Shown: positions 1 through 62,711 of the stretch, one piece after another
How the letters are laid out: the number at the start of each line of letters is the position of its first letter
Position numbering within the stretch: position 1 is the first letter of the stretch
Assembly (NCBI GenBank): GCA_030835125.1
Contig: JAUQWM010000048.1
Coordinates: 1 to 62,711, forward strand
Length of the DNA: 62,711 bases
Direction of reading: 5' to 3'
Origin: Gemmatimonadaceae bacterium
Lineage (GTDB): Bacteria; Gemmatimonadota; Gemmatimonadetes; Gemmatimonadales; Gemmatimonadaceae
Translations under genes and position numbers: made by a program
Notes under the pieces: model-generated
What the model was told of the DNA's origin: nothing
The model's input: the letters and a program-made list of their open reading frames with translations, nothing else
The model's database searches: none

Positions 1-45
1 GAGTTGAGAGTTGCGAACTCTCTCAACTCTCAACTCTCAACTCCC
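1..45. repeat. Heptamer array, GAGTTGA/AACTCTC type, cut by window edge
   Basis: Positions 1-14 hold GAGTTGA and GAGTTGC; 25-45 hold AACTCTC, AACTCTC and AACTCCC. GAGTTGAGAGTT at 1-12 is a perfect inverted match of 25-36 and 32-43, so the array can fold. It ends 2 nt beyond the stop codon of the reverse-strand M24 peptidase gene. It may extend past the left edge. Confidence 0.85.
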
Positions 46-47
46 AA

Positions 48-1427
48 CTACATGACAAGATGCCACGCCGCCTGGCGGCGGATCGCCCACCGCGGCTTGC
101 CGTCGGCACCGATGATGAAATCTTCCTCCTGCGGGACCCGCACCGGCTGCCCGTTCCACTCCGGCACTGGCGTCGTCACCTGCAGCTCCGCCGAATACCA
201 CATGCCCGGGATCACCTTCGCATCGCCACGCCCGGGCACGCCTTCCTGGTAGTCCCAGAGCCCGATCAGCGGGCCGGAACCGTGGCCATGCATGCCGATG
301 GGGTGCGAGTACATCGTTCCGTTCAGCCCCTCGGACTTCATCCTCGACAGCGTCGACGCCAGGATCTCGTTCCCGGTGCGACCGGGCCGGGTCTCCTCGA
401 GCAGGATGTCCTGCAACCGGTTCGCATTCTTCAAGGCGGCCTTCAGGCCCGGCGGCGCGTCGCTTTCACGGTCCCGCAACACGTACGCCATGTGCTGTGT
501 GTCGGTGTTCAACCGGAGCGCGGTGATCCCGACATCACAGTGGAGCACGTCTCCCTTCAGGATGATGGGATCTTCTCCCAGTTGGTCGGCGCTCACGCCC
601 TGGCGCTGCACGTCGACCGACGGCTGGAACCACGTACCGAGCCCGAGGTCGTTCACCTGCTGCCGCCACCACCACACCAGGTCACTCGTTCGTGTGACCC
701 CCGGCTTGATGACCTCACTCGAGTACATGCGGCCGATCAGGTCCCAGACCAGCCCCTGCAGGCGCCGGTAGAACGCCTCTTCCTCGGGAATGCGCGCGGC
801 GATGAAGTCGACCGGCAGGCCCTCCGCGGGCTTCACGCGCGAAGTCCATTCGGTGCCGAGCGACAGCGCCATTCCCTCGATCTCACCTGACGACAGGCCG
901 TCGGCGAATGCGAACGTGCGGGACGTGTTGATCCCGATGACACGAGGGTTGCGCTGCGCCAGCACGTCCTTGAGCACCTGCCACTGGGCGTCGCCCCACA
1001 GCTCCGCCTGGCGTCCATCCTCGGTGGACTTCGTCGTGCGGACTGCCTCGTACAGCCCTTCCTGGGACGTGCCGCCAAGGGCGATGCGTTCCACGCAGGA
1101 ACCGTCGCCGGGATCGGTCCGTCCGCTCGCGGCGCACCGGTCGAAGAAGACGTAGATGGTGCGACGGCGCGCCGCGAATGTCGTCGGCGACACCAGCGAG
1201 GTGAACGTCGGGTCCTCGTTGTACTCGCGCATCGGGATCACCCACATGTCGATCCCGTGCTTGCGCATGAGTCCGGGCAGCACCGTTTTCAGCCGCTTCT
1301 CGAGCCATGACTGCTGCAGCGCAGCCTGCTCGCGCAGCGTACCGAACGGTCGCGACTGCGCGCTCGCGTCGCGACCGGTGCACACGGCACCGGCGACCAG
1401 GAGCGCGGTGAAGAGCGGCTTCCTCAT
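48..1427 (-). CDS. M24 family metallopeptidase (Xaa-Pro peptidase fold), exported
   Basis: A 459-residue protein of the creatinase/aminopeptidase P fold. Residues 1-23 form a signal peptide ending near ASA-Q, so it probably acts in the periplasm. The family's five metal ligands are all visible: D298 in HCDVG, D309, H375 in SHPIGMHGHG, E414 in SAELQ and a Glu at 434/435. An N-terminal creatinase-like domain fills about residues 35-200. The family cleaves N-terminal Xaa-Pro bonds or related substrates; the actual substrate cannot be told. The start at 1427 has AGGAG about nine bases upstream; an in-frame start at 1484 would place 19 non-signal residues before the signal peptide. Heptamer repeats follow directly after the stop. 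Confidence 0.88.
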   Translation of the reverse strand: MRKPLFTALLVAGAVCTGRDASAQSRPFGTLREQAALQQSWLEKRLKTVLPGLMRKHGIDMWVIPMREYNEDPTFTSLVSPTTFAARRRTIYVFFDRCAASGRTDPGDGSCVERIALGGTSQEGLYEAVRTTKSTEDGRQAELWGDAQWQVLKDVLAQRNPRVIGINTSRTFAFADGLSSGEIEGMALSLGTEWTSRVKPAEGLPVDFIAARIPEEEAFYRRLQGLVWDLIGRMYSSEVIKPGVTRTSDLVWWWRQQVNDLGLGTWFQPSVDVQRQGVSADQLGEDPIILKGDVLHCDVGITALRLNTDTQHMAYVLRDRESDAPPGLKAALKNANRLQDILLEETRPGRTGNEILASTLSRMKSEGLNGTMYSHPIGMHGHGSGPLIGLWDYQEGVPGRGDAKVIPGMWYSAELQVTTPVPEWNGQPVRVPQEEDFIIGADGKPRWAIRRQAAWHLVM

Positions 1428-1660
1428 GGTTCTGTCTCCTGAATCAGGCCCCTTCCCCGGGCGGCAGCCACCGGCAGCGCCCACGACGACTGCGACGTTC
1501 TACGTTGAAGAGGTCGCGTCCGCCAGTAGTCCCGCCAGTGCCGGCAGGCCGCGGGTTCGCCCCGGAACGACCTTCCCGGCGTTTCAGGGTACGTTCAGGT
1601 GACGAACACGCCAACGATGGGCCCGCGTGACATGCGGGCACCCCGGGACCCAGCGACCGC

Positions 1661-2359
1661 ATGACTCCATTCAACGATCGACCTGGCCGGGGCGGGCGAC
1701 TTCCGCGGTCGGTGAAGCTCATCCTCTGGCTTCTCGTGATCGCCGCCGTGGTGGCCGATGCAGGCCTCGTCACCCGTTACCTGCGATATCGCGCCGAAAC
1801 GGCGCGCCTCCGGGAGGGCATGACCGACGCCCAGCGAGCGCGCGCCGACGCCGTGGTGGCTGCCGAGCGGCACCGGTTCCGGGTCGAAATGGAGCTGATC
1901 CGTCGACAGTCCCGGGACGACCGTACGCTTCACCTCGCCGTGAACGTCGACAGCGGACGCATGGTCCTCGAGCGCGACGGCGTCATCCTCAGGGAAATGG
2001 CGGTGGCGGTCGGCCCGGAACGATTCCGGGGAGCCGCGACGGACTCGACGATCGAGGTCGCGGCGCTCGGCCAGCGAACGGTCGATCGGGTCCTCGACGA
2101 CACGGATCGCTGGGAGGTTCCGGAATCGGTCTTCAGTGACCGAGGACTCCCCGTGCCCGAAGACCAGCGTATTGCCGGCGCGCTCGGGGACCATGCCATC
2201 GTCCTTGGCGATGGCACCGTGATCTACAGCACTCCGGCGAGCGGTCCACTCGCTGACTCAGCGTACGTGCTTCCCGGGTCGGTTCGTGTGCCCCAGGAAG
2301 ACCTGAAGGCAGTCGCGGCGAATATCCGGCCCGGCATGTCCGTCTACTTCTACCGATGA
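1661..2359 (+). CDS. YkuD-like protein lacking the catalytic Cys and His (pseudo-L,D-transpeptidase)
   Basis: A 232-residue protein with one membrane segment (about residues 19-40) and a C-terminal domain that lines up with the YkuD domain of the next gene. The C-terminal 29 residues match the neighbour's end pattern (VR..EDL......PGM.VYFY), but where an L,D-transpeptidase has SHGC this protein has LPGS: Ser207 replaces the nucleophilic Cys and Pro205 the His. The upstream active-site His (AIHGT in the neighbour) is Tyr (VIYST). It therefore looks unable to cross-link peptidoglycan by the known mechanism and may bind or regulate. It overlaps the active homologue by 4 nt. The alignment is by eye; family membership is inference. 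Confidence 0.7.
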
Positions 2360-3213
2360 CCGGGACGATGATGACCCATGGAAGAACCGGACGTGTGCTC
2401 GTCGCCCTGCTGGCGGTACTCGTGCTCACCATCGGCGCGACGGCCTGGCTGGCCGCGGCAACGGTCGACGCGCGATTCGAGCGCGACGTGTCCCGCATCG
2501 TCTATAACGACAATCTCGAGTTGCTCGAGGAACTGCGTCGACACGTCGGGTCAGCCGATGACTCCCTCCTCGCGCTCCTCGATTCGCCGCCGGAACCGGA
2601 AATCCCCAGCGCGATCGTGATCAGCATCACCGAGAACCGCCTCTGGTATCGGGTGCGGGACAGCGTGGTGTTCGAGACGCGCGTGGCTACCGGCAGCGGG
2701 CGGCAACTCGTGAAGGGGCCCGGCGGTTCCACCTGGAAATTCGATACGCCCCGGGGGCGCCTGAAGGTGCTGGACAAGGACGAGAATCCCGCGTGGGTGC
2801 CGCCCGACTGGCACTTCGTGGAGCAGGCGTCAAAGCACAACCTCAGCCTGACGAGGCTCAATCGTGGGGAGTCGATCAGGGCCGGCGATGGGAGTACCAT
2901 CACCGTGGAAGGCAGCGACGTCGTGCGCCGCAGCAGCGACGGGACCACCGTCCCCCTGGACGCGTCGGACGGTCGCGAGATCGTCGTCGACGGCAAGTTG
3001 ATCGTCCCGCCGTTCGGGACCAACCAGCGACGCTACAAGGGAGTGCTTGGCACACACAGGCTCATCCTGGGTAACGGATACGCGATCCACGGCACCAACG
3101 TCCCGAGCTCCATAGGACAATCGGTCAGCCATGGGTGTGTGCGGCTGCTGAACGAGGACATCGCGAAGCTGTACGACATGGTCCCGGTCGGCACGCCCGT
3201 ATACATCTACTGA
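2356..3213 (+). CDS. L,D-transpeptidase, YkuD domain, membrane-anchored
   Basis: A 285-residue peptidoglycan-modifying enzyme. An N-terminal membrane anchor (about residues 14-35) precedes a periplasmic linker and a YkuD domain from about residue 87. The catalytic motif is intact: H245 in AIHGT, then SHGCVRL with C261 as nucleophile. The family makes 3-3 cross-links in peptidoglycan or attaches proteins to it. The domain carries an insertion of about 70 residues between its first strands and the active site. The start codon overlaps the stop of the pseudo-enzyme gene (ATGA), so the two are probably made together. A GTTTTCC/GGAAAAC inverted repeat follows the stop. Confidence 0.93.
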
Positions 3214-3221
3214 CCATCGGG

Positions 3222-3253
3222 GTTTTCCCCTGGGGGATCTCCCGACGGAAAAC
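3222..3253 (+). terminator. Inverted repeat after the L,D-transpeptidase gene
   Basis: GTTTTCC at 3222-3228 pairs with GGAAAAC at 3247-3253 across 18 nt that include a second small stem. It starts 8 nt after the stop codon. There is no T-run after it, so termination is only a possibility. Confidence 0.35.
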
Positions 3254-3322
3254 GGGACCCGGATCAGCGATCTTTCGTAGGTTGGTGCAGATCGCACCAG
3301 CGTCGTTCCAAGCAGGCCCGCC

Positions 3323-4303
3323 ATGCGATTGGCGAGTTGCCTCATCGAATCACCCTCACCAATCGCCCGAATGGCAAACACGATCCGGAGGGGCCGTGCG
3401 TACGCCCCCCTCATTGCGGCCGCCGTGCTCGCGCTCGTCGTCAACCGCCCGGCCGACTCGGCGCCCGCGATCGTTCGCGAGCATCCCGTGGACTCCACAC
3501 CAAAGCCAGCCCCATTCAATCGCGACACGCTGTCCGGTCGAAGCGGAAAGCTCTGGATGAAACTCCTCGACACCGACGGGCGCGACGGCATTGGTGTCCT
3601 GTCACGCCTCTTCGGCGACAGCGCCGCCAGGAAGCCCGGCGTCTACGTGGCGCGAGACACCGCAACGACCCCCGGCTTCACGTTCATCAACCTCGTGCCG
3701 TTCGACGCCAAGCAGAAGGGAATGCTCGGCACATACCGAATGGGCTCGTGGCCGGCGGAGCGTCGGGGCGTCGCGTCCTCGAGTTACGAGAACCCGCCCG
3801 GGTTCATCCCGGTCACACCGGAGACCCAGGACACGCGCATTTCCGAGCATTTCAGGCTTCGGGACTTCCTCACGAAGGACCAGGCCACGGTGTGGCCCAA
3901 GTACCTCGTGCTTCGCGAGGGGCTGATCGACAAGCTGGAACTGGTGATCGGCGCGCTGAAGGCGTCCGGCGTTCCGGTCGCCCGCATGTCGGTCATGTCG
4001 GGGTTCCGCACGCCGCAGTACAACCAGCAGGGTGTGGGGGCGGGCGGTCGCGCGCAGAACAGCCGCCATCAGTACGGTGACGCCGCGGACGTGTTCGTCG
4101 ACAACGACGCGGACGGCCGCATGGATGACCTCAACGGCGATGGTCGCGTCACCACCGCTGATGCGCGGTACCTGGCGCAGGTCGTCGAGCGCGTCGAGGC
4201 CCAGCACCCCGACCTGATCGGTGGCGTCGGTATCTACCCCGCGACGAGCGCACACGGCCCGTTCGTCCACGTGGACGTGCGCGGCACGAAGGCACGCTGG
4301 TAG
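3323..4303 (+). CDS. M15 family D,D/L,D-peptidase, exported
   Basis: A 326-residue protein with a membrane/signal segment at about residues 26-44 and a C-terminal M15A-type zinc peptidase domain (about 165-320). The motif SGFRTPQYN, then SRHQYGDAAD, then GPFVHVDV supply the zinc ligands His, Asp and His expected of this fold. A stretch rich in Asp and Gly (DNDADGRMDDLNGDG) inserted between ligands resembles a calcium-binding loop. It would trim peptidoglycan peptides; with the two preceding YkuD genes it makes a cell-wall remodelling cluster. The start is uncertain: Met17 (3371) begins directly before the basic n-region and is equally plausible. Neither start has a strong ribosome site. Confidence 0.85.
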   Translation: MRLASCLIESPSPIARMANTIRRGRAYAPLIAAAVLALVVNRPADSAPAIVREHPVDSTPKPAPFNRDTLSGRSGKLWMKLLDTDGRDGIGVLSRLFGDSAARKPGVYVARDTATTPGFTFINLVPFDAKQKGMLGTYRMGSWPAERRGVASSSYENPPGFIPVTPETQDTRISEHFRLRDFLTKDQATVWPKYLVLREGLIDKLELVIGALKASGVPVARMSVMSGFRTPQYNQQGVGAGGRAQNSRHQYGDAADVFVDNDADGRMDDLNGDGRVTTADARYLAQVVERVEAQHPDLIGGVGIYPATSAHGPFVHVDVRGTKARW

Positions 4304-4309
4304 GTACCG

Positions 4310-4333
4310 CGGGCGACGGGAAACCGTCGCCCG
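4310..4333. terminator. Bidirectional hairpin terminator
   Basis: CGGGCGACGG (4310-4319) and CCGTCGCCCG (4324-4333) form a perfect 10-bp stem with a GAAA tetraloop, followed by TTT. It sits between the converging M15 peptidase and aldo/keto reductase genes and can serve both. Confidence 0.8.
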
Positions 4334-4338
4334 TTTCC

Positions 4339-5358
4339 CTACCGGATCGCCGCCGCGCCAGGGAGCGGCGTGCCGTCGTGCCAGCCGCGGACGGCGTGCG
4401 GACGGTACGGTGACTCCAACGTCGCAACCTCCGCCGCTGAAAGCTCGACATCCAGGGCGGCAACGGCGTCCTCGAGATGTCCGGGCTTCGTCGCCCCGAT
4501 GATGGGTGCGGATACCCCCGGGCGCGACAGCAGCCAGGCCAGAGCCACCCGCGCTGGCGGCACGGAGCGGGCCTCGGCGACCTTCATCGTGGCGTCGACG
4601 ACATTCCAGTCCTCGGGCGCGTCATAGAGCTGGTCGGCGAGGACGGCATCGCCGGCATCCCGGGGAGTGGTGCTGTGATCCCCGCGCTTCCGCTTGCCGG
4701 TCAGCATGCCACGCGCGAGCGGTGACCACGGCAACACGCCCAGCCCCTCGGCGATGCACGCCGGGATCATCTCACGCTCCTCCTCACGGTAGATGAGGTT
4801 GTAGTGCGGCTGCATCGAGATGAAGCGCGCCCAGCCACGCCGTTCGGACACCGACAGCATCTTCACCAGTTGCCAGGCATGCATCGTGCTCGCGCCCAGG
4901 TACCGGACCTTTCCCGTGTGCACGAGGTGATCGAGCGCGCCGAGGATCTCCTCGACGGGCGTGGTCGCATCATGCCGATGGATCTGGTAGAGGTCGATCG
5001 CCTCCACACCCAGGCGACGCAGGCTGGCTTCGCACCCCTGCACGATGTGCTTGCGCGAGAGCCCGACCATGTTGGGCCCCTCCCCCATCTTGAAGCGCAC
5101 CTTCGTCGCGATCACCAACTCGTCGAGCCGGCCGTACTCGCGGAGGGCGGCGCCGGTGATCTCCTCGCTCACGCCAAGCGAATATGCGTCCGAGGTGTCG
5201 AAGAGGTTGATCCCGAGTTCGATGGCCCTTCGGAAGAAGGGCATGGCTTCGTCGCGCTCGAGGACCCACGGACGCCAGTTCCTCGACCCGTAGGACATGC
5301 AGCCGAGGCCGATGCGCGAGACGACGAGTCCGGACGATCCGAGGTGGGAGTAGAACAC
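4339..5358 (-). CDS. Aldo/keto reductase
   Basis: A 339-residue NADPH-dependent oxidoreductase of the AKR TIM-barrel fold, cytoplasmic. The catalytic tetrad is visible as D54 and Y59 (FDTSDAY), K86 (IATK) and H127 (QIHRHD). The nucleotide-binding end shows APIIGATKPGHLEDA. It resembles the potassium-channel-beta/YajO-like group acting on carbonyls, but the substrate is unknown. The start is a GTG at 5358 fitted to the family N-terminus; there is no recognisable ribosome-binding site because a heptamer repeat array begins about 11 nt upstream of the start codon. Confidence 0.92.
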   Translation of the reverse strand: MFYSHLGSSGLVVSRIGLGCMSYGSRNWRPWVLERDEAMPFFRRAIELGINLFDTSDAYSLGVSEEITGAALREYGRLDELVIATKVRFKMGEGPNMVGLSRKHIVQGCEASLRRLGVEAIDLYQIHRHDATTPVEEILGALDHLVHTGKVRYLGASTMHAWQLVKMLSVSERRGWARFISMQPHYNLIYREEEREMIPACIAEGLGVLPWSPLARGMLTGKRKRGDHSTTPRDAGDAVLADQLYDAPEDWNVVDATMKVAEARSVPPARVALAWLLSRPGVSAPIIGATKPGHLEDAVAALDVELSAAEVATLESPYRPHAVRGWHDGTPLPGAAAIR

Positions 5359-5368
5359 GGGTCAGAGG

Positions 5369-5932
<564 letters not shown>

Positions 5933-5995
5933 GGGATCCGGCTGGGGTGAGGGCCTCTTGAGACTTAACCGGGCCAGCGGCTCGAATGTTGTGAC

Positions 5996-7027
5996 CTAAG
6001 GCACGGACAGCCGCCTGGCGAGCCAGGCTGCGCTGGTCGCGGAGTGGCGACGCCAGTACTCCCAGGTGTGGGCCCCGGGGTGCTCCCTGTATTCAAAAGG
6101 GACCCCGAGACGCCCGAGTGCGTCACGGAACGCCCGGTTGTGCGGCAGGAGGAAGTCCTCGGTACCGCAGTCGACCATCAGGGCCGGCATCGCCCCCGGT
6201 CGCCGCGATTTCAGGCGAGCGGCCATGGTTGCCGGATCGCGAGCGGCCCATCCAGTGCTGTCGGAACCGAACACGGGAGCTTCCAGCGCCCAAAGTGACG
6301 GAGCGTAGGACGCGCGCAGCGAGTCCAGGTCGAAGCGACCGACCGGCACGGGCAGTCGTCCGCCACCGAGCGCGGGGGCGAGCATTCCCGAATGACTCGC
6401 GGCCGCCGAGAACACGTCGGGATATGCGAGCGCGAGCGTGATGGCCCCGTATCCGCCCATCGAAAGCCCGGCGATCCCACGATGGCGCGCATCGGCGCGG
6501 GAGCGGTATCGCCCGTCGATAAACGCGACGAGGTCCCTCGCGATGTACTCATCGTAGTGCGGCCATGGCACGCAATAGCGGTCGGAGGGCTCGGCATTCG
6601 CGGGTCGATTTCGCCGGCAGCCGGCATAGTCGCCGAGGAAGTTCCAGGTGGTGTAGAACCCGTCGTCACCGTCGGGCATGACCACGATCATCTCGGGGCT
6701 GCCGGCGGCGGCGAGTGAATCGAGCGTGGTTGCCAACCGGCCGATGTTCAGCCAGTTGGTCTCGTCACCGAAGGCGCCGTGCAGGTAGTAGGCGACGGGG
6801 TATCGACGGTCCGCTTCCGCTGCGTACGACGGAGGCAGCCAGACCATTGCGCGTTTGTGGGTGCCGAGGGACTGGGACCAGAAGGTCGTTTCCTCAACGG
6901 CGAGGCTGCGTGCTGATTGCTGCCTGCTGCTGCTGGAACTGCGGGCTGGGGCTGGATGCTGGGGCTGGGGCTGGGGCTGGGGCTGGATCCACCCTGGCGT
7001 AATCAGGAGGGCGAACCAGAGCGCCAT
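5996..7027 (-). CDS. Exported esterase of the alpha/beta-hydrolase fold (putative esterase D family)
   Basis: A 343-residue serine esterase. A signal peptide (residues 1-13) is followed by a low-complexity stretch of alternating Gln-Pro (15-23) and poly-Ser (about 29-33), then the PF00756-like domain. The nucleophile is in GLSMGG, the acid in DCGTEDF and the base in HPGAHTWEYW; YYLHGAFGD forms the oxyanion region. Members hydrolyse acyl esters such as acetylxylan, enterobactin or mycolyl esters; this substrate is unknown. The low-complexity linker is encoded by the 6-bp and 7-bp repeat words also found between genes. The reading frame stays open to 7090, overlapping the next gene and other repeats, so I chose the Met preceding the hydrophobic segment. 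Confidence 0.85.
   Translation of the reverse strand: MALWFALLITPGWIQPQPQPQPQHPAPARSSSSSRQQSARSLAVEETTFWSQSLGTHKRAMVWLPPSYAAEADRRYPVAYYLHGAFGDETNWLNIGRLATTLDSLAAAGSPEMIVVMPDGDDGFYTTWNFLGDYAGCRRNRPANAEPSDRYCVPWPHYDEYIARDLVAFIDGRYRSRADARHRGIAGLSMGGYGAITLALAYPDVFSAAASHSGMLAPALGGGRLPVPVGRFDLDSLRASYAPSLWALEAPVFGSDSTGWAARDPATMAARLKSRRPGAMPALMVDCGTEDFLLPHNRAFRDALGRLGVPFEYREHPGAHTWEYWRRHSATSAAWLARRLSVP
6904..6987. repeat. TGCTGAT-type heptamers and CTGGGG hexamers inside a coding region
   Basis: Words TGCTGAT, TGCTGCC and TGCTGCT run from 6911 to 6931, and four exact CTGGGG units from 6959 to 6982. They lie inside the esterase gene just after the signal peptide and encode its Ser-rich and Gln-Pro linker. 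The same words occur between genes at 52301-52324 and 54702-54837. Confidence 0.9.
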
Positions 7028-7054
7028 CCTCGCCGGGTTACCATGTCCCGTCTT

Positions 7055-7075
7055 CCATCTCCCATCTCCCATCTC
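7055..7075. repeat. Three tandem CCATCTC words
   Basis: Exact CCATCTC copies at 7055, 7062 and 7069. The last overlaps the stop codon of the anchored RidA gene. Two related ATCTCC-type words lie at 58574-58587, also between genes. Confidence 0.85.
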
Positions 7076-7619
7076 ACTTCTGCCTCGCAATGCACTCGAT
7101 CTCGACCCGCGCGTTCAGCGCCAGCCCATTGGCACCGAGGGCGCTCCGCGCCGGCTTGTTGTTGGGAAAGAACGTCGTGTACACCTCGTTCATCGCGTCC
7201 CACTCCTTCATGTCCGCCATGAACACGGTGCACTTGACGACATGCTCCATCGAGGAGCCCGATTTCTCCAGGACCTCCTTGATGTTCTCCATCGTCTGCC
7301 GCGTCTCCGCCTGGATGCCGCCGGCTACCACACCGCCCTGTGCGCTGGCGCTCGTGCCGATCTGCCCGGCGAGGTAGAGCATGTCGCCCACCTGCACCGC
7401 CGGCGTGAATGGCCGTGTCGGCCGCCCGTACGGCATGTGATACGTGATGCCGTTCACCGTCTCGCGCAGGCCGCCGTCCTGCGTCGTCACGACCGTCGGC
7501 GCCGCAGGGGACTCGGCCGCGCTGGCGGTTTGCCGCTCCTTCGCCCGCGTGGAGAACAGGACCGCTACGACAACGGCGACGAGGCCGACGAGGATGGCGA
7601 CAATCCGGCGAAGGGGCAC
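7074..7619 (-). CDS. RidA family protein with N-terminal membrane anchor
   Basis: A 181-residue protein: an N-terminal hydrophobic anchor (about residues 6-22), a linker to about residue 60, and a YjgF/YER057c/UK114 domain. The domain shows YLAGQIG, the substrate-carboxylate Arg in PARSALG and the ending EIECIA. Cytoplasmic RidA proteins hydrolyse reactive enamines and imines from PLP enzymes; an anchored version probably faces the periplasm, where that chemistry is less expected. GTG start with AGGAG eight bases upstream. Its role here is unknown; a different, free RidA lies in the anthranilate operon. Confidence 0.87.
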   Translation of the reverse strand: MPLRRIVAILVGLVAVVVAVLFSTRAKERQTASAAESPAAPTVVTTQDGGLRETVNGITYHMPYGRPTRPFTPAVQVGDMLYLAGQIGTSASAQGGVVAGGIQAETRQTMENIKEVLEKSGSSMEHVVKCTVFMADMKEWDAMNEVYTTFFPNNKPARSALGANGLALNARVEIECIARQK

Positions 7620-7731
7620 TGGAGACTCCTTGCTCAGGGGGGTGCGCTACGTTCGCTCCAGTTCACCGCCGAGGGCAATGGGTAGAGGGCAGCCCCGGAC
7701 GTCGGCGCCCCCTTGTGCCCTGCGCTCGGGC

Positions 7732-8535
7732 TCAGCGGATTCGATGGAAGATCCGGCCCCAGCGGATATCCGTGATGAACGGCAACGGACGATCCGAGTC
7801 ATCCTGATTCCACGAGTAGTACACGAACATCGGGCGGCCGCGGAAGTTCTCGCGTGGCACGATCCCCCAGTACCGGCTGTCCTTCGACTGGTAGCGGTTG
7901 TCGCCCATCATGAAGTAGTACCTGGGCGGGATCACCAGTGGCCCCCAGTTGTCGTGCGTCGGCTGCTCGGGCGCGGGCCCGAACCGCGATTCCCGCAATG
8001 CGTACTGCTTCTGCCAGTCGAACAGGAAGGAGACCTCGTCCGGGTCCCCTTTCGGACTCTGGTCTCCGTAACCCTGGGTCTGCTCCTCGCCGTTCACGAA
8101 CAGGCGGCCGTTGCGCATGTACAGCGTGTCCCCGGGCAGGCCAACGACGCGTTTCACCAGCGTCGGCGTGGGGTCCTCCGGCTGGTCCACCTGGTTGGGC
8201 GACACGAACACCGCGATGTCGAACCGCTTGGGCTGCGAGTACCCGGGGAGGTTCACGTTCGTGAACGGAATGTGCGGGCCGTACACCAGCTTGTTCACGA
8301 ACAGCCAGTCGCCCACGAGCAGCGCCGGTACCATGCTGGGCGACGGGATCCGGTATGCCTCGACCAGGAAGGTCCGCAGGAACAGGAAGAGCAGGACGGC
8401 CCCGCCGATCCCCTTGATGTTCTCCCACGCCTTCCCGGACGACTTGCGCCCGCCAGCGCCCTGGCGGACGGCCGCGACCGTACTCGACTTCGTGGGGGAC
8501 TGGTCCTTTGCCTTCTTCTTCTTCGTGGAAGCCAT
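7732..8535 (-). CDS. lepB: Signal peptidase I
   Basis: A 267-residue type I leader peptidase that removes signal peptides from exported proteins at the inner membrane. A Lys-rich cytoplasmic tail (residues 4-10) precedes a single membrane helix (about 43-58). The catalytic dyad is Ser67 in IPSPSM and Lys128 in LVKRVVGLPGD; the box E motif MMGDNRYQSKDSRYWG is intact. A long insertion between boxes (about 150-190) is usual in large family members. It stands between the RidA and SWIB genes with more than 100 nt on each side, so it is probably transcribed alone or with the downstream RidA gene. Confidence 0.96.
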   Translation of the reverse strand: MASTKKKKAKDQSPTKSSTVAAVRQGAGGRKSSGKAWENIKGIGGAVLLFLFLRTFLVEAYRIPSPSMVPALLVGDWLFVNKLVYGPHIPFTNVNLPGYSQPKRFDIAVFVSPNQVDQPEDPTPTLVKRVVGLPGDTLYMRNGRLFVNGEEQTQGYGDQSPKGDPDEVSFLFDWQKQYALRESRFGPAPEQPTHDNWGPLVIPPRYYFMMGDNRYQSKDSRYWGIVPRENFRGRPMFVYYSWNQDDSDRPLPFITDIRWGRIFHRIR

Positions 8536-8630
8536 GGTCTTCGGGCAGCGGGCGACGGGCGGCTGGAGCGCTGAATCTAACTACGCCCTCGGCGCGCCCC
8601 GGTTGCACGGTGCGACAGACCCCGACGCAA

Positions 8631-8658
8631 CAAGGCGCGCCCCGGGGGACGCGCCTTG
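8631..8658 (-). terminator. Hairpin after the SWIB gene
   Basis: CAAGGCGCG (8631-8639) pairs perfectly with CGCGCCTTG (8650-8658) over a 10-nt loop. It lies 23 nt past the stop of the reverse-strand SWIB gene; read on that strand it is followed by a T-rich TTGTTGCG rather than a full T-run. Confidence 0.7.
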
Positions 8659-8681
8659 CCATGAAGCGTGCAGGGTCGTGA

Positions 8682-9017
8682 CTAGCTGAGGTGCTTGCTC
8701 ACCAGCTTGGTCATGTCGAACATCGACACCTGGCTCTTGCCACCGAACACCACCTTGAGGTTGGCGTCGGCGTTGATCATCCGGCGGTTCTTGTTGTCCT
8801 GGAGCTTGTTCTTCTTGATGTAGTCCCAGATGGACTTGGCGACCTGCGAGCGCGGGCGCGCCTTCGGGCCAATCACCGCGGCCAGCGCGGGGCTGGGCGT
8901 CATCGGCTTCATGAACGCCGGATTCGGCTTCCGCTTCGCCTTCTTCTTGGCCGGAGCCTTCTTCGCCTTCGCCTTCGGCTTCGCGGCCTTCTTCTTGGCC
9001 TTCTTCTTCGCCGCCAT
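8682..9017 (-). CDS. SWIB/MDM2 domain protein with histone H1-like tail
   Basis: A 111-residue basic protein. Residues 2-31 are almost only Lys, Ala and Pro, like the tail of histone H1 or of chlamydial Hc proteins; residues 38-111 form a SWIB domain (SIWDYIKKNKLQDNKNRRMI and FDMTKLVSKHL are recognisable). SWIB domains occur in eukaryotic chromatin remodelling subunits and in a minority of bacteria; the tail suggests DNA binding and a nucleoid role. Start at 9017, preceded by AGGAGA; the frame is open further upstream without signal. It has its own hairpin terminator and about 100 nt of upstream sequence, so it is probably a single transcription unit. Confidence 0.88.
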   Translation of the reverse strand: MAAKKKAKKKAAKPKAKAKKAPAKKKAKRKPNPAFMKPMTPSPALAAVIGPKARPRSQVAKSIWDYIKKNKLQDNKNRRMINADANLKVVFGGKSQVSMFDMTKLVSKHLS

Positions 9018-9116
9018 CTTGGTTCTCCTGGCTATGGGTCGTCGCGCCGTGTGGTGTGCAGCCTGCCTACCGACGCGCAAAAGCTAAAGTCACTCGTGCG
9101 GCGCGCAATAGGGAAA

Positions 9117-10757
9117 TCATTTTTTCGCTGGGAATTCACTGGGGAAATCAGGTGAAAAGCCGCCCGATGCCTGGGGAGCGAATCGCCCGCGCACCCATTC
9201 GACGAGGGCGGCGAGCACTTCCGACCGCACCGCGCCCGAGGGAAGTCGCGAGTAGTTCACCCAGTGTCCGACGCTGTCTGCCAGGAAGAGATGGTTGGTG
9301 GCGGGAAAGGTTCGAACGGTGACATCGTGGTTTCCCCCAGCGCGAAACGCCGCCGCCAGCTCACTCGCCTGGGCCACGGTGACCTGCTGGTCGGTCTCCC
9401 CGTGCAGGATCAGCACCGGCGCCTTCACGCTCCGCGCCGCAGGGAGGGGATCGTACGAGGCGAAGAACCTGCCCCAGGCGTCCCCCTGCATGGTGGAGTC
9501 CGCAATCCGCATCGATGCCCTCAGCAGGGAGTCCCGCTGGCTGGGCGCCACCTGGTCCGACGTCGCCAGCACATAGGCATTCTGCCATTCCACCACCCGT
9601 CGCCCGGTCCACGCCGGTCCCGCCATGATGACGATGCCATGGAGCGCGGGATCCGCCGCGGCGATCATCGGGGCGATGATCCCTCCCTCGCTGTGGCCGA
9701 TCAGCCCCAGTCGCGCCGCATCGATCCCCTGGCGGTGCCGCAGCCATTCCAGTCCCGCCCGGATGTCGTCCGCGAAATCCGCGCTCGTTGCCCGGGCCGC
9801 GATCCCGCCTGACGCGCCGAACCCGCGATCGTCCATGCGCAGCACCGCGATCCCGCTCCGCGCGAGGGTGTCCGCGACCTGGCGGAACAGTCCGTAGCCC
9901 TTCACCGAGGGAAGCGCGGCGTCACGGTCCTGCATGCCGCTGCCGGTGATGGTGACCAGCGCCGGCACCTTCCCGGTCGCCCCCAGCGGCATCGTGAGCG
10001 TGCCGGCGAGATCGAAGCCCGCCGCGGTGCGAACCAGGACCTCCTCCGTGGTATACGGCGCGCCAGGCGGTGCGCCGTAGTCCGGCCTGGCGATCGACAG
10101 CGGCGCGGTCGAGTGCGCGCCGCGGATGAGTCGGAGCCCCTGGGCGGGAATGACGCCGCCGAGGATCGCCCCATCGGCGTCGACCGCCATCCGCGCCGGT
10201 ACGCCGCCCATCTCGATCACCGCGGAATCCGCGCCCAGCCAGGTGACCCGGAACTCCAGCGTCGTGCCGCCCTGGACCACGAACACGGGCACCGTCACCG
10301 ACGCGCCGCCCAGCACCCGCGCCCGACGCAGCATCTGCTCGGTCAGCGCGAACGACGGATTCACGAACGGGATGGCGTTGGGGAGCGCGCCAATGCGCTG
10401 CACCACCGCCTGGCTGCCCGCGCCGATCTCCGCGATCGCACTGTCCCCGCGGAACGTGATCACCGCCGACTGCAGCGGGGTCGACGACGGATCGGCGGAC
10501 GCCTGACGATAGGCGTTCTCGAGGCGGGTGACGGTCGCGCCCGGCCCGAGCGCCACGGCCATCGTGAACCTCGCCCCGGCGGCGTTGATCAGCAGCTCGG
10601 CGTCGAGGCGATCCGGCGTGCGCGTGAACCGCTCGATCGACACGGTGTCGCCGGACGCGGTCACCAGCACGAACGTCCCCTGCTGGAGCGCATGGGCCGG
10701 TGCGGGGAGGAGCAGGCACGCGGCCAGGAGCGCCAGCGGCATTCGGGGGTTCGACAT
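9117..10757 (-). CDS. Exported alpha/beta hydrolase
   Basis: A 546-residue protein with a signal peptide (about residues 1-24), an N-terminal domain of beta-rich character to about residue 265, and a dienelactone-hydrolase-like domain. The nucleophile is Ser356 in GHSEGG, the acid is in HGETDQQV and the base in PATNHLF; the oxyanion region reads TITGSGMQDRD. Such periplasmic hydrolases act on acyl or peptide-like substrates; specificity is unknown. The chosen Met begins a signal peptide; 42 further residues are open upstream. It is 49 nt from the stop of the phosphatidyltransferase gene on the same strand and may be its operon partner. Confidence 0.86.
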   Translation of the reverse strand: MSNPRMPLALLAACLLLPAPAHALQQGTFVLVTASGDTVSIERFTRTPDRLDAELLINAAGARFTMAVALGPGATVTRLENAYRQASADPSSTPLQSAVITFRGDSAIAEIGAGSQAVVQRIGALPNAIPFVNPSFALTEQMLRRARVLGGASVTVPVFVVQGGTTLEFRVTWLGADSAVIEMGGVPARMAVDADGAILGGVIPAQGLRLIRGAHSTAPLSIARPDYGAPPGAPYTTEEVLVRTAAGFDLAGTLTMPLGATGKVPALVTITGSGMQDRDAALPSVKGYGLFRQVADTLARSGIAVLRMDDRGFGASGGIAARATSADFADDIRAGLEWLRHRQGIDAARLGLIGHSEGGIIAPMIAAADPALHGIVIMAGPAWTGRRVVEWQNAYVLATSDQVAPSQRDSLLRASMRIADSTMQGDAWGRFFASYDPLPAARSVKAPVLILHGETDQQVTVAQASELAAAFRAGGNHDVTVRTFPATNHLFLADSVGHWVNYSRLPSGAVRSEVLAALVEWVRGRFAPQASGGFSPDFPSEFPAKK

Positions 10758-10806
10758 GGGACCTCGACAGGCTCTGGAGCGCGGCGGGACGTCGCGCGGC
10801 CGTTGC

Positions 10807-11442
10807 CTACCGGTCCGCCCCGTCCCGTACGACACCTGGTCCCGGCCCGGCTTCGCGCGACAGGCGCCGGACGACCCACGCATGCCACACCGACTTCATC
10901 TCGCCGGTCCATTCCGGGATCAGGAGCGAAATCGCAATGTACTCGGCCGCGACCGCCAGTTCGACGAACGAGGCCAGGCGGAAGACCACCGGCGTCAGCC
11001 CGGTGAACAGCGACACCGCCCCGACCGCCAGGAGCACACCGGACGTCTTGGCCGACAGCGTGTGGTATCCCAGCAGCCGGTGGAACCGGAGGAGGCCCCA
11101 CGCGTTAGGTATCACCAGGGCGGCCAGGATGAGGGCAAAGTAGCCCGCCTCCTGCCGCATGGTGTCCGGCCAGAGCAGCGTCGCCCCCGCGAAGGAGACG
11201 AGCGCGATCAGCAGGTCGGCCCAGCTGTCCAGCAGGCGCCCCGTCTCCGAGGATGCCCCCAGCCGGCGTGCCAGGGCCCCATCCAGCACGTCGCTCAGGA
11301 GCGCCGCGATCGCCAGCCAGAGGAAGTACCGCTCCCGTCCCAGGGCAGCGAAGATCATCAGCACCGGCGCCGAGCAGATCCGGAAGATGGTCAGCGCCAG
11401 CGGAATGGACCGCATCGAGGAGGACAGGATCGACTGGCTCAT
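10807..11442 (-). CDS. CDP-alcohol phosphatidyltransferase
   Basis: A 211-residue integral membrane enzyme with about six helices. The family signature D-x2-D-G-x2-A-R-x8-G-x3-D-x3-D is complete (LSDVLDGALAR, then TGRLLDSWADL at about residues 50-79). It transfers a phosphatidyl group from CDP-diacylglycerol to an alcohol such as glycerol phosphate, inositol phosphate or serine; the acceptor cannot be read from the sequence. Start ATG overlaps the stop of the Ig-domain lipoprotein gene (ATGA on the reverse strand), so it depends on that gene's translation. A CCTAACG word in the gene encodes Pro-Asn. Confidence 0.92.
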   Translation of the reverse strand: MSQSILSSSMRSIPLALTIFRICSAPVLMIFAALGRERYFLWLAIAALLSDVLDGALARRLGASSETGRLLDSWADLLIALVSFAGATLLWPDTMRQEAGYFALILAALVIPNAWGLLRFHRLLGYHTLSAKTSGVLLAVGAVSLFTGLTPVVFRLASFVELAVAAEYIAISLLIPEWTGEMKSVWHAWVVRRLSREAGPGPGVVRDGADR

Positions 11443-14051
11443 TGCAGACGAACGATGGCCAGGCCGACCTGCGCCGGCTGGCTCCCTCCGGCCACGGGAC
11501 GGATCGAGAGCGCCTGCGGCCCCGTCGGGGTCCCCGTGAGCTCCCAGGCGGCCCAGCCGCCGCCCCGGAGCAGGTCCACCGTGCCGGCGGCCACGCCGAA
11601 GTTGCCGAACGTCACCGGGCGGGGTCGCAGGGGCCATGGCAGCGGATAGGCCGGCTGGCCGCCTGACGAGAGGTTCTCGCTCATGTTCTCGAAGAGGTCG
11701 CGGCTGTTCCAGCTCGCCAGCCGCAGCTTCGGGTCGGCCAGGGTGGTCCCCGGGTAGTTGTCCGCGGTCGAGGCCAGCGAGAACATGCCCAGGAGCTCGG
11801 AGAACGGCTTCCCGGTCCTCAGGACCACGTTCGCGACGCCCGTGTCATTCTGCACCTGCGTGAGGGACGACAGGAACGACGGTTCATCCTGCCCGTAGGT
11901 GTCGGTCACGTAGCGCATGAACGACCACGAGCTGCCGTAGATCACCGGGTCGATGTTCCCGAACGGGTCGTCGAGGATCGACTTCGTCTCGAGCGCGGCG
12001 TAGTGGTTGTACAGGAACCCGAAATGGTGGAGGATGCCCTCGGCCGGATCGGGGCAACCGCCCCCGACGGGCGCGTAGTCGCATAACGGGCCGTCCGCCC
12101 AGGCGATGTCCTGCTTCACGCCGCGCGCGTACATGTTGCGCGCCCAGATCTCGCTCGCCTGCTGCGCGGTCGCTTCCTCCAGCCACGTGTCCTCGAGCGC
12201 CGAGGCGTTGTTGAAGTACCGCCAGGCGTAGGAGTCGATGTGCTTCGCCTCGTGGATCAGCGTGCCCCGGATCAGCCGCCGCCACAGGGAAATCGACCAG
12301 CCGGCGGCGGGGTCGGGCACGAGCGCGTAGAACGCCTCGCCCTCGTTGGACGACGGGCACGCCGGCACCACCGTGTTGTCCGGCAGGGTCACCTCGACCC
12401 TGGGGAAGAAGTCGCAGAGCGTGACGAAGCCGAGGATCTGGTTCGACACGCCGCCGATCTCGAAGTTGTTCACGCGCGGCGAGAAGATCGCCAGCATCCG
12501 CCCGTTGTTGTCGAGCGCCGAGTCCACCACCAGCGGGTCGCCGAAGGTCAGCAGCTGGTCGTACATCACCTGGTCGAATTCCTGCCCGAGCTTCACGTAC
12601 TCCACGTCCATCGTCCCGGCCAGCGGGGCCGCACCGTCCTCCAGGATGACCAGCTTCGTCCCCGAGTACACGACGCGGAACTGGACGTCGTCGTACGTGA
12701 CGGCGTTGCTCAGCGTCCGGCGCATCCGGTAGGTGAGCTGGTCACCGACCGCGGGCGGCGCCACCGCCGCGGCGACCAGGGCGGCACTGCCCCGCCCCAC
12801 CGCCTTGCGCGCCCGCTCCTTCACCTTGGGATTGCCGAGCTGCCGGGCCAGCTGGCGTTCCTGGTTCATGAAACGCGCGTGCGCCTTCAGGTGGCGGGTC
12901 GTCGGGTCGTCAGGCATCACCATCGCCGCAACCGCCGGCGCTCCTGGCGATGGCGACAGCGCTGTCGTCACGGTGGGACCCGCGGCGGGGGTTGGTCCTC
13001 CCGAGCCGGTCAACCGGAACGACGTGCGGATCCCCGCATGCTCGGCGAAGTTGAACGCGGTAATCAGGTACCGGGCTCCCCCGTTGAATTCGCTGCAGAC
13101 CAGGTCGGCGGCGCTGGTCAGCAATGCGTACTCGCCGACGGCCAGCGAACGGTCCGTCGCGACGCGGAGCGCCATCGTCGTGAAGGCGGTGTCGCCGTTC
13201 GCCACCAGGGCCACCTCGGCGGGGCCAGTCGCCGTGCAAGGCAGCAGGGCCTTCGCCGGCACGGTGAACGACACCGACGTGGTCGTGCCCGCCGTCACGG
13301 TTCCCGGGACCCCGTTCACGAGCACCTCGTTGTCGCCCGCCGTCTCCCCGAAGTTCACGCCGGTCAGCGTGCCACTGCCTCCGGGCGCGAGCTCCGCCGA
13401 AGAAGTGCCGGTGATGGATGGGGTAACGAGGCTGCGAACCCGCAGGCTCACCGAGTCGCGTCGCCCTTCCGACTCGGCACGGATGTAGACCGTGCCGGGG
13501 GAAACGCCGCTGACGACACCGCCCTGGGTGACCGTCGCGCGAGCCACGTTCGCCGACGACCAGGTCACCACCCGACCGGTCAGCGGCTGGCCGGTCGGGC
13601 TGTTCGGCTGGGCCGTCATCGCGAGGGTCTCGCCCTGGCGAACGGTGGGAGTGGACGGCGTGATGATGATGAACGACACCGGAACCTGCGTGACGGTGAC
13701 GCCGAGTGAGCCGTTGACGCCGTCCACGGTGGCGGTGATCGACACCGACCCGGCGGCGGCCGCGGTCACGAGACCGGTGGTGCTCACCGAGGCGATGGCG
13801 TCGTTGCCGCTCGAGTACGTGACGGTCTTCCCGGTCAGTTGCGCACTGGACGCGTCGTAATAGCGCACGATCAGCTGCAGGGTATTCCCGACCTCCAGGC
13901 TCGCGCTCGGCGCGGCGACATCGACCCGGGCGACCGTTCCCGGGGACGTCGTGCCTCCCTCACCACCGCCGCAGGAAGCGGCCACGACGAGGGTACAGGC
14001 GAGGCTGAAAACACGCCCGTGGGCGGTCGTGGCGATGCGGCGCAGGTCCAT
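11439..14051 (-). CDS. Lipoprotein with Ig-like domains and an HExxH metallopeptidase-like domain
   Basis: An 870-residue surface or periplasmic protein. The lipobox VAASC at about residues 23-27 marks it as a lipoprotein. Two BIG2-like Ig domains (about 40-120 and 125-205) are followed by an IPT/TIG-like domain (about 210-290). The rest is a globular domain containing HEAKH (H600, E601, H604) and, 21 residues later, LEEATA (E625), the spacing of a zinc metallopeptidase of the gluzincin kind, similar to hyicolysin (M30) in layout. A C-terminal beta domain follows. Peptidase activity is inference. It is translationally coupled to a phospholipid synthase gene, an unexpected partner. Confidence 0.82.
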   Translation of the reverse strand: MDLRRIATTAHGRVFSLACTLVVAASCGGGEGGTTSPGTVARVDVAAPSASLEVGNTLQLIVRYYDASSAQLTGKTVTYSSGNDAIASVSTTGLVTAAAAGSVSITATVDGVNGSLGVTVTQVPVSFIIITPSTPTVRQGETLAMTAQPNSPTGQPLTGRVVTWSSANVARATVTQGGVVSGVSPGTVYIRAESEGRRDSVSLRVRSLVTPSITGTSSAELAPGGSGTLTGVNFGETAGDNEVLVNGVPGTVTAGTTTSVSFTVPAKALLPCTATGPAEVALVANGDTAFTTMALRVATDRSLAVGEYALLTSAADLVCSEFNGGARYLITAFNFAEHAGIRTSFRLTGSGGPTPAAGPTVTTALSPSPGAPAVAAMVMPDDPTTRHLKAHARFMNQERQLARQLGNPKVKERARKAVGRGSAALVAAAVAPPAVGDQLTYRMRRTLSNAVTYDDVQFRVVYSGTKLVILEDGAAPLAGTMDVEYVKLGQEFDQVMYDQLLTFGDPLVVDSALDNNGRMLAIFSPRVNNFEIGGVSNQILGFVTLCDFFPRVEVTLPDNTVVPACPSSNEGEAFYALVPDPAAGWSISLWRRLIRGTLIHEAKHIDSYAWRYFNNASALEDTWLEEATAQQASEIWARNMYARGVKQDIAWADGPLCDYAPVGGGCPDPAEGILHHFGFLYNHYAALETKSILDDPFGNIDPVIYGSSWSFMRYVTDTYGQDEPSFLSSLTQVQNDTGVANVVLRTGKPFSELLGMFSLASTADNYPGTTLADPKLRLASWNSRDLFENMSENLSSGGQPAYPLPWPLRPRPVTFGNFGVAAGTVDLLRGGGWAAWELTGTPTGPQALSIRPVAGGSQPAQVGLAIVRLQ

Positions 14052-14251
14052 GAAAACCCCGGGGTGATGTGTCGACGGGGGATGACACGCAAGCTAAGGC
14101 AGCACCACGAAGAGATGGGAGGAGAGACGGGAGAGGAAAGAGGGGGGCGGTGGTTGGTTGGCGCTTCGTCACCGGGATAGCTTTACGGGCCAGGAGCGCG
14201 GCGTCCCGAGTCGGAGACCCGCCCTGCCTTCGCCTGTCCCGGAGAGTCACC

Positions 14252-15964
14252 ATGAGCGCCCCAGTCGCCACGCCCAAGCCGCGCGCGGCATCCGAGTCTC
14301 AGCCAATTCCCGCCCCCGCTCCGGCGCCCGGCCTCGTCGGGTTCAACGGCATTCGCCGCGTCCCCCCGCCCGTCAACGAACCGGTCCGCTCCTACGCGCC
14401 GGGCTCCCCCGAGCGCGCGTCGCTCAAGGCCCGGCTCGCCTCGATGGCGACGGAACGGATCGAGATCCCGATCATCATCGGCGGGCAGGAATACCGCTCC
14501 GGGGAGACCGCGCAGGCGGTGATGCCGCACGCCCACGGCCACGTCCTCGCCGACTGGCACAAGGCGACCCCGAAGCACGTGGAGATGGCGATCGCCACCG
14601 CGACCCGCGCCCAGCGGGAGTGGGCGAACTGGCCGTGGGAGGATCGGGCCGCCGTCTTCCTGCGGGCCGCCGAGCTCCTGGCCACCACGTGGCGCGACAC
14701 GCTGAATGCCGCCACGATGCTCGGGCAATCGAAGACCGCGTTCCAGTCCGAGATCGATGCGGCGTGTGAGCTGGTCGACTTCTGGCGCTTCAACATCCAG
14801 TACGCACAGGAGATCTACGCCGAGCAGCCGATCTCGAGCCCCGGCGTCTGGAACATGTCCGACTACCGGGCGCTCGAAGGATTCGTGTACGCGATCACGC
14901 CGTTCAACTTCACGGCAATCGGCGGCAACCTGCCCACCGCGCCGGCCCTGATGGGGAACGTGGCGGTCTGGAAGCCGGCGTCGAGCGCGATGCTCTCGGC
15001 GTATTACCTCATGAAGCTGCTGCAGGAGGCCGGGCTGCCCGACGGCGTCGTGAACTTCGTGCCGGGCGACGCCGTGATGATCAGCGACGCGCTGCTCTCC
15101 CATCGCGACCTGGCCGGCGTGCACTTCACGGGCAGCACGGGCGTCTTCAACAGCATGTGGAAGACGATCGGCGCGAACATGTCACGCTACCGGTCGTATC
15201 CGCGCATCGTGGGCGAGACAGGCGGCAAGGACTTCATCGTCGCGCACCCGTCGTCCGACCCGCAGGCGCTCGCCGTGGCGATCGCGCGGGGCGGGTTCGA
15301 GTACCAGGGACAGAAGTGCTCGGCAGCGAGCCGGGCGTACATCCCGCGATCGCTGTGGAACGAGGTGCGCGACCGGACCGTGGCGATCATGGGCGAGCTG
15401 CGCATGGGAGACGTGCGCGACTTCCGGAACTTCATGGGCGCCGTGATCGACCGGAAGGCGTTCGACAAGATCAGCGAGTACCTCGACGACGCGAAGCGGA
15501 ACGCCCGCGTGATCGCCGGAGGGACGGCCAGGGGAGAGGAGGGATACTTCATCGCCCCCACGCTGGTGGAGGCCCCGTCGCCGGACTATCGCCTGCTCTG
15601 CGAGGAGATCTTCGGCCCCGTGGTCACGGTGTGGGTCTACGACGACGCGAAGTGGAGTGAAACGCTCGACGTGGTGGACCAGACGTCGCCCTACGCGCTG
15701 ACGGGCGCCGTGTTCTCGCGGGACCGCAACGCGGCGCGCGAGGCGCTGGGCGCGCTGCGGAACGCCGCGGGCAACTTCTACATCAACGACAAGCCGACGG
15801 GCGCGGTGGTCGGGCAACAGCCCTTTGGCGGCGCCCGCGCGAGCGGGACGAACGACAAGGCGGGATCGAAGTGGAACCTGATGCGCTGGGTCAGCCCCCG
15901 GAGCATCAAGGAAACGCTGGTGCCGCCAACGGATTACCGGTACCCGTTCCTCGGGGCGGAATGA
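14252..15964 (+). CDS. pruA: L-glutamate gamma-semialdehyde (P5C) dehydrogenase
   Basis: A 570-residue aldehyde dehydrogenase that oxidises glutamate semialdehyde from proline breakdown to glutamate, using NAD. The layout and motifs (TPFNFTAIGGNLPTAPALMG, FTGST, E322 in GETGGKD, catalytic C356 in GQKCSAAS, GEYF-like end PFGGARASGTNDKAG) match the monofunctional, eukaryote-like P5CDH rather than the PutA fusion. An extra Pro/Ala-rich N-terminus of about 25 residues is unusual. Start at 14252 has GGAGAG six bases upstream; the open frame to 14069 has no support. No proline dehydrogenase gene is adjacent. GTTGAGA repeats begin 11 nt after the stop. Confidence 0.95.
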   Translation: MSAPVATPKPRAASESQPIPAPAPAPGLVGFNGIRRVPPPVNEPVRSYAPGSPERASLKARLASMATERIEIPIIIGGQEYRSGETAQAVMPHAHGHVLADWHKATPKHVEMAIATATRAQREWANWPWEDRAAVFLRAAELLATTWRDTLNAATMLGQSKTAFQSEIDAACELVDFWRFNIQYAQEIYAEQPISSPGVWNMSDYRALEGFVYAITPFNFTAIGGNLPTAPALMGNVAVWKPASSAMLSAYYLMKLLQEAGLPDGVVNFVPGDAVMISDALLSHRDLAGVHFTGSTGVFNSMWKTIGANMSRYRSYPRIVGETGGKDFIVAHPSSDPQALAVAIARGGFEYQGQKCSAASRAYIPRSLWNEVRDRTVAIMGELRMGDVRDFRNFMGAVIDRKAFDKISEYLDDAKRNARVIAGGTARGEEGYFIAPTLVEAPSPDYRLLCEEIFGPVVTVWVYDDAKWSETLDVVDQTSPYALTGAVFSRDRNAAREALGALRNAAGNFYINDKPTGAVVGQQPFGGARASGTNDKAGSKWNLMRWVSPRSIKETLVPPTDYRYPFLGAE

Positions 15965-15974
15965 GGAAGAACCA

Positions 15975-16002
15975 GTTGAGAGTTGAGAGTTGAGAGTTGA
16001 GA
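15975..16002. repeat. Four tandem GTTGAGA words
   Basis: Exact GTTGAGA copies at 15975, 15982, 15989 and 15996 between pruA (ends 15964) and the PhzF gene (starts 16032). The same word, inverted, makes up 5425-5452 and the 1-45 array. Confidence 0.95.
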
Positions 16003-16031
16003 GAGCTCGCCACCGTCGACTCCCGACCTCC

Positions 16032-16940
16032 ATGAAATATCGCTTCCTCACGGCCGACATCTTCACCTCCAGGCAGTTCGGCGGGAACCAGCTCGCCGTC
16101 CTGCCTGACGCGCGGGGATTGTCCGACGCGCAGATGCTCGCGATCACGCGCGAGTTCAACTACTCCGAGTCGACCTTCGTCTTCCCGCCCGAGAACCCGG
16201 CGCACACGCGCCGCGTCCGCATCTTCACGCCGGGTGGCGAGGTCCCGTTCGCGGGGCACCCGACGGTGGGGACCGCGTTCGTCCTGGCCGCGACCGGCGA
16301 AGTCGCGATGAAGGGCCCCGAGACGCGGATCGTGCTCGAGGAGAACGTCGGCCCCGTGCCGGTGACGATCCGGGCCAATGACGGGCAGCCGGTGTTCTGC
16401 CAGTTCTCCGTGGCGAAGCTGCCGGAAACCGGGCCGCCGCTGCCGGCGCGCGCCGACCTCGCCGCGACCCTGTCGATTGACGAGGCAGACCTCCTCGACG
16501 GCGCCTGGCAACCGCAGGTCGTCTCCTGCGGCCTCGGATTCGCCTTCGTCCCCGTGCGCGACCGCGGCGTCGTGGCCCGCGCCCGGATCCGCCTCGACCA
16601 GTGGGAGCAGCACCTGGCCGGGACGCCGGGGGCGATGGTGATGATCTTCGCGATGGATGCCGAGGACCAGGCACACGACGTCAGGGCGCGCATGTTCGCG
16701 CCGGGAGTCGGGGTTCCCGAGGATCCTGCCACCGGGTCGGCCTGCGCCGCGTTAGGTGGCTACCTGGCGGTGCGGGCCCCCGGCGATGGCGCCATGCGCT
16801 GGGTCGTCGAGCAGGGCTACGAGATGGGACGCCCCAGCCTCATCGAAGTGGAAGCCGAGCGCACCGGCGACCAGGTCACCGCCGTGCGGGTCGGCGGCGC
16901 CAGCGTCCTCGTGAGCGAAGGGATGATGGTGGTGAAATAG
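16032..16940 (+). CDS. PhzF family isomerase/epimerase-like protein
   Basis: A 302-residue protein of the diaminopimelate-epimerase fold. The catalytic Glu is E46 (NYSESTF); EVPFAGHPTVGTA and PEDPATGSACAALGGYL are the diagnostic family motifs. PhzF itself isomerises a phenazine precursor; most bacterial homologues have no known substrate, and no phenazine genes are present here. The ATG at 16032 fits the family start; the repeat array 30 nt upstream separates it from pruA. The gene contains one TTA codon, in a CGTTAGG word. Confidence 0.92.
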   Translation: MKYRFLTADIFTSRQFGGNQLAVLPDARGLSDAQMLAITREFNYSESTFVFPPENPAHTRRVRIFTPGGEVPFAGHPTVGTAFVLAATGEVAMKGPETRIVLEENVGPVPVTIRANDGQPVFCQFSVAKLPETGPPLPARADLAATLSIDEADLLDGAWQPQVVSCGLGFAFVPVRDRGVVARARIRLDQWEQHLAGTPGAMVMIFAMDAEDQAHDVRARMFAPGVGVPEDPATGSACAALGGYLAVRAPGDGAMRWVVEQGYEMGRPSLIEVEAERTGDQVTAVRVGGASVLVSEGMMVVK

Positions 16941-16964
16941 CGCGACCGGCCTCGGCGCGGCGAC

Positions 16965-17012
16965 CGGTCAGGCCGCGGGCCTCGGCTTCGGTCAGGCCGC
17001 CGGCTTCGGCTT
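16965..17012. repeat. 24-bp tandem duplication across the mscL stop
   Basis: Two adjacent 24-nt copies (16965-16988 and 16989-17012) differ at two positions. The right copy carries the last codons and the stop of mscL; the left copy lies outside the gene, toward the PhzF gene. Confidence 0.8.
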
Positions 17013-17306
17013 GATGAACGCCTTCGCGATGAAGAAGCAGACCAGGCCGATGATGAAGAAGTTGATCAGGTTGCCGATCAGGTTGCCGATCAGGAGGCCA
17101 GGTCCCTCCCTGCCCTGCGAGGTCAGGGGGATCTTCCATTCCTTCCAGCTCTCACCCGCGGCGGACGTGGCCAGGTTCACCAGGGGCATGATCATGTCGT
17201 CCACGATCGAGCCGACCAGCTTGTTTAACGCGAGGCCCAGGATGACCGCGATCGCGAGACCGACGAGGTTGTCCTTGACCAGGAATGCCTTGAATTCCTT
17301 CCACAT
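16992..17306 (-). CDS. mscL: Large-conductance mechanosensitive channel MscL
   Basis: A 104-residue inner-membrane channel that opens under membrane tension to release osmolytes. The N-terminus (MWKEFKAFLVKDNLVGLAIA) and the first helix ending in DDMIMP are typical; a periplasmic loop and a second helix (FFIIGLVCFFIAKAF) follow. It is shorter than the 136-residue E. coli protein and lacks the long C-terminal helix bundle. I chose Met 17306 because it matches the family start and has GGAG nine bases upstream; the frame is open to 17342. The stop lies inside a tandem duplication. Confidence 0.9.
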   Translation of the reverse strand: MWKEFKAFLVKDNLVGLAIAVILGLALNKLVGSIVDDMIMPLVNLATSAAGESWKEWKIPLTSQGREGPGLLIGNLIGNLINFFIIGLVCFFIAKAFIKPKPAA

Positions 17307-17385
17307 CTCGACGATCTCCGGAGTCTGGTGTCGCGCAAACATGCCGCCGGCACCGCGAGCCCCGTAAGGCCTCCCCGTCTCGCGC

Positions 17386-19851
17386 CTAGAACCGCGCCTC
17401 CACGTACAGGTCGAACCGGAACCGTTTCGTCGGATGGATCCCGCGCGCCAGGTCGGCCCGGATCAGGCCGTCCATGAAGGAAACCCCGACACCGGCGCCG
17501 GACATCGGGCGTCCGGGATGGCTCCACGCCGAACGCGGACCGGCCCAGCCGACATCGCCGAACACGATGCCGCGCGCGGCGGCGATGCCACGCCCCAGTT
17601 CGAGGCGACCCATCCAGTAACTGTCACCCGACTGCGTCCCGGGCCGCTGTCCACGGACAGTCTCCGTGCCGCCGAGCAGGAACTGCCGCTGGACCGGGAC
17701 CTTGTCGGCAATCCCGGCCCCAACTGTCAGCGACGCCGCCGCGCGCTGGCCCAGGCCGCGCGAAACCGTCAGGTCCAGGGCGGCCCTCGAGTACAGATCC
17801 CCCTCTGTCGGGGAATCCACCGGGTCGAACCATCCCGCTTCCAGCCGCAGGTCGCTGAAGGCGCGCCACCCCTGTGGATCGAGTCCCGCGCTGCGCACGT
17901 CCCGTACCGACATCCCCGCCGTGTTCCCCTTCGTGGCGACGATGTTCTCGGCGAAGCCGGTCCCGGAACCGAGGGACCGTGCCACGCTGAAGCTCGTGTT
18001 CACTTCGGCGGCGCCCTGGCGTTCGGCGAAGTACCGGACGGTGAACCCGCCGTCGGGCGTCGACCGCACCAGTTCCGCGCCCGTGCTCCGGTAGTAGAAC
18101 CCGTCGTCGCGCCCGAACAGCAGGGCGCCCAGGCCGGAGCCGAATGACAGCGGCGATCCCCAGTCGTTGGCCACCGACAGGCGCCGGAACCCGGACAGTC
18201 GCCAGGTGGTGCGGCCGTTGGAGCGTGCGATCCCCAGCTCCGCGTTAGGCCACCAGTCGCCCGTGCCGATCCGCGCCGACCCGTCGAACGCGTACCCCTG
18301 GCCCAGCTCGGCGGAGGTGGCGATGCCGGTGGAGAATCCCTCGACACGGTTGTACCGCGTCTGCCCCAGGCCGTACTGCCACGCCAGCGGCTGCGGCGCC
18401 CATCCGGGTTGTAGCGAGAAGTCGAGCGCCTTGAGCAGCTCATCGCGTTCCGCCGCGCCGAACAGGTCCTCACCCGGACTGAAGATCGACCCCGGCAGGT
18501 CGGGGGAGTTGGCCAGCACCGCCGAGTCGCACGGGACGCGAACCGCCATGCGCAGCGCACCCTCGTGACGCTCATAGTCACGGGTCCACGATCCACTCTC
18601 GGCGCATTCCCGCTCCTTCCGCCGGGTACGTTCCTCGGCCCGCACCGCCGCCGCCCGCGCGATCGCCCGGTTCCGCTCGCGGCGCTCTGCCGCCGGCAGG
18701 TTGCGCCACGATCCGGTGTCGCCGGGAAAGAGGGAATCGCGCAGCGACATCGGCGGCGGGCCAACCACCGGGAGCACCTCGGGGCCATTCACGCTCGCGT
18801 ACGTGAACGATTCCTCGATCCGGACCGGCACCCGGATGAATCCCGCCTGCGCGTTCGCGATCGCGTACTGGGTCCGCGGCAGCCAGAACCGGCCGCCGAA
18901 GAGGCCGTATTCGATGGTCACCGCCTCGAGGTTGGCCTTGAGCGGGGACATCATGCCCCGCACCCACCCGGGCACGTCGTCATCGTCCTCGAGGTCGCGG
19001 AGGTCGGTCATCCCCCCGCCCCGCGACGGGTCTTCCTTCGCCCGGCGCGATTCCTCCTTTGCCACCGCCCAGATGTCCATTGGTGCCGAGAACCGGTAGA
19101 CCGCCCGCACGAGTTGCCCGCTCGACGCGTCGAACCAGAACGAGCCGACGGACAGGCGCCACTCGGGGCGACGGGGCTCCACGCGCAGCTCACGCAGCGT
19201 GATGCGAACCCCGTCAGGCAGGGTGAAGATCAGCGAGTCGCCGCTGGCGTAGCGATAGTAGGCTTCCGATCCCATGGCGATGGGATGCACGAGCTCGCGG
19301 TCGTCCACTTCCGCGCGCGCGACACCCGAACCGCCGATCCAGAGCGCCTCGCGACCCGGGTAGTACGGGATCGGGGCGGTCATGTCGAGGTCGACCTCCC
19401 CGTCGTTGTTCCCGCCAAAGGCAGGGGCTGCGGATCGCTGTCCGGTGACGTCCACGACCGCACCGCCGGGCCTGGACCAGCGGACCCGGGACGCCACCTC
19501 GGAGCGCATCAGCATCCGGTCGCGCCCGATGGCCCGAAAGCCGAGGCCGACGGAGATCCGCTGCCGCGTCCTGGCGTCGTACGACTGCAGCGACGAGTCC
19601 TGCTGGAGGCGCGCGACCCGCGCCCGCAGGAGCAGTTCGCGGGCGCCGTCGTCCCGGAAGGCCGTCCGCTCGAGCTCGGGGGTCACGGAATCACGCCGAG
19701 CCGGCCGACGATCGCGACTTGCGTTCCTGATGGACTCCTCGATGATCACCGCCAGCGAGTCACGGCGGCGCTGCCGGATGCTGTCCTCCCGTGTCGGGCC
19801 CACGCGAACGGACACCTGCAGGGCCAGTGACAAAGCGACGACGGACAGCAT
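17386..19851 (-). CDS. Large outer-membrane beta-barrel protein, Omp85/surface-antigen-like
   Basis: An 821-residue exported protein. A short signal peptide (about residues 1-12) is followed by a 400-residue periplasmic region of beta-rich, charged sequence with a Pro- and Arg-rich stretch near 385-420, and a C-terminal beta-barrel ending in Phe (LYVEARF). Near residue 730 FLLGGTETVRGQRPG matches the loop-6 VRGY-type motif of Omp85 proteins, with Gln where Tyr or Phe is usual. No POTRA repeats are evident. It could be a transporter or assembly factor of the outer membrane; function is unknown. It follows the multispanning protein gene on the same strand. Confidence 0.72.
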   Translation of the reverse strand: MLSVVALSLALQVSVRVGPTREDSIRQRRRDSLAVIIEESIRNASRDRRPARRDSVTPELERTAFRDDGARELLLRARVARLQQDSSLQSYDARTRQRISVGLGFRAIGRDRMLMRSEVASRVRWSRPGGAVVDVTGQRSAAPAFGGNNDGEVDLDMTAPIPYYPGREALWIGGSGVARAEVDDRELVHPIAMGSEAYYRYASGDSLIFTLPDGVRITLRELRVEPRRPEWRLSVGSFWFDASSGQLVRAVYRFSAPMDIWAVAKEESRRAKEDPSRGGGMTDLRDLEDDDDVPGWVRGMMSPLKANLEAVTIEYGLFGGRFWLPRTQYAIANAQAGFIRVPVRIEESFTYASVNGPEVLPVVGPPPMSLRDSLFPGDTGSWRNLPAAERRERNRAIARAAAVRAEERTRRKERECAESGSWTRDYERHEGALRMAVRVPCDSAVLANSPDLPGSIFSPGEDLFGAAERDELLKALDFSLQPGWAPQPLAWQYGLGQTRYNRVEGFSTGIATSAELGQGYAFDGSARIGTGDWWPNAELGIARSNGRTTWRLSGFRRLSVANDWGSPLSFGSGLGALLFGRDDGFYYRSTGAELVRSTPDGGFTVRYFAERQGAAEVNTSFSVARSLGSGTGFAENIVATKGNTAGMSVRDVRSAGLDPQGWRAFSDLRLEAGWFDPVDSPTEGDLYSRAALDLTVSRGLGQRAAASLTVGAGIADKVPVQRQFLLGGTETVRGQRPGTQSGDSYWMGRLELGRGIAAARGIVFGDVGWAGPRSAWSHPGRPMSGAGVGVSFMDGLIRADLARGIHPTKRFRFDLYVEARF

Positions 19852-19918
19852 GCTCGAGCCTCCCGGTTGGGAAGGTATCTACGCCTGCCCCGGCACCCGG
19901 GTTTCTGCCGCGCCGGCC

Positions 19919-21175
19919 TCAGCGCGGGGGCACCGCCGGCTTCGGGGAAGCGGGATCCGGACCCGGCCCGCGACGGGGGGACTGGCGCAGCGAACCACTG
20001 TGCTGCCGGAGGATCTGGAGTCGCATCTGGAAGTCGCGGTTGATCCGGTCTTCCTCGACCTCGGGGAGCCGGAGGAGGGTGATGCCTAACGTCATGCCGG
20101 CCACCAGCCAGGGCAGGATGGCATTTCCCGGAAGCCCCCCGCGCCCGCCCCGGCGGACCCCAAGCCGGCTGGCCAGCGCCGGGAACCTCCGTTGCAGCCA
20201 CACGGTGACGAACAGGGTGGCGCCACCCAGCAGCGCGAGGATCACGGGGAAGTACGCGGTCGAGCGGAACACCTCGGCTGCCAGGTACAGCAGATACAGG
20301 AAGATCGCGAACACGCCGAAGACGAGGTGCGTCCGGCGTCCCATGACCAGCGACGCCGCGATCCCGGCGAGGGCGAGGACCGGCAGTCCATGGCGCCAGG
20401 CTCCCGCCGTGGGCCAGAACGAAAGGAAGGACACAGCCAGCGCGACCAGGCCTACCAACCAGAACGGGAAGGCCATGTCTCCCCTGCCCGGCACAGTCCC
20501 GCGGGGCACCGCGCGATCCACCGAATCGGCGATGCAGCAGACCACCAGCGCGCCCGTCAACATCATCCAGCGCTCGGGTCCGGGCGTGAGGTCCATGCCC
20601 GTCGCTCGCGGAACATGGATGACGAGGCCGAACAGGGCGACCGCGACCGGGAACGCCAGGGCCGTGTACGGCCGTTTCCGCATGACGAGCAATGCCGCGA
20701 GGATCGTCGACAGCTCGGCGATGACCCACCGGCTCGCCTCCGCCGCCGGGTAGTACGGGTAGTAAGGCTCGCCCCACGTCTCCACCGGCCACCATCCGGT
20801 CAGCGATTCGAGGGCCCACACGGCCACAGGGGTGAGCGACACGGCCACCATCGCCGAGACGCCCGCGGCCTCGAGGAACGACATCCGTTCGAGCGTTCGC
20901 GCGGCCAGCGCCGCCATGATCGCGTAGATGATGATCACCATGAGGACGCCCGCCGGGCCCAGCGACAGCCACCGCTGCGCCAGGAACCAGCCACCAGCGA
21001 ACACCACCAGCAGCGCGCCCAGCACGTAGGCAATCGTCACCCAGTTGAACCCGCGGGGCATCTCGCGCGGCGCGGATCCCGCGCCTTCAGCCTGCAGGTC
21101 CAGCAGGGACACCTGCTGCGCCGGGGTGATGAGGCCGCGGGACACGGCAAGCCGCAGGAGGTCTTCAGTGGTCAC
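19919..21175 (-). CDS. Multispanning membrane protein, DUF2157-like
   Basis: A 418-residue protein with about eleven membrane helices and a short cytoplasmic N-terminus whose pattern (EDLLRLAVSRGLITPAQ) is typical of DUF2157-type proteins. The C-terminal 50 residues are charged and Pro-rich, and cytoplasmic or periplasmic. No transport or catalytic motif is visible. I take GTG 21175 as the start, since the DUF2157-like pattern begins there; a TTG at 21208 is possible. A CGTTAGG word encodes Leu-Gly near the C-terminal helix. Confidence 0.75.
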   Translation of the reverse strand: MTTEDLLRLAVSRGLITPAQQVSLLDLQAEGAGSAPREMPRGFNWVTIAYVLGALLVVFAGGWFLAQRWLSLGPAGVLMVIIIYAIMAALAARTLERMSFLEAAGVSAMVAVSLTPVAVWALESLTGWWPVETWGEPYYPYYPAAEASRWVIAELSTILAALLVMRKRPYTALAFPVAVALFGLVIHVPRATGMDLTPGPERWMMLTGALVVCCIADSVDRAVPRGTVPGRGDMAFPFWLVGLVALAVSFLSFWPTAGAWRHGLPVLALAGIAASLVMGRRTHLVFGVFAIFLYLLYLAAEVFRSTAYFPVILALLGGATLFVTVWLQRRFPALASRLGVRRGGRGGLPGNAILPWLVAGMTLGITLLRLPEVEEDRINRDFQMRLQILRQHSGSLRQSPRRGPGPDPASPKPAVPPR

Positions 21176-21330
21176 GTGTGTTCCGGTCCGGGATGGGCGC
21201 CCCTGCAACGCTGGAGGCTTCCCCGGCTCCAGACAAGTGAGGCGGAGCCGCCGGATGCTTGCCGCCGTTCTCGCATTCCACCAGACTGCGTGCCTGCCCT
21301 TCCTGACTCACATCCCGGCCAGACGATCCG

Positions 21331-22266
21331 ATGCGTCCCTCCTTCCTGCTCACCGCGGTCTCGCTCAGCCTCGTTGCCTGCAGCCGCGGAGGCGAGGCGC
21401 CGGCGGCCGACTCCAGCTCCCTGTTGCCGCTGACGGCCTCCCTGGCCACCGAGACCGGCGGAATGAAGTCGCCCGAATCCGCGCGGTACGACGCGGAGCT
21501 CGACGTGTTCTACGTGTCGAACATCGACGGCAATCCATCGGCCCGGGATGGCAACGGGTTCATCGCCGTCGTGCCGGCGGAATCGCTCGGCATCATGCGG
21601 GTGCTCGTGGCCGGGGGAAAGGGTGGCGCAACGCTCAACGCGCCCAAGGGACTCGCCCTCAGCGGCGACACGCTCTGGGTCACCGATATCGACGCGGTAC
21701 GCGGCTTCAATCGTCGCACCGGGGCGCCGCTCGCGACCATCGACCTGTCGGCGCAGGGCGCCACGTTCCTCAACGATGTCGCCGTCGGGCCGAACGGCGC
21801 CCTCTATGTCACCGACAGCGGGATTCGAATCGAGGCCGACGGCTCGACAACGCAGCCCGGGCCGGCGCGGATCTTCAAGGTCGCCCAGGGCGCCGCCACC
21901 GAGCTGGCTCGCGGCGAGGCGCTGCATAACGTGAACGGCCTGACGTGGCAGGACACCACCGGGGTCTGGCTCCTGGCGTCCTCGTCGAATGACGTGATGA
22001 CCTGGTCCGAGGGCGACTCGCTCCCGAAAGCCCTGGCGACCGGACCGGGGGGTTATGATGGCATCGAGGCCTTGAGCGACGGCCGGGTCTTGGTGTCCAG
22101 CTGGGCCGACAGCGCCGTGCACCTCATCACGAATGGCGCGATGACGACGCTCATCCCCAACGTCAGCGCCCCGGCCGATATCGGCTACGACTTGAAGCGG
22201 GGAGTCATCGCCGTGCCGCGGTTACAGGACGGCAAGGTCGGGTTCTACCAGCTGAAAGCGGGTTGA
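21331..22266 (+). CDS. Lipoprotein with SMP-30/NHL-type beta-propeller
   Basis: A 311-residue lipoprotein (lipobox SLVAC near residue 17). The mature part is built of repeated propeller blades (LNAPKGLALSGDTLWVTD, FLNDVAVGPNGALYVTD, NVNGLTW) like gluconolactonase/SMP-30 or NHL proteins. The paired Asn and Asp residues expected for a metal site of SMP-30 are partly present, so an enzymatic role such as lactone hydrolysis is possible but not shown. The stop TGA is followed directly by a heptamer-repeat hairpin that lies between it and the converging Tat-protein gene. Confidence 0.82.
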   Translation: MRPSFLLTAVSLSLVACSRGGEAPAADSSSLLPLTASLATETGGMKSPESARYDAELDVFYVSNIDGNPSARDGNGFIAVVPAESLGIMRVLVAGGKGGATLNAPKGLALSGDTLWVTDIDAVRGFNRRTGAPLATIDLSAQGATFLNDVAVGPNGALYVTDSGIRIEADGSTTQPGPARIFKVAQGAATELARGEALHNVNGLTWQDTTGVWLLASSSNDVMTWSEGDSLPKALATGPGGYDGIEALSDGRVLVSSWADSAVHLITNGAMTTLIPNVSAPADIGYDLKRGVIAVPRLQDGKVGFYQLKAG

Positions 22267-22414
22267 TTGCAGAGTGCAGATTGCAGATTGCTGATTGATG
22301 ATTTGGAGTCGCCCCACTCTGCACTCTGCCGGCCAAGTCCAGATGCGGGCTGATGATGATTTGGAATTCGCCCAATCTGCACTCTGCGATCTGCAATCTG
22401 CACTCTGCAATTGT
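22265..22414. repeat. Heptamer array folding as a hairpin between convergent genes
   Basis: Words CAGAGTG, CAGATTG, CAGATTG, CTGATTG at 22270-22297 face CACTCTG, CGATCTG, CAATCTG, CACTCTG at 22380-22407; read as a stem, 25 of 28 positions pair. Between them lies a direct repeat, 22297-22328 versus 22355-22386 (27 of 32 identical), each copy ending in the same words. The array fills the gap between two convergent genes and may act as a bidirectional terminator. Confidence 0.9.
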
Positions 22415-23070
22415 CAGGCTGACGCTGGGAAGAAGTGGCAGCCGGAGCGTTGCGCCTCGATCACCGCGAAGAACCCCGAAGGCTGCAGGATCACCCCCGG
22501 GATCAGGTACTTGAGCGCCGCCTCACGCGCTTCCGCGTTCTCCACCTTGAGCTTCTTCGCCTCCCTGCCAACCAGGAAGCCGAAGGCATAGTTGCACGCC
22601 AGGACGATGCCGCCCCCGGCGATGAACCCGTCGAGGTTCGTTCCGCGGCGCTTTTCCGGGTCCACCGACACGAACGGGTTGTGCTTCACGGCCTTCCCCG
22701 TGGCCGGGTCGTGGATCTTGTCCTTCTTGCTGACCTCGTGGCGTTCCCAGAACTCATGGTTCATGATCATCGGGATCGCCTCATGCCGTATCACCAGCAC
22801 CGCGGACGCGTCCCTGGCGTCGTCGCCATAGACCGTCTGGACCGTCCGCTTCCAGTCAACCGCCCGCCACAGCCCGGCCCCGTCGTTCACCGTCGGGGAA
22901 TCGAACACCGCGCGGAACGCGCCGCCGATCCGGTCGCGCCAGGCCAGGTCCCAGTCCGCGCTCACCGGGGCCGGACCCGGCCCTGCCGCACCTAACGCCG
23001 CGGGCAGGAAGGCGCCCCCGGCCGATACCGCCGCCAGGTGGCCAAGGAACTCTCGCCGATTGCGTGCCAT
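22414..23070 (-). CDS. Tat-exported DsrE-like protein of unknown function
   Basis: A 218-residue protein with a twin-arginine signal (NRREFLGHL at residues 4-12, cleavage near AAG). The C-terminal part (YLIPGVILQPSGFFAVIEAQ) resembles DsrE/DsrF-like proteins, a fold used in sulfur transfer, but the conserved Cys is at a different place (one Cys in the last ten residues, one in VLACNYAF). Function is unknown. Export through Tat suggests it folds or binds a cofactor in the cytoplasm. ATG 23070 is preceded by GGAGG. The gene ends within the repeat array that separates it from the SMP-30-like gene. Confidence 0.72.
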   Translation of the reverse strand: MARNRREFLGHLAAVSAGGAFLPAALGAAGPGPAPVSADWDLAWRDRIGGAFRAVFDSPTVNDGAGLWRAVDWKRTVQTVYGDDARDASAVLVIRHEAIPMIMNHEFWERHEVSKKDKIHDPATGKAVKHNPFVSVDPEKRRGTNLDGFIAGGGIVLACNYAFGFLVGREAKKLKVENAEAREAALKYLIPGVILQPSGFFAVIEAQRSGCHFFPASA

Positions 23071-23309
23071 CGATCCTCCGGGGGTCGCCTGCTGTCGCCC
23101 GAACGATAAGCCGCCGCAACGGCGCCGGGAGAGCCTCGGGGACGGACCGGCAAGGGACAGGACGTGACGAGGCAGGCCAACGCCTGACCCGTACGCCCTC
23201 CCGCGCGACCCCGCCGCAGGCGATAATGGACCCCGGGACACGGTCGAAGCGTTCCTGCGGGCAGGGATCCTGATCGGGGATGGATGTTGGTGGAACCCAC
23301 GACACGCCG

Positions 23310-23894
23310 ATGAGCGAATCCGCGCCGGCGCATGAAGTCACGAGCCTCCTGCGCGACCTGTCCGGCGGCGACGAGTCGGCGCTGGCCCGGCTGGTGCCAC
23401 TCGTCTACGAGGAATTGCGGGCCATCGCCCTCCGCGAGATGCGCAAGGAGCGCGGGGAGCACACGCTCCAGGCCACCGCCCTCGTCCACGAGGTCTTCCT
23501 CCGGTTCCTCGGCAGCACCGACCTCTCGTGGAAGAGCCGCACCCACTTCATGCACATCGCCGCGCAGGCGATGCGCCGCATCCTGGTCGACCACGCGCGG
23601 GCCCGGCGCGCCGAGAAGCGCGGCGGCGACGCGGTCCGGGTCACCCTCGACGACCAGCTGCGCGCCTCCGACGGTGAGGTGGCCGATGCGCTCGACATCG
23701 ACACGGTGCTCCAGCGCCTGTCCGCGCTCGACGAGCGCAAGGCCCGCGTCGTGGAGCTCCGCGTCTTCGCCGGGTTGAGCGTCGAGGAGACGGCGCGCAT
23801 GCTCGGGGTCTCGGAACCCACCGTGAAGCGCGAATGGCGGTTCGCCCGCGCCTGGATGCAGAAGGCCCTCTCGGAGAGGGATCCGGGAGCATGA
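23310..23894 (+). CDS. ECF-type RNA polymerase sigma factor
   Basis: A 194-residue sigma factor of the Sigma70_ECF family (PF07638 type) with region 2 (EHTLQATALVHEVFLRFL, then FMHIAAQAMRRILVDHARAR) and region 4 (GLSVEETARMLGVSEPTVKR). Such factors direct RNA polymerase to a small regulon. The ATG at 23310 matches the family start; its last bases overlap the start of the kinase gene (ATGA). Pairing of this ECF class with a Ser/Thr kinase is common in Planctomycetes, Acidobacteria and Gemmatimonadota and suggests that phosphorylation controls the factor. Confidence 0.94.
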   Translation: MSESAPAHEVTSLLRDLSGGDESALARLVPLVYEELRAIALREMRKERGEHTLQATALVHEVFLRFLGSTDLSWKSRTHFMHIAAQAMRRILVDHARARRAEKRGGDAVRVTLDDQLRASDGEVADALDIDTVLQRLSALDERKARVVELRVFAGLSVEETARMLGVSEPTVKREWRFARAWMQKALSERDPGA

Positions 23895-26473
23895 CCGACC
23901 CGGCGTCCGTGCGGTGGCGCGCGATCAACGAGCTGTTCGACGCCATCGCCGACCTTCCGGCCGCGGACCGCGCCGCGGCGCTCGCCGCGAGCAACGTGCC
24001 TGACGACATCCGCGACGAGGTGCGTTCCCTCCTCGCCGCCATGGAGTCCGGCGACGGCGCGTTCGACGCCGACGTCGTGCTCGACGCCTTCCGCGATGTT
24101 GACCCGGCCACCACCCTCGCCGGCCAGCGCCTGGGACCCTGGCAGGTGGTGCGCGAGATCGGCCGCGGCGGCATGGGCGCGGTCTTCGAGGCGTTCCGCG
24201 CCGACGATCACTACCAGAAGCGGGTCGCGGTCAAGACGCTCGGCCGGGTTATCGACAGGACGATGATTGCCCGTCGCTTCCAGCAGGAGCGCCAGATCCT
24301 GGCATCCCTCGAGCACGCGAACATCGCATCGCTCATCGACGGCGGGCAGACCGCGGACGGCCTCCCCTACCTGGTGATGGAGTACGTGGATGGGGAACCG
24401 ATCGACAGGTACTGTGACGCCCACGCCCCATCCATCCGCGACCGGCTCGACCTGTTCCGCCAGGTCTGCGCCGCGGTGCAGTACGCGCACCGCAACCTCG
24501 TGGTCCATCGTGACATCAAGCCTACCAACATCCTCGTCACCCATGATGGCACGGTGAAACTGGTGGACTTCGGCATCGCCAAGATGCTCGACGACCCCGC
24601 CAGCGGTGCCCAGGCCATCACCGAAACCGGCTACCGCGCATTCACCACCGGCTTCGCCAGTCCCGAGCAGGTCCGGGGCCAGCACATGTCCACCGCCACC
24701 GACGTCTACTCGCTGGGCGTGGTCCTCTACCTCCTGCTCGCGGGTCGCCTTCCCTTCGACGTGGCCGAGGTCAGCCCCACCGAGGCCATTCGTCGCATCT
24801 GCGACGAGCCGCCCGCGCCCCCGAGCCGTGCCTGCACCGCCGACGCGGCCAGGGTCCTCGGCCTCGCGCGTCGCGACCAGCTGGCCCGCGCCCTGGCCGG
24901 CGAACTCGACGATATCGTCCTCAACGCCCTGCGCAAGGAACCGGATCGTCGTTATGCAACGGTCGAGGCCCTCTCCGACGACATCAAGCGGTACCTGCAG
25001 GGATACCAGGTGTTCGCGAAGCCCGATACGTGGCGGTACCGCGTCCGCGCCTTCTCCCGCCGGAACCCCCGCGTGGTCGGGGCCCTTGGCTTCGCCGTCG
25101 TCTCGCTCGCCACCGGTGCCGCGGTTGCCACCTGGCAGGCCCGGCGCGCGCTGCACGAACGCGACCGCGCGCGCATCGAGTCCGAACGGTCGGCGAACGT
25201 CGTGTCGTTCATCGAGCAGACGCTGGCCACCCCGACGCAGGCCGCGTTGTCGAGTGCCACGGTCGACCTGCTCGACCAGTCGGTGACCCGCGCGGCCGCC
25301 GAGCTCGGGAGCGACCCGCTCGCCCGGGCCGCCGTGTACCGCACCGCCGCGAACGCCTACGTCATCCACTATCGCACCGACAAGGCGCGGACACTCCTCG
25401 ACTCGGCGCTCTACATCGACCGCCAGCACGCCGGTGAGGAATCGACCGAGGTGGGACGTGACCTCACCGTCGCCGCCCGGCTCGTCTACATCGGTGCCAA
25501 GTACGATTCAGCCGTCGTGTACGCACGCGAGGCCGTGCGTCTGCTGCGCAGCCATCCGTCCAACCGCCCGTCCGACCTCAGCACGGCCCTGATGTACCTC
25601 TGTTTTGCGCTCTCCTACACGGGCCGCCCGGACGAGGGGAAACCGCTCATCGAGGAGGCGATCGCGCTCGAGCGCGCGCGTCCCCATTCCAGCCTGCTGC
25701 CGTACCTGCACGTCGCCCTCGCCGATGCCGAGGCGTTCGCGGGCCGCGACGCCGGCTCCGTGACGGCCTACCGGGCCTCCCTCGTTCTCTTCGACTCGCT
25801 GCCCGTTCCTGATCCCGCGGAACGCGGCATCGCCGAGCTGGGCTTGTCGCGCATGCTCGGGTTCGGCGCGACACTGCCTGAAGCGAGGTCCCACGCGCAG
25901 CGGGCACTCGAGATCTTCCAGAAGCGGTGGGGCGACGTCCACCCGTATACGGCGCAGGCATACGCGAACCTCGGGCGACTGGCCAGCTTTCAAGGCAAGC
26001 AGGACAGCGCGCTTCTGCTCATCCAGCGCGCCGCGGGCATCCTGCGCGATGTCGGAGCCGGAACGCTGGAGCGCATCGGGATCGACTACGACCTCGCGCG
26101 CGTCCTGTACGCGCTCGGTCAATACCGGGAGATGGAATCCGTCATGCGGGCTGCCCGGGATGCTGCCCTGCGTGACGCGCCGGACAGTTGGCTGGCGCTC
26201 GCGACGATCGATGAATACCTCGGCCAGGCGTTGTTCCGGCAGAAGCGGTACCGGGACGCCGAACGCTACTTCCAGGGTGCGTTCGACCGGTACGAGAGGG
26301 AATTCGGTCCCGGCAACGATCGCACCGAGGTGGCGGCCCGGACCCTCCTGACGCTCTACGTCGTTGCCGGGGACCAGGCAGGCGCCGACCGCCTGGCGGC
26401 GCGGTTCCCGGTCGACACGGCGCGCGCGATTCGTGAACGCGCGCTGAAGCTCAGGGCGGACATGGTGCGTTGA
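23891..26473 (+). CDS. Membrane Ser/Thr protein kinase with TPR-like sensor domain
   Basis: An 860-residue protein. A short N-terminal region (1-75) precedes a Hanks-type kinase domain (about 84-370): glycine loop GRGGMG, Lys115 in VAVK, Asp208 in HRDIKPTN and Asp226 in DFGIAK, so it should be active. One membrane helix (about 395-415) separates it from a C-terminal periplasmic part (about 430-855) made of helical repeats of TPR type. The layout suits a receptor kinase that senses an extracytoplasmic signal. It is translationally coupled to the ECF sigma gene, its likely target. Confidence 0.93.
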   Translation: MTDPASVRWRAINELFDAIADLPAADRAAALAASNVPDDIRDEVRSLLAAMESGDGAFDADVVLDAFRDVDPATTLAGQRLGPWQVVREIGRGGMGAVFEAFRADDHYQKRVAVKTLGRVIDRTMIARRFQQERQILASLEHANIASLIDGGQTADGLPYLVMEYVDGEPIDRYCDAHAPSIRDRLDLFRQVCAAVQYAHRNLVVHRDIKPTNILVTHDGTVKLVDFGIAKMLDDPASGAQAITETGYRAFTTGFASPEQVRGQHMSTATDVYSLGVVLYLLLAGRLPFDVAEVSPTEAIRRICDEPPAPPSRACTADAARVLGLARRDQLARALAGELDDIVLNALRKEPDRRYATVEALSDDIKRYLQGYQVFAKPDTWRYRVRAFSRRNPRVVGALGFAVVSLATGAAVATWQARRALHERDRARIESERSANVVSFIEQTLATPTQAALSSATVDLLDQSVTRAAAELGSDPLARAAVYRTAANAYVIHYRTDKARTLLDSALYIDRQHAGEESTEVGRDLTVAARLVYIGAKYDSAVVYAREAVRLLRSHPSNRPSDLSTALMYLCFALSYTGRPDEGKPLIEEAIALERARPHSSLLPYLHVALADAEAFAGRDAGSVTAYRASLVLFDSLPVPDPAERGIAELGLSRMLGFGATLPEARSHAQRALEIFQKRWGDVHPYTAQAYANLGRLASFQGKQDSALLLIQRAAGILRDVGAGTLERIGIDYDLARVLYALGQYREMESVMRAARDAALRDAPDSWLALATIDEYLGQALFRQKRYRDAERYFQGAFDRYEREFGPGNDRTEVAARTLLTLYVVAGDQAGADRLAARFPVDTARAIRERALKLRADMVR

Positions 26474-26536
26474 CCCGCCGGGGCCGTCCGTTGCCCCTTC
26501 GGTGACTTCGCTCGCGAAGGCTGTTACCATCCGCCG

Positions 26537-27472
26537 ATGCAATCTCCGGCCCTCGCCCTCGAGGTTCGCGCGCTCCGCAAGACCTTCGGCACGGTGGTGG
26601 CGGTTGACGCGCTCGACCTCCAAGTCCGCTCCGGGGAGTGCTTCGGCCTGCTGGGACCGAACGGGGCGGGCAAGACCACTACTATCGAGATCTGCGAAGG
26701 GCTGCAGGAACCGGACTCCGGCGATGTCATCGTGCTGGGCCGGCACTGGGCATCCGACGAGCGCGCGCTCCGCGAGCGACTCGGCGTCCAGCTCCAGGAA
26801 ACCCAGTTCTCGGAGAAGGTCACGGTCGAGGAGACCATCGCGCTCTTTCGCAGCTTCTTCCGGTCCGGCCCCGCGGTCGAGGAGATCATCGGCCTCGTCC
26901 AGCTGGAGGAGAAGCGGGGGGCGCGCGTGGGGACGCTCTCGGGAGGACAGAAGCAGCGGCTCTCAGTCGCGTGTGCGCTGGCCGGCGACCCCGAGCTGCT
27001 GTTCCTCGACGAACCGACCACGGGTCTCGACCCGCAGTCGCGGCGGCAGCTCTGGGACCTGGTGGAACGCCTGCGCGCCTCGGGGCGGACGATCGTGCTC
27101 ACCACGCACTACATGGAAGAGGCCGAGCGGCTCTGCGACCGGGTCGCGATCGTGGACCAGGGGCGCGTGATCGCGATCGACACGCCGCGCGCGCTGATCA
27201 GGTCGTTAGGCGCGGAGCAGGTCGTGGAGGTCGAGGTGTCCGAGGGCATCGCGGCCACGCCCGGGCTGTTCGACGGGACGCAGGGCGTGCTGAGCGCCCG
27301 GCTCGACGGGCCGCTGTGGACGCTGCAGGTCTCCGCCGCGCACGAGGCGGTGCCCGCCGTGCTGCATCGCGTGGAGGAAGCGGGGCTGTCCCTCACCGAG
27401 TTGCGCACGCACACCCCGACCCTCGAGGATGTCTTCGTTTCGCTGACCGGGCGCCACCTGAGGGAGCAATGA
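26537..27472 (+). CDS. ABC transporter ATP-binding protein (ABC-2 export type)
   Basis: A 311-residue ATPase that powers the permease encoded next. Walker A GPNGAGKTT, Q-loop near LQETQ, signature LSGGQKQRLS, Walker B LLFLDEPTTGLD and the H-loop TTHYMEEAE are all present. The C-terminal 85 residues carry the extension typical of the daunorubicin-resistance/NatA group, which export drugs, lipids or ions. The Leu-Gly pair at its RSLGAEQ is written with a rare TTA codon inside a CGTTAGG word. Its stop overlaps the permease start. Confidence 0.94.
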   Translation: MQSPALALEVRALRKTFGTVVAVDALDLQVRSGECFGLLGPNGAGKTTTIEICEGLQEPDSGDVIVLGRHWASDERALRERLGVQLQETQFSEKVTVEETIALFRSFFRSGPAVEEIIGLVQLEEKRGARVGTLSGGQKQRLSVACALAGDPELLFLDEPTTGLDPQSRRQLWDLVERLRASGRTIVLTTHYMEEAERLCDRVAIVDQGRVIAIDTPRALIRSLGAEQVVEVEVSEGIAATPGLFDGTQGVLSARLDGPLWTLQVSAAHEAVPAVLHRVEEAGLSLTELRTHTPTLEDVFVSLTGRHLREQ

Positions 27473-28566
27473 GCGCCCCCGGTTCACGCGAGGGCCCCGG
27501 GATCGGGTGGAATCCGCGACCGGGCGAGAGCGAGTCCCCCCTCATCCAGCTCACGCGCACGCGATTCCGGGAATTCCTCCGCGAGCCGGAGGCCGTGTTC
27601 TGGACGTTCGTGTTCCCGCTGCTGCTGGCGAGCGGCCTGGGCCTCGCCTTTCGCTCGCGCCCGAACGACGTCGCGAAGGTGGGCGTGCTGTCCACGGCAC
27701 CGGCCGCTAGCCTGGTCCGGGACGCGCTGGCCGGCGACAGTTCACTCACCGTGGTCATGCTCGACGACACGTCGGCGACGACCGCGCTGCGCATCGGGAC
27801 CGTGGCGCTCGTCGTGGTGGCGCTGGACTCGCAGCGCGTGGAGTATCGCCTCGACCGGGCCAGGACCGAGGCACGGACGGCGCGCTTCCTGGTCGATGAC
27901 GCGCTGCAACGCGCCCGCGGCCGCGCCAACCCCGTCGCCGTCACCGAGGCGCTGGTCAGCGAACGCGGATCGCGCTACATCGACTTCGTGCTTCCGGGCC
28001 TGCTGGCCATGAACCTCATGGGCAGCGGGATGTGGGGCATCGGGTTCAGCATCGTGGACGCGCGCCGGAAGAAGCTGCTCAAGCGGTTCGTGGCCACGCC
28101 CATGCGACGCTATCACTACCTCGCGTCGTTCCTGCTGATGCGGCTCGGGCTCATGGTGATCGAGGTGTCGGTGATCTCCGCGTTCGGCCGGTTCGCGTTC
28201 GGCGTCCCGATGCGCGGGTCGGTCGTCGCGTTCGCGGTCGCCTGCCTCCTGGGCGCCCTGGTGTTCGGGTCCCTGGGGCTGCTCGTCGCCTCGCGGGCCC
28301 GCACCATCGAGGCAGCGTCCGGCCTGATGAACCTGATCATGCTGCCGATGTGGGTCGCGTCAGGCGTGTTCTTCTCGGCCGGGAACTTCCCGGATGCGGT
28401 GCAGCCGTTCATCCAGGCGTTGCCCCTGACGGCGGTCGTCGACTCGGTTCGCGGGATCATGATCCAGGGGCTGGGCTGGGCCGCGCTCGCGCCCGAGTTC
28501 GCGATCATCGCGGCGTGGCTCGTGCTCAGCTTCGGGATCGCGCTGCGGTTCTTCCGCTGGCGATGA
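27469..28566 (+). CDS. ABC-2 type transporter permease
   Basis: A 365-residue permease: one helix near residue 50, a soluble loop of about 120 residues, then five helices with the ABC-2 pattern (FVLPGLLAMNLMGSGMWGIG; RRKKLLKRFVATPM). It would form the membrane part of the exporter with the preceding ATPase. The substrate is unknown. Start and stop both overlap their neighbours by 4 nt, so ATPase, permease and EamA protein are made as one coupled unit. Confidence 0.92.
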   Translation: MSAPGSREGPGIGWNPRPGESESPLIQLTRTRFREFLREPEAVFWTFVFPLLLASGLGLAFRSRPNDVAKVGVLSTAPAASLVRDALAGDSSLTVVMLDDTSATTALRIGTVALVVVALDSQRVEYRLDRARTEARTARFLVDDALQRARGRANPVAVTEALVSERGSRYIDFVLPGLLAMNLMGSGMWGIGFSIVDARRKKLLKRFVATPMRRYHYLASFLLMRLGLMVIEVSVISAFGRFAFGVPMRGSVVAFAVACLLGALVFGSLGLLVASRARTIEAASGLMNLIMLPMWVASGVFFSAGNFPDAVQPFIQALPLTAVVDSVRGIMIQGLGWAALAPEFAIIAAWLVLSFGIALRFFRWR

Positions 28567-29510
28567 CCGCCCCCCGCAGCCGGGTCCTGCTGGCATTCGC
28601 ATCGGTCTACCTCATCTGGGGATCGACGTACCTGTTCATGCGATTTGCGGTGGAGACCTTGCCGCCGGTCGCCGTGGCCGGAGTGCGCTACTTCCTCGCC
28701 GGCGTCATCCTCTACGCCATCGCCTCCTGGCGGAGCGCTCCTGAGCCGCGACGCATTCCCTGGAGGGGACACGCGGTGGTCGGCACGCTGCTCACCGCCG
28801 GCAACGGGTCGGTGGCGCTTGCGGTGCAGCGCATCCCGTCTGGCGTCGCCGCGCTGCTCGTGGCACTCACGCCGTGCCTCATGGTGCTGCTCGAGTGGTG
28901 GTGGCGTGGCGGCGAACGACCCACGACCGGTGTCATCGCCGGTCTCGTGCTCGGGATCGGCGGGATGCTGGTGCTGGTGGGTCCGAGGGCGTTCGGCGGC
29001 GAACCGATCGACGCCATCGGCGCCGGCATCGTCTTCTGTGGCTCGGCGGCCTGGGCAGTGGGGTCCGTGTACTCGCGCACGCTGCCCCGGTACGAATCCG
29101 CCGTGCGCACGAGCGCCGTCCAGATGCTCGCCGGGGGAACCGTCGTCTCGCTGATCGCCCTGGTGACCGGCGATTTCGGGCGACTCGATCCGTCGGCGGC
29201 ATCCTTCCTGTCCGTCTTCTCGTTCGCCTACCTGATCCTGGTGGGCTCGTTGATCGGCTACTCGTCGTACATGTACCTGCTGGGCGTGACGAGCGCCGCG
29301 CGCGCCTCGACCTATGCGTTCGTGAACCCGGTCGTGGCGGTCTTCCTCGGCGCCGCGTTCGCGAATGAGCCGGTGTCGCCGCGCGTGCTCGTGGCCGGCG
29401 GCATCATCGTGGGCGCGGTGGCGCTGATCACGCTCTACGGCGGCGAGGGCCGGCTGCCGCCGAAGCGCCGACGCGCGGGCGAAGGTCTCGAGGTCCACGA
29501 AGCACCGTGA
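28563..29510 (+). CDS. EamA family transporter
   Basis: A 315-residue inner-membrane protein with ten helices in two EamA repeats (LIWGSTYLFMRFA opens the first; the second begins near residue 150). Relatives (RhtA, YdcZ, PecM) export amino acids, metabolites or pigments. It is coupled to the ABC permease gene by an ATGA overlap, a combination I do not know from other exporters. A GCCGTCGC/GCGACGGC hairpin at 29541-29562 follows the gene, without a T-run. Confidence 0.92.
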   Translation: MTAPRSRVLLAFASVYLIWGSTYLFMRFAVETLPPVAVAGVRYFLAGVILYAIASWRSAPEPRRIPWRGHAVVGTLLTAGNGSVALAVQRIPSGVAALLVALTPCLMVLLEWWWRGGERPTTGVIAGLVLGIGGMLVLVGPRAFGGEPIDAIGAGIVFCGSAAWAVGSVYSRTLPRYESAVRTSAVQMLAGGTVVSLIALVTGDFGRLDPSAASFLSVFSFAYLILVGSLIGYSSYMYLLGVTSAARASTYAFVNPVVAVFLGAAFANEPVSPRVLVAGGIIVGAVALITLYGGEGRLPPKRRRAGEGLEVHEAP

Positions 29511-29540
29511 CGCCATGACCGTGGCACCGCGTACGTGCCC

Positions 29541-29562
29541 GCCGTCGCGCGGCAGCGACGGC
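29541..29562 (+). terminator. Hairpin after the EamA gene
   Basis: GCCGTCGC (29541-29548) and GCGACGGC (29555-29562) form an 8-bp stem with a 6-nt loop, 31 nt past the stop. There is no T-run, so termination is uncertain. Confidence 0.35.
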
Positions 29563-29650
29563 ACCGCATCCCACGGTCCCATCGTGCGCCCTGTGCGCAA
29601 GCTCCGCAGGTTGCTGTACACCTGACCCCGCGCGACCGTACCTTCGCCCC

Positions 29651-31084
29651 GTGATTCCACTCGACCTTTCCAACCGCCAGCTCCACGCCGCGCTCGAGCG
29701 CGTCACCGCGTGGATCGAGGGCTATCTGGGCGACCCGGGTCGGTTTCCGGTGCTCGCCCAGGTCAGCCCCGGCGCGGTTGCGGCCCGGCTTCCCGCCTCA
29801 CCGCCTGACGAGGCCGAATCGATGGACGCGATCCTCGATGACTTCGAGCGCGTCCTCCTGCCGGGCGTGACGCACTGGAACCACCCCGGCTTCTTCGCCT
29901 ACTTCGCCACCACCGGATCCGCCCCGGGGGTGATGGCCGAGATGCTCACCGCGGCCCTGAACGTGAACGCCATGCTGTGGAAGACGTCGCCGGCGGCGAC
30001 GGAACTCGAGCAGCGCGCACTCGACTGGCTGCGCCAGATGCTCGGCCTGGGGACCGGCTGGTTTGGCGTCATCAACGACACCGCGTCCATCACCACCCTC
30101 CTCGCGCTCGCGGCCGCGCGCGAGGCGAAACCGGACCTCCAGGTGCGCGTGCGCGGCCTCGCCGGCCGCCCGGACCTTCCCGTGCTCCGCGTCTACGCGT
30201 CGGAGCAGGCCCATTCCTCCGTGGACAAGGCCGCCATTACGTTAGGCATCGGCCACGAGAACTGCGTCCGCGTCCCCGTGGACGAGGCGTTCCGCATGCG
30301 CCCCGACGCCCTGGCGTCCGCCATCGCCGCCGACCGCGCCGCGGGCCGCCTGCCGCTCGCCGTCGTCGCCACGGTCGGGACCACCAGCACCGGCAGTGTC
30401 GACCCGGTCTCCGCCATCGCCGAGATCAGCGCCGGCGCGGGCGCCTGGCTCCACGTGGATGCCTCCTACGCCGGCACCGCGGCGATCGTCCCCGAGTGCC
30501 GCGACACGCTGGCCGGCGTGGAGCGCGCCGACTCGCTCGTGGTGAACCCGCACAAGTGGATGTTCACCCCGATCGACCTCTCGGCGATGTTCACGCGCCG
30601 TCCGGACGTGCTCAAACGCGCCTTCTCGCTCGTCCCGGACTACCTCGTCACCGCCGAACAGGACGAGGTGGTCAACCTGATGGACTACGGGGTGCAGCTC
30701 GGGCGCCGCTTCCGCGCGCTCAAGCTGTGGATGGTCATTCGCGCGTTCGGCGTGTCCGGCATCGCCGAGCGCCTGCGCAACCACATGGCCATGGCGCGCG
30801 ACTTCGCCTCGTGGGTCGAGCGCGAGCCCGGGTGGGTGCTCGCCGCCCCGCCGATGTTCTCGCTGGTCTGCTTCCGCTGCGCGCCGGCCGGCCTTCCGCC
30901 GGAGGATGCCGACGTCCTGAACCAGCGGGTCCTCGACCGCGTCAACGCCAGCGGCCGGGCCTACCTCTCGCACACCCGGTTGCACGGGCGGCTCGTGCTG
31001 CGCCTGGCCATCGGCAACCTCCGCACCGAGCCCCGGCACGTCGCCGACGCCTGGTCCCTCCTCCGGGACGCCGCCCGGGCCTGA
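29651..31084 (+). CDS. PLP-dependent decarboxylase, aromatic-L-amino-acid decarboxylase-like
   Basis: A 477-residue group II decarboxylase. The PLP-binding Lys is in NPHKWMF; HVDASYAG and the substrate-region motif HWNHPGFFAYFATTGSAPG match aromatic amino acid decarboxylases (tryptophan, tyrosine, phenylalanine, DOPA) more than glutamate decarboxylases. It would release CO2 and an amine; the exact amino acid is not decided. GTG start. It is followed by a converging outer-membrane-protein gene, so it is not part of the anthranilate operon, though both concern aromatic amines. One CGTTAGG word encodes Leu-Gly. Confidence 0.9.
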   Translation: MIPLDLSNRQLHAALERVTAWIEGYLGDPGRFPVLAQVSPGAVAARLPASPPDEAESMDAILDDFERVLLPGVTHWNHPGFFAYFATTGSAPGVMAEMLTAALNVNAMLWKTSPAATELEQRALDWLRQMLGLGTGWFGVINDTASITTLLALAAAREAKPDLQVRVRGLAGRPDLPVLRVYASEQAHSSVDKAAITLGIGHENCVRVPVDEAFRMRPDALASAIAADRAAGRLPLAVVATVGTTSTGSVDPVSAIAEISAGAGAWLHVDASYAGTAAIVPECRDTLAGVERADSLVVNPHKWMFTPIDLSAMFTRRPDVLKRAFSLVPDYLVTAEQDEVVNLMDYGVQLGRRFRALKLWMVIRAFGVSGIAERLRNHMAMARDFASWVEREPGWVLAAPPMFSLVCFRCAPAGLPPEDADVLNQRVLDRVNASGRAYLSHTRLHGRLVLRLAIGNLRTEPRHVADAWSLLRDAARA

Positions 31085-31131
31085 ACGCGAGGGGTCCCGG
31101 CGGGCCAGGTGCTCACCGGGCCGGCGCGCGC

Positions 31132-31608
31132 CTAACGACCCATGGTCAGGTTGATGCCGCCGATCAGCTGGAACTGCGTCCGATCATGGAGGAGCACCTT
31201 GCCTTCCACGAACGGGTGGATCCAGCCAACCGTCGATTCCATCCCGCCAAGCAGGTTGGCGCCCACATCCGTGTTGGCAAACTCGCCCACGTTGCGGTTG
31301 ACGATGCCGATGCCGCCACCGGCGTACCACCGCGACCCGGTGCCCAGGGGGAAGCCGATCTTCACGTCCCCGTTGAAGCCGATCTTGTTGCCGCGGTCGG
31401 GCGTGTATACGTCGAGCGACGGGTAGAAATCGACCCGGGACGTCATGGGGACGGCGAGGTTGGCGCTGAGCACGGCCTCCTTCGAATCGAAGTTGTAGCC
31501 GATGCGCGCGCCGACGTGGGTGTTCTGCGCCGCCGCGCCCGGCGCGGAGACGGCAACGAGCAGGGCGGCCAGGAAGCCGGCACCGCGAATTCCGCTGGGT
31601 GAACGCAT
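31132..31608 (-). CDS. Small outer-membrane beta-barrel protein
   Basis: A 158-residue exported protein. The signal peptide ends near AAA-Q (residue 27). The rest alternates polar and hydrophobic residues with Gly-rich turns (VGARIGYNFDSK, WYAGGGIGIVNR), as in 8-stranded outer-membrane barrels, but it ends in LTMGR rather than Phe. Function is unknown. Its stop codon lies inside a CCTAACG word. The promoter region is shared with the divergent anthranilate operon. Confidence 0.7.
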   Translation of the reverse strand: MRSPSGIRGAGFLAALLVAVSAPGAAAQNTHVGARIGYNFDSKEAVLSANLAVPMTSRVDFYPSLDVYTPDRGNKIGFNGDVKIGFPLGTGSRWYAGGGIGIVNRNVGEFANTDVGANLLGGMESTVGWIHPFVEGKVLLHDRTQFQLIGGINLTMGR

Positions 31609-31839
31609 GACGATTCCTCCATGGGATTGCCGTGTCGCGACACGGGGCTGGCGTCGCCCAGCGCGCCGCGGATCACGCGTCCCGGTCCCGCTCGCATCGG
31701 ATGCACGGCAGGACCGGGTCGATTCGGCTTACACGGCGATCCTTCCCCCGTTCGGTCGAGCCCGGGACCGGTCGCGTCCCGGCTGTCCCCCGGGGTGGGT
31801 CCCGTCTCCCCCGCAGGGGATGGGGGAGGCCCCGCGAAA

Positions 31840-31863
31840 ATCATTGATATTTCAAGGAATGAT
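31840..31863. promoter_or_regulatory. Palindrome, candidate operator of the MarR regulator
   Basis: ATCATT (31840-31845) and AATGAT (31858-31863) are a perfect inverted repeat around 12 nt, 36 nt before the GTG start of the monooxygenase gene. The surrounding 31836-31863 is far richer in A and T than its flanks. Size and symmetry suit MarR-family binding; the operon's own MarR gene is the obvious partner. Binding is inference. Confidence 0.6.
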
Positions 31864-31899
31864 CCGTACCATCACGCGTCACCTGCGGGAGCCTCGCGC

Positions 31900-34281
31900 G
31901 TGCGCATGCTGGTCGTGGGCGGTGGACCCGGCGGGTTATATGCGGCGCTTCTCCACAAGCGGCGCGATCCGGGCGCAGACGTCACGGTGATCGACCGCAA
32001 CCGCCCCGATGACACGTTCGGGTGGGGCGTCGTGCTCTCGGACCTCACCGTCGCCAACCTCCGCGCCGCCGATCCCGAAAGCGCCGCCCGCATCGCGGGA
32101 GCGCTCCACCACTGGGACGACATCGAGATCCACTTCGGCGGGCGCGTCCAGCGCTCCGGTGGCCACGGGTTCAGTGGCATCGGGCGCCAGGCGATGCTCG
32201 ATATCCTACAGCAACGCTGCCGCGCGCTTGGCGTTCGCCTGGAATTCGAGCAGGAGCTCCTCGCGGAGGACCTCGAGCGGGTCGCTGCCGAGCGCCAGGT
32301 GGATCTCGTCGTGGCCGCCGACGGGATCAACAGCGCCATCCGCCAGCGGTTTGCCTCGACGTTTCGTCCCGACATCGATGTCCGCCGCTGCCGGTACGTC
32401 TGGCTGGGCACGCCGCGCCGCTTCGACGCCTTCACGTTCGCGTTCGCCGAGACGCCCGCCGGCTGGTTCCAGGCCCATGCCTACCAGTTCGACGCCGGCA
32501 CCAGCACGTTCATCGTCGAGACGCCGTGGGAGGTCTGGGAACGCAGCGGGCTCCACGAGATGTCGACCGCGGAGGCGCTCGCATTCTGCGAGCGTCTCTT
32601 CGCGCCGGTCCTGGACGGCGCTCCGCTCCAGAGCAACGCGCGGCACCTCAGGGGTTCCGCCCAGTGGGCACGATTCCCGCGCGTCACCTGTGCCGAGTGG
32701 GTGCACTGGCTCCCGGTCGCCGGCCGTCCCGTACCGCTCGTGCTCCTGGGAGACGCGGCACATACCGCGCACTTCTCGATCGGCTCCGGCACCAAGCTGG
32801 CCATGGAAGACGCGATCGCGCTGGACGCGCGACTCGCCGCCGCTGGCGACGACCGGCGAGACGCCCTCGCCCGGTACCAGGCCGAACGCTCGCTGGAGGT
32901 GCTCAAGCTGCAGAACGCGGCGCGCAACTCCACCGAGTGGTTCGAGCACGTGGATCGTTATGCGCGGCTGGACCCGGAGCAGTTCGCCTACTCCCTGCTC
33001 ACGCGATCCCAGCGGATCTCGCACGAGAACCTGCGGGTGCGCGACCCGGCCTATGTGGCGGCCTTCGAGCGCTGGTTCGCGGACCGGGCGGGCGTCGACC
33101 TGGTGCCGGGCGCACCGGCCCCGCCGGCGATCTTCACTCCATTCACCGCGCGCGGCGTCACCCTCCGCAACCGGATCATCGTCTCGCCGATGGCGCAGTA
33201 CACCGCCGATAACGACGGCACGCCCACCGACTGGCACTTCGTCCACCTCGGAGCCCGCGCCACCGGCGGGGCCGGACTCGTGATGACCGAGATGACCTGC
33301 GTCGCCCCCGACGCGCGCATCACGCCGTGGTGCACGGGCCTGTGGAACGAACACCACCGCGAGGCCTGGCGGCGGATCGTGCGCTTCGTGCACGACTACA
33401 GTGAGGCGAAGATCGGGCTCCAGCTCGGCCATGCCGGCGCCAAGGGCGCCACCAAGAAGATGTGGGAAGGCGTCGACCAGCCGCTGCCGTCCGGCGAATG
33501 GCCCGTCATGTCCGCGTCAGAACAGCAGTACTTGCCGGGAATCTCGCAGGTCGCCCGGGCCATGACCGCGCAGGACATGGAGCGCGTGGTGGACGAGCAC
33601 GTGCGCGCCACCGAACTCGGGGTGGCGGCCGGCTTCGACTGGCTCGAGCTTCACTGCGCGCATGGCTATCTCCTCTCCAGCTTTCTCTCGCCGTTGACGA
33701 ACCATCGCACCGACGCCTGCGGTGGGGACGTCGCGGCGCGCGCCTGCTTCCCGCTCCGCGTGTTCAGCGCCATGCGCGAGGCGTGGCCGGCGCACCTGCC
33801 GATGTCGGTGAGGATCTCGGCCCACGACTGGGCCGAAGGCGGCAACTCGGCGGACGATGCCGTGGAGATCGCGCGCCTCTTCCGCGCCGCCGGCGCCGAC
33901 CTGATCGACGTGTCGGCCGGCCAGGTGGTGCATGACGAGAAACCGGTGTTCGGCCGCATGTGGCAGACGCCCTTCGCCGACCGCATCCGGCAGGAGGCCT
34001 GCATCCCGACCATCGCCGTGGGAGCCATCACCGATGCCGACCAGGCGAACGGCATCATCGCGTCCGGGCGGGCCGACCTCGTCGCGATCGGACGGCCGCA
34101 CCTCGTCAACCCGGCCTGGACGCTCACGGAAGCGGCGCGGTGGGGATATGCCGGCGCGACGTGGCCCGACCAGTACCGGGCCGGCAAGGCGCAACTCGAG
34201 CGACTCATCGCGCGGGAACGCGCCGCCGCGCAGGACGCCGGTACGACGTCGCCGGGTCCGCCGCGCGGAGAGCTCACGTGA
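31900..34281 (+). CDS. 2-aminobenzoyl-CoA monooxygenase/reductase-like fused flavoenzyme
   Basis: A 793-residue fusion. The N-terminal part (1 to about 395) is an FAD aromatic hydroxylase (GGGPGGLYAA at residues 7-16; GDAAHTAHFSIGSGTK near 285). The C-terminal part (about 405-785) is an Old Yellow Enzyme-type reductase (RGVTLRNRIIVSPMAQY). This fusion is known from the aerobic 2-aminobenzoate pathway, where it hydroxylates and partly reduces 2-aminobenzoyl-CoA; the database label salicylyl-CoA 5-hydroxylase/oxidoreductase refers to the same family. The CoA ligase downstream supports the role. The frame is open to 31621, but family homology starts at VRMLVVGGG; GTG 31900 has a GGGAG-like site 9 bases upstream. 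Confidence 0.9.
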   Translation: MRMLVVGGGPGGLYAALLHKRRDPGADVTVIDRNRPDDTFGWGVVLSDLTVANLRAADPESAARIAGALHHWDDIEIHFGGRVQRSGGHGFSGIGRQAMLDILQQRCRALGVRLEFEQELLAEDLERVAAERQVDLVVAADGINSAIRQRFASTFRPDIDVRRCRYVWLGTPRRFDAFTFAFAETPAGWFQAHAYQFDAGTSTFIVETPWEVWERSGLHEMSTAEALAFCERLFAPVLDGAPLQSNARHLRGSAQWARFPRVTCAEWVHWLPVAGRPVPLVLLGDAAHTAHFSIGSGTKLAMEDAIALDARLAAAGDDRRDALARYQAERSLEVLKLQNAARNSTEWFEHVDRYARLDPEQFAYSLLTRSQRISHENLRVRDPAYVAAFERWFADRAGVDLVPGAPAPPAIFTPFTARGVTLRNRIIVSPMAQYTADNDGTPTDWHFVHLGARATGGAGLVMTEMTCVAPDARITPWCTGLWNEHHREAWRRIVRFVHDYSEAKIGLQLGHAGAKGATKKMWEGVDQPLPSGEWPVMSASEQQYLPGISQVARAMTAQDMERVVDEHVRATELGVAAGFDWLELHCAHGYLLSSFLSPLTNHRTDACGGDVAARACFPLRVFSAMREAWPAHLPMSVRISAHDWAEGGNSADDAVEIARLFRAAGADLIDVSAGQVVHDEKPVFGRMWQTPFADRIRQEACIPTIAVGAITDADQANGIIASGRADLVAIGRPHLVNPAWTLTEAARWGYAGATWPDQYRAGKAQLERLIARERAAAQDAGTTSPGPPRGELT

Positions 34282-35045
34282 ACGCGCTCGCCGGACGGCA
34301 TGCGCTGGTTACGGGCGCGAACCGGGGGATCGGCGCGGCGATCGCGCAGGCGTTGTCAGCGGGCGGGGCACGGGTGACCCTGATGGTCCGCGACGCGGCC
34401 GCGGGCGAGGCGGTGGCGGCCGGCCTGCCCACGCCCCACACCGTCGTCGTCGCCGATGTCACCGACCGCGCCGCGACGCAGGCCGCATGCGCCGAGGCGG
34501 CGGAGCGACTCGGGGCCGTGGACATCCTGGTCAACAACGCCGGCGTTGCCGGGTCGGCGCCATTCATGAAGTCGGGACCCGACCTTTTCGAGCGGATGAT
34601 CGCGGTCCACCTCTACGGCGCCGTCCACGCCACGCAAGCCGTGCTGCCCGGGATGCTGGAGCGCGGACGCGGACACGTCGTCAACGTCGCCAGCACCGCG
34701 GGGCTTCAGGGGGCGCCATACGTCACCGCCTACACCGCCGCCAAGCACGCGCTGGTCGGGCTGACGCGGGCGCTCGCGCTCGAGGTCGCGGCGAAGGGCG
34801 TCGCGGTGTGTGCCGTGTGTCCCGGGTACACCGACACGGACCTCGTGCGCGAGGCGATCGCGCGCATCGTGGCCAAGACTGGCAAGAGCGAGGCCGACGC
34901 GCTGGCGGCGGTGCTGGCCGCGTCCGGCCAGCCGCAGCTGGTCACCGTCGACGACGTGGCGGCAGCCGTGGTGGCCCTGTGCCGTGCGCCGGAGGGGGAT
35001 GCCGCTGGACGGGTGGTGACGCTCGATGGTGCGGCGGCCCGATGA
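34278..35045 (+). CDS. Short-chain dehydrogenase/reductase
   Basis: A 255-residue NAD(P)-dependent oxidoreductase of the classical SDR type: TGANRGIG cofactor loop, NNAG, and the catalytic Ser, Tyr-x3-Lys in STAGLQGAPYVTAYTAAK. In this operon it could oxidise a 3-hydroxyacyl-CoA-like intermediate formed after ring hydration; that is inference. GTG start overlaps the stop of the monooxygenase gene (GTGA), and its own stop overlaps the MarR start, so it is embedded in the coupled operon. Confidence 0.93.
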   Translation: MNALAGRHALVTGANRGIGAAIAQALSAGGARVTLMVRDAAAGEAVAAGLPTPHTVVVADVTDRAATQAACAEAAERLGAVDILVNNAGVAGSAPFMKSGPDLFERMIAVHLYGAVHATQAVLPGMLERGRGHVVNVASTAGLQGAPYVTAYTAAKHALVGLTRALALEVAAKGVAVCAVCPGYTDTDLVREAIARIVAKTGKSEADALAAVLAASGQPQLVTVDDVAAAVVALCRAPEGDAAGRVVTLDGAAAR

Positions 35046-35533
35046 CCAGCGCGTCCCGCGACCTCGAACTGGAATCCGGGACGCATGAGGCGCTCCGCGT
35101 CTGGCTGCGCCTGTTCACCTGCTCGACGATGATCGCCACGCACATCGGCAGCGCGCTCAAGCGCGAGTTCGGGTCGTCGCTGCCGCGATTCGACCTGCTG
35201 GCGCAGCTCGACCGGGCGCCGGCCGGTCTCCGGATGGGCGAGCTGTCCAGGCGCACGCTCACCACCGGCGGCAACGTCACCTGGCTGGTCCGCGCCCTCG
35301 AGGCCGAGGGGCTGGTGGCGCGGCGCGTCTCGCCGGACGACCGCCGGACCGCGATCGTCAGGCTGACCCCCGCGGGACGACGCCACTTCTCGGCCATGGC
35401 GCGGGCGCACGAACGCTGGATCGTCTCGCTTCTGTCCTCGCTCACGTCGCGCGAGCAACGGACCCTGCACGACCTGCTGGGCATCGCCAAGCAGAACCTC
35501 CGCCCACCCGGAAACACGAATGACCGCACCTGA
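35042..35533 (+). CDS. MarR family transcriptional regulator
   Basis: A 163-residue winged-helix regulator. The recognition helix region is [27 protein letters not shown] and the wing [19 protein letters not shown]. MarR proteins in aromatic-CoA pathways usually repress the operon until an aromatic acid or its CoA ester binds. The gene sits inside the operon (4-nt overlap upstream, 14-nt overlap with the hydratase gene downstream), pointing to autoregulation through the palindrome at 31840-31863. Confidence 0.93.
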
Positions 35534-36368
35534 CCCGATGTCCGCCATGCGCCGCCCGGTCGGCGGCCTCGCGCCCTCACACTTCGCGTGGGCGACCGCG
35601 CACGACGGGCGCGTCGGGATCGTGACGCTGAACCGGCCGGCGCGAAAGAACCCGCTGACGTTCCAGGCGTACGCCGAGCTGCGCGACCTGTTTCGCGCGC
35701 TGGCCCACGCGTCCGACGTGCGCAGCGTGGTCATCACCGGTGCGGACCGCAACTTCTGCTCCGGCGGTGATGTGTACGAGATCATCGAGCCGCTGACGAA
35801 GATGGAGGTGCCGGAGCTGCTGGCCTTCACCCGCATGACAGGGGACCTGGTGCGGGCGATGCGGGCCTGCCCGCAGCCGATCGTCGCGGCGGTCGATGGC
35901 GTCTGTGCCGGCGCGGGCGCCATCCTGGCGATGGCCTCTGACTTCCGTATCGCCACCCCGGACGCACGGACCGCGTTCCTCTTCACGCGGGTTGGGCTCG
36001 CTGGCTGCGACATGGGCGCGTGCGCGATCCTCCCGCGCCTCATCGGCCAGGGGCGCGCGGCGGAGCTGCTCTTCACCGGCCGCGTCATGGAGGCCGCCGA
36101 AGGCGAACGCTGGGGTTTCTACAACGCGATCGTTCCGCCGGACGCGTTGTTCGACGACGCGGTGCGTCGCGCGGCGGATCTGGCGGCCGGCCCCGCCTTC
36201 GCGCACGCGATGACCAAGACGATGCTCCAGCAGGAGTGGAGCGTCTCGGTGGAGCAGGCGCTGGAAATGGAGGCGCAGGCGCAGGCTCTCTGCATGGGCA
36301 CCGCGGACTTCGCGCGCGCCTTCGCGGCCTTCGCCGCGAAGCGGCCGCCGGTCTTCGAGGGCAACTGA
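35520..36368 (+). CDS. Enoyl-CoA hydratase/isomerase family protein
   Basis: A 282-residue crotonase-fold enzyme. The oxyanion-hole segments are [14 protein letters not shown] and [22 protein letters not shown]; residues at the usual catalytic Glu positions are not clearly conserved ([13 protein letters not shown]), so it may hydrate, isomerise or open the ring rather than act as a plain hydratase. In the operon it is the expected ring-modifying or beta-oxidation-like step after reduction of 2-aminobenzoyl-CoA. It overlaps the MarR gene by 14 nt and is 2 nt from the acyl-CoA dehydrogenase. Confidence 0.9.
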
Positions 36369-36370
36369 GC

Positions 36371-37557
<1,187 letters not shown>

Positions 37558-37561
<4 letters not shown>

Positions 37562-39204
37562 CGACGCGACACGACAGCGGACACGTCGACGACTTCCCGC
37601 GCGCCAACCTGCCGCCCCTCGACCAGTGGCCGGTCATGCACCTGTCGGGGCCCTACGCGACGCCCTCCCGACTCAACGCGGCCGTGCAATTGCTCGACGC
37701 GACCATCGACGCGGGGGCGGGCGACCGGGTGGCCCTCGTCACGCCGGCCGGTGGCGGGGGATGGCAGGAGACGACCTATCGGGAACTGGCGGCGCAGGTG
37801 GACGCGCTGGCCCACGTCCTCGTCAGCGACATGGGACTCGTCCCCGGGAACCGCGTCCTGCTTCGCGGCTTCAACGGGCGATGGCTCGCTGCCGCCTGGC
37901 TGGCCACGCTCAAGGCCGGCATGGTCGCCGTCACCACCATGCCGCTCCTCCGGGCGACGGAGCTGCGGGTGATCATCGGGAAGGCGGCATGCAACGGCGC
38001 CCTCTGCGATTCGCGCCTCGCCGCGGAACTCGTCACGGCCGCGGAGGGAACCCCGGTGGCCTCCGCCCTGCGCACGTGGGGAGGCGATGGCGGCGACCGG
38101 CTCGACCTCGCGCTCGCGCGCCACACCGGGCCCTTTCCAGCGTGCGACACCGCCAGTGACGACGTCGCGCTCATTGCCTTCACGTCAGGCACCACCGGTG
38201 TCCCGAAGGGGTGCATGCACTTCCATCGCGACGTCATGGCCATGTGTACCGGGTTCGCCCGGCAGGTCCTCGGCATTGGCGAAGCGGATCGGTGCATCGG
38301 CACGCCCCCGCTCGCGTTCACCTTCGGGCTTGGCGGGCTGCTCTGCTTTCCGATGGCGGTGGGAGCAAGTACGGTGCTTCTCGAGCGCGCCACCCCGGAA
38401 TCGCTGTTGGACACGATCTCGGCCACGGGCGCGACGATCAGCTTCACCGCGCCGACCTTCTACCGGCAGATGGCGCTGCTCATCCAGCAACAACCCGGCC
38501 GGTTCTACACCGGGTCGCTGCGGGCTTCCGTGTCCGCGGGGGAGGCGCTGCCCGACGCGACACGGACGCTCTGGCGCGAAGCCACCGGGATCGAGATGCT
38601 CGACGGTATCGGGGCGACGGAACTGATCCACATCTTCATCGCGGCCGCCGGCGCCGACGTGCGGCGCGGCGCGATCGGCAAGGCCGTGCCGGGCTATGAG
38701 GTCGCCGTGCTCGACGAGGCGTTGCGGCCGGTATCCCCGGGCGCCGTCGGACGACTCGCGGTCCGCGGCCCGACCGGATGTCGCTACCTCTCCGACGACC
38801 GCCAGCGCGCCTACGTCCAGGGTGGCTGGAACCTGACCGGTGATGCCGTCACCATGGACGCCGACGGCTACGTCTGGTTCAAGGCTCGCACCGACGACCT
38901 GATCATCTCGGCGGGCTACAACATCGGGGCCCCGGAGGTCGAGGCGGCGGTGCTCCAGCACGACGCAGTGCTCGAGTGCGCCGTCGTCGGCGTGCCTGAC
39001 GAGGATCGCGGGCAGGCGGTGAAGGCATTCATCGTGCTGAAGCCAGGCGTCACCGGGGGCGCCGAACTCGCGCGCGCCATCCAGGACCACGTGAAGGCCT
39101 CCATCGCGCCGTACAAGTATCCGCGCCACGTGGAGTTCGTGGCGTCGCTGCCGAAGACCGACACCGGGAAGCTGCAGCGCTTTCGCCTCAAGGAGGCGCC
39201 TTGA
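37558..39204 (+). CDS. 2-aminobenzoate/benzoate-type CoA ligase
   Basis: A 548-residue ANL-superfamily enzyme that activates an aromatic acid to its CoA thioester with ATP. The P-loop [12 protein letters not shown], the acyl pocket region [12 protein letters not shown] (typical of benzoate and 2-aminobenzoate CoA ligases), the A8 hinge and the terminal Lys in [11 protein letters not shown] are present. With the monooxygenase/reductase it defines anthranilate as the likely substrate. It is coupled at both ends (ATGA upstream, TTGA downstream). Confidence 0.92.
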
Positions 39205-39614
39205 CTCATCGCATTCTCCAGCCTCCCGGATGGCCGCGCCCCAAGGGGTACGCCAACGGCATTTCGGCGCGCGGCCGGCAGGTCTACGTCGCCGGACAGA
39301 TCGGGTGGGACACGCGCGGCGCACTCGCCGGGCCGGATCTCGTGTCGCAGGCGCACCAGGCGCTGCGGAACATCGTGGCCGTGCTCGCCGAGGCGGGCGC
39401 GCGACCTGCGCACATCGTCAGGCTGACCTGGTACGTCACGGATCGCGATGTCTATTTCTCGGCGTCGGGCCCGCTCGGCGAGGCCTACCGCGACGTGATG
39501 GGCACGCACTACCCGGCGATGTCAGCCGTGGAGGTCTCGGCGCTCATGGAGCCGGGGGCACTGGTGGAGATCGAGGCAACGGCCGTCATCCCGGACGACG
39601 AGGAGGCGCGATGA
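39201..39614 (+). CDS. RidA family enamine/imine deaminase
   Basis: A 137-residue soluble protein of the YjgF/RidA family ([29 protein letters not shown]). The usual carboxylate-binding Arg of the RARSAVG region is replaced here by Met-Ser (PAMSAVEV), so it is not a canonical 2-aminoacrylate deaminase. The monooxygenase/reductase makes an amino-cyclohexene-carbonyl-CoA, an enamine, so a RidA-type protein that hydrolyses the amino group off is a natural next step; this is inference. TTG start overlaps the ligase stop. Confidence 0.88.
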
Positions 39615-40069
39615 GCAGCCGCCATCCGGAACTGGCGGGATCGCCGCCGCCCAACGCCTTCGAGGTCCGGGATCGCATCCGCTGGGCCGACAGCGATCCG
39701 ATGGGGATCGTGTTCTATGGCGCGTACATCCGGCTGATCGGCGTCGCCGAGAGCGAGATGTTCCGGGCCTGCGGCCTGCCGGTGCACGAGATGCGGCTCA
39801 GGCGCGGCGTGTGGATCCCACGCAAGGCGCTGCACCTCGAGTTTCATTCCGCGGCCGACCTCGAGGAGGAAGTGATCGTGCAGGCGTGGTTCGGTCGCAT
39901 CGGGACGACGGCGATCACGATGCGGTTCGAGTTCTACCGCGCCGCCGACCGCGCCCACCGGGCCAGCGGCTCGCTCACGGTGGTCAGCGTCGAGCGGGAT
40001 CCGATGACGCCACGCCCCATTCCACAGGACGTCAGGGACCTGCTCGCACGGTACGCGGTCCAGCCGTAG
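39611..40069 (+). CDS. Acyl-CoA thioesterase, hot-dog fold (4HBT)
   Basis: A 152-residue thioesterase with the 4-hydroxybenzoyl-CoA thioesterase pattern ([20 protein letters not shown], with the catalytic Asp). It would release CoA from a dead-end or surplus intermediate, which would spare the CoA pool during aromatic degradation. It is the last gene of the coupled operon; start ATG overlaps the RidA stop by 4 nt and the next gene begins 58 nt later with an unrelated product. Confidence 0.9.
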
Positions 40070-40127
40070 GGTGGAACGCCGCGCGCGATCCGCGGGTAGG
40101 GAGCGCCGACCTCAACGGGAACCAAAC

Positions 40128-41192
40128 GTGCGCGTCCTTTCCCTCACGGCACTGGCCTTCCTGGTACCCGCCCTGCTGGCGGCGCAGGCAGGCACCGCCA
40201 CGATCACGGGCACGGTGCGTGACGAGGTCGGCCAACCCGTTCGCGATGCGGTGGTGGTGCTCGATGCCGATTCCACCGCGCTCCGCGCGAGGACGGATGC
40301 CGAGGGCCGGTTCACGATCGCAGGCGTCGCCGTAGGCAGGCGGGACCTGCAGGTGGTTCGCATCGGGTATCGACCGCACCGCGCGGGAATCGAGGTCCCG
40401 GCGTCCGGCCTGGACATCACCGTGACGCTGGAGCGCCTGGCCATCCAGCTCGACACCGTGTCGGTGCGCGTCACGCGCACGGGAATTCACGGGGTGGTAT
40501 CGACGCGGGGCATGTCGCTGCTGCCGCACGAGCCACGGCCCCTCCGCGGCGCCATCATCGAGATCCTGGATACCCGGCATCGCACCACCACCGACCGCGA
40601 CGGCCGGTTCAGTATCGAGGCGGTGGGCGAAGGCGCCTGGTCCATCCTGGTGCGCGCCGATCGCCACCAGTCGAGCATGACGTCCGTTTATGTCCCGCCC
40701 GAGGGTGGGCTGGACGTGAACATCGTCCTCGACTCGACCATTGCCGACTGGCAACGACGCGAGGACATGGAGTTCCGCGAGATCAGCCGCCGCCTGCGCG
40801 AGGCCAACAATCCGTCGGCGTTCGTGTCGATGAGCGAGCTGGTAGGGCCCGAGGGCATGACGCTGAAGGAAGCCTTGCGGGTGGCGCCATCCACCCTGTC
40901 ACGCGGACTGCTCGTCATGGACGACGTTGCGTGCGTCTACGTCGACGGCAACCCGCGCCCGGGCCTGACCGTCGCGGACATCCTCGCCGAGGAAGTCCAG
41001 GCCGTGGAGGTGTACGGCATCGACGCCAGGGGAAGGATTGTGGCCCCGATACGCCCCTGGCTCCTGGGCACCCACTGCGGAACCGGAACGCGCATGGGAC
41101 CGTTCGATCGAACCGGGGTGCGTACTCGACTCGAAATGGACAACTGGGCCCGCGTGGTCGTAGTCTGGCTCAAGCGCGGTCGCAGACACTGA
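40128..41192 (+). CDS. Exported protein with two CarboxypepD_reg domains
   Basis: A 354-residue protein with a signal peptide (cleavage near LAA-Q, residue 20). Residues about 21-100 and 130-205 are two regulatory-like beta-sandwich domains (ITGTVRDEVGQPVRDAVVVL; GAIIEILDTRHRTTTDRDG). A C-terminal part with a plug-like pattern (VDGNPRPGLTVADILAEEVQAVEVYG) resembles the start of TonB-dependent receptors without the barrel. Such truncated receptor-like proteins are common in Gemmatimonadota; the role is unknown. GTG start with GGGA upstream; a terminator follows. Confidence 0.8.
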   Translation: MRVLSLTALAFLVPALLAAQAGTATITGTVRDEVGQPVRDAVVVLDADSTALRARTDAEGRFTIAGVAVGRRDLQVVRIGYRPHRAGIEVPASGLDITVTLERLAIQLDTVSVRVTRTGIHGVVSTRGMSLLPHEPRPLRGAIIEILDTRHRTTTDRDGRFSIEAVGEGAWSILVRADRHQSSMTSVYVPPEGGLDVNIVLDSTIADWQRREDMEFREISRRLREANNPSAFVSMSELVGPEGMTLKEALRVAPSTLSRGLLVMDDVACVYVDGNPRPGLTVADILAEEVQAVEVYGIDARGRIVAPIRPWLLGTHCGTGTRMGPFDRTGVRTRLEMDNWARVVVVWLKRGRRH

Positions 41193-41199
41193 GAGCAGA

Positions 41200-41236
41200 A
41201 AGGGCAGCGCGCCAGAACCCGACGGCCGCTGCCCTT
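41200..41236. terminator. Hairpin between convergent genes
   Basis: AAGGGCAGCG (41200-41209) pairs exactly with CGCTGCCCTT (41227-41236) across a 17-nt loop, 8 nt past the stop of the CarboxypepD_reg gene. It is followed by a heptamer array instead of a T-run. Confidence 0.65.
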
Positions 41237-41240
41237 CTAC

Positions 41241-41289
41241 ACTCCGCACTCCGCACTCCGCACTCCGCAATCTGCAATCTGCAATCTGC
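41241..41289. repeat. Seven phased heptamers: ACTCCGC x4, AATCTGC x3
   Basis: Exact ACTCCGC at 41241, 41248, 41255 and 41262, then AATCTGC at 41269, 41276 and 41283, ending 6 nt before the stop of the RND gene. The words are the reverse complements of GCGGAGT and GCAGATT in the 5369-5424 array, so both arrays are one family in opposite orientation. Confidence 0.96.
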
Positions 41290-41294
41290 AATCC

Positions 41295-44200
41295 CTAGTC
41301 TCCCGCTTCCGGCACCGCCCGCGGAACGACCCGATGCTCCGCGGTCTTCTGTGACACCCGGAAGCCCAGCTTCCGGCTGAACCAGCTCCGCCAGCCGTCG
41401 AAGATCTCGTAGAACGTCGGGATCGCGATCAGCGTCAGCAGCGTCGACGTGATCACCCCGCCGATGACGGCCCGGCCTAACGGCGCCCGGAAATCCGCGC
41501 CCTCGCCCGCCCCGATCGCCACCGGCATCATGCCGGCGATCAGCGCGAACGTCGTCATGAGGATCGGCCGCAACCGGATCGCGCCGCCCTCGATCAGCGC
41601 GTCGCGCAGCGACAACCCGTCCCGCTCGCGCGACCACTTCGCGAAGTCGATGAGCAGGATGGCGTTCTTCGCCACGATCCCCATCAGCAGGATCACCCCG
41701 ATCAGGCTCATGATGTTCAGCGTGTCGCCCGTGGCCAGCAGCATCAGCACCACGCCGATCAACGACAGCGGCAGCGACATCAGGATCGCCAGCGGATCGA
41801 TGAACGACCCGAACTGCATCACCAGGATCAGGTACATCAGGAGCACCGCCGTGCCCAGCGCCGCGAAGACCTGGCCGAACACCTCGGCCTGGTCCTTCGC
41901 CTCGCCGCCCTGCGTGATCCGGTACCCCTCCGGGAACTCCGCCTCGATCGGCGCCAGGCGCTCCTCGATGTCGGTCAGCACTTCCGTCAGGGACCGGCCC
42001 TCGGTGTTGGCCTGGACCGTCACCACCTTCGACCGGTCCAGGTGGTCGATCTGCGCCGGGCCGATGTTCTGGCGGACCGTCGCGATCTGGCCTAACGGGA
42101 GCGTGACCGGGCCGTTCGGGCCGCTGACCGTGATCGGCAGCTGCTCCAGGTCCGCGGTCCGGCTCCGCGCCTCGGCGGCCAGCCTGACGCGAACGTCGCG
42201 GGTCTCTCCCTGCGGGTCCACCCAGTCACCGGCGTCGATGCCGGCGAACGCCGGGCGCAGCGCCTGCGCCACCTGTCCCACCGTGATGCCCAGCGTGCCG
42301 GCCACGCCCCGGTTCAACTGCACGTCGAGTTCCGGCTTCTGGCCCTTCGTCGACAGGCCGACGTCCACGGCGCCCGGCACCTGGCGCACCTCGCCGGCGA
42401 CGCGCTCGGCCAGGGCGGCCAGCGTCCGGGAATCCTCGCCGCGCACCTCGAGCTGGATCTGCTTCAGGTTGCCCGACCAGACATTGCTGAACACGGTGAA
42501 GGTGGCGCCACCGATGGACCCCATGTCCCGCCGCAGCGCGGTCGTGAACGCCGCCTGGCCGACATCCCGCTCCGCCTTCTTCACCATCTTGATGTAGACG
42601 TCGGCGCGATCGACCGCGCCGGACGCGCCCCCGATCGTCGTGTAGGTCGCGGCCGTTTCCTTGTACCCGCGCGCGATCCGGGCCGCTTCCTCCGCCTTGA
42701 GCCGCGTGTACTCCAGGTTCGAGCCCGGCGGGGTCTCCACCACGATCAGTGCCTCGGAGTTGTCCGATTCCGGCATGAACCCGCCACCGCCGAACGTCGC
42801 CTGCAGCGCGATCGCGCCGACGAACGACAGCGTGGACAGCCCGACGACCGTCCAGCGGTGGTCGAGGGCCCACGCGATCACCTTGCGGTAGTTCTGCGAC
42901 TGGCGGTTGAACCACTTGTTGAACTTGTCCAGGGCGCGCGAGATCGGGTTCCGATGCGCCCCCTCTTCCAGTTCCGGGTCCGCCCAGTACGCCGACAGCA
43001 TCGGGTCCAGCGAGAACGAGACGAACAGCGACACCAGCACCGAACAGGCGATCGTGAGCGCGAACGGCTTGAACCACTGTCCCGCGATCCCGCCGATGAA
43101 CGCGATCGGGATGAAGACCGAGACGATCGAGAAGGTCGTCGCCGCCACGGCCAGGCCGATCTCGTCGGTGCCCTCCCGCGACGCCGTGAAGTGGTCCTTC
43201 CCCATCTCGATGTGCCTGACGATGTTCTCGCGCACGACGATGGCATCGTCGATCAGGATCCCGATGGCCAGGGAGAGGCCCATCAGGGACATCGTGTTGA
43301 GCGTGAAGCCGAAGACCAGCACGGCGATGAACGACGCCAGCACCGACACCGGCAGGGCCAGGCCGGTGATCACCGTCGAGCGCCACGAGTTCAGGAACAG
43401 GAAGACGACCAGCACCGTCAGGAGCGCGCCCTCGATGAGCGCTTCCTCGACGTTGGCCACCGAGGCCTCGACCCGCTCACCCGAGTTCTTCACGACGTCG
43501 ATGCGCACGCCCTGCGGCAGCGTCGGCGTCAATTCCTCGAGGCGCGCCGCCACCCGCTCGGCGACGTCGGTCGTGCTGTATCCCTTCGACTTCCGCACGT
43601 CGAGGCCGACGGCGTCGCGCCCGTTGTAGATCGCCGCCGTCCGCTGCTCTTCCGTGCCATCGCGCACCGTCGCGACCTGGCCGAGCCGGATGATCTGGCC
43701 ATTCCGCTCGGCCACGACGAGCCGCAGGAAGTCCTCGGGCGCCTCCAGCCGGCCGCGCAGGCGGATCGTCTTCTCGTCGAGGGACCCGTTGATGCGTCCC
43801 ACCGGCGCGGCGAGGTTCTGTGACTGCAGCGCCCCGACCACGTCGCCGATCCCGATGCCGGCCTGCTGCAGCGCCTCGGGGCGCAGCTCGACTGTCAGCT
43901 CGCGCTGCACCGCGCCGGTGAGCCGCACGTCGGCGACCCCGGACAGCGCCCGCAGCTCGCGCGTGATCCGCGGGTCCACCACCCGGGTCAGTTCCGGTCC
44001 GTCCAGGACGTTCGACGCGACCGCGATCGAGAGGATCGGCTGGTCCGTCTCGCTGAACTTGCCGAGGATCGGCTCCTCGATCTCGAGCGGCAGGTCGCCG
44101 CGGATCTCGCCGATCTTGTCGCGCACCTCCTGCATCGCCTCCTGCAGGTCCTTGCTGTACACGAACTGCGTCATGATCCAGCTGTAGCCGTCCATCGATT

Positions 44201-44447
44201 GCGACTGTGTCCGCGACACGCCGGAGATGCCGGAGATCGCCTCCTCGATTGGATCCGTCACCTCGCGCTCGACGACGTCCGGCGACGCACCGGGGTAGAT
44301 CACCGTCGTCGTGACCACGGGCGCCACGACGTCCGGGAACTCGTCGGTGTCGAGGCGGAACAGCGAGAACAGGCCGAAGACGACCAGCGCCAGCATCACC
44401 GTCACGGTGACGATGGGGCGCTTGATGGCGAAATCCGAGATCATCAT
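41295..44447 (-). CDS. RND family efflux transporter permease (HAE1 type)
   Basis: A 1050-residue inner-membrane pump subunit with twelve helices and two large periplasmic loops. The proton-relay pair is in GILIDDAIVVREN (helix 4), and MGIVAKNAILLIDFAK is helix 10. It matches the MdtB/AcrB-like hydrophobe exporters more than heavy-metal pumps. With the adaptor and the outer-membrane factor from the same operon it would form a complete tripartite pump. The start is 10 nt after the adaptor stop, with GAGGA as ribosome site. Two TTA codons lie in CGTTAGG words. Confidence 0.95.
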   Translation of the reverse strand: MMISDFAIKRPIVTVTVMLALVVFGLFSLFRLDTDEFPDVVAPVVTTTVIYPGASPDVVEREVTDPIEEAISGISGVSRTQSQSMDGYSWIMTQFVYSKDLQEAMQEVRDKIGEIRGDLPLEIEEPILGKFSETDQPILSIAVASNVLDGPELTRVVDPRITRELRALSGVADVRLTGAVQRELTVELRPEALQQAGIGIGDVVGALQSQNLAAPVGRINGSLDEKTIRLRGRLEAPEDFLRLVVAERNGQIIRLGQVATVRDGTEEQRTAAIYNGRDAVGLDVRKSKGYSTTDVAERVAARLEELTPTLPQGVRIDVVKNSGERVEASVANVEEALIEGALLTVLVVFLFLNSWRSTVITGLALPVSVLASFIAVLVFGFTLNTMSLMGLSLAIGILIDDAIVVRENIVRHIEMGKDHFTASREGTDEIGLAVAATTFSIVSVFIPIAFIGGIAGQWFKPFALTIACSVLVSLFVSFSLDPMLSAYWADPELEEGAHRNPISRALDKFNKWFNRQSQNYRKVIAWALDHRWTVVGLSTLSFVGAIALQATFGGGGFMPESDNSEALIVVETPPGSNLEYTRLKAEEAARIARGYKETAATYTTIGGASGAVDRADVYIKMVKKAERDVGQAAFTTALRRDMGSIGGATFTVFSNVWSGNLKQIQLEVRGEDSRTLAALAERVAGEVRQVPGAVDVGLSTKGQKPELDVQLNRGVAGTLGITVGQVAQALRPAFAGIDAGDWVDPQGETRDVRVRLAAEARSRTADLEQLPITVSGPNGPVTLPLGQIATVRQNIGPAQIDHLDRSKVVTVQANTEGRSLTEVLTDIEERLAPIEAEFPEGYRITQGGEAKDQAEVFGQVFAALGTAVLLMYLILVMQFGSFIDPLAILMSLPLSLIGVVLMLLATGDTLNIMSLIGVILLMGIVAKNAILLIDFAKWSRERDGLSLRDALIEGGAIRLRPILMTTFALIAGMMPVAIGAGEGADFRAPLGRAVIGGVITSTLLTLIAIPTFYEIFDGWRSWFSRKLGFRVSQKTAEHRVVPRAVPEAGD

Positions 44448-44457
44448 GGTCGTGTCC

Positions 44458-45582
44458 TCACTTGGCCGGCGGCTGGTCCGATGGCACGCTCACCCGGACC
44501 GCCGTGCCCGGCGTGATGCCCTGCGCGGCGCCGATCAGCAGGGTGTCCCCCGCCATGACCCCCGACAGGATCTCGTAGCGCTCCTGGTCCTCGTCCCGCA
44601 CGCCCAGCTTCACCTCTACCCGTTCGGCCACGCCGCCCTTCAACCGCAGCACCGTCGGGTTGAGTCCCCGGAGGTCCACCGCCGTGTATGGCGTCGTCAG
44701 CCCGGTCCGTCGCTCGGCCGCGATCCGTCCGTCGGCGAACAGGCCCGCCACCAGCGCGCTGCCGGCGTTAGGTACCGACACGACGACCTGGACCTGGCCG
44801 GTGCTGGCGTCCACAGACGGACTGACGCGGGCGACGCGGCCGGCAAACCGCCGACCCGGGTAGCCGCTCACGGAAAACGTCACCGGGGCGCCGGGCCGGG
44901 CCTGCGACAGCTGGTCGGCCGGCACCGATGCCTCGAAGCGCATGCTGGCCGGGTCCACCACCGTGAACAGCGCGGTCCCGGGCTGGACGACGTCGCCTTC
45001 GCTCACCGAGCGCATGCTCACGATCCCCCCGAACGGCGCGCGGATCTGGGCGTCGTCGAGCTGCTTCTGCGCCATCGACAGGCGTGCCTGCGCATCGGCC
45101 AGCTGGGACGTGGCCGAGGTGTTCTGCAGTCGCGCCTGCTCGAGGTCGCGCTCCGCGATCGCCCCGGCCTGCGCCAGCCGCTCGCTGCGCTCGAGGTCGC
45201 GCTTTGCCCGCTCGGCCGCGCTCTGCGCCGTCGTGAACCCGGACCGCGCCGAGAGGAACGCATCGCGCAGCGTCCGGTCGTCCACCTGGGCCAGGAGCGC
45301 TCCGGCCGCCACGCGCGTGCCCTGGTCCACGCTGACCTTCATGACGGGACCGGATACCTGGGCGCGCACCGTCGCTTCGCGCTCCGGCGCCAGCGCGCCC
45401 GAGATCGCCGGACCGCTCGCCAGCTCGCCCTCGGTGACGATGGCGATGTTCTCGGTGCCGACCGCCACGGTCGCCGGCGTATTGGTGGTCGCGCTCTCGG
45501 CTTCCTTCTCCTTGCATGCGGTCGCGGCCAGTCCCGCCAGCAGGACGGTTCCCAGCGCCCGCAGTCTGTTCGTGCCTTTCAT
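44458..45582 (-). CDS. RND efflux periplasmic adaptor subunit
   Basis: A 374-residue membrane-fusion lipoprotein (lipobox LAATAC near residue 23). It has the lipoyl/hairpin/beta-barrel layout: VRAQVSGPVMKVSVDQGTRV, a coiled-coil hairpin (about 105-165) and IRAPFGGIVSMRSVSEGDVV. It bridges the RND permease and the TolC-like channel. Start at 45582 gives the lipoprotein signal; the frame is open upstream to 45624 without one. Confidence 0.94.
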   Translation of the reverse strand: MKGTNRLRALGTVLLAGLAATACKEKEAESATTNTPATVAVGTENIAIVTEGELASGPAISGALAPEREATVRAQVSGPVMKVSVDQGTRVAAGALLAQVDDRTLRDAFLSARSGFTTAQSAAERAKRDLERSERLAQAGAIAERDLEQARLQNTSATSQLADAQARLSMAQKQLDDAQIRAPFGGIVSMRSVSEGDVVQPGTALFTVVDPASMRFEASVPADQLSQARPGAPVTFSVSGYPGRRFAGRVARVSPSVDASTGQVQVVVSVPNAGSALVAGLFADGRIAAERRTGLTTPYTAVDLRGLNPTVLRLKGGVAERVEVKLGVRDEDQERYEILSGVMAGDTLLIGAAQGITPGTAVRVSVPSDQPPAK

Positions 45583-45631
45583 GGAATCGGTTCTCGGTAG
45601 TGTGGTTCTTGGTCGAATGGCCATTCAGTGC

Positions 45632-47287
45632 TCAGGACTGTGGCGGGACGACACTCGCCGCCGCCCGCGACTGGCCGGCCGATGCCCCGGAGACTCCCCC
45701 CAGTGGCGTGGCCGGCTGCACGTTCACCCCGCCGCCCGATCCCCCGGTCGACACCGGGATATTCACGATCCCGATGCCTAACGGCAGGTCCCGCAGCAGC
45801 GCCACGCGCATCCGCGCCACCTGGAGGTTCCGCACCGCCAGCGCCGCGTTCGCGCTCGCCTGCTGGAGCAGCAGTCGTGAGTCGTTGAGCTCGACCTGCG
45901 TCGACAGGCCCTCGCGATAGCGGACCTCGGCGATCGAGTAGGCCCGCGCCGCCTGGTCCGATGTGCCCTGGCTCGCCGCCAGGGCCGCCTGCGCCTGGTT
46001 CAGGAGTGCCAGCGCCTGCTGCGCGTCGAGCGACGCCGCCTCGCGGACCTGCTCGAACCGCGCCTCCGCCTCGCGCACGCCGGCCTCGGCGACCAGCGTC
46101 GCGCCTTTCGTGCGCCCGCCCGTGAACAACGGCACGCTCGCCGTCAGGCTCACCGTCCAGTTGGTGAGGAAGTTGCCAAGGTCGGGAAGCACCGCCGTGG
46201 GAAATGCCACCCGGCCATACTGCGTGGACACTGCCACCGTGGGGATCCACGCCGACCGCGCCACGCGCAGCTGTTCCTGGGAGGCGCGAAGCGCCTCTCC
46301 CAGCTGGCGGACCGGGGCTCGCGCCACCGAACTGGTGTCGTCGGAACCGGCGGTCGGTGCCGCCACACCGGCCCGTGAAACGGCCACCAGCGCGGCCTCG
46401 TTGCCGAGTCCCGTCGTCAGCGAGAGGGGCTCCGTCGGGGTCACGTTCAGCATCTGCCTGAGCCGCACGTACGCGAGGTCCCGGTCCGTGCGGCGCTGCA
46501 ACAAGGCCGGCATCTGGTTGTCGCGGGTCACCTGGGCGCGCAGCAGGTCGAACTCGGACTGGTTCCCGACCTGGCGCGCCAGCCGCGTCTGCCCCAGCAC
46601 GCTTTCGGTCTGCGCCAGCGATGACTCGGCGATCGCCACCAGCCGGTCGGCGAGCACCGCATCGAAATACGCCTCGGTGATGTCGAGCGCGAGCCTGGCG
46701 CGTTGCGACGTCAACTCGATCTCGGCGCTCGTCAGGCTCGCCCGGGCCGCCCGCACCTGGGCCTGGTTCCGCCCGCCGCTGAACAGGTCGAGCGATCCCT
46801 GCAGGCCCAGCTGGTACTGGTTCTTCGAGCCGAAGCCGACCTTGCTGAAGTCGATGCCCAGTCCGCCGGTGCTGGCGGTGCAGCGCGCGACCGTCTCGAG
46901 CCCCGCCAGGCGCTGCGCTTCGGTGGCGCCGGCCCCGGCGAGGTAGCGCGTGCAGGGAGCGTAATAGGACGTGCCGTCGTCAGGCGGGACCGGCGGGGTC
47001 CCCACCGGCGGCGTGGGTGGCCCGGCATCGGCCAGGGCCGAGAACTGCGAGGCCAGCGTGCGCGTGTAGGTGAAGCTCGCCCCCACCTGCGGCAGTTGCT
47101 GGCTCCGCGCCTGGAGTTGCTGGCCGCGCGCGCGCAGCACGCCCGCCTGCGCGATGCGCACGGCCTCGCTCTGCGCCTCGGCGAGCCGGAGGGCGTCGTC
47201 GATCGAGAGGGCCCTGCCCTGCTGGGCGGCCGCCGCCGCGGGCAGCCCGGCCGCCAGGATCGTGAGGAATCGGAAGGTGCGTTTCAT
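45632..47287 (-). CDS. TolC family outer-membrane efflux protein
   Basis: A 551-residue outer-membrane factor. The signal peptide ends near AAA-Q (residue 22); two OEP repeats (about 25-270 and 310-520) consist of long coiled-coil helices rich in Ala, Gln and Leu and short strand segments. It would form the exit duct of the tripartite pump. An insertion in the first repeat (about 65-105, Pro- and Gly-rich with two Cys at about 93 and 116) is unusual. It is 10 nt downstream of the TetR gene, within one operon. Confidence 0.93.
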   Translation of the reverse strand: MKRTFRFLTILAAGLPAAAAAQQGRALSIDDALRLAEAQSEAVRIAQAGVLRARGQQLQARSQQLPQVGASFTYTRTLASQFSALADAGPPTPPVGTPPVPPDDGTSYYAPCTRYLAGAGATEAQRLAGLETVARCTASTGGLGIDFSKVGFGSKNQYQLGLQGSLDLFSGGRNQAQVRAARASLTSAEIELTSQRARLALDITEAYFDAVLADRLVAIAESSLAQTESVLGQTRLARQVGNQSEFDLLRAQVTRDNQMPALLQRRTDRDLAYVRLRQMLNVTPTEPLSLTTGLGNEAALVAVSRAGVAAPTAGSDDTSSVARAPVRQLGEALRASQEQLRVARSAWIPTVAVSTQYGRVAFPTAVLPDLGNFLTNWTVSLTASVPLFTGGRTKGATLVAEAGVREAEARFEQVREAASLDAQQALALLNQAQAALAASQGTSDQAARAYSIAEVRYREGLSTQVELNDSRLLLQQASANAALAVRNLQVARMRVALLRDLPLGIGIVNIPVSTGGSGGGVNVQPATPLGGVSGASAGQSRAAASVVPPQS

Positions 47288-47297
47288 GGCGTTCTCG

Positions 47298-48020
47298 TTA
47301 GGTGCCGCGCACCGGGCGGGGCGGGGACGCCGCCGGCCCGGTGCGGCGTGTGCGGGTGGGCGTGCGCCCACCGGTGGTGCCGGGACGTTCCGTCCCGTCC
47401 TGCGTGGCGCGGTCGTCCCCGAGCATGCGAAGGAACCCGCGCGCGTACATCGCCCCGGCCCGCCGGACGGGCCGGGGAAACATGTCCGGCATGACGTCCC
47501 GCCCCATCGCGTCGGAGAAGAGCGATCCCTGCAGCATGACGCAGGCGACGACGATCTCGTCCGGCGTCGCGCGCCACCCCCGCTGCCGCACCAGGCGCGT
47601 CGCGTAGGCCGTGAGCTGGTCGTGCGCTACTTCCGGGCCCATCCGCATGCATCCGGCCATCTGCGGATGCTCCTCCACCTCGGCCATGCACTTCCGGATC
47701 ACCCCGCGACTGTTCCGCATCAGCGCCAGGTGCGCCGTGCACCAGGCCGTCAGCTCCGCCATGGGCTCCACCGGCTCGGCGGGCAGCGCCTCATCCGATC
47801 GCTTGCGCGCATACGCCTTCGCCGCCTCGTTGATGAGCACCGTCTTCGACTTGAAGTGACGGAAGAGCGTGACCTCGTTCACCCCCGCTGCCTCGGCGAT
47901 GCGGCGGGTCGTCGCGCCACGGAATCCCGATTCCGCGAACACCTGCATCGCGGCCTCGAGCAGCCGTTGCCGGCTGACACCCCCGATCGTGGACGCTGCG
48001 GTTGGATGCACTGTGGTCAT
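47298..48020 (-). CDS. TetR family regulator of the efflux operon
   Basis: A 240-residue repressor. The N-terminal helix-turn-helix reads GATTRRIAEAAGVNEVTLFRHF (about residues 34-55); the C-terminal ligand domain is followed by a Pro-, Arg- and Thr-rich tail of about 30 residues, which may be disordered. First gene of the tetR-tolC-adaptor-RND operon, so it probably represses its own promoter until the drug binds. ATG 48020 has no good ribosome site; the frame is open far upstream, but homology begins here. The TAA stop lies in a CCTAACG word. Confidence 0.92.
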   Translation of the reverse strand: MTTVHPTAASTIGGVSRQRLLEAAMQVFAESGFRGATTRRIAEAAGVNEVTLFRHFKSKTVLINEAAKAYARKRSDEALPAEPVEPMAELTAWCTAHLALMRNSRGVIRKCMAEVEEHPQMAGCMRMGPEVAHDQLTAYATRLVRQRGWRATPDEIVVACVMLQGSLFSDAMGRDVMPDMFPRPVRRAGAMYARGFLRMLGDDRATQDGTERPGTTGGRTPTRTRRTGPAASPPRPVRGT

Positions 48021-48347
48021 TGAGGAGCGAATGGGCGAACGATGAAAGTAGGCGCTTGCATACAACGGGGAATCCCCGACCGGGTTTCGACGACGTCTTT
48101 TTCTGTCGAAGCGCCCATCCATGCAACGAAATCCGGACCGGATCACCGGGCCCGGTCCGGACGGGGTTCCCCTCCAATCTTGACAACCTCCGTCCCTGGC
48201 AGGCTGTGGCGTTCGTACCATGCTGTGCGCATTGCGACCCGCAGCGTGACAGAGACAACTCTTTACTTGACAACGAGTTGCCGGTTTTTTTTCTGTGGCA
48301 CCGGTCCTGCCTGAGTGTGCAGCGGAACCCCTTCTCCTGGCAGGCAC
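48021..48347. other. Divergent intergenic region, tetR / pilin
   Basis: A 327-nt gap. It holds GTA-N-GC-N4-GC-N-TAC (48048-48063), a candidate TetR operator 28 nt before tetR; CGGGG-AAT-CCCCG (48066-48078); a TTGACA-like -35 element at 48267-48272; and an eight-T run at 48285-48292 in a locally AT-rich stretch before the pilin gene. Confidence 0.5.
48048..48063. promoter_or_regulatory. Candidate TetR operator
   Basis: Ten of sixteen positions are symmetric in GTA-N-GC-N4-GC-N-TAC, centred 36 nt before the tetR start. Position and spacing suit a TetR-type operator; symmetry is modest. Confidence 0.4.
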
Positions 48348-48761
48348 ATGACCCGTCGCTCCGGCTTCACCTTCATCGAACTGCTCGTCGTCATGGTCGT
48401 GATGGGCGCGCTGAGTGCCATGGCGGTGCCGCGATACCGGGACTACAAGGCGCGCGCCTACGCCGCCGCCATGAAGAGCGACCTGGGGACGCTGCGTACC
48501 GCCGAGGAGGCGCACTGGGCCGAACACATGCGCTATTCGACCGACACGACCGCGCTCGATTTCCGCCCCACGACCGATGTCGACATCCGCATCACGAGCC
48601 AGGACCTGATCGGGGGGTACGCCGCGGTCGCGACGCATCGCCGGGTGCCCGGGCTGCAGTGCTCCACCGCGATGGGCCGGGATGCCGCGGCGCTGGAATC
48701 GGGCACGATCCGGTGCGGTCCCGTGACCAGTTCCGGGGGCACGCTCCCGACGGCGCCGTGA
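48348..48761 (+). CDS. Type IV pilin-like protein
   Basis: A 137-residue prepilin. A six-residue basic leader ends in Gly, then the mature N-terminus FTFIELLVVMVVMGALSAMA gives the class III prepilin signal with Glu at +5. The rest (about 75 residues) holds a paired Cys near the C-terminus (QCSTAM and RCGP), typical of the D-loop of pilins. It may be a major or minor pilin or a pseudopilin. No assembly genes are near. A TTGACA-like box and an eight-T run lie in the AT-rich upstream region. Confidence 0.92.
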   Translation: MTRRSGFTFIELLVVMVVMGALSAMAVPRYRDYKARAYAAAMKSDLGTLRTAEEAHWAEHMRYSTDTTALDFRPTTDVDIRITSQDLIGGYAAVATHRRVPGLQCSTAMGRDAAALESGTIRCGPVTSSGGTLPTAP

Positions 48762-48927
48762 GCCGGCCACGGCGGACCCGGCGCTGACGTAACTTTGGCC
48801 CGTCCTGCGTATGGACCGGGCCGATGACCTCACGAACCTTCCGCCACACCGACAACACGCGCGGCACCGCGCCCGGGGCTTCCCCCGGGCGCCAGGTCGT
48901 TAGGCACCGCCCGGAGACCCGCGACCG

Positions 48928-49803
48928 TTGATCCCGTCGCCCACCGTCATCCGGTCCGCGATCGCCCTCATGCGCGTCACGCCGGTCCCGATCGCCCGTG
49001 CGCTGGGCCTGGTCGCCGGCAATGTCGCCTGGGCCGCCATGGCGGACCGGCGGAGGATCCTGTCCGACACGCTCTCCAGGACGGCGGCCGACCGGTCACC
49101 CGCCGCGCGGCGCCGACTCGTGCGCCGCACCTTCGTCAACATGGCCGGCGCCGCGGTGGACCTCTTCCGCGTGCCTTCCATCGGACCCGCCGAACTCCGC
49201 CGCCTCTTCGAGATCCGCGGGCTGGAGCACCTCGATGCCGCACTGGCACTCGGCAAGGGCGCCATTATCGTCACCGCCCACCTGGGTCCCTACGAGCTCG
49301 CCTCGGCGTGTGTCGCTGCCGCGGGCTACAAGGTTCACGGCATGGTCGAGAACCTCGCCCCCGAGGTGATGGAAGCCCTCGCGACCTATCGCACCGCGAC
49401 GGGCATGCATCTCGTGAACATGAAGGATGGCCTCCGCGCGGCCTACCGGATCCTTGGCACGGGAGAGATACTCGCACTGGTCGCTGACCGTGCGATTGGC
49501 GAGGCGCGCAGTGCCGTCGAGATGCCGTTCGCCGGTGGCGTTCGTCGGTTGCCGGTCGGGCCGGCGGTGTTCTCGCAGGCGACGGGTGCCCCGATCATCA
49601 CCGGGTTCGTGACCCGGCACCCGGACCGGCACCCGCGGTACCTGATCGAGCTGCACCCGCCCCTGCACCCGCAGGGACGGGACCCCGGGGAGCGAGACCG
49701 CCTGACGAGATGCATCGTGGACCGCATGAGCGCCGCCGTCATGGCGCATCCCGACGAGTGGTTCGTCTTCCAGCCGGACTGGGTGACGCATGAGCCGGCC
49801 TGA
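48928..49803 (+). CDS. Lysophospholipid acyltransferase family protein (PatA/HtrB-like)
   Basis: A 291-residue membrane-associated acyltransferase. The catalytic H-x4-E is H118-LGPY-E123. A short N-terminal hydrophobic part precedes the LPLAT domain. LpxL/LpxM-type enzymes acylate lipid A, and the same family contains mycobacterial PatA, which acylates phosphatidylinositol mannosides; the PimA-like gene in the same operon favours the latter comparison. TTG start with GGAG twelve bases before. It overlaps the MFS gene by 14 nt. Confidence 0.86.
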   Translation: MIPSPTVIRSAIALMRVTPVPIARALGLVAGNVAWAAMADRRRILSDTLSRTAADRSPAARRRLVRRTFVNMAGAAVDLFRVPSIGPAELRRLFEIRGLEHLDAALALGKGAIIVTAHLGPYELASACVAAAGYKVHGMVENLAPEVMEALATYRTATGMHLVNMKDGLRAAYRILGTGEILALVADRAIGEARSAVEMPFAGGVRRLPVGPAVFSQATGAPIITGFVTRHPDRHPRYLIELHPPLHPQGRDPGERDRLTRCIVDRMSAAVMAHPDEWFVFQPDWVTHEPA

Positions 49804-51139
49804 CCAGGGTTTGCCGCGCGGCAACGGAATCTCCGCAGTCCTTGCCCGGCCGCAGTTCACGCTGCTCGTCATCGGCCAGACGGTCTCGCAGTTCGGCGAC
49901 CGGCTCCACAACATGGCCCTCTTCGCGCTGATCGAGGCCGCGGCCTCGCACAACACCACCGGGGTGGAGGTGAGCAAGGTCGGCGTCGTGACGCTCCTCC
50001 CCACCCTGTTCGCACCGGTCGTCGGCGCGCTCGTCGATCGCTGGGACAAGCAGGCGACGATGGTCGTGGCGCACCTCATGCGCGCCATCATCGTCGCGTT
50101 CATCCCGTTCCTCTACCTGACCGTGGGCTTCCTCTGGCCCGTGTACGTGGTGGCGTTCTTCGTGGGGCTCTTCGGCGTCTTCTTCAACGCCGCGAAGATG
50201 GCGGTCATCCCCGATCTCGTGGAGCGTCACCAGCTGCTGGCGGCGAACGCCGCGCTCTCCACCATCGGCCGGTTTGCGACCGTGATCGGGATCGTCGGCG
50301 GCGGCTTCATGGTCGGCTGGGCAGTGTGGCAGCGGGTCGGGTGGGAGGGCTGGGAGGCGGGCTTCTACCTGGATGCCCTCTCATACGCCCTCTCGGTGCT
50401 CACGCTCGTCGGCATCGCCCTGATCGTTCGCGCGGACCGGCGCCGGAACCCGGCGGCGCATCCCCTCGCCGACGCTGCCGCGGTGGTGCGCTGGAAGATG
50501 TCGCACCTCGCGGGCGACATGCGCGAGACGTTCGCGCTCATCCGGTCGCACCACGGCCTGCGCTTCGTCTTCCTGATGGTCGTCGTGCTGGGCGCGCTGG
50601 CGGGATCGATCTACAACCTCCTCGCGGCCTCGTCCCTCGCGGTTCTCGGCGTCGGCACCAGGGGCATCGGCATCCTCGGCGGCCTCCTCGCCGGTGGCAT
50701 GATCGTGGGGTCGCTGGTGGTCGGCACCATCGGGGCGCGCTGGGACAAGCGCTGGCTGATGGTCCTGGGCTGCGCGCTGATGGGGCTGTTCATGATCGGC
50801 GGCAGCGCCTGGTTCAGTTACACGATCTTCCTGCCGATGTCGTTCGTGGGCGGGGCGGTCCTCGCGCCGGTGATGGTCTCGATGGACACGCTGCTCCACG
50901 AGTGGGCGCCCCAGGGCGCGCGAGGGCTCATCTTCTCGACGCGCGACCTCGTCCTCGGCGCGGCGTTCATGGCGTTCAACACCGTGGTTGGCTTCACCAT
51001 CGCCGGGCTGTCGACGTTCGTGAAGACGCCGTATGCCGTCGGCCTGTTCGTGTTCGGCGTGTTCGTCCTCGCATCGTCGCTGGCCGCCGCCGCGACCCAA
51101 CTGCGGATGCCGGGCGACAAGTTCAATGCCGGCGCCTGA
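49790..51139 (+). CDS. Major facilitator superfamily transporter
   Basis: A 449-residue inner-membrane protein with about twelve helices in two halves. The N-terminal region (VIGQTVSQFGDRLHNMALFALI) and the motif VGALVDRWDKQATMVVAHLMRA resemble LplT-like or macrolide-type MFS members. Between a lipid acyltransferase and a lipid glycosyltransferase gene, flipping of a lysolipid or glycolipid is a reasonable guess. Both ends overlap their neighbours by 14 nt, so it is translationally tied to them. Confidence 0.88.
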   Translation: MSRPDQGLPRGNGISAVLARPQFTLLVIGQTVSQFGDRLHNMALFALIEAAASHNTTGVEVSKVGVVTLLPTLFAPVVGALVDRWDKQATMVVAHLMRAIIVAFIPFLYLTVGFLWPVYVVAFFVGLFGVFFNAAKMAVIPDLVERHQLLAANAALSTIGRFATVIGIVGGGFMVGWAVWQRVGWEGWEAGFYLDALSYALSVLTLVGIALIVRADRRRNPAAHPLADAAAVVRWKMSHLAGDMRETFALIRSHHGLRFVFLMVVVLGALAGSIYNLLAASSLAVLGVGTRGIGILGGLLAGGMIVGSLVVGTIGARWDKRWLMVLGCALMGLFMIGGSAWFSYTIFLPMSFVGGAVLAPVMVSMDTLLHEWAPQGARGLIFSTRDLVLGAAFMAFNTVVGFTIAGLSTFVKTPYAVGLFVFGVFVLASSLAAAATQLRMPGDKFNAGA

Positions 51140-52265
51140 CGCGATGGCCCACGGGCGTCCCCTCCGCATCGTGCAGGTCTCGCCGTACAGCTGGGACGTC
51201 CCTGGCGGCGTCCAGGTGCACGTGCGCGAACTGGCGGCGCACCTCCGCCGCCGCGGCCACGCGGTGCAGGTGCTGGCCCCCGGGCGCCGGCGCGGCCGCC
51301 GCGACGACGCCTGGATCGTCGGGCGCGCGGTCCCGGTGCGAGGCAACGGGTCGGTCGCCCGCATCAGCTTCGGTCCGCAGGTCGCCCGCGCGGTCTCGCG
51401 CGCGCTGCGCGACGCGAACCCGGACATCATCCACGTCCACGAGCCGCTGGTCCCGAGCGTGTCGATGCACGCCGTCCTGGCAGCGACGGTGCCGGTCATC
51501 GGGACGTTCCACTCGAACGTCCCCCGGGAGCGGGTGGGCAGCCTGTGGTTCCGGCTCGCGGTGCCGATGATCCGGCCGGTGTGGAACCGGCTCGCCGGGC
51601 GCATCGCGGTCTCCGAGGCGGCCCGCCACAGCGTGACGTCGCGCATGGGCGACGCGGGGATGGCGATCGTGCCTAACGGCGTGGACGTGGAACGGTTCGC
51701 GTCCGCCGTCCCGGCCACGGTGCCCCCCGGACGCCACCTCCTCTTCGTCGGCCGACTCGAGGAGCGGAAGGGATTCCCGGTGGCGGTGCAGGCCTTCGCC
51801 CGGATGGCCGGACAGAACCCGGACCTGCGGCTGCTGGTGATCGGCGACGGGAGCGAGCGGGACGCCATCGACCAGCTCGAACCCGCCGTCCGCGCGCGCG
51901 TCGACATGCTCGGTCGCGTCGACGACACCCGGCTGTCGGCCTACCTCAAGGCGGCGACGGTCTACCTCGGCCCGGCCACCGGCGGCGAGAGTTTCGGCAT
52001 CGTCCTGGCGGAGGCGATGGCCGCCGGGCTCCCGATCGTGGCCAGCGACATTCCCGGCTATCGCGACGTGGCGCGCAACGGCGTCGAGGCGGTGCTGGTC
52101 CAGCCCGGGAGCCCCGCCGCGCTGGCCGACGGCGTGCAGCGCGTGCTCGACGATCCGTCGCTGGCGCGATCCCTGGGGGCCAGAGGCTCCCTGCGCGCCC
52201 GGGACTTCGACTGGGAGTCGATCACGGACCGGATCCTGGAGGAGTACGCGAAAGCCCTGCCCTGA
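51126..52265 (+). CDS. GT4 glycosyltransferase, PimA-like
   Basis: A 379-residue retaining glycosyltransferase, GT-B fold. The N-terminus VSPYSWDVPGGVQVHVREL closely follows the mycobacterial phosphatidylinositol mannosyltransferase PimA pattern (CPYSFDVPGGVQ). The donor site is LFVGRLEERKG, and GESFGIVLAEAMAAGLPIVA carries the E-x7-E motif. Sugar and acceptor are inferred: a mannosyl or hexosyl transfer to a lipid. Start 51126 overlaps the MFS gene by 14 nt; 51144 is an alternative. A CCCCAG array lies between it and the converging second glycosyltransferase. Confidence 0.88.
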   Translation: MPAPDAMAHGRPLRIVQVSPYSWDVPGGVQVHVRELAAHLRRRGHAVQVLAPGRRRGRRDDAWIVGRAVPVRGNGSVARISFGPQVARAVSRALRDANPDIIHVHEPLVPSVSMHAVLAATVPVIGTFHSNVPRERVGSLWFRLAVPMIRPVWNRLAGRIAVSEAARHSVTSRMGDAGMAIVPNGVDVERFASAVPATVPPGRHLLFVGRLEERKGFPVAVQAFARMAGQNPDLRLLVIGDGSERDAIDQLEPAVRARVDMLGRVDDTRLSAYLKAATVYLGPATGGESFGIVLAEAMAAGLPIVASDIPGYRDVARNGVEAVLVQPGSPAALADGVQRVLDDPSLARSLGARGSLRARDFDWESITDRILEEYAKALP

Positions 52266-52290
52266 GGTGCCGAGGCTCGTGCCCCAGCAG

Positions 52291-52335
52291 CCAGCTCCAG
52301 CCCCAGCCCCAGCCCCAGCCCCAGCCGCATGCGGC
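52291..52335. repeat. CCCCAG hexamer array and palindrome between convergent genes
   Basis: Four exact CCCCAG units (52301-52324) follow a CAGCTC-type start and abut the 12-bp palindrome GCCGCATGCGGC (52324-52335). Between the two converging glycosyltransferase genes. The same CCCCAG word, inverted, encodes the linker of the esterase at 6959-6982. Confidence 0.9.
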
Positions 52336-52376
52336 AGCCGCAGCCACCAGCAATCAGTACGCAGCTCCCTCCCTGC

Positions 52377-53495
52377 TCACCTGAGAATGTCGCGCAGCAG
52401 CGCGTCGAGCCTCGCCGCCATGACCTCCCACGTCCACTCGGCATGGACCCACTCCGCGCCCGCCCTGCCCATCGCCTCGGCCCGGGCCCGGTCGGTGAGC
52501 AGCGACACGATCGCCTCCGCCAGCGGCTCCGGGCGGTCGGGATCCACGACCAGGCCCGTCTCGCCGTGCCTCACGGCCTCCGGCGCCCCGCCGGAGTCGC
52601 CCGCGATCACCGGCCGCCCCACCGACGCCCCCTGGAGGAACACCGCGCCTAACGCCTCGACGTCGAACCCGAACCAGCGCAGCCGGCACGGCATCGCGAA
52701 CACGTCGCCGGCGCGGAAGTAGGCCGGCAGCTCCGCGTACGGGGCCGCGCCCGCGAAGACGATGCGGTCCGCCATCCCGCTCGCCGCCGCCAGCTTCCGG
52801 AGCGCCGCCTCGTACGGCCCGGTGCCCACGATCAGCAACCGCACGTCGGGCACCGATCGCGCCACCTGCGGCAGCGCCCGGATCAGCAGGTCCTGCCCCT
52901 TCCGCGCCACCAGCCGCGACACGCAGCAGACGACCGGCGCGCTGCCTAACGCATGCCGCTCGCGCACCACCGCGTCCGACACGTCCGGCCGGAACGCCTC
53001 GGTGTCGATCCCCGAGGGCAGCAGCGCCATCCGCCCCTCCCAGCCGAACGCCGGTCCCAGCGCGTCCTGCGCCCACTTCGACACCGCGGTCAGCATCGAC
53101 GCGTCGCGGCCGATGTGGCGCAGCAGCCCCGGCACCAGCGTCCCCGTCAGCTCCAGTCCGTGGGTGAAGCCCAGGTAGGGGATCCCCAGCTTCTTCCGGA
53201 TGCCGGGTCCCATGTGCCCGAGCGGCCAGGTCGCCCCGAACACCACGATGTCGGGATGGAGCCGCCGCAACTCGGCGTGCAGCCGCCGGCGCACCGCCGG
53301 CGTCGGCAGCATCATCTCGGTGTCGAGGCGGATCACCTCGTGCGGATAGGTGCGATCGAACTCCTCCCAGCCCGCGTAGCGCGACGAGAAGACGGTCACG
53401 GTCCCGGGCGGGAACCGCCGCATCATCTGGTCGACGTAGTAGTTGATGCCGCCGATGCGGGGCGGGAAGTCGTTCGTGACGACGAAGACGTGCAC
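52377..53495 (-). CDS. GT4 glycosyltransferase, PimB'-like
   Basis: A 372-residue GT-B glycosyltransferase. VTNDFPPRIGGINYYVDQM at the start, CVSRLVARKGQDLLIRALP, and DVFAMPCRLRWFGFDVEALG with VIAGDSGGAPEAVRHGETG strongly resemble mycobacterial PimB', the second mannosyltransferase of phosphatidylinositol mannoside synthesis. Function here is inference by family resemblance. GTG start; no clear ribosome site. It converges on the PimA-like gene. TTA codons occur twice, both in CGTTAGG words. Confidence 0.88.
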   Translation of the reverse strand: MHVFVVTNDFPPRIGGINYYVDQMMRRFPPGTVTVFSSRYAGWEEFDRTYPHEVIRLDTEMMLPTPAVRRRLHAELRRLHPDIVVFGATWPLGHMGPGIRKKLGIPYLGFTHGLELTGTLVPGLLRHIGRDASMLTAVSKWAQDALGPAFGWEGRMALLPSGIDTEAFRPDVSDAVVRERHALGSAPVVCCVSRLVARKGQDLLIRALPQVARSVPDVRLLIVGTGPYEAALRKLAAASGMADRIVFAGAAPYAELPAYFRAGDVFAMPCRLRWFGFDVEALGAVFLQGASVGRPVIAGDSGGAPEAVRHGETGLVVDPDRPEPLAEAIVSLLTDRARAEAMGRAGAEWVHAEWTWEVMAARLDALLRDILR

Positions 53496-53583
53496 GGGGC
53501 GCTGGGTGGGGTCGGCCGGCTGGTGGCAGCAACGTACTCCGAACGCGCGCCAATTCCAGACCGTGCTTGCATGGCGTTCGCGC

Positions 53584-54699
53584 GTGACGGATTATCGTCG
53601 GTCCCGCGCGCCCTCGCTCCCCTTTCGCCACCCCGTGATCCTCCTTGCCGGCGTCTTCGCCTCCGCGCTCGTGTTCCAGGCCACGCCGGTGGAGCCGGAT
53701 ACCGCCACCGGCACGCGGCTGCGGGTCTTTCCCGCCGGCAGCTATTCCGGGGTGACCGGGCTCCAGTATGGCGCGGCCATGCTGGTGGGGTTCCGCGTCG
53801 GTCCGGATTCCAGCACGCGCCCGTCCTCGTTCACGGCGTACGGCGCCCTGACGGCGAAGGGCCACGCGAAGGGCTACCTGCAGGTGGACCGGTGGTCGGC
53901 GGGCAACGAGCGGCACGCGCGGGCACGCCTCGAGCACATCTCGTATCCGTTGCCCTATTTCGGCATCGGCCCGCGCACCCCGGCGAGCGCCGAGGAGTGG
54001 TACAGCAGCGGCGTCACGACGATTCACCTGTTCGTCCAGCAGGCAATCCCGAAGCCGCGCTACTGGCACTGGGGCGTGCGGTCCGTCTGGACCCGCCTGC
54101 ACGACACCGAGCCCGGCGGCGCGATCGATCGGGGCGACGCGCCCGGTGCCGGGGGGACGCACACGACCGCCCTGGAGATTGGCCCGGTCATCGACTCGCG
54201 CGATGACATGGCGGCGCCAGGGACCGGTGTGTTCACCCGCGCCATCCTCTCCGGCGGCGCCTCGACCGGCGACGAGACCTTCGGCCGCCTCGCGATCGAC
54301 GCCCGTCGTTATGCACCCGTGGGCGCCGGTCACGTGGTCGCGCTGCAACTCCAGTACGATGGCCTTTTCGGGAGCCTGCCGTTCGACCAGTTGCCGATGA
54401 TCGGCGCGGACACCGCGATGCGGGGATATCCGCGAGGCCGCTTCCGGGACCGGCAGGCGATGACCGCGCAGGTCGAGCTGCGTACGGCCTACTGGCGCCG
54501 CATCGGCGCCGTGGCCTTTGCCGGCGCCGGCACGGTCGCGCCGGTGTTCGGGCGCCTCGCGTCAGGCACCTGGTATCCCACGGCCGGCATCGGCCTCCGC
54601 GCCCTGCTGTCGCCCCGGCAACGCGCCATCGGCCGCCTGGACCTCGCGTTCGGCCGGGGATCGTGGGGCGTGAACGTGGGGCTGGGAGAGGCGTTTTGA
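53584..54699 (+). CDS. Omp85-like outer-membrane beta-barrel protein without POTRA domains
   Basis: A 371-residue exported protein. After a signal peptide (hydrophobic stretch about residues 18-32) almost the whole chain is amphipathic strand sequence and ends in Phe (VGLGEAF). IGADTAMRGYPRGRFRDRQ carries the RGY loop-6 motif of the BamA/TamA/surface-antigen superfamily. There are no POTRA repeats, so it is a barrel-only member such as a patatin-less or lipid-associated homologue. GTG 53584 gives a basic n-region; GTG 53635 is an alternative. A repeat hairpin follows the stop. Confidence 0.8.
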   Translation: MTDYRRSRAPSLPFRHPVILLAGVFASALVFQATPVEPDTATGTRLRVFPAGSYSGVTGLQYGAAMLVGFRVGPDSSTRPSSFTAYGALTAKGHAKGYLQVDRWSAGNERHARARLEHISYPLPYFGIGPRTPASAEEWYSSGVTTIHLFVQQAIPKPRYWHWGVRSVWTRLHDTEPGGAIDRGDAPGAGGTHTTALEIGPVIDSRDDMAAPGTGVFTRAILSGGASTGDETFGRLAIDARRYAPVGAGHVVALQLQYDGLFGSLPFDQLPMIGADTAMRGYPRGRFRDRQAMTAQVELRTAYWRRIGAVAFAGAGTVAPVFGRLASGTWYPTAGIGLRALLSPRQRAIGRLDLAFGRGSWGVNVGLGEAF

Positions 54700-54701
54700 C
54701 A

Positions 54702-54837
54702 TGCTGCGTGCTGATTGCTGCGTGCTGATTGCTTCTTACTGCTGCTGGGTCTGCGGGCTGGGGCTGGCAACCAGCCCCGGCAACCTGCGGCAGCCCCCAG
54801 CAGGCAGCAATCAGAACGCAGCAACCAGCACGCAGTT
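54702..54837. repeat. Heptamer hairpin, TGCTGCG/TGCTGAT type
   Basis: Left arm (54702-54736): TGCTGCG, TGCTGAT, TGCTGCG, TGCTGAT, TGCTTCT. Right arm (54803-54837): GGCAGCA, ATCAGAA, CGCAGCA, ACCAGCA, CGCAGTT. Folded, word pairs with word and 29 of 35 positions match. The tip is a perfect GGGGCTGG-CAA-CCAGCCCC hairpin (54760-54778). It fills the gap between two convergent genes and looks like a bidirectional terminator or cruciform. Confidence 0.93.
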
Positions 54838-54844
54838 CCAACCC

Positions 54845-56308
54845 CTATCTGGCCAGGCTCCAATTGAGGTATTGCGGCTCCCCGGTCACCTCACGCTCGA
54901 TGAACGGCTCGAGCCACTCCGGGACCTCCACCTTCGTGTCTGCTGACGGCAACTCGATCTCGGCAAGCACCAGCGGCCGGTCGGTGAACTCGTCGACCTC
55001 CCAGGTCAGCTCGCCCGTCGGCACACGATGGCGCCGCTTGGTCAGGCGCTTCCCCTTCGTCAGCGGCCACATCGCCTGGAAGACCTCCGGCGTGGTCTCC
55101 TCCTCGATCTCCGTCCTGACCAGCCCCGAGCCCACCTTCACGGTCCGGTAGTGCGTCCGCTTGCGGCCCACCTCGACCAGCCGCAGGCGCTCCACCAGGC
55201 GATCGCCAGGCAGGTAGCCCTGCTCCATTCGCTCCACCATCGACTCCGGCATGGACGCCGGCAGTCCCTTGAGCAGGAACTTGCGCTCGATCTCGAGCGC
55301 CGCGGGCGCCCGTTCGTCGAGCTGATCGGCCAGCCGGACGATGTCGTCGTGAAAGGCGCGCGCCGTGCCGTCGACCCACCCGGCCTGGTAGCGGGCGAAC
55401 GCCGATTCCGCGCGCTCGTGCGCCAGCCGCGCCAGCGCCACCAGCCCGGCGCGCGGCGGCCCGCGGCGGCGACGTTTCGGCGCCTCCTCCGTCCCGGCCG
55501 CGGTGAGGGCATGCGCCATGCGCCGCCCCTCCTCCATCGCCAGGTCGGCGACGACGTGGCGGAGCACCAGCAGCCACACGTGCGCATCATGGACGTCGCC
55601 TAACGCGTCCTGCAGCCCGCGCAGGCGGGCCAGCAGCTCGGACCCGCCGGGCAGGTGCGGCGCCACGGGTTCCAGGACGTATCGCAGCCGCTTACCCGTG
55701 ATCCGCGCCCGGTGCACCGCCTCGATGTCCTCCACCGAGGAGACGCGCTTCAGCCGCCGCCGGAGGTCGTTCGCGTGATCCCGCAGCAGCGACGCCACCA
55801 CCACGGCGAAGACGGGCTCACGCACCCCGGCGTGCACGTGGGCGGCCACCCGGTACGTCGAGAGGCGCTCCTCCAGGCGAGCCACCGTCCGGTCGAAGTC
55901 CTTCGCCAGTCGCCCTTCCAGTTCCGACTCCGCCTCCCGCTCCTGCCGCGCGAACCGCTCGGTCAGCCAGCGCACCGCGCCCCGCTCGCGCGGCGGTAGT
56001 TGCGGGCCGGCCGTGGCCAGCCACCCCAGGAACACCTCGGCGTCGCGCCCGGCGTTCGATTCGCGCGCCATCCGGCCCAGCCGCCGCACGCACGGTGCGG
56101 GGACGCTGCCCTCGAGCACGGAACCGAAGGCACGCAGCCAGCTCCGCAGGCGCCGCAGTGCCACGCGGAAGTCATGCAGCGTCTCGCTCTCGCGCTCTTC
56201 CGCCAGGCGGCGCCGCTCGGTCACCAGGTCTTCCAGCAGGCCGAGCGCGACCAGCCGGGCGGAACGCTGCGCCGTGTCGTCGAGCAGCGGCGCTTCGAAG
56301 GAGGCCAT
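54845..56308 (-). CDS. CHAD-CYTH fusion protein
   Basis: A 487-residue cytoplasmic protein. A helical CHAD domain (about 15-300, His- and Arg-rich: LHDFRVALRRLRSWLRAF, VHRARITGKRLRYVLE) binds polyphosphate in known cases. A CYTH triphosphatase-type domain starts at EIERKFLL (residue 339) and includes the tunnel residues KRLTKRRHR. The order CHAD then CYTH is the reverse of the E. coli YgiF type. The SixA gene lies 6 nt upstream on the same strand, so a phosphate or polyphosphate role is likely. Confidence 0.93.
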   Translation of the reverse strand: MASFEAPLLDDTAQRSARLVALGLLEDLVTERRRLAEERESETLHDFRVALRRLRSWLRAFGSVLEGSVPAPCVRRLGRMARESNAGRDAEVFLGWLATAGPQLPPRERGAVRWLTERFARQEREAESELEGRLAKDFDRTVARLEERLSTYRVAAHVHAGVREPVFAVVVASLLRDHANDLRRRLKRVSSVEDIEAVHRARITGKRLRYVLEPVAPHLPGGSELLARLRGLQDALGDVHDAHVWLLVLRHVVADLAMEEGRRMAHALTAAGTEEAPKRRRRGPPRAGLVALARLAHERAESAFARYQAGWVDGTARAFHDDIVRLADQLDERAPAALEIERKFLLKGLPASMPESMVERMEQGYLPGDRLVERLRLVEVGRKRTHYRTVKVGSGLVRTEIEEETTPEVFQAMWPLTKGKRLTKRRHRVPTGELTWEVDEFTDRPLVLAEIELPSADTKVEVPEWLEPFIEREVTGEPQYLNWSLAR

Positions 56309-56314
56309 CGAGGA

Positions 56315-56818
56315 TCAATCCGCCATGGCACGCAACTGCGCTGGCGTCACGTGCCACTGCAGCGTCGCGGCGCCCGCCTCGACGGGTCCGTCGATCCGCA
56401 GCAGGCAGGCGCCCCCCTTCTTGAACTCCACCCGCGACGCCTCCCCACCGCCCAGCAGCCAGGTCACCACCGCGCCCAGGTGCGGCTCGTGCCCCACGAC
56501 CACGATCGTCTCGGCCGTCCGTTCGGTCAACCAGGCGGCCAGGGCACGTGGATGGCGGTCCGGCAGCATCACGTCCACCGTCTCGATGCGCTCGACGCCT
56601 AACGTCTCGGCGACGACCCTGGCGGTGTCGGCGGCGCGCAGCCACGGGCTGGTCGCGACCAGCTGGGGATGCGGCGCGATGCGCTGCAGGCCGCGCGCGT
56701 TCTTCCGCATCCGGCGGCGGCCGGCATCGGTCAGCGGGCGATCCGAATCCGGCCGGCCCGACCCGGCGAACTCCTCCCGCTCCACCGCGATGGCATGGCG
56801 AATCACGACCAGGTACAT
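56315..56818 (-). CDS. sixA: SixA-like phosphohistidine phosphatase
   Basis: A 167-residue member of the histidine phosphatase superfamily with the SixA variant motif IRHAIAVER (H8 is the phosphorylated residue; Ala replaces Gly) and a second His in VVGHEPHLG. Known SixA proteins remove phosphate from phosphohistidine in signalling or PTS proteins. It is followed after 6 nt by the CHAD-CYTH gene, an association seen in many bacteria. GGAG lies close before the start. Divergent from the DUF4403 gene. Confidence 0.93.
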   Translation of the reverse strand: MYLVVIRHAIAVEREEFAGSGRPDSDRPLTDAGRRRMRKNARGLQRIAPHPQLVATSPWLRAADTARVVAETLGVERIETVDVMLPDRHPRALAAWLTERTAETIVVVGHEPHLGAVVTWLLGGGEASRVEFKKGGACLLRIDGPVEAGAATLQWHVTPAQLRAMAD

Positions 56819-56961
56819 GGGGGCTCCACCCGAGGTAACCTCCCGGGCAATTTACCGCCCCGTCACGGCGCCCGGAGGCACTGCCCGCGACTGTCGCGCG
56901 CCCGTGCGCCGGTGCTACCGTAACATGTGGCTCCCCTCGCATCCCGCCAGCCCGTGACACC

Positions 56962-58500
56962 GTGCACCGGTTGAAGCACCCGGTACGCCTGGGGCTCCTG
57001 CTCGCCACGCTGGCGGCGCTGGGTGGCGGAGGCTGGTACGTCTACACGACGCTGACGGAACCGCTCGTCATCGACGCGCCACCGCCCGCCTTGCTCCCGG
57101 ACCTGCCGGACACCGCCGAGCCGCTGCCGGCGTCGGTCGTCGAGGCACCCATCACCTATGACATGTCCGGCGCCCTCGATTCGCTCGAGCGCGCCATCCC
57201 CCGCCGATTCGGCGACATCACCCAGAAGCTCCAGGCGGGAAACAACCGCCGCGCCCACTTCGCCTTCGCCGTCTCGCGCACGCCGTTCCGCCTCCGCCTC
57301 GAGGGGCGAACGGTGTCCCTGTCGACGACCGTCGAATACGAGGCCCGGGGCTGGTACCTCCCACCCATCGGACCCGAGATCAGCGCCGCGTGCGGAACGG
57401 GCGGCGTCCCGCGACCGAGGATCACCGCCACGCTCGTCTCCTCGGCGCAGATCACGCCCGACTGGCGGCTGCGGACCCGCACGCGGATCGGCCGGCTGGA
57501 GCCCGTCACCGACAGCGCCCGCGATCGTTGCCGCGTCACGCCCTTTCGCATCGACATCACCGATCGCGTGCTTCAGGCGACCCGCAACCTCCTCGAGGAG
57601 AGACTCCGGCGCATTGACGAGGGCGTCGCCGCCTGGGACTCGCGCTCGCGGTTCGAGCAGCTCTGGCGCGTGCTCCAGCGCCCGGTGCGCTTCACCGACA
57701 GCGTGTACATGACGATGGGCCCGTACAGCGCCCAGCTCGGCGCGCTGTCGGCGCAGGGCGACACCGTCATCGCGCGGCTCCGGCTGGTGGCATCGCCGCA
57801 GGTCGTCACCGGGCCGTACCCTAACGAGTTCGCGTTGATGAAGCCGATGCCCCGCCTGGGGCCGCGCACGCGGGTCGGCGATGGCGCGCACGTGCAGCTC
57901 GAGGGAACGCTCGCCTATCCGGTGGCCTCCGGCCTGCTGCGAAAGGCGCTGGTCGGGCGCGAGTTCCAGCAGGCGGGACGCCGGCTCGTCGTCGAGGACA
58001 TCGAGGTGCGCGGCATCGGCGGCGGCCGGGTCGCGCTCGGCCTGACCGTCGGCGGCGCCGTCCGGGGACGACTGTGGTTCACGGGCACCCCCGCGCTCGA
58101 TCGGGAACGACGCGAGCTGATCGTCCCCGACCTCGACGTCGACGTCGGCAGCGCCAACCTCCTCGTCCGCGGGCTGGATTGGCTCAAGGGCGAGGAGATG
58201 CGGAACTTCCTGCGCGCCCGCGCGCGCGTCTCCGAAGCGGAACTCATCGGCCGCCTGGGCCGCATGGCCGAGCAGGGCATCAACCGCACGCTGACCGATG
58301 GCATCGTCCTGTCGGGTCAGGTGCAGCGCGCCGAGGCGACCTCGGTGCGCGCATCCCTGCGGGAACTCCGGGTCCGCGCTCGCGCGGACGCCAACATCCG
58401 CCTCGACATCAGCAAGGCACCCAGCCTGCCGCGCGCACCGAATGCGATCCCGGCGCCGGCCGGGACCCGCGGCAAGGCACGGTCCAAGGCGAAGGATTAA
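56962..58500 (+). CDS. DUF4403 family protein
   Basis: A 512-residue protein anchored or exported by an N-terminal hydrophobic segment (about residues 9-28). The body is long beta-rich sequence of the DUF4403 type (VEAPITYDMSGALDSLERAI near residue 62; many charged strands), with a basic tail (RGKARSKAKD). The family resembles lipid-binding tubular proteins of the bactericidal/permeability-increasing kind, so envelope lipid binding is possible. GTG start at 56962. Function unknown. Confidence 0.8.
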   Translation: MHRLKHPVRLGLLLATLAALGGGGWYVYTTLTEPLVIDAPPPALLPDLPDTAEPLPASVVEAPITYDMSGALDSLERAIPRRFGDITQKLQAGNNRRAHFAFAVSRTPFRLRLEGRTVSLSTTVEYEARGWYLPPIGPEISAACGTGGVPRPRITATLVSSAQITPDWRLRTRTRIGRLEPVTDSARDRCRVTPFRIDITDRVLQATRNLLEERLRRIDEGVAAWDSRSRFEQLWRVLQRPVRFTDSVYMTMGPYSAQLGALSAQGDTVIARLRLVASPQVVTGPYPNEFALMKPMPRLGPRTRVGDGAHVQLEGTLAYPVASGLLRKALVGREFQQAGRRLVVEDIEVRGIGGGRVALGLTVGGAVRGRLWFTGTPALDRERRELIVPDLDVDVGSANLLVRGLDWLKGEEMRNFLRARARVSEAELIGRLGRMAEQGINRTLTDGIVLSGQVQRAEATSVRASLRELRVRARADANIRLDISKAPSLPRAPNAIPAPAGTRGKARSKAKD

Positions 58501-58573
58501 CGAGCGACCGCCGGGCCCGTCTGACGCCACTGAAGACGGGAGACGGGGACGTTCCGTCCCGAACACCTAGCTG

Positions 58574-58587
58574 ATCTCCCATCTCCG
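58574..58587. repeat. Two ATCTCC-type heptamers
   Basis: ATCTCCC at 58574 and ATCTCCG at 58581, between the DUF4403 and Spy-like genes. Same family as 7055-7075. A short tandem ACGGGAG/ACGGGGA pair lies nearby at about 58535-58548. Confidence 0.5.
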
Positions 58588-58621
58588 GAACTCACGATTT
58601 CGCAGCACCGGAGGCAAGACA

Positions 58622-59413
58622 ATGTTTGACGCCAGGATCCGCACCGCCATCGTCGCGCTCGCGACGCTGATGCCGGTCGCGATGCACGCACAACGAGGCC
58701 CGGGCGGCGGGCGCATGGGCGGCAATCCCGTCGCCCCGCTCATCGACATGCGCCGGGAACTCAACCTCAGCGCCCGGCAGCTCACGCAACTCGACTCCCT
58801 GGAGCGCTCCCTGCTCCAGCGCAATCGCCAGGTCCAGGAGCGCATCCGCACCCGCATGGACTCGGTGCGGCCGCGCCAGCGGGCGATGACCGACGACGCT
58901 CGTCAGGCACTGCGCGGGCAGGCCGACTCGCTGCGCGCCCTGCGACGCACCATGGCACGCAACGACTCGAGCGTGCGTGAGGCGGCCATGCGCATCCTCA
59001 GCGACTCGCAGCGGATGCAGGTACGCGAGCGCAACGCCGAACGCCGGGGTTACAATCGCGGCCGGATGAGCGCCATGCGGGAAGGCCAGCGTGGCCTCCG
59101 GCAGGGGCGCCCCGGACAGCCCGGCCAGTTCCGGCGGACGCCGCCCGGGCAGCCGGGTGGCCGCATGGGGATGGCCGGACCCGGGATGGGCCAGCGTGGC
59201 ATGCGCGGACCCGATGGCTTCGGCCCGCGGTTCGAGGGTCGGCAGCCGCCGATGGGTGGCCAGGGCGTCGTACCTCGCCGCCGCATGGGCCCGCCGGATG
59301 ACGCTGGACCCGGAGGCGAGATGGCCCCGCGTCGGCGTGGCATGATGAGGGACAGCGTGCCCCCGGTCGGACCTGGGCCAAACCGCAGGCCGCCCGCGGA
59401 TAGCGGACGCTAG
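58622..59413 (+). CDS. Spy/CpxP-like periplasmic protein with Gly/Arg/Pro-rich tail
   Basis: A 263-residue exported protein (signal peptide about 1-23, cleavage AHA-Q). Residues 35-135 are helical and charged, with the two-helix pattern of LTXXQ-motif proteins (LNLSARQLTQLDSLE). The C-terminal 130 residues are Gly-, Pro-, Met- and Arg-rich with short repeats (GMAGPGMGQRGMRGPDG), probably disordered. LTXXQ proteins sense envelope stress or metals or act as chaperones. A strong terminator follows the gene. Confidence 0.8.
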   Translation: MFDARIRTAIVALATLMPVAMHAQRGPGGGRMGGNPVAPLIDMRRELNLSARQLTQLDSLERSLLQRNRQVQERIRTRMDSVRPRQRAMTDDARQALRGQADSLRALRRTMARNDSSVREAAMRILSDSQRMQVRERNAERRGYNRGRMSAMREGQRGLRQGRPGQPGQFRRTPPGQPGGRMGMAGPGMGQRGMRGPDGFGPRFEGRQPPMGGQGVVPRRRMGPPDDAGPGGEMAPRRRGMMRDSVPPVGPGPNRRPPADSGR

Positions 59414-59430
59414 TGGACGTGGACCAGACG

Positions 59431-59462
59431 GATCGCCCCGGTGAACAGCCGGGGCGATCTTT
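59431..59462 (+). terminator. Rho-independent terminator
   Basis: GATCGCCCCGG (59431-59441) and CCGGGGCGATC (59449-59459) form a perfect 11-bp stem with a 7-nt loop followed by TTT, 17 nt after the Spy-like gene stop. It can also serve the converging amidohydrolase gene. Confidence 0.9.
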
Positions 59463-59502
59463 CGTGGTGTCGGAATGAACCAGAATGTCGCGTCACCGGG
59501 CC

Positions 59503-60993
59503 TCAGGGACGGGTCCAGATCCTCACCGTCGGCAGCGCGCCCACATCCACGACCGCGCCCGACTTCATCACCAGCTCCAGCTTCCTGATGTTGCGGATGT
59601 CGACCGTCGGGTCCGCGCCTAACAAGAGCAGGTCGGCGAACTTTCCCGGCTCGATCGTCCCGTAGTCCCGCAGGGCCTTGCTGGCCATGGCGCCGTGCTT
59701 CGTGCCGGCGGTGATCGCCTGCAGCGGGGTCATGCCCAGTTCCACCAGCCCCTCGATCGCCGCCAGGGACCCCAGCCCCGGCTCCTGCCAGTCCGGCTTG
59801 GGATCGCGGCGAAACTCGGGCGCCAGGCCCAGGTAGTTGTCGGTGGCGATCGCGGTGATGCACCCGCCCCGGATCAGCTTCTCGGCGTTGGCGCGACGGA
59901 TGCCGAGGCCCACGTCCCCGCGATCGCGCCGCAACTCGGCTTCCGTGCGCGCCCGGGCGCCGAGGGCGCGCGCGCTGTCCTGTCGCGCGACGCGGGCGGA
60001 ATCCTCGCGGGTGCGGCGCTTGAGGTAGTCCGCCCACGGCTTCCCGGTGATGGTATTCGAGAGCATCCCGCAGACCACGCCGCGTTCCACGAAGAGCCTG
60101 ACCAGCGCGTCTGACACCGGGACGTCCAGCACCTCGGGATGCTGCACGAGGTCGACGCCCGCCATCAACGAGATGCGCAGTCCTTCCGGCGTCGTCGAAT
60201 GCGTCTCGGCCACCAGCCCGCGCGCGTGCACCGCGTCCACGATCACCTGCTGCGCACGCTCGGAGAACCCGATGAACACCGGGTACCCGAAGTGCGACGT
60301 GCCGCCGAACTTGAGGAAGTCGACGCCGAGGTCGAGGTACCGGTCGATCGCCGCGCGAAGCGAATCCGGCTCCATGTTCACCAGTTCCTCGCCGCCGCCG
60401 CGCGTGATGGCGTCGTTCATCTGTTCCTGCAGCAGCGAGAGGTTCTCCGGAGGACGGCCGGTGAACGAGAAGGACCAGGGACCTCCCCAGCCCACGATGT
60501 TGCCGGCGAACAGCAGCCTCGGGCCGATGGCCTTGCCGGTCCGGAATGCCTCACGCGCGGCGGCCAGCGGGGCGATCATCCCGTAGGAATCGCGCACGGT
60601 CGTCACGCCGACCTTGAGGTGCCGCTGCGCCGCCTCGATCGCGACGTCGGTGAAGCGATCCTGGTATCGCGCGAAGTTCTCCAGGCCACTGTAGATGGAG
60701 ACGTGGACGTTGGCATCCACGAACCCCGGCGTCAGGTACCTGCCGACGCCATCGATGATGCGCGCCCCCTCCGGGACGGCGACCCTGGTGCCGGGTCCAA
60801 CCGCCGCAATTCTCTCGCCGCGAACCACGACGGTTGCCCCGCGCACCGGTGGCCCGCCATTTCCGTCGATCAGCGTTGCGCCCACGATCGCGATGACCGC
60901 CTCGGGCTGCTGGCCCCCTCCCCGCGTACTCGTCAGGCACAACAGGACGAACGACAGGACGAAGCTCAGCCTGCGGGGTGACAGGTCCTGCAC
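59503..60993 (-). CDS. Exported amidohydrolase
   Basis: A 496-residue TIM-barrel hydrolase with a signal peptide (about 1-27). LTPGFVDANVHVS is the first metal motif; the usual first His of HxH is Asn here. The other ligand positions are present: Lys in DFLKFGG (carbamylated in relatives), His in AETHST, His in DLVQHPEV and Asp in AIATDNYLG. It resembles imidazolonepropionase/prolidase-like exported amidohydrolases. Substrate unknown. GTG 60993 has GGAGAG six bases before; the frame is open to 61059 without signal features. A TTA codon occurs in TGTTAGG. Confidence 0.88.
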   Translation of the reverse strand: MQDLSPRRLSFVLSFVLLCLTSTRGGGQQPEAVIAIVGATLIDGNGGPPVRGATVVVRGERIAAVGPGTRVAVPEGARIIDGVGRYLTPGFVDANVHVSIYSGLENFARYQDRFTDVAIEAAQRHLKVGVTTVRDSYGMIAPLAAAREAFRTGKAIGPRLLFAGNIVGWGGPWSFSFTGRPPENLSLLQEQMNDAITRGGGEELVNMEPDSLRAAIDRYLDLGVDFLKFGGTSHFGYPVFIGFSERAQQVIVDAVHARGLVAETHSTTPEGLRISLMAGVDLVQHPEVLDVPVSDALVRLFVERGVVCGMLSNTITGKPWADYLKRRTREDSARVARQDSARALGARARTEAELRRDRGDVGLGIRRANAEKLIRGGCITAIATDNYLGLAPEFRRDPKPDWQEPGLGSLAAIEGLVELGMTPLQAITAGTKHGAMASKALRDYGTIEPGKFADLLLLGADPTVDIRNIRKLELVMKSGAVVDVGALPTVRIWTRP

Positions 60994-61214
60994 GCGACTC
61001 TCCGGTCCGGGGTCGCGACAATAGGCGGTCGCTGGCACGGAGCCGCAAGGTGACGCCAACCGCGCTCACAACCTCCCCACCACACCCCACGCGGTTGACG
61101 CCGATCCCGCTGGTCCGGGCTGCTACCTCTCGGCCCGTTGTACCCTAACCTGCAGTTGGAGTGCGACTTTATCGGGTGGCCGCGACCGCTACCATCCGGA
61201 AACGGCTTGGCTCA

Positions 61215-61820
61215 CTAGTCGCTGGCGACCACCCCAAGTCGAATGGCGAGCCGTACCAGCTCCGTGACGTGCTGAAGTCCAAGCCTGGCCATCACTTGGG
61301 CCCGGTGCGTCTCCACCGTCTTCCGGGAGAGCCCGAGCCGACGGGCGATCTCCCGCATGGGCACTCCCCCGGCCAGCAGGCGAAAGACCTCTCGCTGCCG
61401 GCGCGAGAGGCGCCGGAGCGGCGCTCGCTGGTCCAAGGCCGAATGCACCGCCGACGGCAGCGTCTCGAGTTCGGCCTTGCGGATATAGTCGGCCGCGCCG
61501 GCCCGGATGGAGTCGATCGTGGTGCGCTCGAAATCGCCGGCAACGATGATGAAGGGTGAATCGGGGCGCTTTTCACGCGCCATCCGCAACGCGACGAGCG
61601 ATGTCATCCCGTTCGCGCCGAAGTCGTACAGCACGACATCGGGCGCAAACTCCACCAGTGCATGCTCGAACCGCTCGGCGGAATCGACATGACGCACCTC
61701 CGCCGTCATCGCGTTGCGCTGGAGTGCGGACGTGATGAGCTCCGCGTCCCCCGGGTCGTCTTCGAGGAGCAGGATTCGCACAGGCGACTCGTGCTCGGCG
61801 TTCTTGCGTGGTCTCGCCAT
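61215..61820 (-). CDS. LuxR-family response regulator (orphan)
   Basis: A 201-residue two-domain regulator. The receiver domain (about 14-125) has the acidic cluster E20/D21/D22, the phosphoacceptor D66 (VLYDFG) and K115; the conserved Ser/Thr switch residue is Ala94 (IIVAGD). The C-terminal NarL/LuxR helix-turn-helix (about 138-195) reads LSRRQREVFRLLAGGVPMREIARRLGLSRKTVETH. No histidine kinase gene is next to it. A near-palindrome 49 nt upstream of its start suggests autoregulation. Confidence 0.93.
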   Translation of the reverse strand: MARPRKNAEHESPVRILLLEDDPGDAELITSALQRNAMTAEVRHVDSAERFEHALVEFAPDVVLYDFGANGMTSLVALRMAREKRPDSPFIIVAGDFERTTIDSIRAGAADYIRKAELETLPSAVHSALDQRAPLRRLSRRQREVFRLLAGGVPMREIARRLGLSRKTVETHRAQVMARLGLQHVTELVRLAIRLGVVASD

Positions 61821-62193
61821 GGCACCGTGCCTCGAGTGAAGGGCGGGAGTCCATGATCGAAAAGGCGTACTGAAGAGTCTCCTCAGTCCTGCCTTCTCCC
61901 CGCGCTGCTTCCAGTTCTACCTCATACCGTGGCTATCGATCGGCGATCCCGGCGAAAGGCGCAAGGAAGTACGTCGCATTTCCTGACGCTGAGCACGCCA
62001 CTTCTGGCAACCAGGACCGATACAGTTGTTAGGCAGGCCCATCGTTTCGCGCGTAGGGAGGGACCGCGAAGGTCGCCGGGGGGGTAGTCGGTTCCCCTAC
62101 AGCCCCCAACTGCGCCCCCGACACACGCGCGGCGCCTGTCGACGTAGGCTGTCCATACCGGGGCGAGCGAGCCCCCGCGATCGGGAGGTGGCC
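61821..62193. other. Intergenic region between response regulator and lipoprotein gene
   Basis: A 373-nt divergent gap. It contains the near-palindrome at 61869-61887 and a TGTTAGGC word near 62028. No open reading frame of coding quality, no RNA structure I recognise. Confidence 0.5.
61869..61887. promoter_or_regulatory. Near-palindrome upstream of the response regulator gene
   Basis: ACTGAAGAG-T-CTCCTCAGT: 9-bp arms with one mismatch around one base, 49 nt before the regulator start. Size and position suit a LuxR/NarL-type binding site. Binding is inference. Confidence 0.45.
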
Positions 62194-62688
62194 GTGAGAA
62201 CTACATGGGTCGGAGCGCTGGGACTGCTGGCGATGGGATGCGCACTCAACCCCGCGCCGGTGCCGGTTGAGGGTCCGAAGGAGGACGTTCGTGCCCTGGT
62301 CGGCGAATGGGTGGGCGAGTACCGCAGCATCGAGACCGGCCGGTCCGGAAGCATCATGTTCACGCTGGCCGCCGGCAGCGACACCGCCTTCGGCGACGTG
62401 GTGATGGTCCCGAAGGAACCCGGCATGATCCAGCATGACGCGATGCCGGGCGCCGCTCGTCAGGCGCAACAGGTCCTCACGATTCGCTTCGTGCGCGTGG
62501 TGGACGGAACGGTGGTTGGAACCATCGACCCCTATCCGTCGCCCGATTGCGGCTGCCAGCTGCTGACCACATTCCGCGGCCAGCTCGTTGGAAACCGTAT
62601 CGAGGGGACGTTCACCATCCACCACAGCGGCCACGAGATGGTCGCCCAGAAGGGCTCATGGTGGGCCTCGCGTACGCCGGCGAAGTAG
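62194..62688 (+). CDS. Small lipoprotein of unknown function
   Basis: A 164-residue lipoprotein (lipobox LLAMGC near residue 16). I do not recognise the mature part; it has alternating strands and reads like a small beta-barrel or lipocalin-like fold (LVGEWVGEYRSIETGRSG, IMFTLAAGSDTAFGDVVM), with a CGC pair (DCGCQLL) near residue 117. GTG 62194 has GGGAGG six bases upstream. The window ends 23 nt after its stop. Confidence 0.72.
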   Translation: MRTTWVGALGLLAMGCALNPAPVPVEGPKEDVRALVGEWVGEYRSIETGRSGSIMFTLAAGSDTAFGDVVMVPKEPGMIQHDAMPGAARQAQQVLTIRFVRVVDGTVVGTIDPYPSPDCGCQLLTTFRGQLVGNRIEGTFTIHHSGHEMVAQKGSWWASRTPAK

Positions 62689-62711
62689 ACCAGAGAAGCA
62701 GAAGCGGGGGG

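What the first reader, a model, noticed from the sequence alone, without database searches (positions are those of the whole stretch)
1..58587. Dispersed family of 7-bp tandem word arrays at gene borders
At least nine places carry short tandem arrays of 7-bp words (1-45, 5369-5452, 6904-6931, 7055-7075, 15975-16002, 22265-22414, 41241-41289, 54702-54837, 58574-58587), plus 6-bp CCCCAG arrays at 6959-6982 and 52301-52324. The word types are GCAGAGT/GCAGATT/GCGGAGT, GTTGAGA, TGCTGCG/TGCTGAT and CCATCTC. Words keep strict 7-nt phase even when the type changes (5424/5425). All lie between genes, at stop codons, or in one linker. This resembles the short tandemly repeated repetitive (STRR) heptamers known from filamentous cyanobacteria, which I do not know to be described in this kind of organism. 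Possible roles: terminators, recombination or slippage sites, nucleoid protein binding.
Basis: partly seen in the sequence, partly recalled or inferred. Interest (0 to 1): 0.85.

Follow-up and report, generated by a model that had tools for sequence, protein, structure and literature searches.

The report
Two-armed seven-base repeat insertions
A bacterial genome of the phylum Gemmatimonadota carries many short blocks of repeated seven-letter DNA words that sit against gene ends and even inside DNA-polymerase genes, mostly pointing away from the gene they touch, which suggests that a DNA copying or repair process writes them rather than simple slippage.

Summary
The arrays are real: 8 in the window against a shuffle mean of 0.12; 145 in 849 kb of the genome against 0 to 3 at periods 4, 5, 8, 10, 11 and 13. 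One listed site (58574-58587) is at chance level. The genome is a Gemmatimonadota bin; sampled relatives are near background.
(1) Words have polarity: read away from the adjoining gene, the G-leaning form appears at 3' ends (61 of 69, leave-one-out) and at 5' ends (20 of 26; 4 reverse, 2 undecided); in new regions 33 of 36. (2) Neighbouring arrays are two arms, [word ... reverse complement of a word]: 22 to 0 against the opposite order in gaps, 19 to 2 in other species. (3) Among genes they concentrate, in frame, in dnaE2: 43 arrays in 244 kb against 3 in 466 kb of other coding DNA; DnaE1 carries one too.
Heptamer repeats are known (STRR, Xanthomonas GGGAATC), so this is a new variant. I favour templated extension of both 3' ends of a break, then joining; that mechanism is inferred, not shown.

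The parts
1..49 (.). two-armed GTTGAGA element cut by the contig end: G-rich arm 1-13, spacer, C-rich arm 20-49, touching the stop of the M24-peptidase-like gene 48-1427 (-)
   Evidence: RNA fold z -7.5
5360..5424 (+). GCAGAGT/GCAGATT/GCGGAGT array, G-rich arm, next to the start of the aldo/keto-reductase gene 4339-5358 (-)
5425..5455 (-). GTTGAGA array, second arm, overlapping the 3' end of gene 5435-5932 (-)
   Evidence: the pair folds no better than shuffles (z -0.23)
6904..6986 (+). one arm of the dispersed TGCTGNN/GGGGCT element (7-mers then 6-mers), in the gap 6847-7074
   Evidence: does not fold alone (z +1.3)
7048..7081 (-). CCATCTC array (word GAGATGG on the - strand) at the 3' end of gene 7074-7619 (-)
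15974..16003 (+). single GTTGAGA array, 9 bp after the stop of the aldehyde-dehydrogenase gene 14444-15964 (+); the same gap in the congener G001 holds a TGCTG-type element instead
22265..22412 (.). two-armed GATTGCA/GAGTGCA element between convergent genes; G-rich arm 22265-22303 begins inside the stop codon of gene 21331-22266 (+), C-rich arm 22373-22409 is 4 bp from the stop of 22414-23070 (-)
   Evidence: fold z -6.6
41240..41293 (-). single array, word changes in phase from CACTCCG to CAATCTG; 1 bp from the stop of the AcrB-family gene 41295-44447 (-)
   Evidence: fold z -0.67
52281..52365 (-). opposite arm of the TGCTG/GGGGCT element (CCCCAG 6-mers), between convergent genes
54702..54837 (.). 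complete two-armed TGCTGCG-TGCTGAT/GGGGCT element between convergent genes
   Evidence: fold -98 kcal/mol, z -10.0
58574..58587 (.). two-copy CCATCTC run; not distinguishable from chance

Best explanation
The arrays are arms of small two-armed insertions. Shown: an arm is most often about four 7-nt units (lengths peak at 30-31 bp) of one of a few dozen words; the G-leaning form of the word mostly reads away from the flanking sequence on both sides, so a complete insertion is [W]n - short centre - [reverse complement of W']n; W and W' may differ; the same architecture occurs between genes of any orientation and inside reading frames. Inferred: at a break or gap, both 3' ends are extended by copying a heptamer-repeat template (most likely existing arrays, by template switching), and the two ends are then joined. 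Selection removes what breaks genes, so arms survive next to stop codons, less often next to starts, and in frame in a few loops, above all in dnaE2 and its neighbours imuB and imuA, whose products act in damage-induced synthesis (from established knowledge). When both ends copy the same word, the result is a hairpin, as at 54702-54837. Which enzyme does it, what the template is and whether the arms have any use are not shown.
For: Polarity: 3' ends 61 of 69 leave-one-out; 5' ends, not used for training, 20 outward, 4 reverse, 2 undecided of 26; new regions, picked for one word, 33 of 36. Arm order FR against RF: own gaps 22:0, new own regions 12:0, congener G001 12:1, other species 19:2 (several pairs come from the same locus). 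In 12 neighbouring pairs inside genes: FR 7, RF 2, RR 2, ?R 1; the 7 FR pairs there do not pair better than re-paired arms (870 of 5000), so hairpin selection does not explain their order; in gaps arms do match (0 of 5000). Trans-copying: words shared by arrays over 250 bp apart in one species' DnaE2 13 of 43, against 67 of 978 between species. End phase: 15 of 25 GTTGAGA arms end ...TTGAGAG, 14 of 24 AGGCATC arms ...CATCAGG, 7 of 11 AGGGTCG arms ...GTCGAGG. Orthologous sites can keep an array but change the word. Host genes look functional: pN/pS 0.26 for DnaE2 and 0.21 for DnaE1 between congeners.
Against: No break, template or enzyme was observed. No reverse transcriptase (PF00078) or Y1 transposase (PF01797) was found in the genome, which leaves template switching as a guess. 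Ku is present here but in 19 of 25 genomes, array-poor ones included, so it does not discriminate. FF and RR neighbours occur (7 of 29 gap pairs; 10 of 23 in G001). GTGACTC arms have no single end phase (7, 5, 5, 2 of 19) and AGGCATC arms start in many phases. The complementarity of gap arms would also follow from selection for hairpins. Single arms lying against one gene end need extra end loss in this model. The intragenic order test rests on 12 pairs, nearly all from one operon. The word-polarity scale was learned from this genome's own 3' ends.
Confidence: 0.36

Rival explanations
1. Hairpin elements of REP/BIME type, spread as dyads by an unknown mobilising activity and kept as 3'-end or intergenic RNA hairpins (terminators, mRNA end protection).
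For: 38 of 117 non-coding arrays have an inverted partner within 250 bp against 9.4 in the control, direct partners 11 against 10.8; gap arms complementary beyond chance; three window elements fold with z -6.6 to -10; convergent gaps hold 31 arrays (10.7 kb of gap DNA), divergent gaps 15 (27.8 kb).
Against: 79 of 117 non-coding arrays have no partner; single arrays folded poorly; arms of different words keep the same order, also inside genes; little conservation beyond the array for GTTGAGA and AGGCATC; no Y1/RAYT family match in the genome; words change at orthologous sites.
Confidence: 0.22
2. Ordinary 7-nt simple-sequence repeats grown by polymerase slippage (the published idea that 7 nt matches the polymerase contact length), filtered by selection.
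For: Sharp period-7 preference; stepwise word changes inside arrays; heptamers are the most abundant long-repeat class in most genomes (PMC4679880 introduction passage).
Against: Word sharing between unlinked sites, polarity at both gene ends and two-arm order are not expected from local slippage.
Confidence: 0.19
3. Selected protein- or ribosome-binding words: a lineage-specific nucleic-acid-binding protein recognises the heptamers at gene ends.
For: Orientation rule and closeness to stops (35 of 61 tandem-gap arrays within 10 bp of the stop, permutation maximum 23).
Against: 45 word classes have an exact tandem dimer in 849 kb; orthologous gaps in the congener use other words or none; arrays also sit inside coding loops.
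Confidence: 0.12
4. G-quadruplex elements as proposed for Xanthomonas and Nostoc heptamers.
For: GGGAATC occurs here too (AATCGGG class in 6 arrays); four full units are commonest (63 of 145 arrays).
Against: The commonest words (GTTGAGA 24 arrays, AGGCATC 20, GTGACTC 15) have no GGG, yet obey the same rule.
Confidence: 0.04

Closest known systems
GGGAATC (Xanthomonas) and GGGGA(C/T)T (Nostoc) heptameric repeats, PMC4692102 (passages incl. parts of the abstract, and sections 13, 15, 16 read)
   Same: 7-nt unit, preference for four units, mostly intergenic, G-rich strand close to the ORF on the coding strand downstream and on the non-coding strand upstream (the same outward rule), some inverted pairs, length and sequence variation between related species, GGGAATC itself shared
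   Different: Here dozens of words per genome, the commonest without GGG; two-armed architecture with unlike arms; in-frame concentration in dnaE2 and its neighbours and an array in DnaE1; other phylum
STRR heptamers of filamentous cyanobacteria (recalled; one passage in PMC4692102 mentions three heptanucleotides in Calothrix PCC 7601)
   Same: several 7-nt words in tandem (recalled: dispersed, intergenic)
   Different: Polarity and two-arm order not known to me for STRR; different phylum; sequences not compared
TAACTGA direct repeats of Beggiatoaceae, PMC4679880 (abstract and passages read)
   Same: dispersed 7-nt direct repeats, patchy distribution across taxa
   Different: One dominant word; in the main genome studied mostly just upstream of start codons
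REP/REPIN-RAYT elements (recalled)
   Same: dispersed dyads in gene gaps
   Different: No fixed palindrome seen, no Y1/RAYT match found, single arms common
Short interstitial telomeric sequences at eukaryotic repair sites (recalled)
   Same: G-leaning repeat strand extends 3' ends
   Different: Many words, bacteria, no reverse transcriptase match, two unlike arms

Membership tests
Heptameric tandem repeats (STRR / Xanthomonas-Nostoc type) | unit of exactly 7 nt, dispersed in many copies | tested here: met
   145 arrays at period 7 in 849 kb; 0 to 3 at periods 4, 5, 8, 10, 11, 13
Heptameric tandem repeats (STRR / Xanthomonas-Nostoc type) | mainly intergenic | tested here: met
   117 of 145 arrays outside or at the edge of predicted genes, coding fraction 0.89
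Heptameric tandem repeats (STRR / Xanthomonas-Nostoc type) | G-rich strand reads away from the ORF on both sides (as in PMC4692102) | tested here: met
G-quadruplex heptamers | runs of three or more G in four units | tested here: not met
   The three most frequent word classes lack GGG; GGGAATC-type arrays (6) would meet it
REP/REPIN with RAYT | Y1-type transposase gene in the genome | tested here: not met
   PF01797: no match at E 0.001 in the own genome, 99% complete
REP/REPIN with RAYT | conserved palindrome sequence | tested here: inconclusive
   No conserved flank for GTTGAGA and AGGCATC (at most 0.6 bit per column); higher values for AGGGTCG, GATTGCA and GAGGTCC look like degenerate units beside the array; GTGACTC arms are sometimes followed by GGCAC
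Intrinsic terminators | hairpin at gene 3' end followed by a T run | tested here: inconclusive
   Inverted partner in 38 of 117; T runs were not scored
Phase-variable contingency repeats | unit-number change that switches a reading frame | tested here: inconclusive
   Frame changes in 2 of 80 DnaE2 loci (L113, L127), neither with an array; 18 of 80 loci have arrays; one consensus per MAG
Reverse-transcribed repeat addition (telomerase, retron, DGR) | reverse transcriptase in the genome | tested here: not met
   PF00078: no match at E 0.001 in G000 or G001; G001 is 72% complete
STRR of cyanobacteria | common descent with cyanobacterial repeats | not tested
   Cyanobacterial STRR sequences were not compared

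The most novel reading that the evidence does not exclude
Bacteria have a repeat-adding repair route that extends both 3' ends of a break with a G-leaning heptamer and joins them, leaving two-armed scars that turn over quickly, pile up in the genes of the error-prone polymerase complex, and also explain the unexplained strand rule of the Xanthomonas and Nostoc heptamers.
Probability: 0.2. Interest if true: 0.9.

Novelty: new variant of a known kind. Interest (0 to 1): 0.72.

Why it matters
Heptamer excess in bacteria has been on record without a demonstrated mechanism or role (PMC4692102 discussion). A polarity that holds at both gene ends, across many words and several lineages, and inside coding sequence, moves the question from 'what do they regulate' to 'what DNA process writes them', and it can be tested. 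In-frame arrays inside the error-prone polymerase gene dnaE2 and the replicative DnaE1 tie the repeats to conserved polymerase genes and give natural, removable insertion sites.

Tried and rejected
Local slippage as sole cause: disfavoured because of word sharing, polarity and arm order. RT-driven or RAYT-driven spread: no family match found. Phase variation of the mutator operon: attractive because 7 is not a multiple of 3, but the two frame-changed loci of 80 have no arrays. Decay of dnaE2: disfavoured, pN/pS 0.26 and no stop in the frame. Sense-RNA function at 3' ends: suggested by word orientation at stops, dropped when 5' ends showed the same outward form. A conserved inner end for GTGACTC arms (GGCAC) was seen in part of 19 arms and not for other words. 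Rfam: no hit in the window at gathering scores. The built-in control (pattern read backwards) is void because the GTTGAGA repeat is its own mirror image. Papers opened but not used: PMC4666352 (abstract), PMC7015867 (term search, no heptamer). Integron attC and G4 readings were considered on sequence only.

Weak points: gene calls are from my own codon-usage script, not a published caller, and missed ImuA; array thresholds are mine; the names ImuA, ImuB and Rv2578c-type radical SAM rest on matches below NCBIfam cut-offs plus gene order, while DnaE2 and DnaE1 pass theirs. Of 20 G001 contigs, four (C70, C8, C82, C34) were chosen by gene homology and 16 for repeat matches. The relatives' sample (593 kb) is at most 20 kb of one contig each, and shows 10 period-7 against 8 period-8 arrays. 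The extra regions were picked for GAGTCAC hits. My note 3 says 20 of 24 intragenic arrays lie in the mutasome genes; the recount is 19.
Full report
What was checked. The window is the start of contig C27 of a 4.48-Mb, 73-contig genome. A scan with its DnaE2 protein kept 80 loci; 77 carry Gemmatimonadota-type labels, two say only 'bacterium' and one says Kuenenia, so I take the genome as a Gemmatimonadota MAG. The window has 8 period-7 arrays at my threshold against a shuffle mean of 0.12 and maximum of 2; two-copy runs such as 58574-58587 are at chance (8 against 7.38). In 849 kb of this genome (window, C12, C8:1-200000, C59, C22:1-180000, end of C30, start of C26) there are 145 arrays of period 7; periods 4, 5, 8, 10, 11, 13 give 0 to 3; periods 6, 9, 12 give 27, 23, 15; the 105 at period 14 largely re-detect period 7. 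Lengths peak at 30 and 31 bp (29 of 145) and 63 of 145 have four full units. Forty-five word classes of 1172 possible show an exact tandem dimer; AACTCTC (GTTGAGA) occurs in 24 arrays, AGGCATC in 20, ACGAGTC (GTGACTC) in 15. By simple proportion the genome would hold some 760 arrays.

Distribution. In 41 genomes (own plus 40 relatives) the GAGTCAC triple occurs only in the own genome and its one congener (2 of 41). Short samples of the 40 relatives hold 10 period-7 arrays in 593 kb, against 8 at period 8, so near background; the congener's own 8.6-kb sample has none. Another word, GACGGTG, is found in 2 of 121 genomes of the phylum, both in one genus. So burden and words are lineage-specific.

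Position. Of the first 80 arrays (459 kb), 36 lie in gaps, 20 overlap a gene edge (18 of them the stop end) and 24 lie inside predicted genes. Of 61 arrays in tandem gaps, 35 lie within 10 bp of the upstream stop (permutation mean 13.9, maximum 23) and 16 within 10 bp of the downstream start; 40 are closer to the stop, 20 to the start (permutation mean 30.6, maximum 46). Convergent gaps hold 31 arrays in 10.7 kb, divergent gaps 15 in 27.8 kb.

Polarity. I learned the word forms from arrays nearest to, and within 40 bp of, a 3' gene end, reading away from the gene. Leave-one-out, 61 of 69 agree. Arrays nearest a 5' end were not used for learning: of 26, 20 show the same outward form, 4 the reverse, 2 are undecided. 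In 19 further regions picked for GAGTCAC hits, 33 of 36 arrays near a gene end agree (10 more lay far from genes, 4 inside genes). Arrays without a neighbour follow it too (3' ends 35 to 1; 5' ends 10 to 4, 1 undecided, not leave-one-out). Since the rule is the same at both ends of genes, it is not a rule about transcript sense.

Two arms. Neighbouring arrays up to 150 bp apart in gaps: FR 22, RF 0, FF 5, RR 2 (29 pairs); inside genes: FR 7, RF 2, RR 2, ?R 1 (12 pairs). By G-C skew, other species' loci give FR 19, RF 2, FF 5 (26 pairs, several from one locus) and G001 FR 12, RF 1, FF 5, RR 5 (23 pairs). In gaps the FR arms pair better than re-paired arms (mean -38.7 against -23.5, 0 of 5000 as low); inside genes of this genome they do not (-20.5 against -19.1, 870 of 5000). 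So arm order is kept even where arms match no better than chance. In the window 54702-54837, 22265-22412 and 1-49 fold very strongly as RNA; 5360-5455, 6904-6986, 41240-41293 and 15974-16003 do not.

Inside genes. A radical-SAM gene, ImuA-like, ImuB-like and DnaE2 genes stand together at C8:88.2-96.5 kb. DnaE2 passes the NCBIfam cut-off for error-prone DNA polymerase (1218 bits, cut-off 939); the other three match ImuA, DNA polymerase IV and Rv2578c radical-SAM models only below cut-off. Their frames run through the arrays; the DnaE2 frame is open for 1425 aa, with the called start at C8:92656. Of 28 arrays inside predicted genes in the 849-kb sample, 19 are in the radical-SAM (2), ImuB (5) and DnaE2 (12) genes; two more are in ImuA, which my caller missed. 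The replicative DnaE1 (1280 bits, cut-off 1002) also has a GAGTCAC array, in a loop before VTQYDMNALE that is about 20 residues shorter in the Thermus polymerase; the congener has a different version in the same loop. Acetyl-CoA-synthetase-like (in both species), UvrD/PcrA and TGT genes carry arrays as well. Across the 80 loci, dnaE2 has 43 arrays in 243.7 kb, the genes just upstream 8 in 121 kb, other coding DNA 3 in 466 kb (one of these is antisense inside a DnaE2 match), gaps and edges 30 in 132 kb. Aligned DnaE2 proteins (65 of 81 with at least 1000 aa open) show 52 arrays in 17 sequences, 51 of them in five regions (core columns about 83, 315, 480-545, 890-915, 1011-1016). Congener comparison gives pN/pS 0.26 (DnaE2) and 0.21 (DnaE1), so the hosts are under constraint.

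Turnover. Among 13 comparable gene gaps between the two congeners, 2 have arrays in both, 3 only in G000, 3 only in G001, 5 in neither at threshold (most G001 contigs were picked for having repeats, and TGCTG-type elements can fall below the threshold). The gap after the aldehyde-dehydrogenase gene has GTTGAGA in one and a TGCTG-type element in the other.

Mechanism. Arrays without conserved flanks for the two main words, words shared by unlinked sites (13 of 43 against 67 of 978), arms that can differ, outward polarity, and a preferred end phase for three of four words tested (GTTGAGA 15 of 25, AGGCATC 14 of 24, AGGGTCG 7 of 11; not GTGACTC, best phase 7 of 19) fit extension of two 3' ends from a repeat template, followed by joining. 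No step of this was observed. No reverse transcriptase or Y1 transposase match was found. Ku is present but common.

Prior work. PMC4692102 (passages and sections 13, 15 and 16 read) reports for Xanthomonas and Nostoc that G-rich heptamers lie close to ORFs on the coding strand downstream and the non-coding strand upstream, prefer four units and sometimes form inverted pairs, with no known role. That is the outward rule found here. PMC4679880 (abstract and passages; [quoted passage not shown] I found no report for Gemmatimonadota in searches, nor of arrays in dnaE2/imuB in one search (13 papers, 10 listed; listings and abstract starts only).

Noticed in passing
window 1-49; ends of contigs C8, C12, C26, C30, C31, C36, C48, C49, C52, C55, C57 (both ends), C59 of G000: At least 14 of 146 contig ends, this window's included, lie within about 60 bp of a GTTGAGA-type array (the list is cut), so the assembly probably breaks at arrays and long arrays may be lost or shortened.
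   Followed up: partly
window 6904-6986, 52281-52365, 54702-54837: A dispersed element of about 80 bp per arm, 7-mers TGCTGNN followed by 6-mers GGGGCT; 18 places in 849 kb here and dozens of matches in G001.
   Followed up: partly
L256 1784-2088 (G001:C126): Two adjacent arrays, 167 and 135 bp, mostly CAGCACT-type heptamers, in a gap where G000 has none.
   Followed up: no
L063: A contig labelled Candidatus Kuenenia stuttgartiensis encodes a DnaE2 like those of Gemmatimonadota (59% identity); possibly a binning or labelling error.
   Followed up: no
L113 and L127: DnaE2 reading frames change within the gene, without any array nearby.
   Followed up: no
L045 8768-16032: Within the mutasome genes the second arm is most often GAGTCAC, the stop-free strand of GTGACTC; GTTGAGA, the commonest word, was in none of the 28 intragenic arrays.
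   Followed up: partly

What the first reader, a model, noticed from the sequence alone, without database searches (positions are those of the whole stretch)
54702..54837. Heptamer words pair one for one in a 35-bp hairpin
The five words of the left arm and five of the right arm are complementary in order, 29 of 35 positions matching, with a perfect 8-bp stem and CAA loop inside (54760-54778). This shows selection or mechanism for inverted arrangement, not only tandem slippage. It sits between two convergent genes.
Basis: seen in the sequence. Interest (0 to 1): 0.72.

Follow-up and report, generated by a model that had tools for sequence, protein, structure and literature searches.

The report
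One copy of a dispersed hairpin repeat
The strange hairpin between two genes is one of about 25-30 scattered copies of a short inverted-repeat element in this bacterium's genome; its two halves match because both descend from one arm sequence, and I found no sign that they are kept in step pair by pair.

Summary
In detail: 29/35 paired positions and an 8-bp CAA stem-loop at 54760-54778. The whole 134-bp gap between two convergent stop codons folds as one hairpin (-98 kcal/mol, z -9).

It is not unique. It is one copy of a dispersed inverted-repeat element with sharp ends GCTGCGTGCTGATTGCTG...CAGCAATCAGCACGCAGC. The genome holds about 25-30 two-armed copies plus half copies. A diverged set occurs in the one congener; other genera give few or weak matches.

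The genome also carries hundreds of intergenic heptamer arrays of about ten word families. They obey a strict polarity: 'left' words precede 'right' words in a gap (49:1 here, 29:0 in other phyla), and the two arms share a family in 35/49 gaps. So the inverted arrangement is real and not slippage alone.

The stronger claim fails. In 26 copies an element's two arms are no more alike than arms drawn from different copies, and no pair shows a compensatory double change. In four other genera the flanking genes are adjacent, without the hairpin. Congener gaps are empty or filled by another family.

Best explanation: a non-conserved, amplifying hairpin repeat settling at gene 3' ends. A bidirectional terminator role is possible but unproven. 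Heptamer inverted pairs with this polarity are already published for Xanthomonas.

The parts
54703..54836 (.). Whole hairpin element (one copy of the dispersed GCTGCGTGCTGATTGCTG...CAGCAATCAGCACGCAGC family)
   Evidence: Fold z -9.0; covariance model of the other copies hits 54717-54822 on both strands at 91.4 and 85.6 bits (this copy is itself a row of the model)
54703..54767 (+). Left arm, outer heptamer-like part then inner CTG/GGGCTGG part
   Evidence: Sequence and inverted-repeat search
54702..54729 (+). Two exact copies of the 14-nt unit TGCTGCGTGCTGAT in the left arm
   Evidence: the repeat finder D2 and Tandem Repeats Finder
54760..54778 (.). Inner perfect 8-bp stem with CAA loop
   Evidence: Sequence
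54772..54836 (-). Right arm (reads as a left arm on the - strand)
   Evidence: Sequence and inverted-repeat search
54809..54836 (-). The doubled 14-nt unit of the right arm (ACTGCGTGCTGGTT, GCTGCGTTCTGATT)
   Evidence: Sequence; doubling in both arms seen only in this copy of 26
53635..54699 (+). Flanking gene, Omp85-superfamily (PF01103) protein; its stop codon lies 2 nt before 54702
   Evidence: Pfam E 7.9e-9; predicted start
54845..56308 (-). Flanking gene, CHAD-domain protein (PF05235); stop codon at 54845
   Evidence: Pfam E 2.9e-33

Best explanation
The finding is one copy of a dispersed, non-coding inverted-repeat element of 85-215 bp, expanded in this genus, whose arms are built from degenerate GCTGNNT heptamers outside and GCTGG(G/T)-like units inside. 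It belongs to a wider class of oriented intergenic heptamer repeats in this genome. Elements spread as two-armed units, by a process I could not identify, settle flush with gene 3' ends, above all between convergent genes, then lose one arm, are replaced by another family, or change unit number by slippage (here a 14-nt unit doubled in both arms). Shown: dispersal, copy structure, polarity, 3'-end placement, turnover between species, and no detectable pair-by-pair covariation. Inferred: spreading as a unit, decay to half elements, and neutrality or mild usefulness as a two-way transcript barrier.
For: 56 both-strand model hits (about 28 elements) in this genome and 16 in the congener. Exact core 15-mer 32 forward/28 reverse here and at most 1 in any of 117 relatives. 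Sharp ends in 18 copies. Polarity 49 LR to 1 RL and family match 35/49; word-family polarity 92/101 against a null maximum of 73. Arrays within 5 nt of a predicted stop in 49.5% of clusters against 2.9% of random placements. Convergent enrichment. Arms unlinked within copies. Derived placement: a SixA-CHAD-glycosyltransferase order with a gap of about 20 nt or less in four genera is split here by the Omp85 gene and hairpin. Congener gaps empty at 22267-22413 and 5359-5434, and a different family at 15965-16031.
Against: No mobilising enzyme, target-site duplication or autonomous copy was found, so spread as a unit is an inference from repeat structure. The outer 19 nt of both arms are strongly conserved among copies, which could reflect function as well as recent spread. 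The 14-nt doubling is mirrored in both arms of this copy.
Confidence: 0.68

Rival explanations
1. A bidirectional transcription barrier kept by selection: a strong RNA hairpin that stops or trims both converging mRNAs. The gene insertion that made the two genes convergent created the need for it.
For: Hairpin spans both stop codons and is very stable in both transcripts; hairpins enriched 4.8-fold at convergent gaps with only 3 of 32 at divergent gaps; the CHAD and glycosyltransferase genes became separated by an opposing gene here.
Against: No T-run on either side (sequence); no compensatory changes; a convergent gap at 22267-22413 has a 147-bp hairpin here and 21 nt without one in the congener; half elements and mixed-word gaps are common.
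Confidence: 0.25
2. Fold-back template switching during replication copies one arm into the other, so words stay matched without selection on structure.
For: The 14-nt unit is doubled in both arms of this copy; some pure heptamer hairpins have identical arms including variants, e.g. C59:11441 and C7:24579.
Against: Across 26 copies own arms are not more alike than others; extra 14-nt units occur in one arm only in C22:78470 and C28:74026; for pure heptamer hairpins p = 0.19 with N = 15.
Confidence: 0.12
3. A REPIN or MITE mobilised in trans by a transposase.
For: Inverted doublets, abundant single arms, intergenic, lineage-specific expansion.
Against: No Y1 transposase (PF01797) anywhere in a 99%-complete genome; no obvious target duplications in 18 flanks; element-flanked spans hold ordinary genes.
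Confidence: 0.2
4. Chance pairing of two unrelated GC-rich tandem arrays.
For: The words are low-complexity CTG-rich.
Against: Shuffles and random windows; shared ends in many copies.
Confidence: 0.01

Closest known systems
Heptameric GGGAATC / GGGGA(C/T)T repeats of Xanthomonas and Nostoc (Rehm et al. 2015, PMC4692102)
   Same: 7-nt units, dispersed, intergenic, next to stop codons on the sense strand and upstream of starts on the antisense strand, close inverted pairs (70 and 75 in two Xanthomonas genomes), few shared sites between species. GGGAATC arrays also occur in this genome.
   Different: About ten word families share one polarity rule here; the finding's own words lack G-tracts and form a composite 14-nt/hexamer arm; hairpins are enriched between convergent genes.
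Seven-nucleotide repeat stems of the Nostoc trnL intron P6b loop (PMC4476775)
   Same: A stem built from heptamer words on both sides, unit gains of 7 or 14 nt on one or both sides, replacement of one word class by another.
   Different: That stem lies in one RNA gene; this is a dispersed intergenic element without a known host RNA.
REPINs (Bertels and Rainey 2011, PMC3116915)
   Same: Inverted doublets forming hairpins, single-unit remnants, intergenic dispersal (abstract).
   Different: No Y1/RAYT gene in this genome; arms are tandem words, not REP palindromes.
Intergenic TAACTGA repeats of Beggiatoaceae (MacGregor 2015, PMC4679880)
   Same: Heptamer arrays spread through intergenic DNA and across distant phyla.
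   Different: One word, direct repeats, mostly just upstream of start codons.

Membership tests
Oriented intergenic heptamer repeats (Xanthomonas/Nostoc kind) | Repeat period of 7 nt | tested here: met
   153 period-7 arrays against 0 of period 4, 5, 8 or 10 in 1.6 Mb. For the finding itself the outer arm has period 7/14 and the inner part does not.
Oriented intergenic heptamer repeats (Xanthomonas/Nostoc kind) | G-rich word on the sense strand after stops and on the antisense strand before starts; inverted pairs | tested here: met
   Gap-edge polarity 92/101; 49 LR to 1 RL
Oriented intergenic heptamer repeats (Xanthomonas/Nostoc kind) | G-tracts able to form G-quadruplexes | tested here: not met
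   By reading: GCTGCGT and GCTGATT words carry no GGG run; only the inner arm does
REPIN / REP-RAYT | Inverted doublet with single-copy remnants | tested here: met
   Two-armed and half copies
REPIN / REP-RAYT | Y1 (RAYT) transposase in the genome | tested here: not met
   PF01797: no match in own genome; control genomes ring
MITE | Terminal inverted repeats with target-site duplication | tested here: not met
   Sharp inverted ends but no obvious duplicated flank in 18 copies, by eye
MITE | Related autonomous transposon | tested here: inconclusive
   Three spans of 1.7-1.9 kb between element ends hold ordinary genes; not all contigs were read
Intrinsic (Rho-independent) terminator | G+C-rich stem followed by a T-run | tested here: not met
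   Stem present, but TCCAACC follows on + and CATGTCAAAACG on -
Intrinsic (Rho-independent) terminator | Stops transcription | not testable with these tools
   Needs RNA data
Known RNA family | Match to an Rfam model | tested here: not met
   No gathering-score match in the window

The most novel reading that the evidence does not exclude
An undescribed process, active in several bacterial phyla, writes or spreads heptamer words at gene boundaries in one fixed polarity, with paired arms usually drawn from one word family; this hairpin would be one product of it.
Probability: 0.25. Interest if true: 0.7.

Novelty: new member of a known kind. Interest (0 to 1): 0.4.

Why it matters
Oriented heptamer repeats have been described word by word (GGGAATC, TAACTGA, the cyanobacterial repeats). 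Here many word families in one genome obey the same gap-edge polarity, GCAGATT obeys it in other phyla too, and two congeners show the same gap empty, filled or refilled. That makes a testable system for asking what makes and orients these repeats, and it shows that a pretty word-by-word hairpin need not mean selection on pairing.

Tried and rejected
Rfam: no match. Y1/RAYT transposase: none. Autonomous transposon: the element-flanked spans at C2, C62 and C63 carry an AMP-ligase-like, a transporter-like and a UbiA-like gene (identified by eye), no transposase. An integron integrase exists at C46, but elements are dispersed rather than in cassettes, so attC was not pursued. The purine-content proxy for polarity was too crude: it misclassified the CGTGACT and TGCTGAT words and was replaced by word families. 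Three literature searches gave nothing or only off-topic papers. Gene calls come from my own hexamer caller, so start codons are approximate.

Full report
Observation. The hairpin is real and exact as described. 54702-54736 and 54803-54837 match at 29 of 35 positions, and GGGGCTGG-CAA-CCAGCCCC is at 54760-54778. The longer arms 54704-54741/54798-54835 pair at 87%. As RNA the region folds to -98 kcal/mol on the + strand (z -9.0) and -96 on the - strand (z -7.6), and no shuffle does as well. It fills the gap between the stop of a + strand Omp85-superfamily gene (54699) and the stop of a - strand CHAD-domain gene (54845).

What it is. A search for its core word in the whole 4.48-Mb genome gave 41 forward and 33 reverse matches, many as opposed pairs about 100 bp apart. 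Reading 1.6 Mb showed that these are copies of one element with sharp, inverted ends, GCTGCGTGCTGATTGCTG...CAGCAATCAGCACGCAGC, 85-215 bp long, plus many one-armed copies. A covariance model built on 11 copies finds 56 both-strand hits (about 28 elements) here and 16 in the only congener. Eight other family genomes of the 59 searched have matches, at most 56 bits against up to 115 bits here. The congener also shows dozens of partial DNA matches, while the exact core 15-mer occurs at most once in any of 117 relatives. So this is a genus-level expansion.

The wider class. The same genome has 153 period-7 arrays at score 16 or more in 1.6 Mb, against none of period 4, 5, 8 or 10, falling into about ten word families. 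In the first 0.86 Mb, half of the clusters lie within 5 nt of a predicted stop codon against 3% of random placements. Each family has a fixed orientation relative to the gap edge, 92 of 101 arrays, null mean 63 and maximum 73. Left-type words precede right-type words in 49 neighbouring pairs within a gap and follow in 1; the two sides share a family in 35 of 49 against about 13% expected. In loci from other phyla picked only for holding GCAGATT arrays, the count is 29 to 0, same family in 27. Inverted arrangement is therefore a rule of these repeats, which tandem slippage alone does not explain.

Is pairing itself kept? No sign of it. If words were selected to pair, the arms of one copy should resemble each other more than arms of different copies. 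In 21 and then 26 two-armed copies they do not (P 0.80-0.99, 0.25-0.97). Over the outer 28 pairs of 21 copies there are 134 non-pairs with own partners and 125 +/- 7.6 with permuted partners. None of 30 consensus pairs shows a double change that keeps the pair. The variable dinucleotide inside one heptamer agrees between arms in 3 copies against 4.7 expected. Pure heptamer hairpins give p = 0.19 with 15 pairs. The present copy pairs better than most because a 14-nt unit is doubled in both arms; two other copies have an extra 14-nt unit in one arm only. These tests use related copies without a tree and modest numbers, so weak coupling is not excluded.

Is the site conserved? In four other genera the CHAD gene is followed within about 20 nt by a glycosyltransferase gene (L078, L079, L081, L088), in three of them (L078, L079, L081) preceded by the SixA-like gene. 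In the window the Omp85 gene and the hairpin lie between the CHAD gene and the glycosyltransferase (52377-53495), so both are derived. Whether the hairpin came with the gene or later is unknown; the congener assembly lacks this region. Elsewhere in the window, against the congener: the GCAGAGT hairpin at 22265-22411 is absent (21-nt gap); the GAGTTGA array at 15974-16003 is matched by a complete element of the present family; the gap at 6902-7073 has the family in both; the array pair at 5360-5455 is absent. Turnover is fast, and one gap can hold different families in two species.

How it most likely works. I favour a spreading repeat that tolerates, and perhaps profits from, 3' ends of genes. 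Long hairpins are enriched between convergent genes, odds ratio 4.8, and rare between divergent ones. That fits a two-way transcript barrier but equally fits purging from promoters and coding sequence. There is no T-run, so a classical intrinsic terminator is not met. The means of spread is unknown: no Y1 transposase, no visible target duplications, no autonomous copy in the spans read.

Comparison. Rehm et al. 2015 described heptameric repeats with the same polarity and with inverted close pairs in Xanthomonas (PMC4692102). Nostoc trnL P6b stems are made of seven-nucleotide words with 14-nt gains on both sides and class replacement (PMC4476775). The finding is a new member of this kind, as a composite element. 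What goes beyond those papers is the multi-family polarity in one genome, the explicit no-covariation test and the empty or replaced sites.

Limits. Gene starts come from my own caller. 36% of the genome was read in full. The organism was not identified by name. Family membership of arrays used a word list drawn from the same genome, so the orientation labels are partly defined by the data; the other-phyla test and the LR/RL count are the cleaner tests.

Noticed in passing
L055:8349-16471 (G000 contig C8, about 88.3-96.5 kb): A radical-SAM gene, an imuB-like gene and a dnaE2-like error-prone polymerase gene carry about a dozen heptamer arrays inside their coding sequence, apparently in frame, giving peptides such as HESRVTSHE and IPDSRFPIP. 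The congener's dnaE2 (L310) has arrays with other words, one at the corresponding place.
   Followed up: partly
window 22265-22411: A second hairpin between convergent genes, built of GCAGAGT/GCAGATT words; absent from the same gap of the congener.
   Followed up: yes
window 6905-7017 and 52254-52365: One-armed or degenerate copies of the same element family, each with an inner GGGCTG-type hexamer array.
   Followed up: partly
L296:674-2388, L295:736-2636, L297:708-2448: Element ends flank single ordinary genes at 1.7-1.9 kb, with other heptamer arrays between element end and gene in at least two of them (L296, L297); possible nested insertions.
   Followed up: partly
G000 contig C46:24082-25011: A full-length integron integrase gene (TIGR02249, 388 bits); surroundings not examined for attC sites.
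   Followed up: no
L107-L224: GCAGATT heptamer arrays with the same polarity occur in Chloroflexota, Acidobacteriota, Armatimonadota, Planctomycetota and Bacteroidota genomes.
   Followed up: partly
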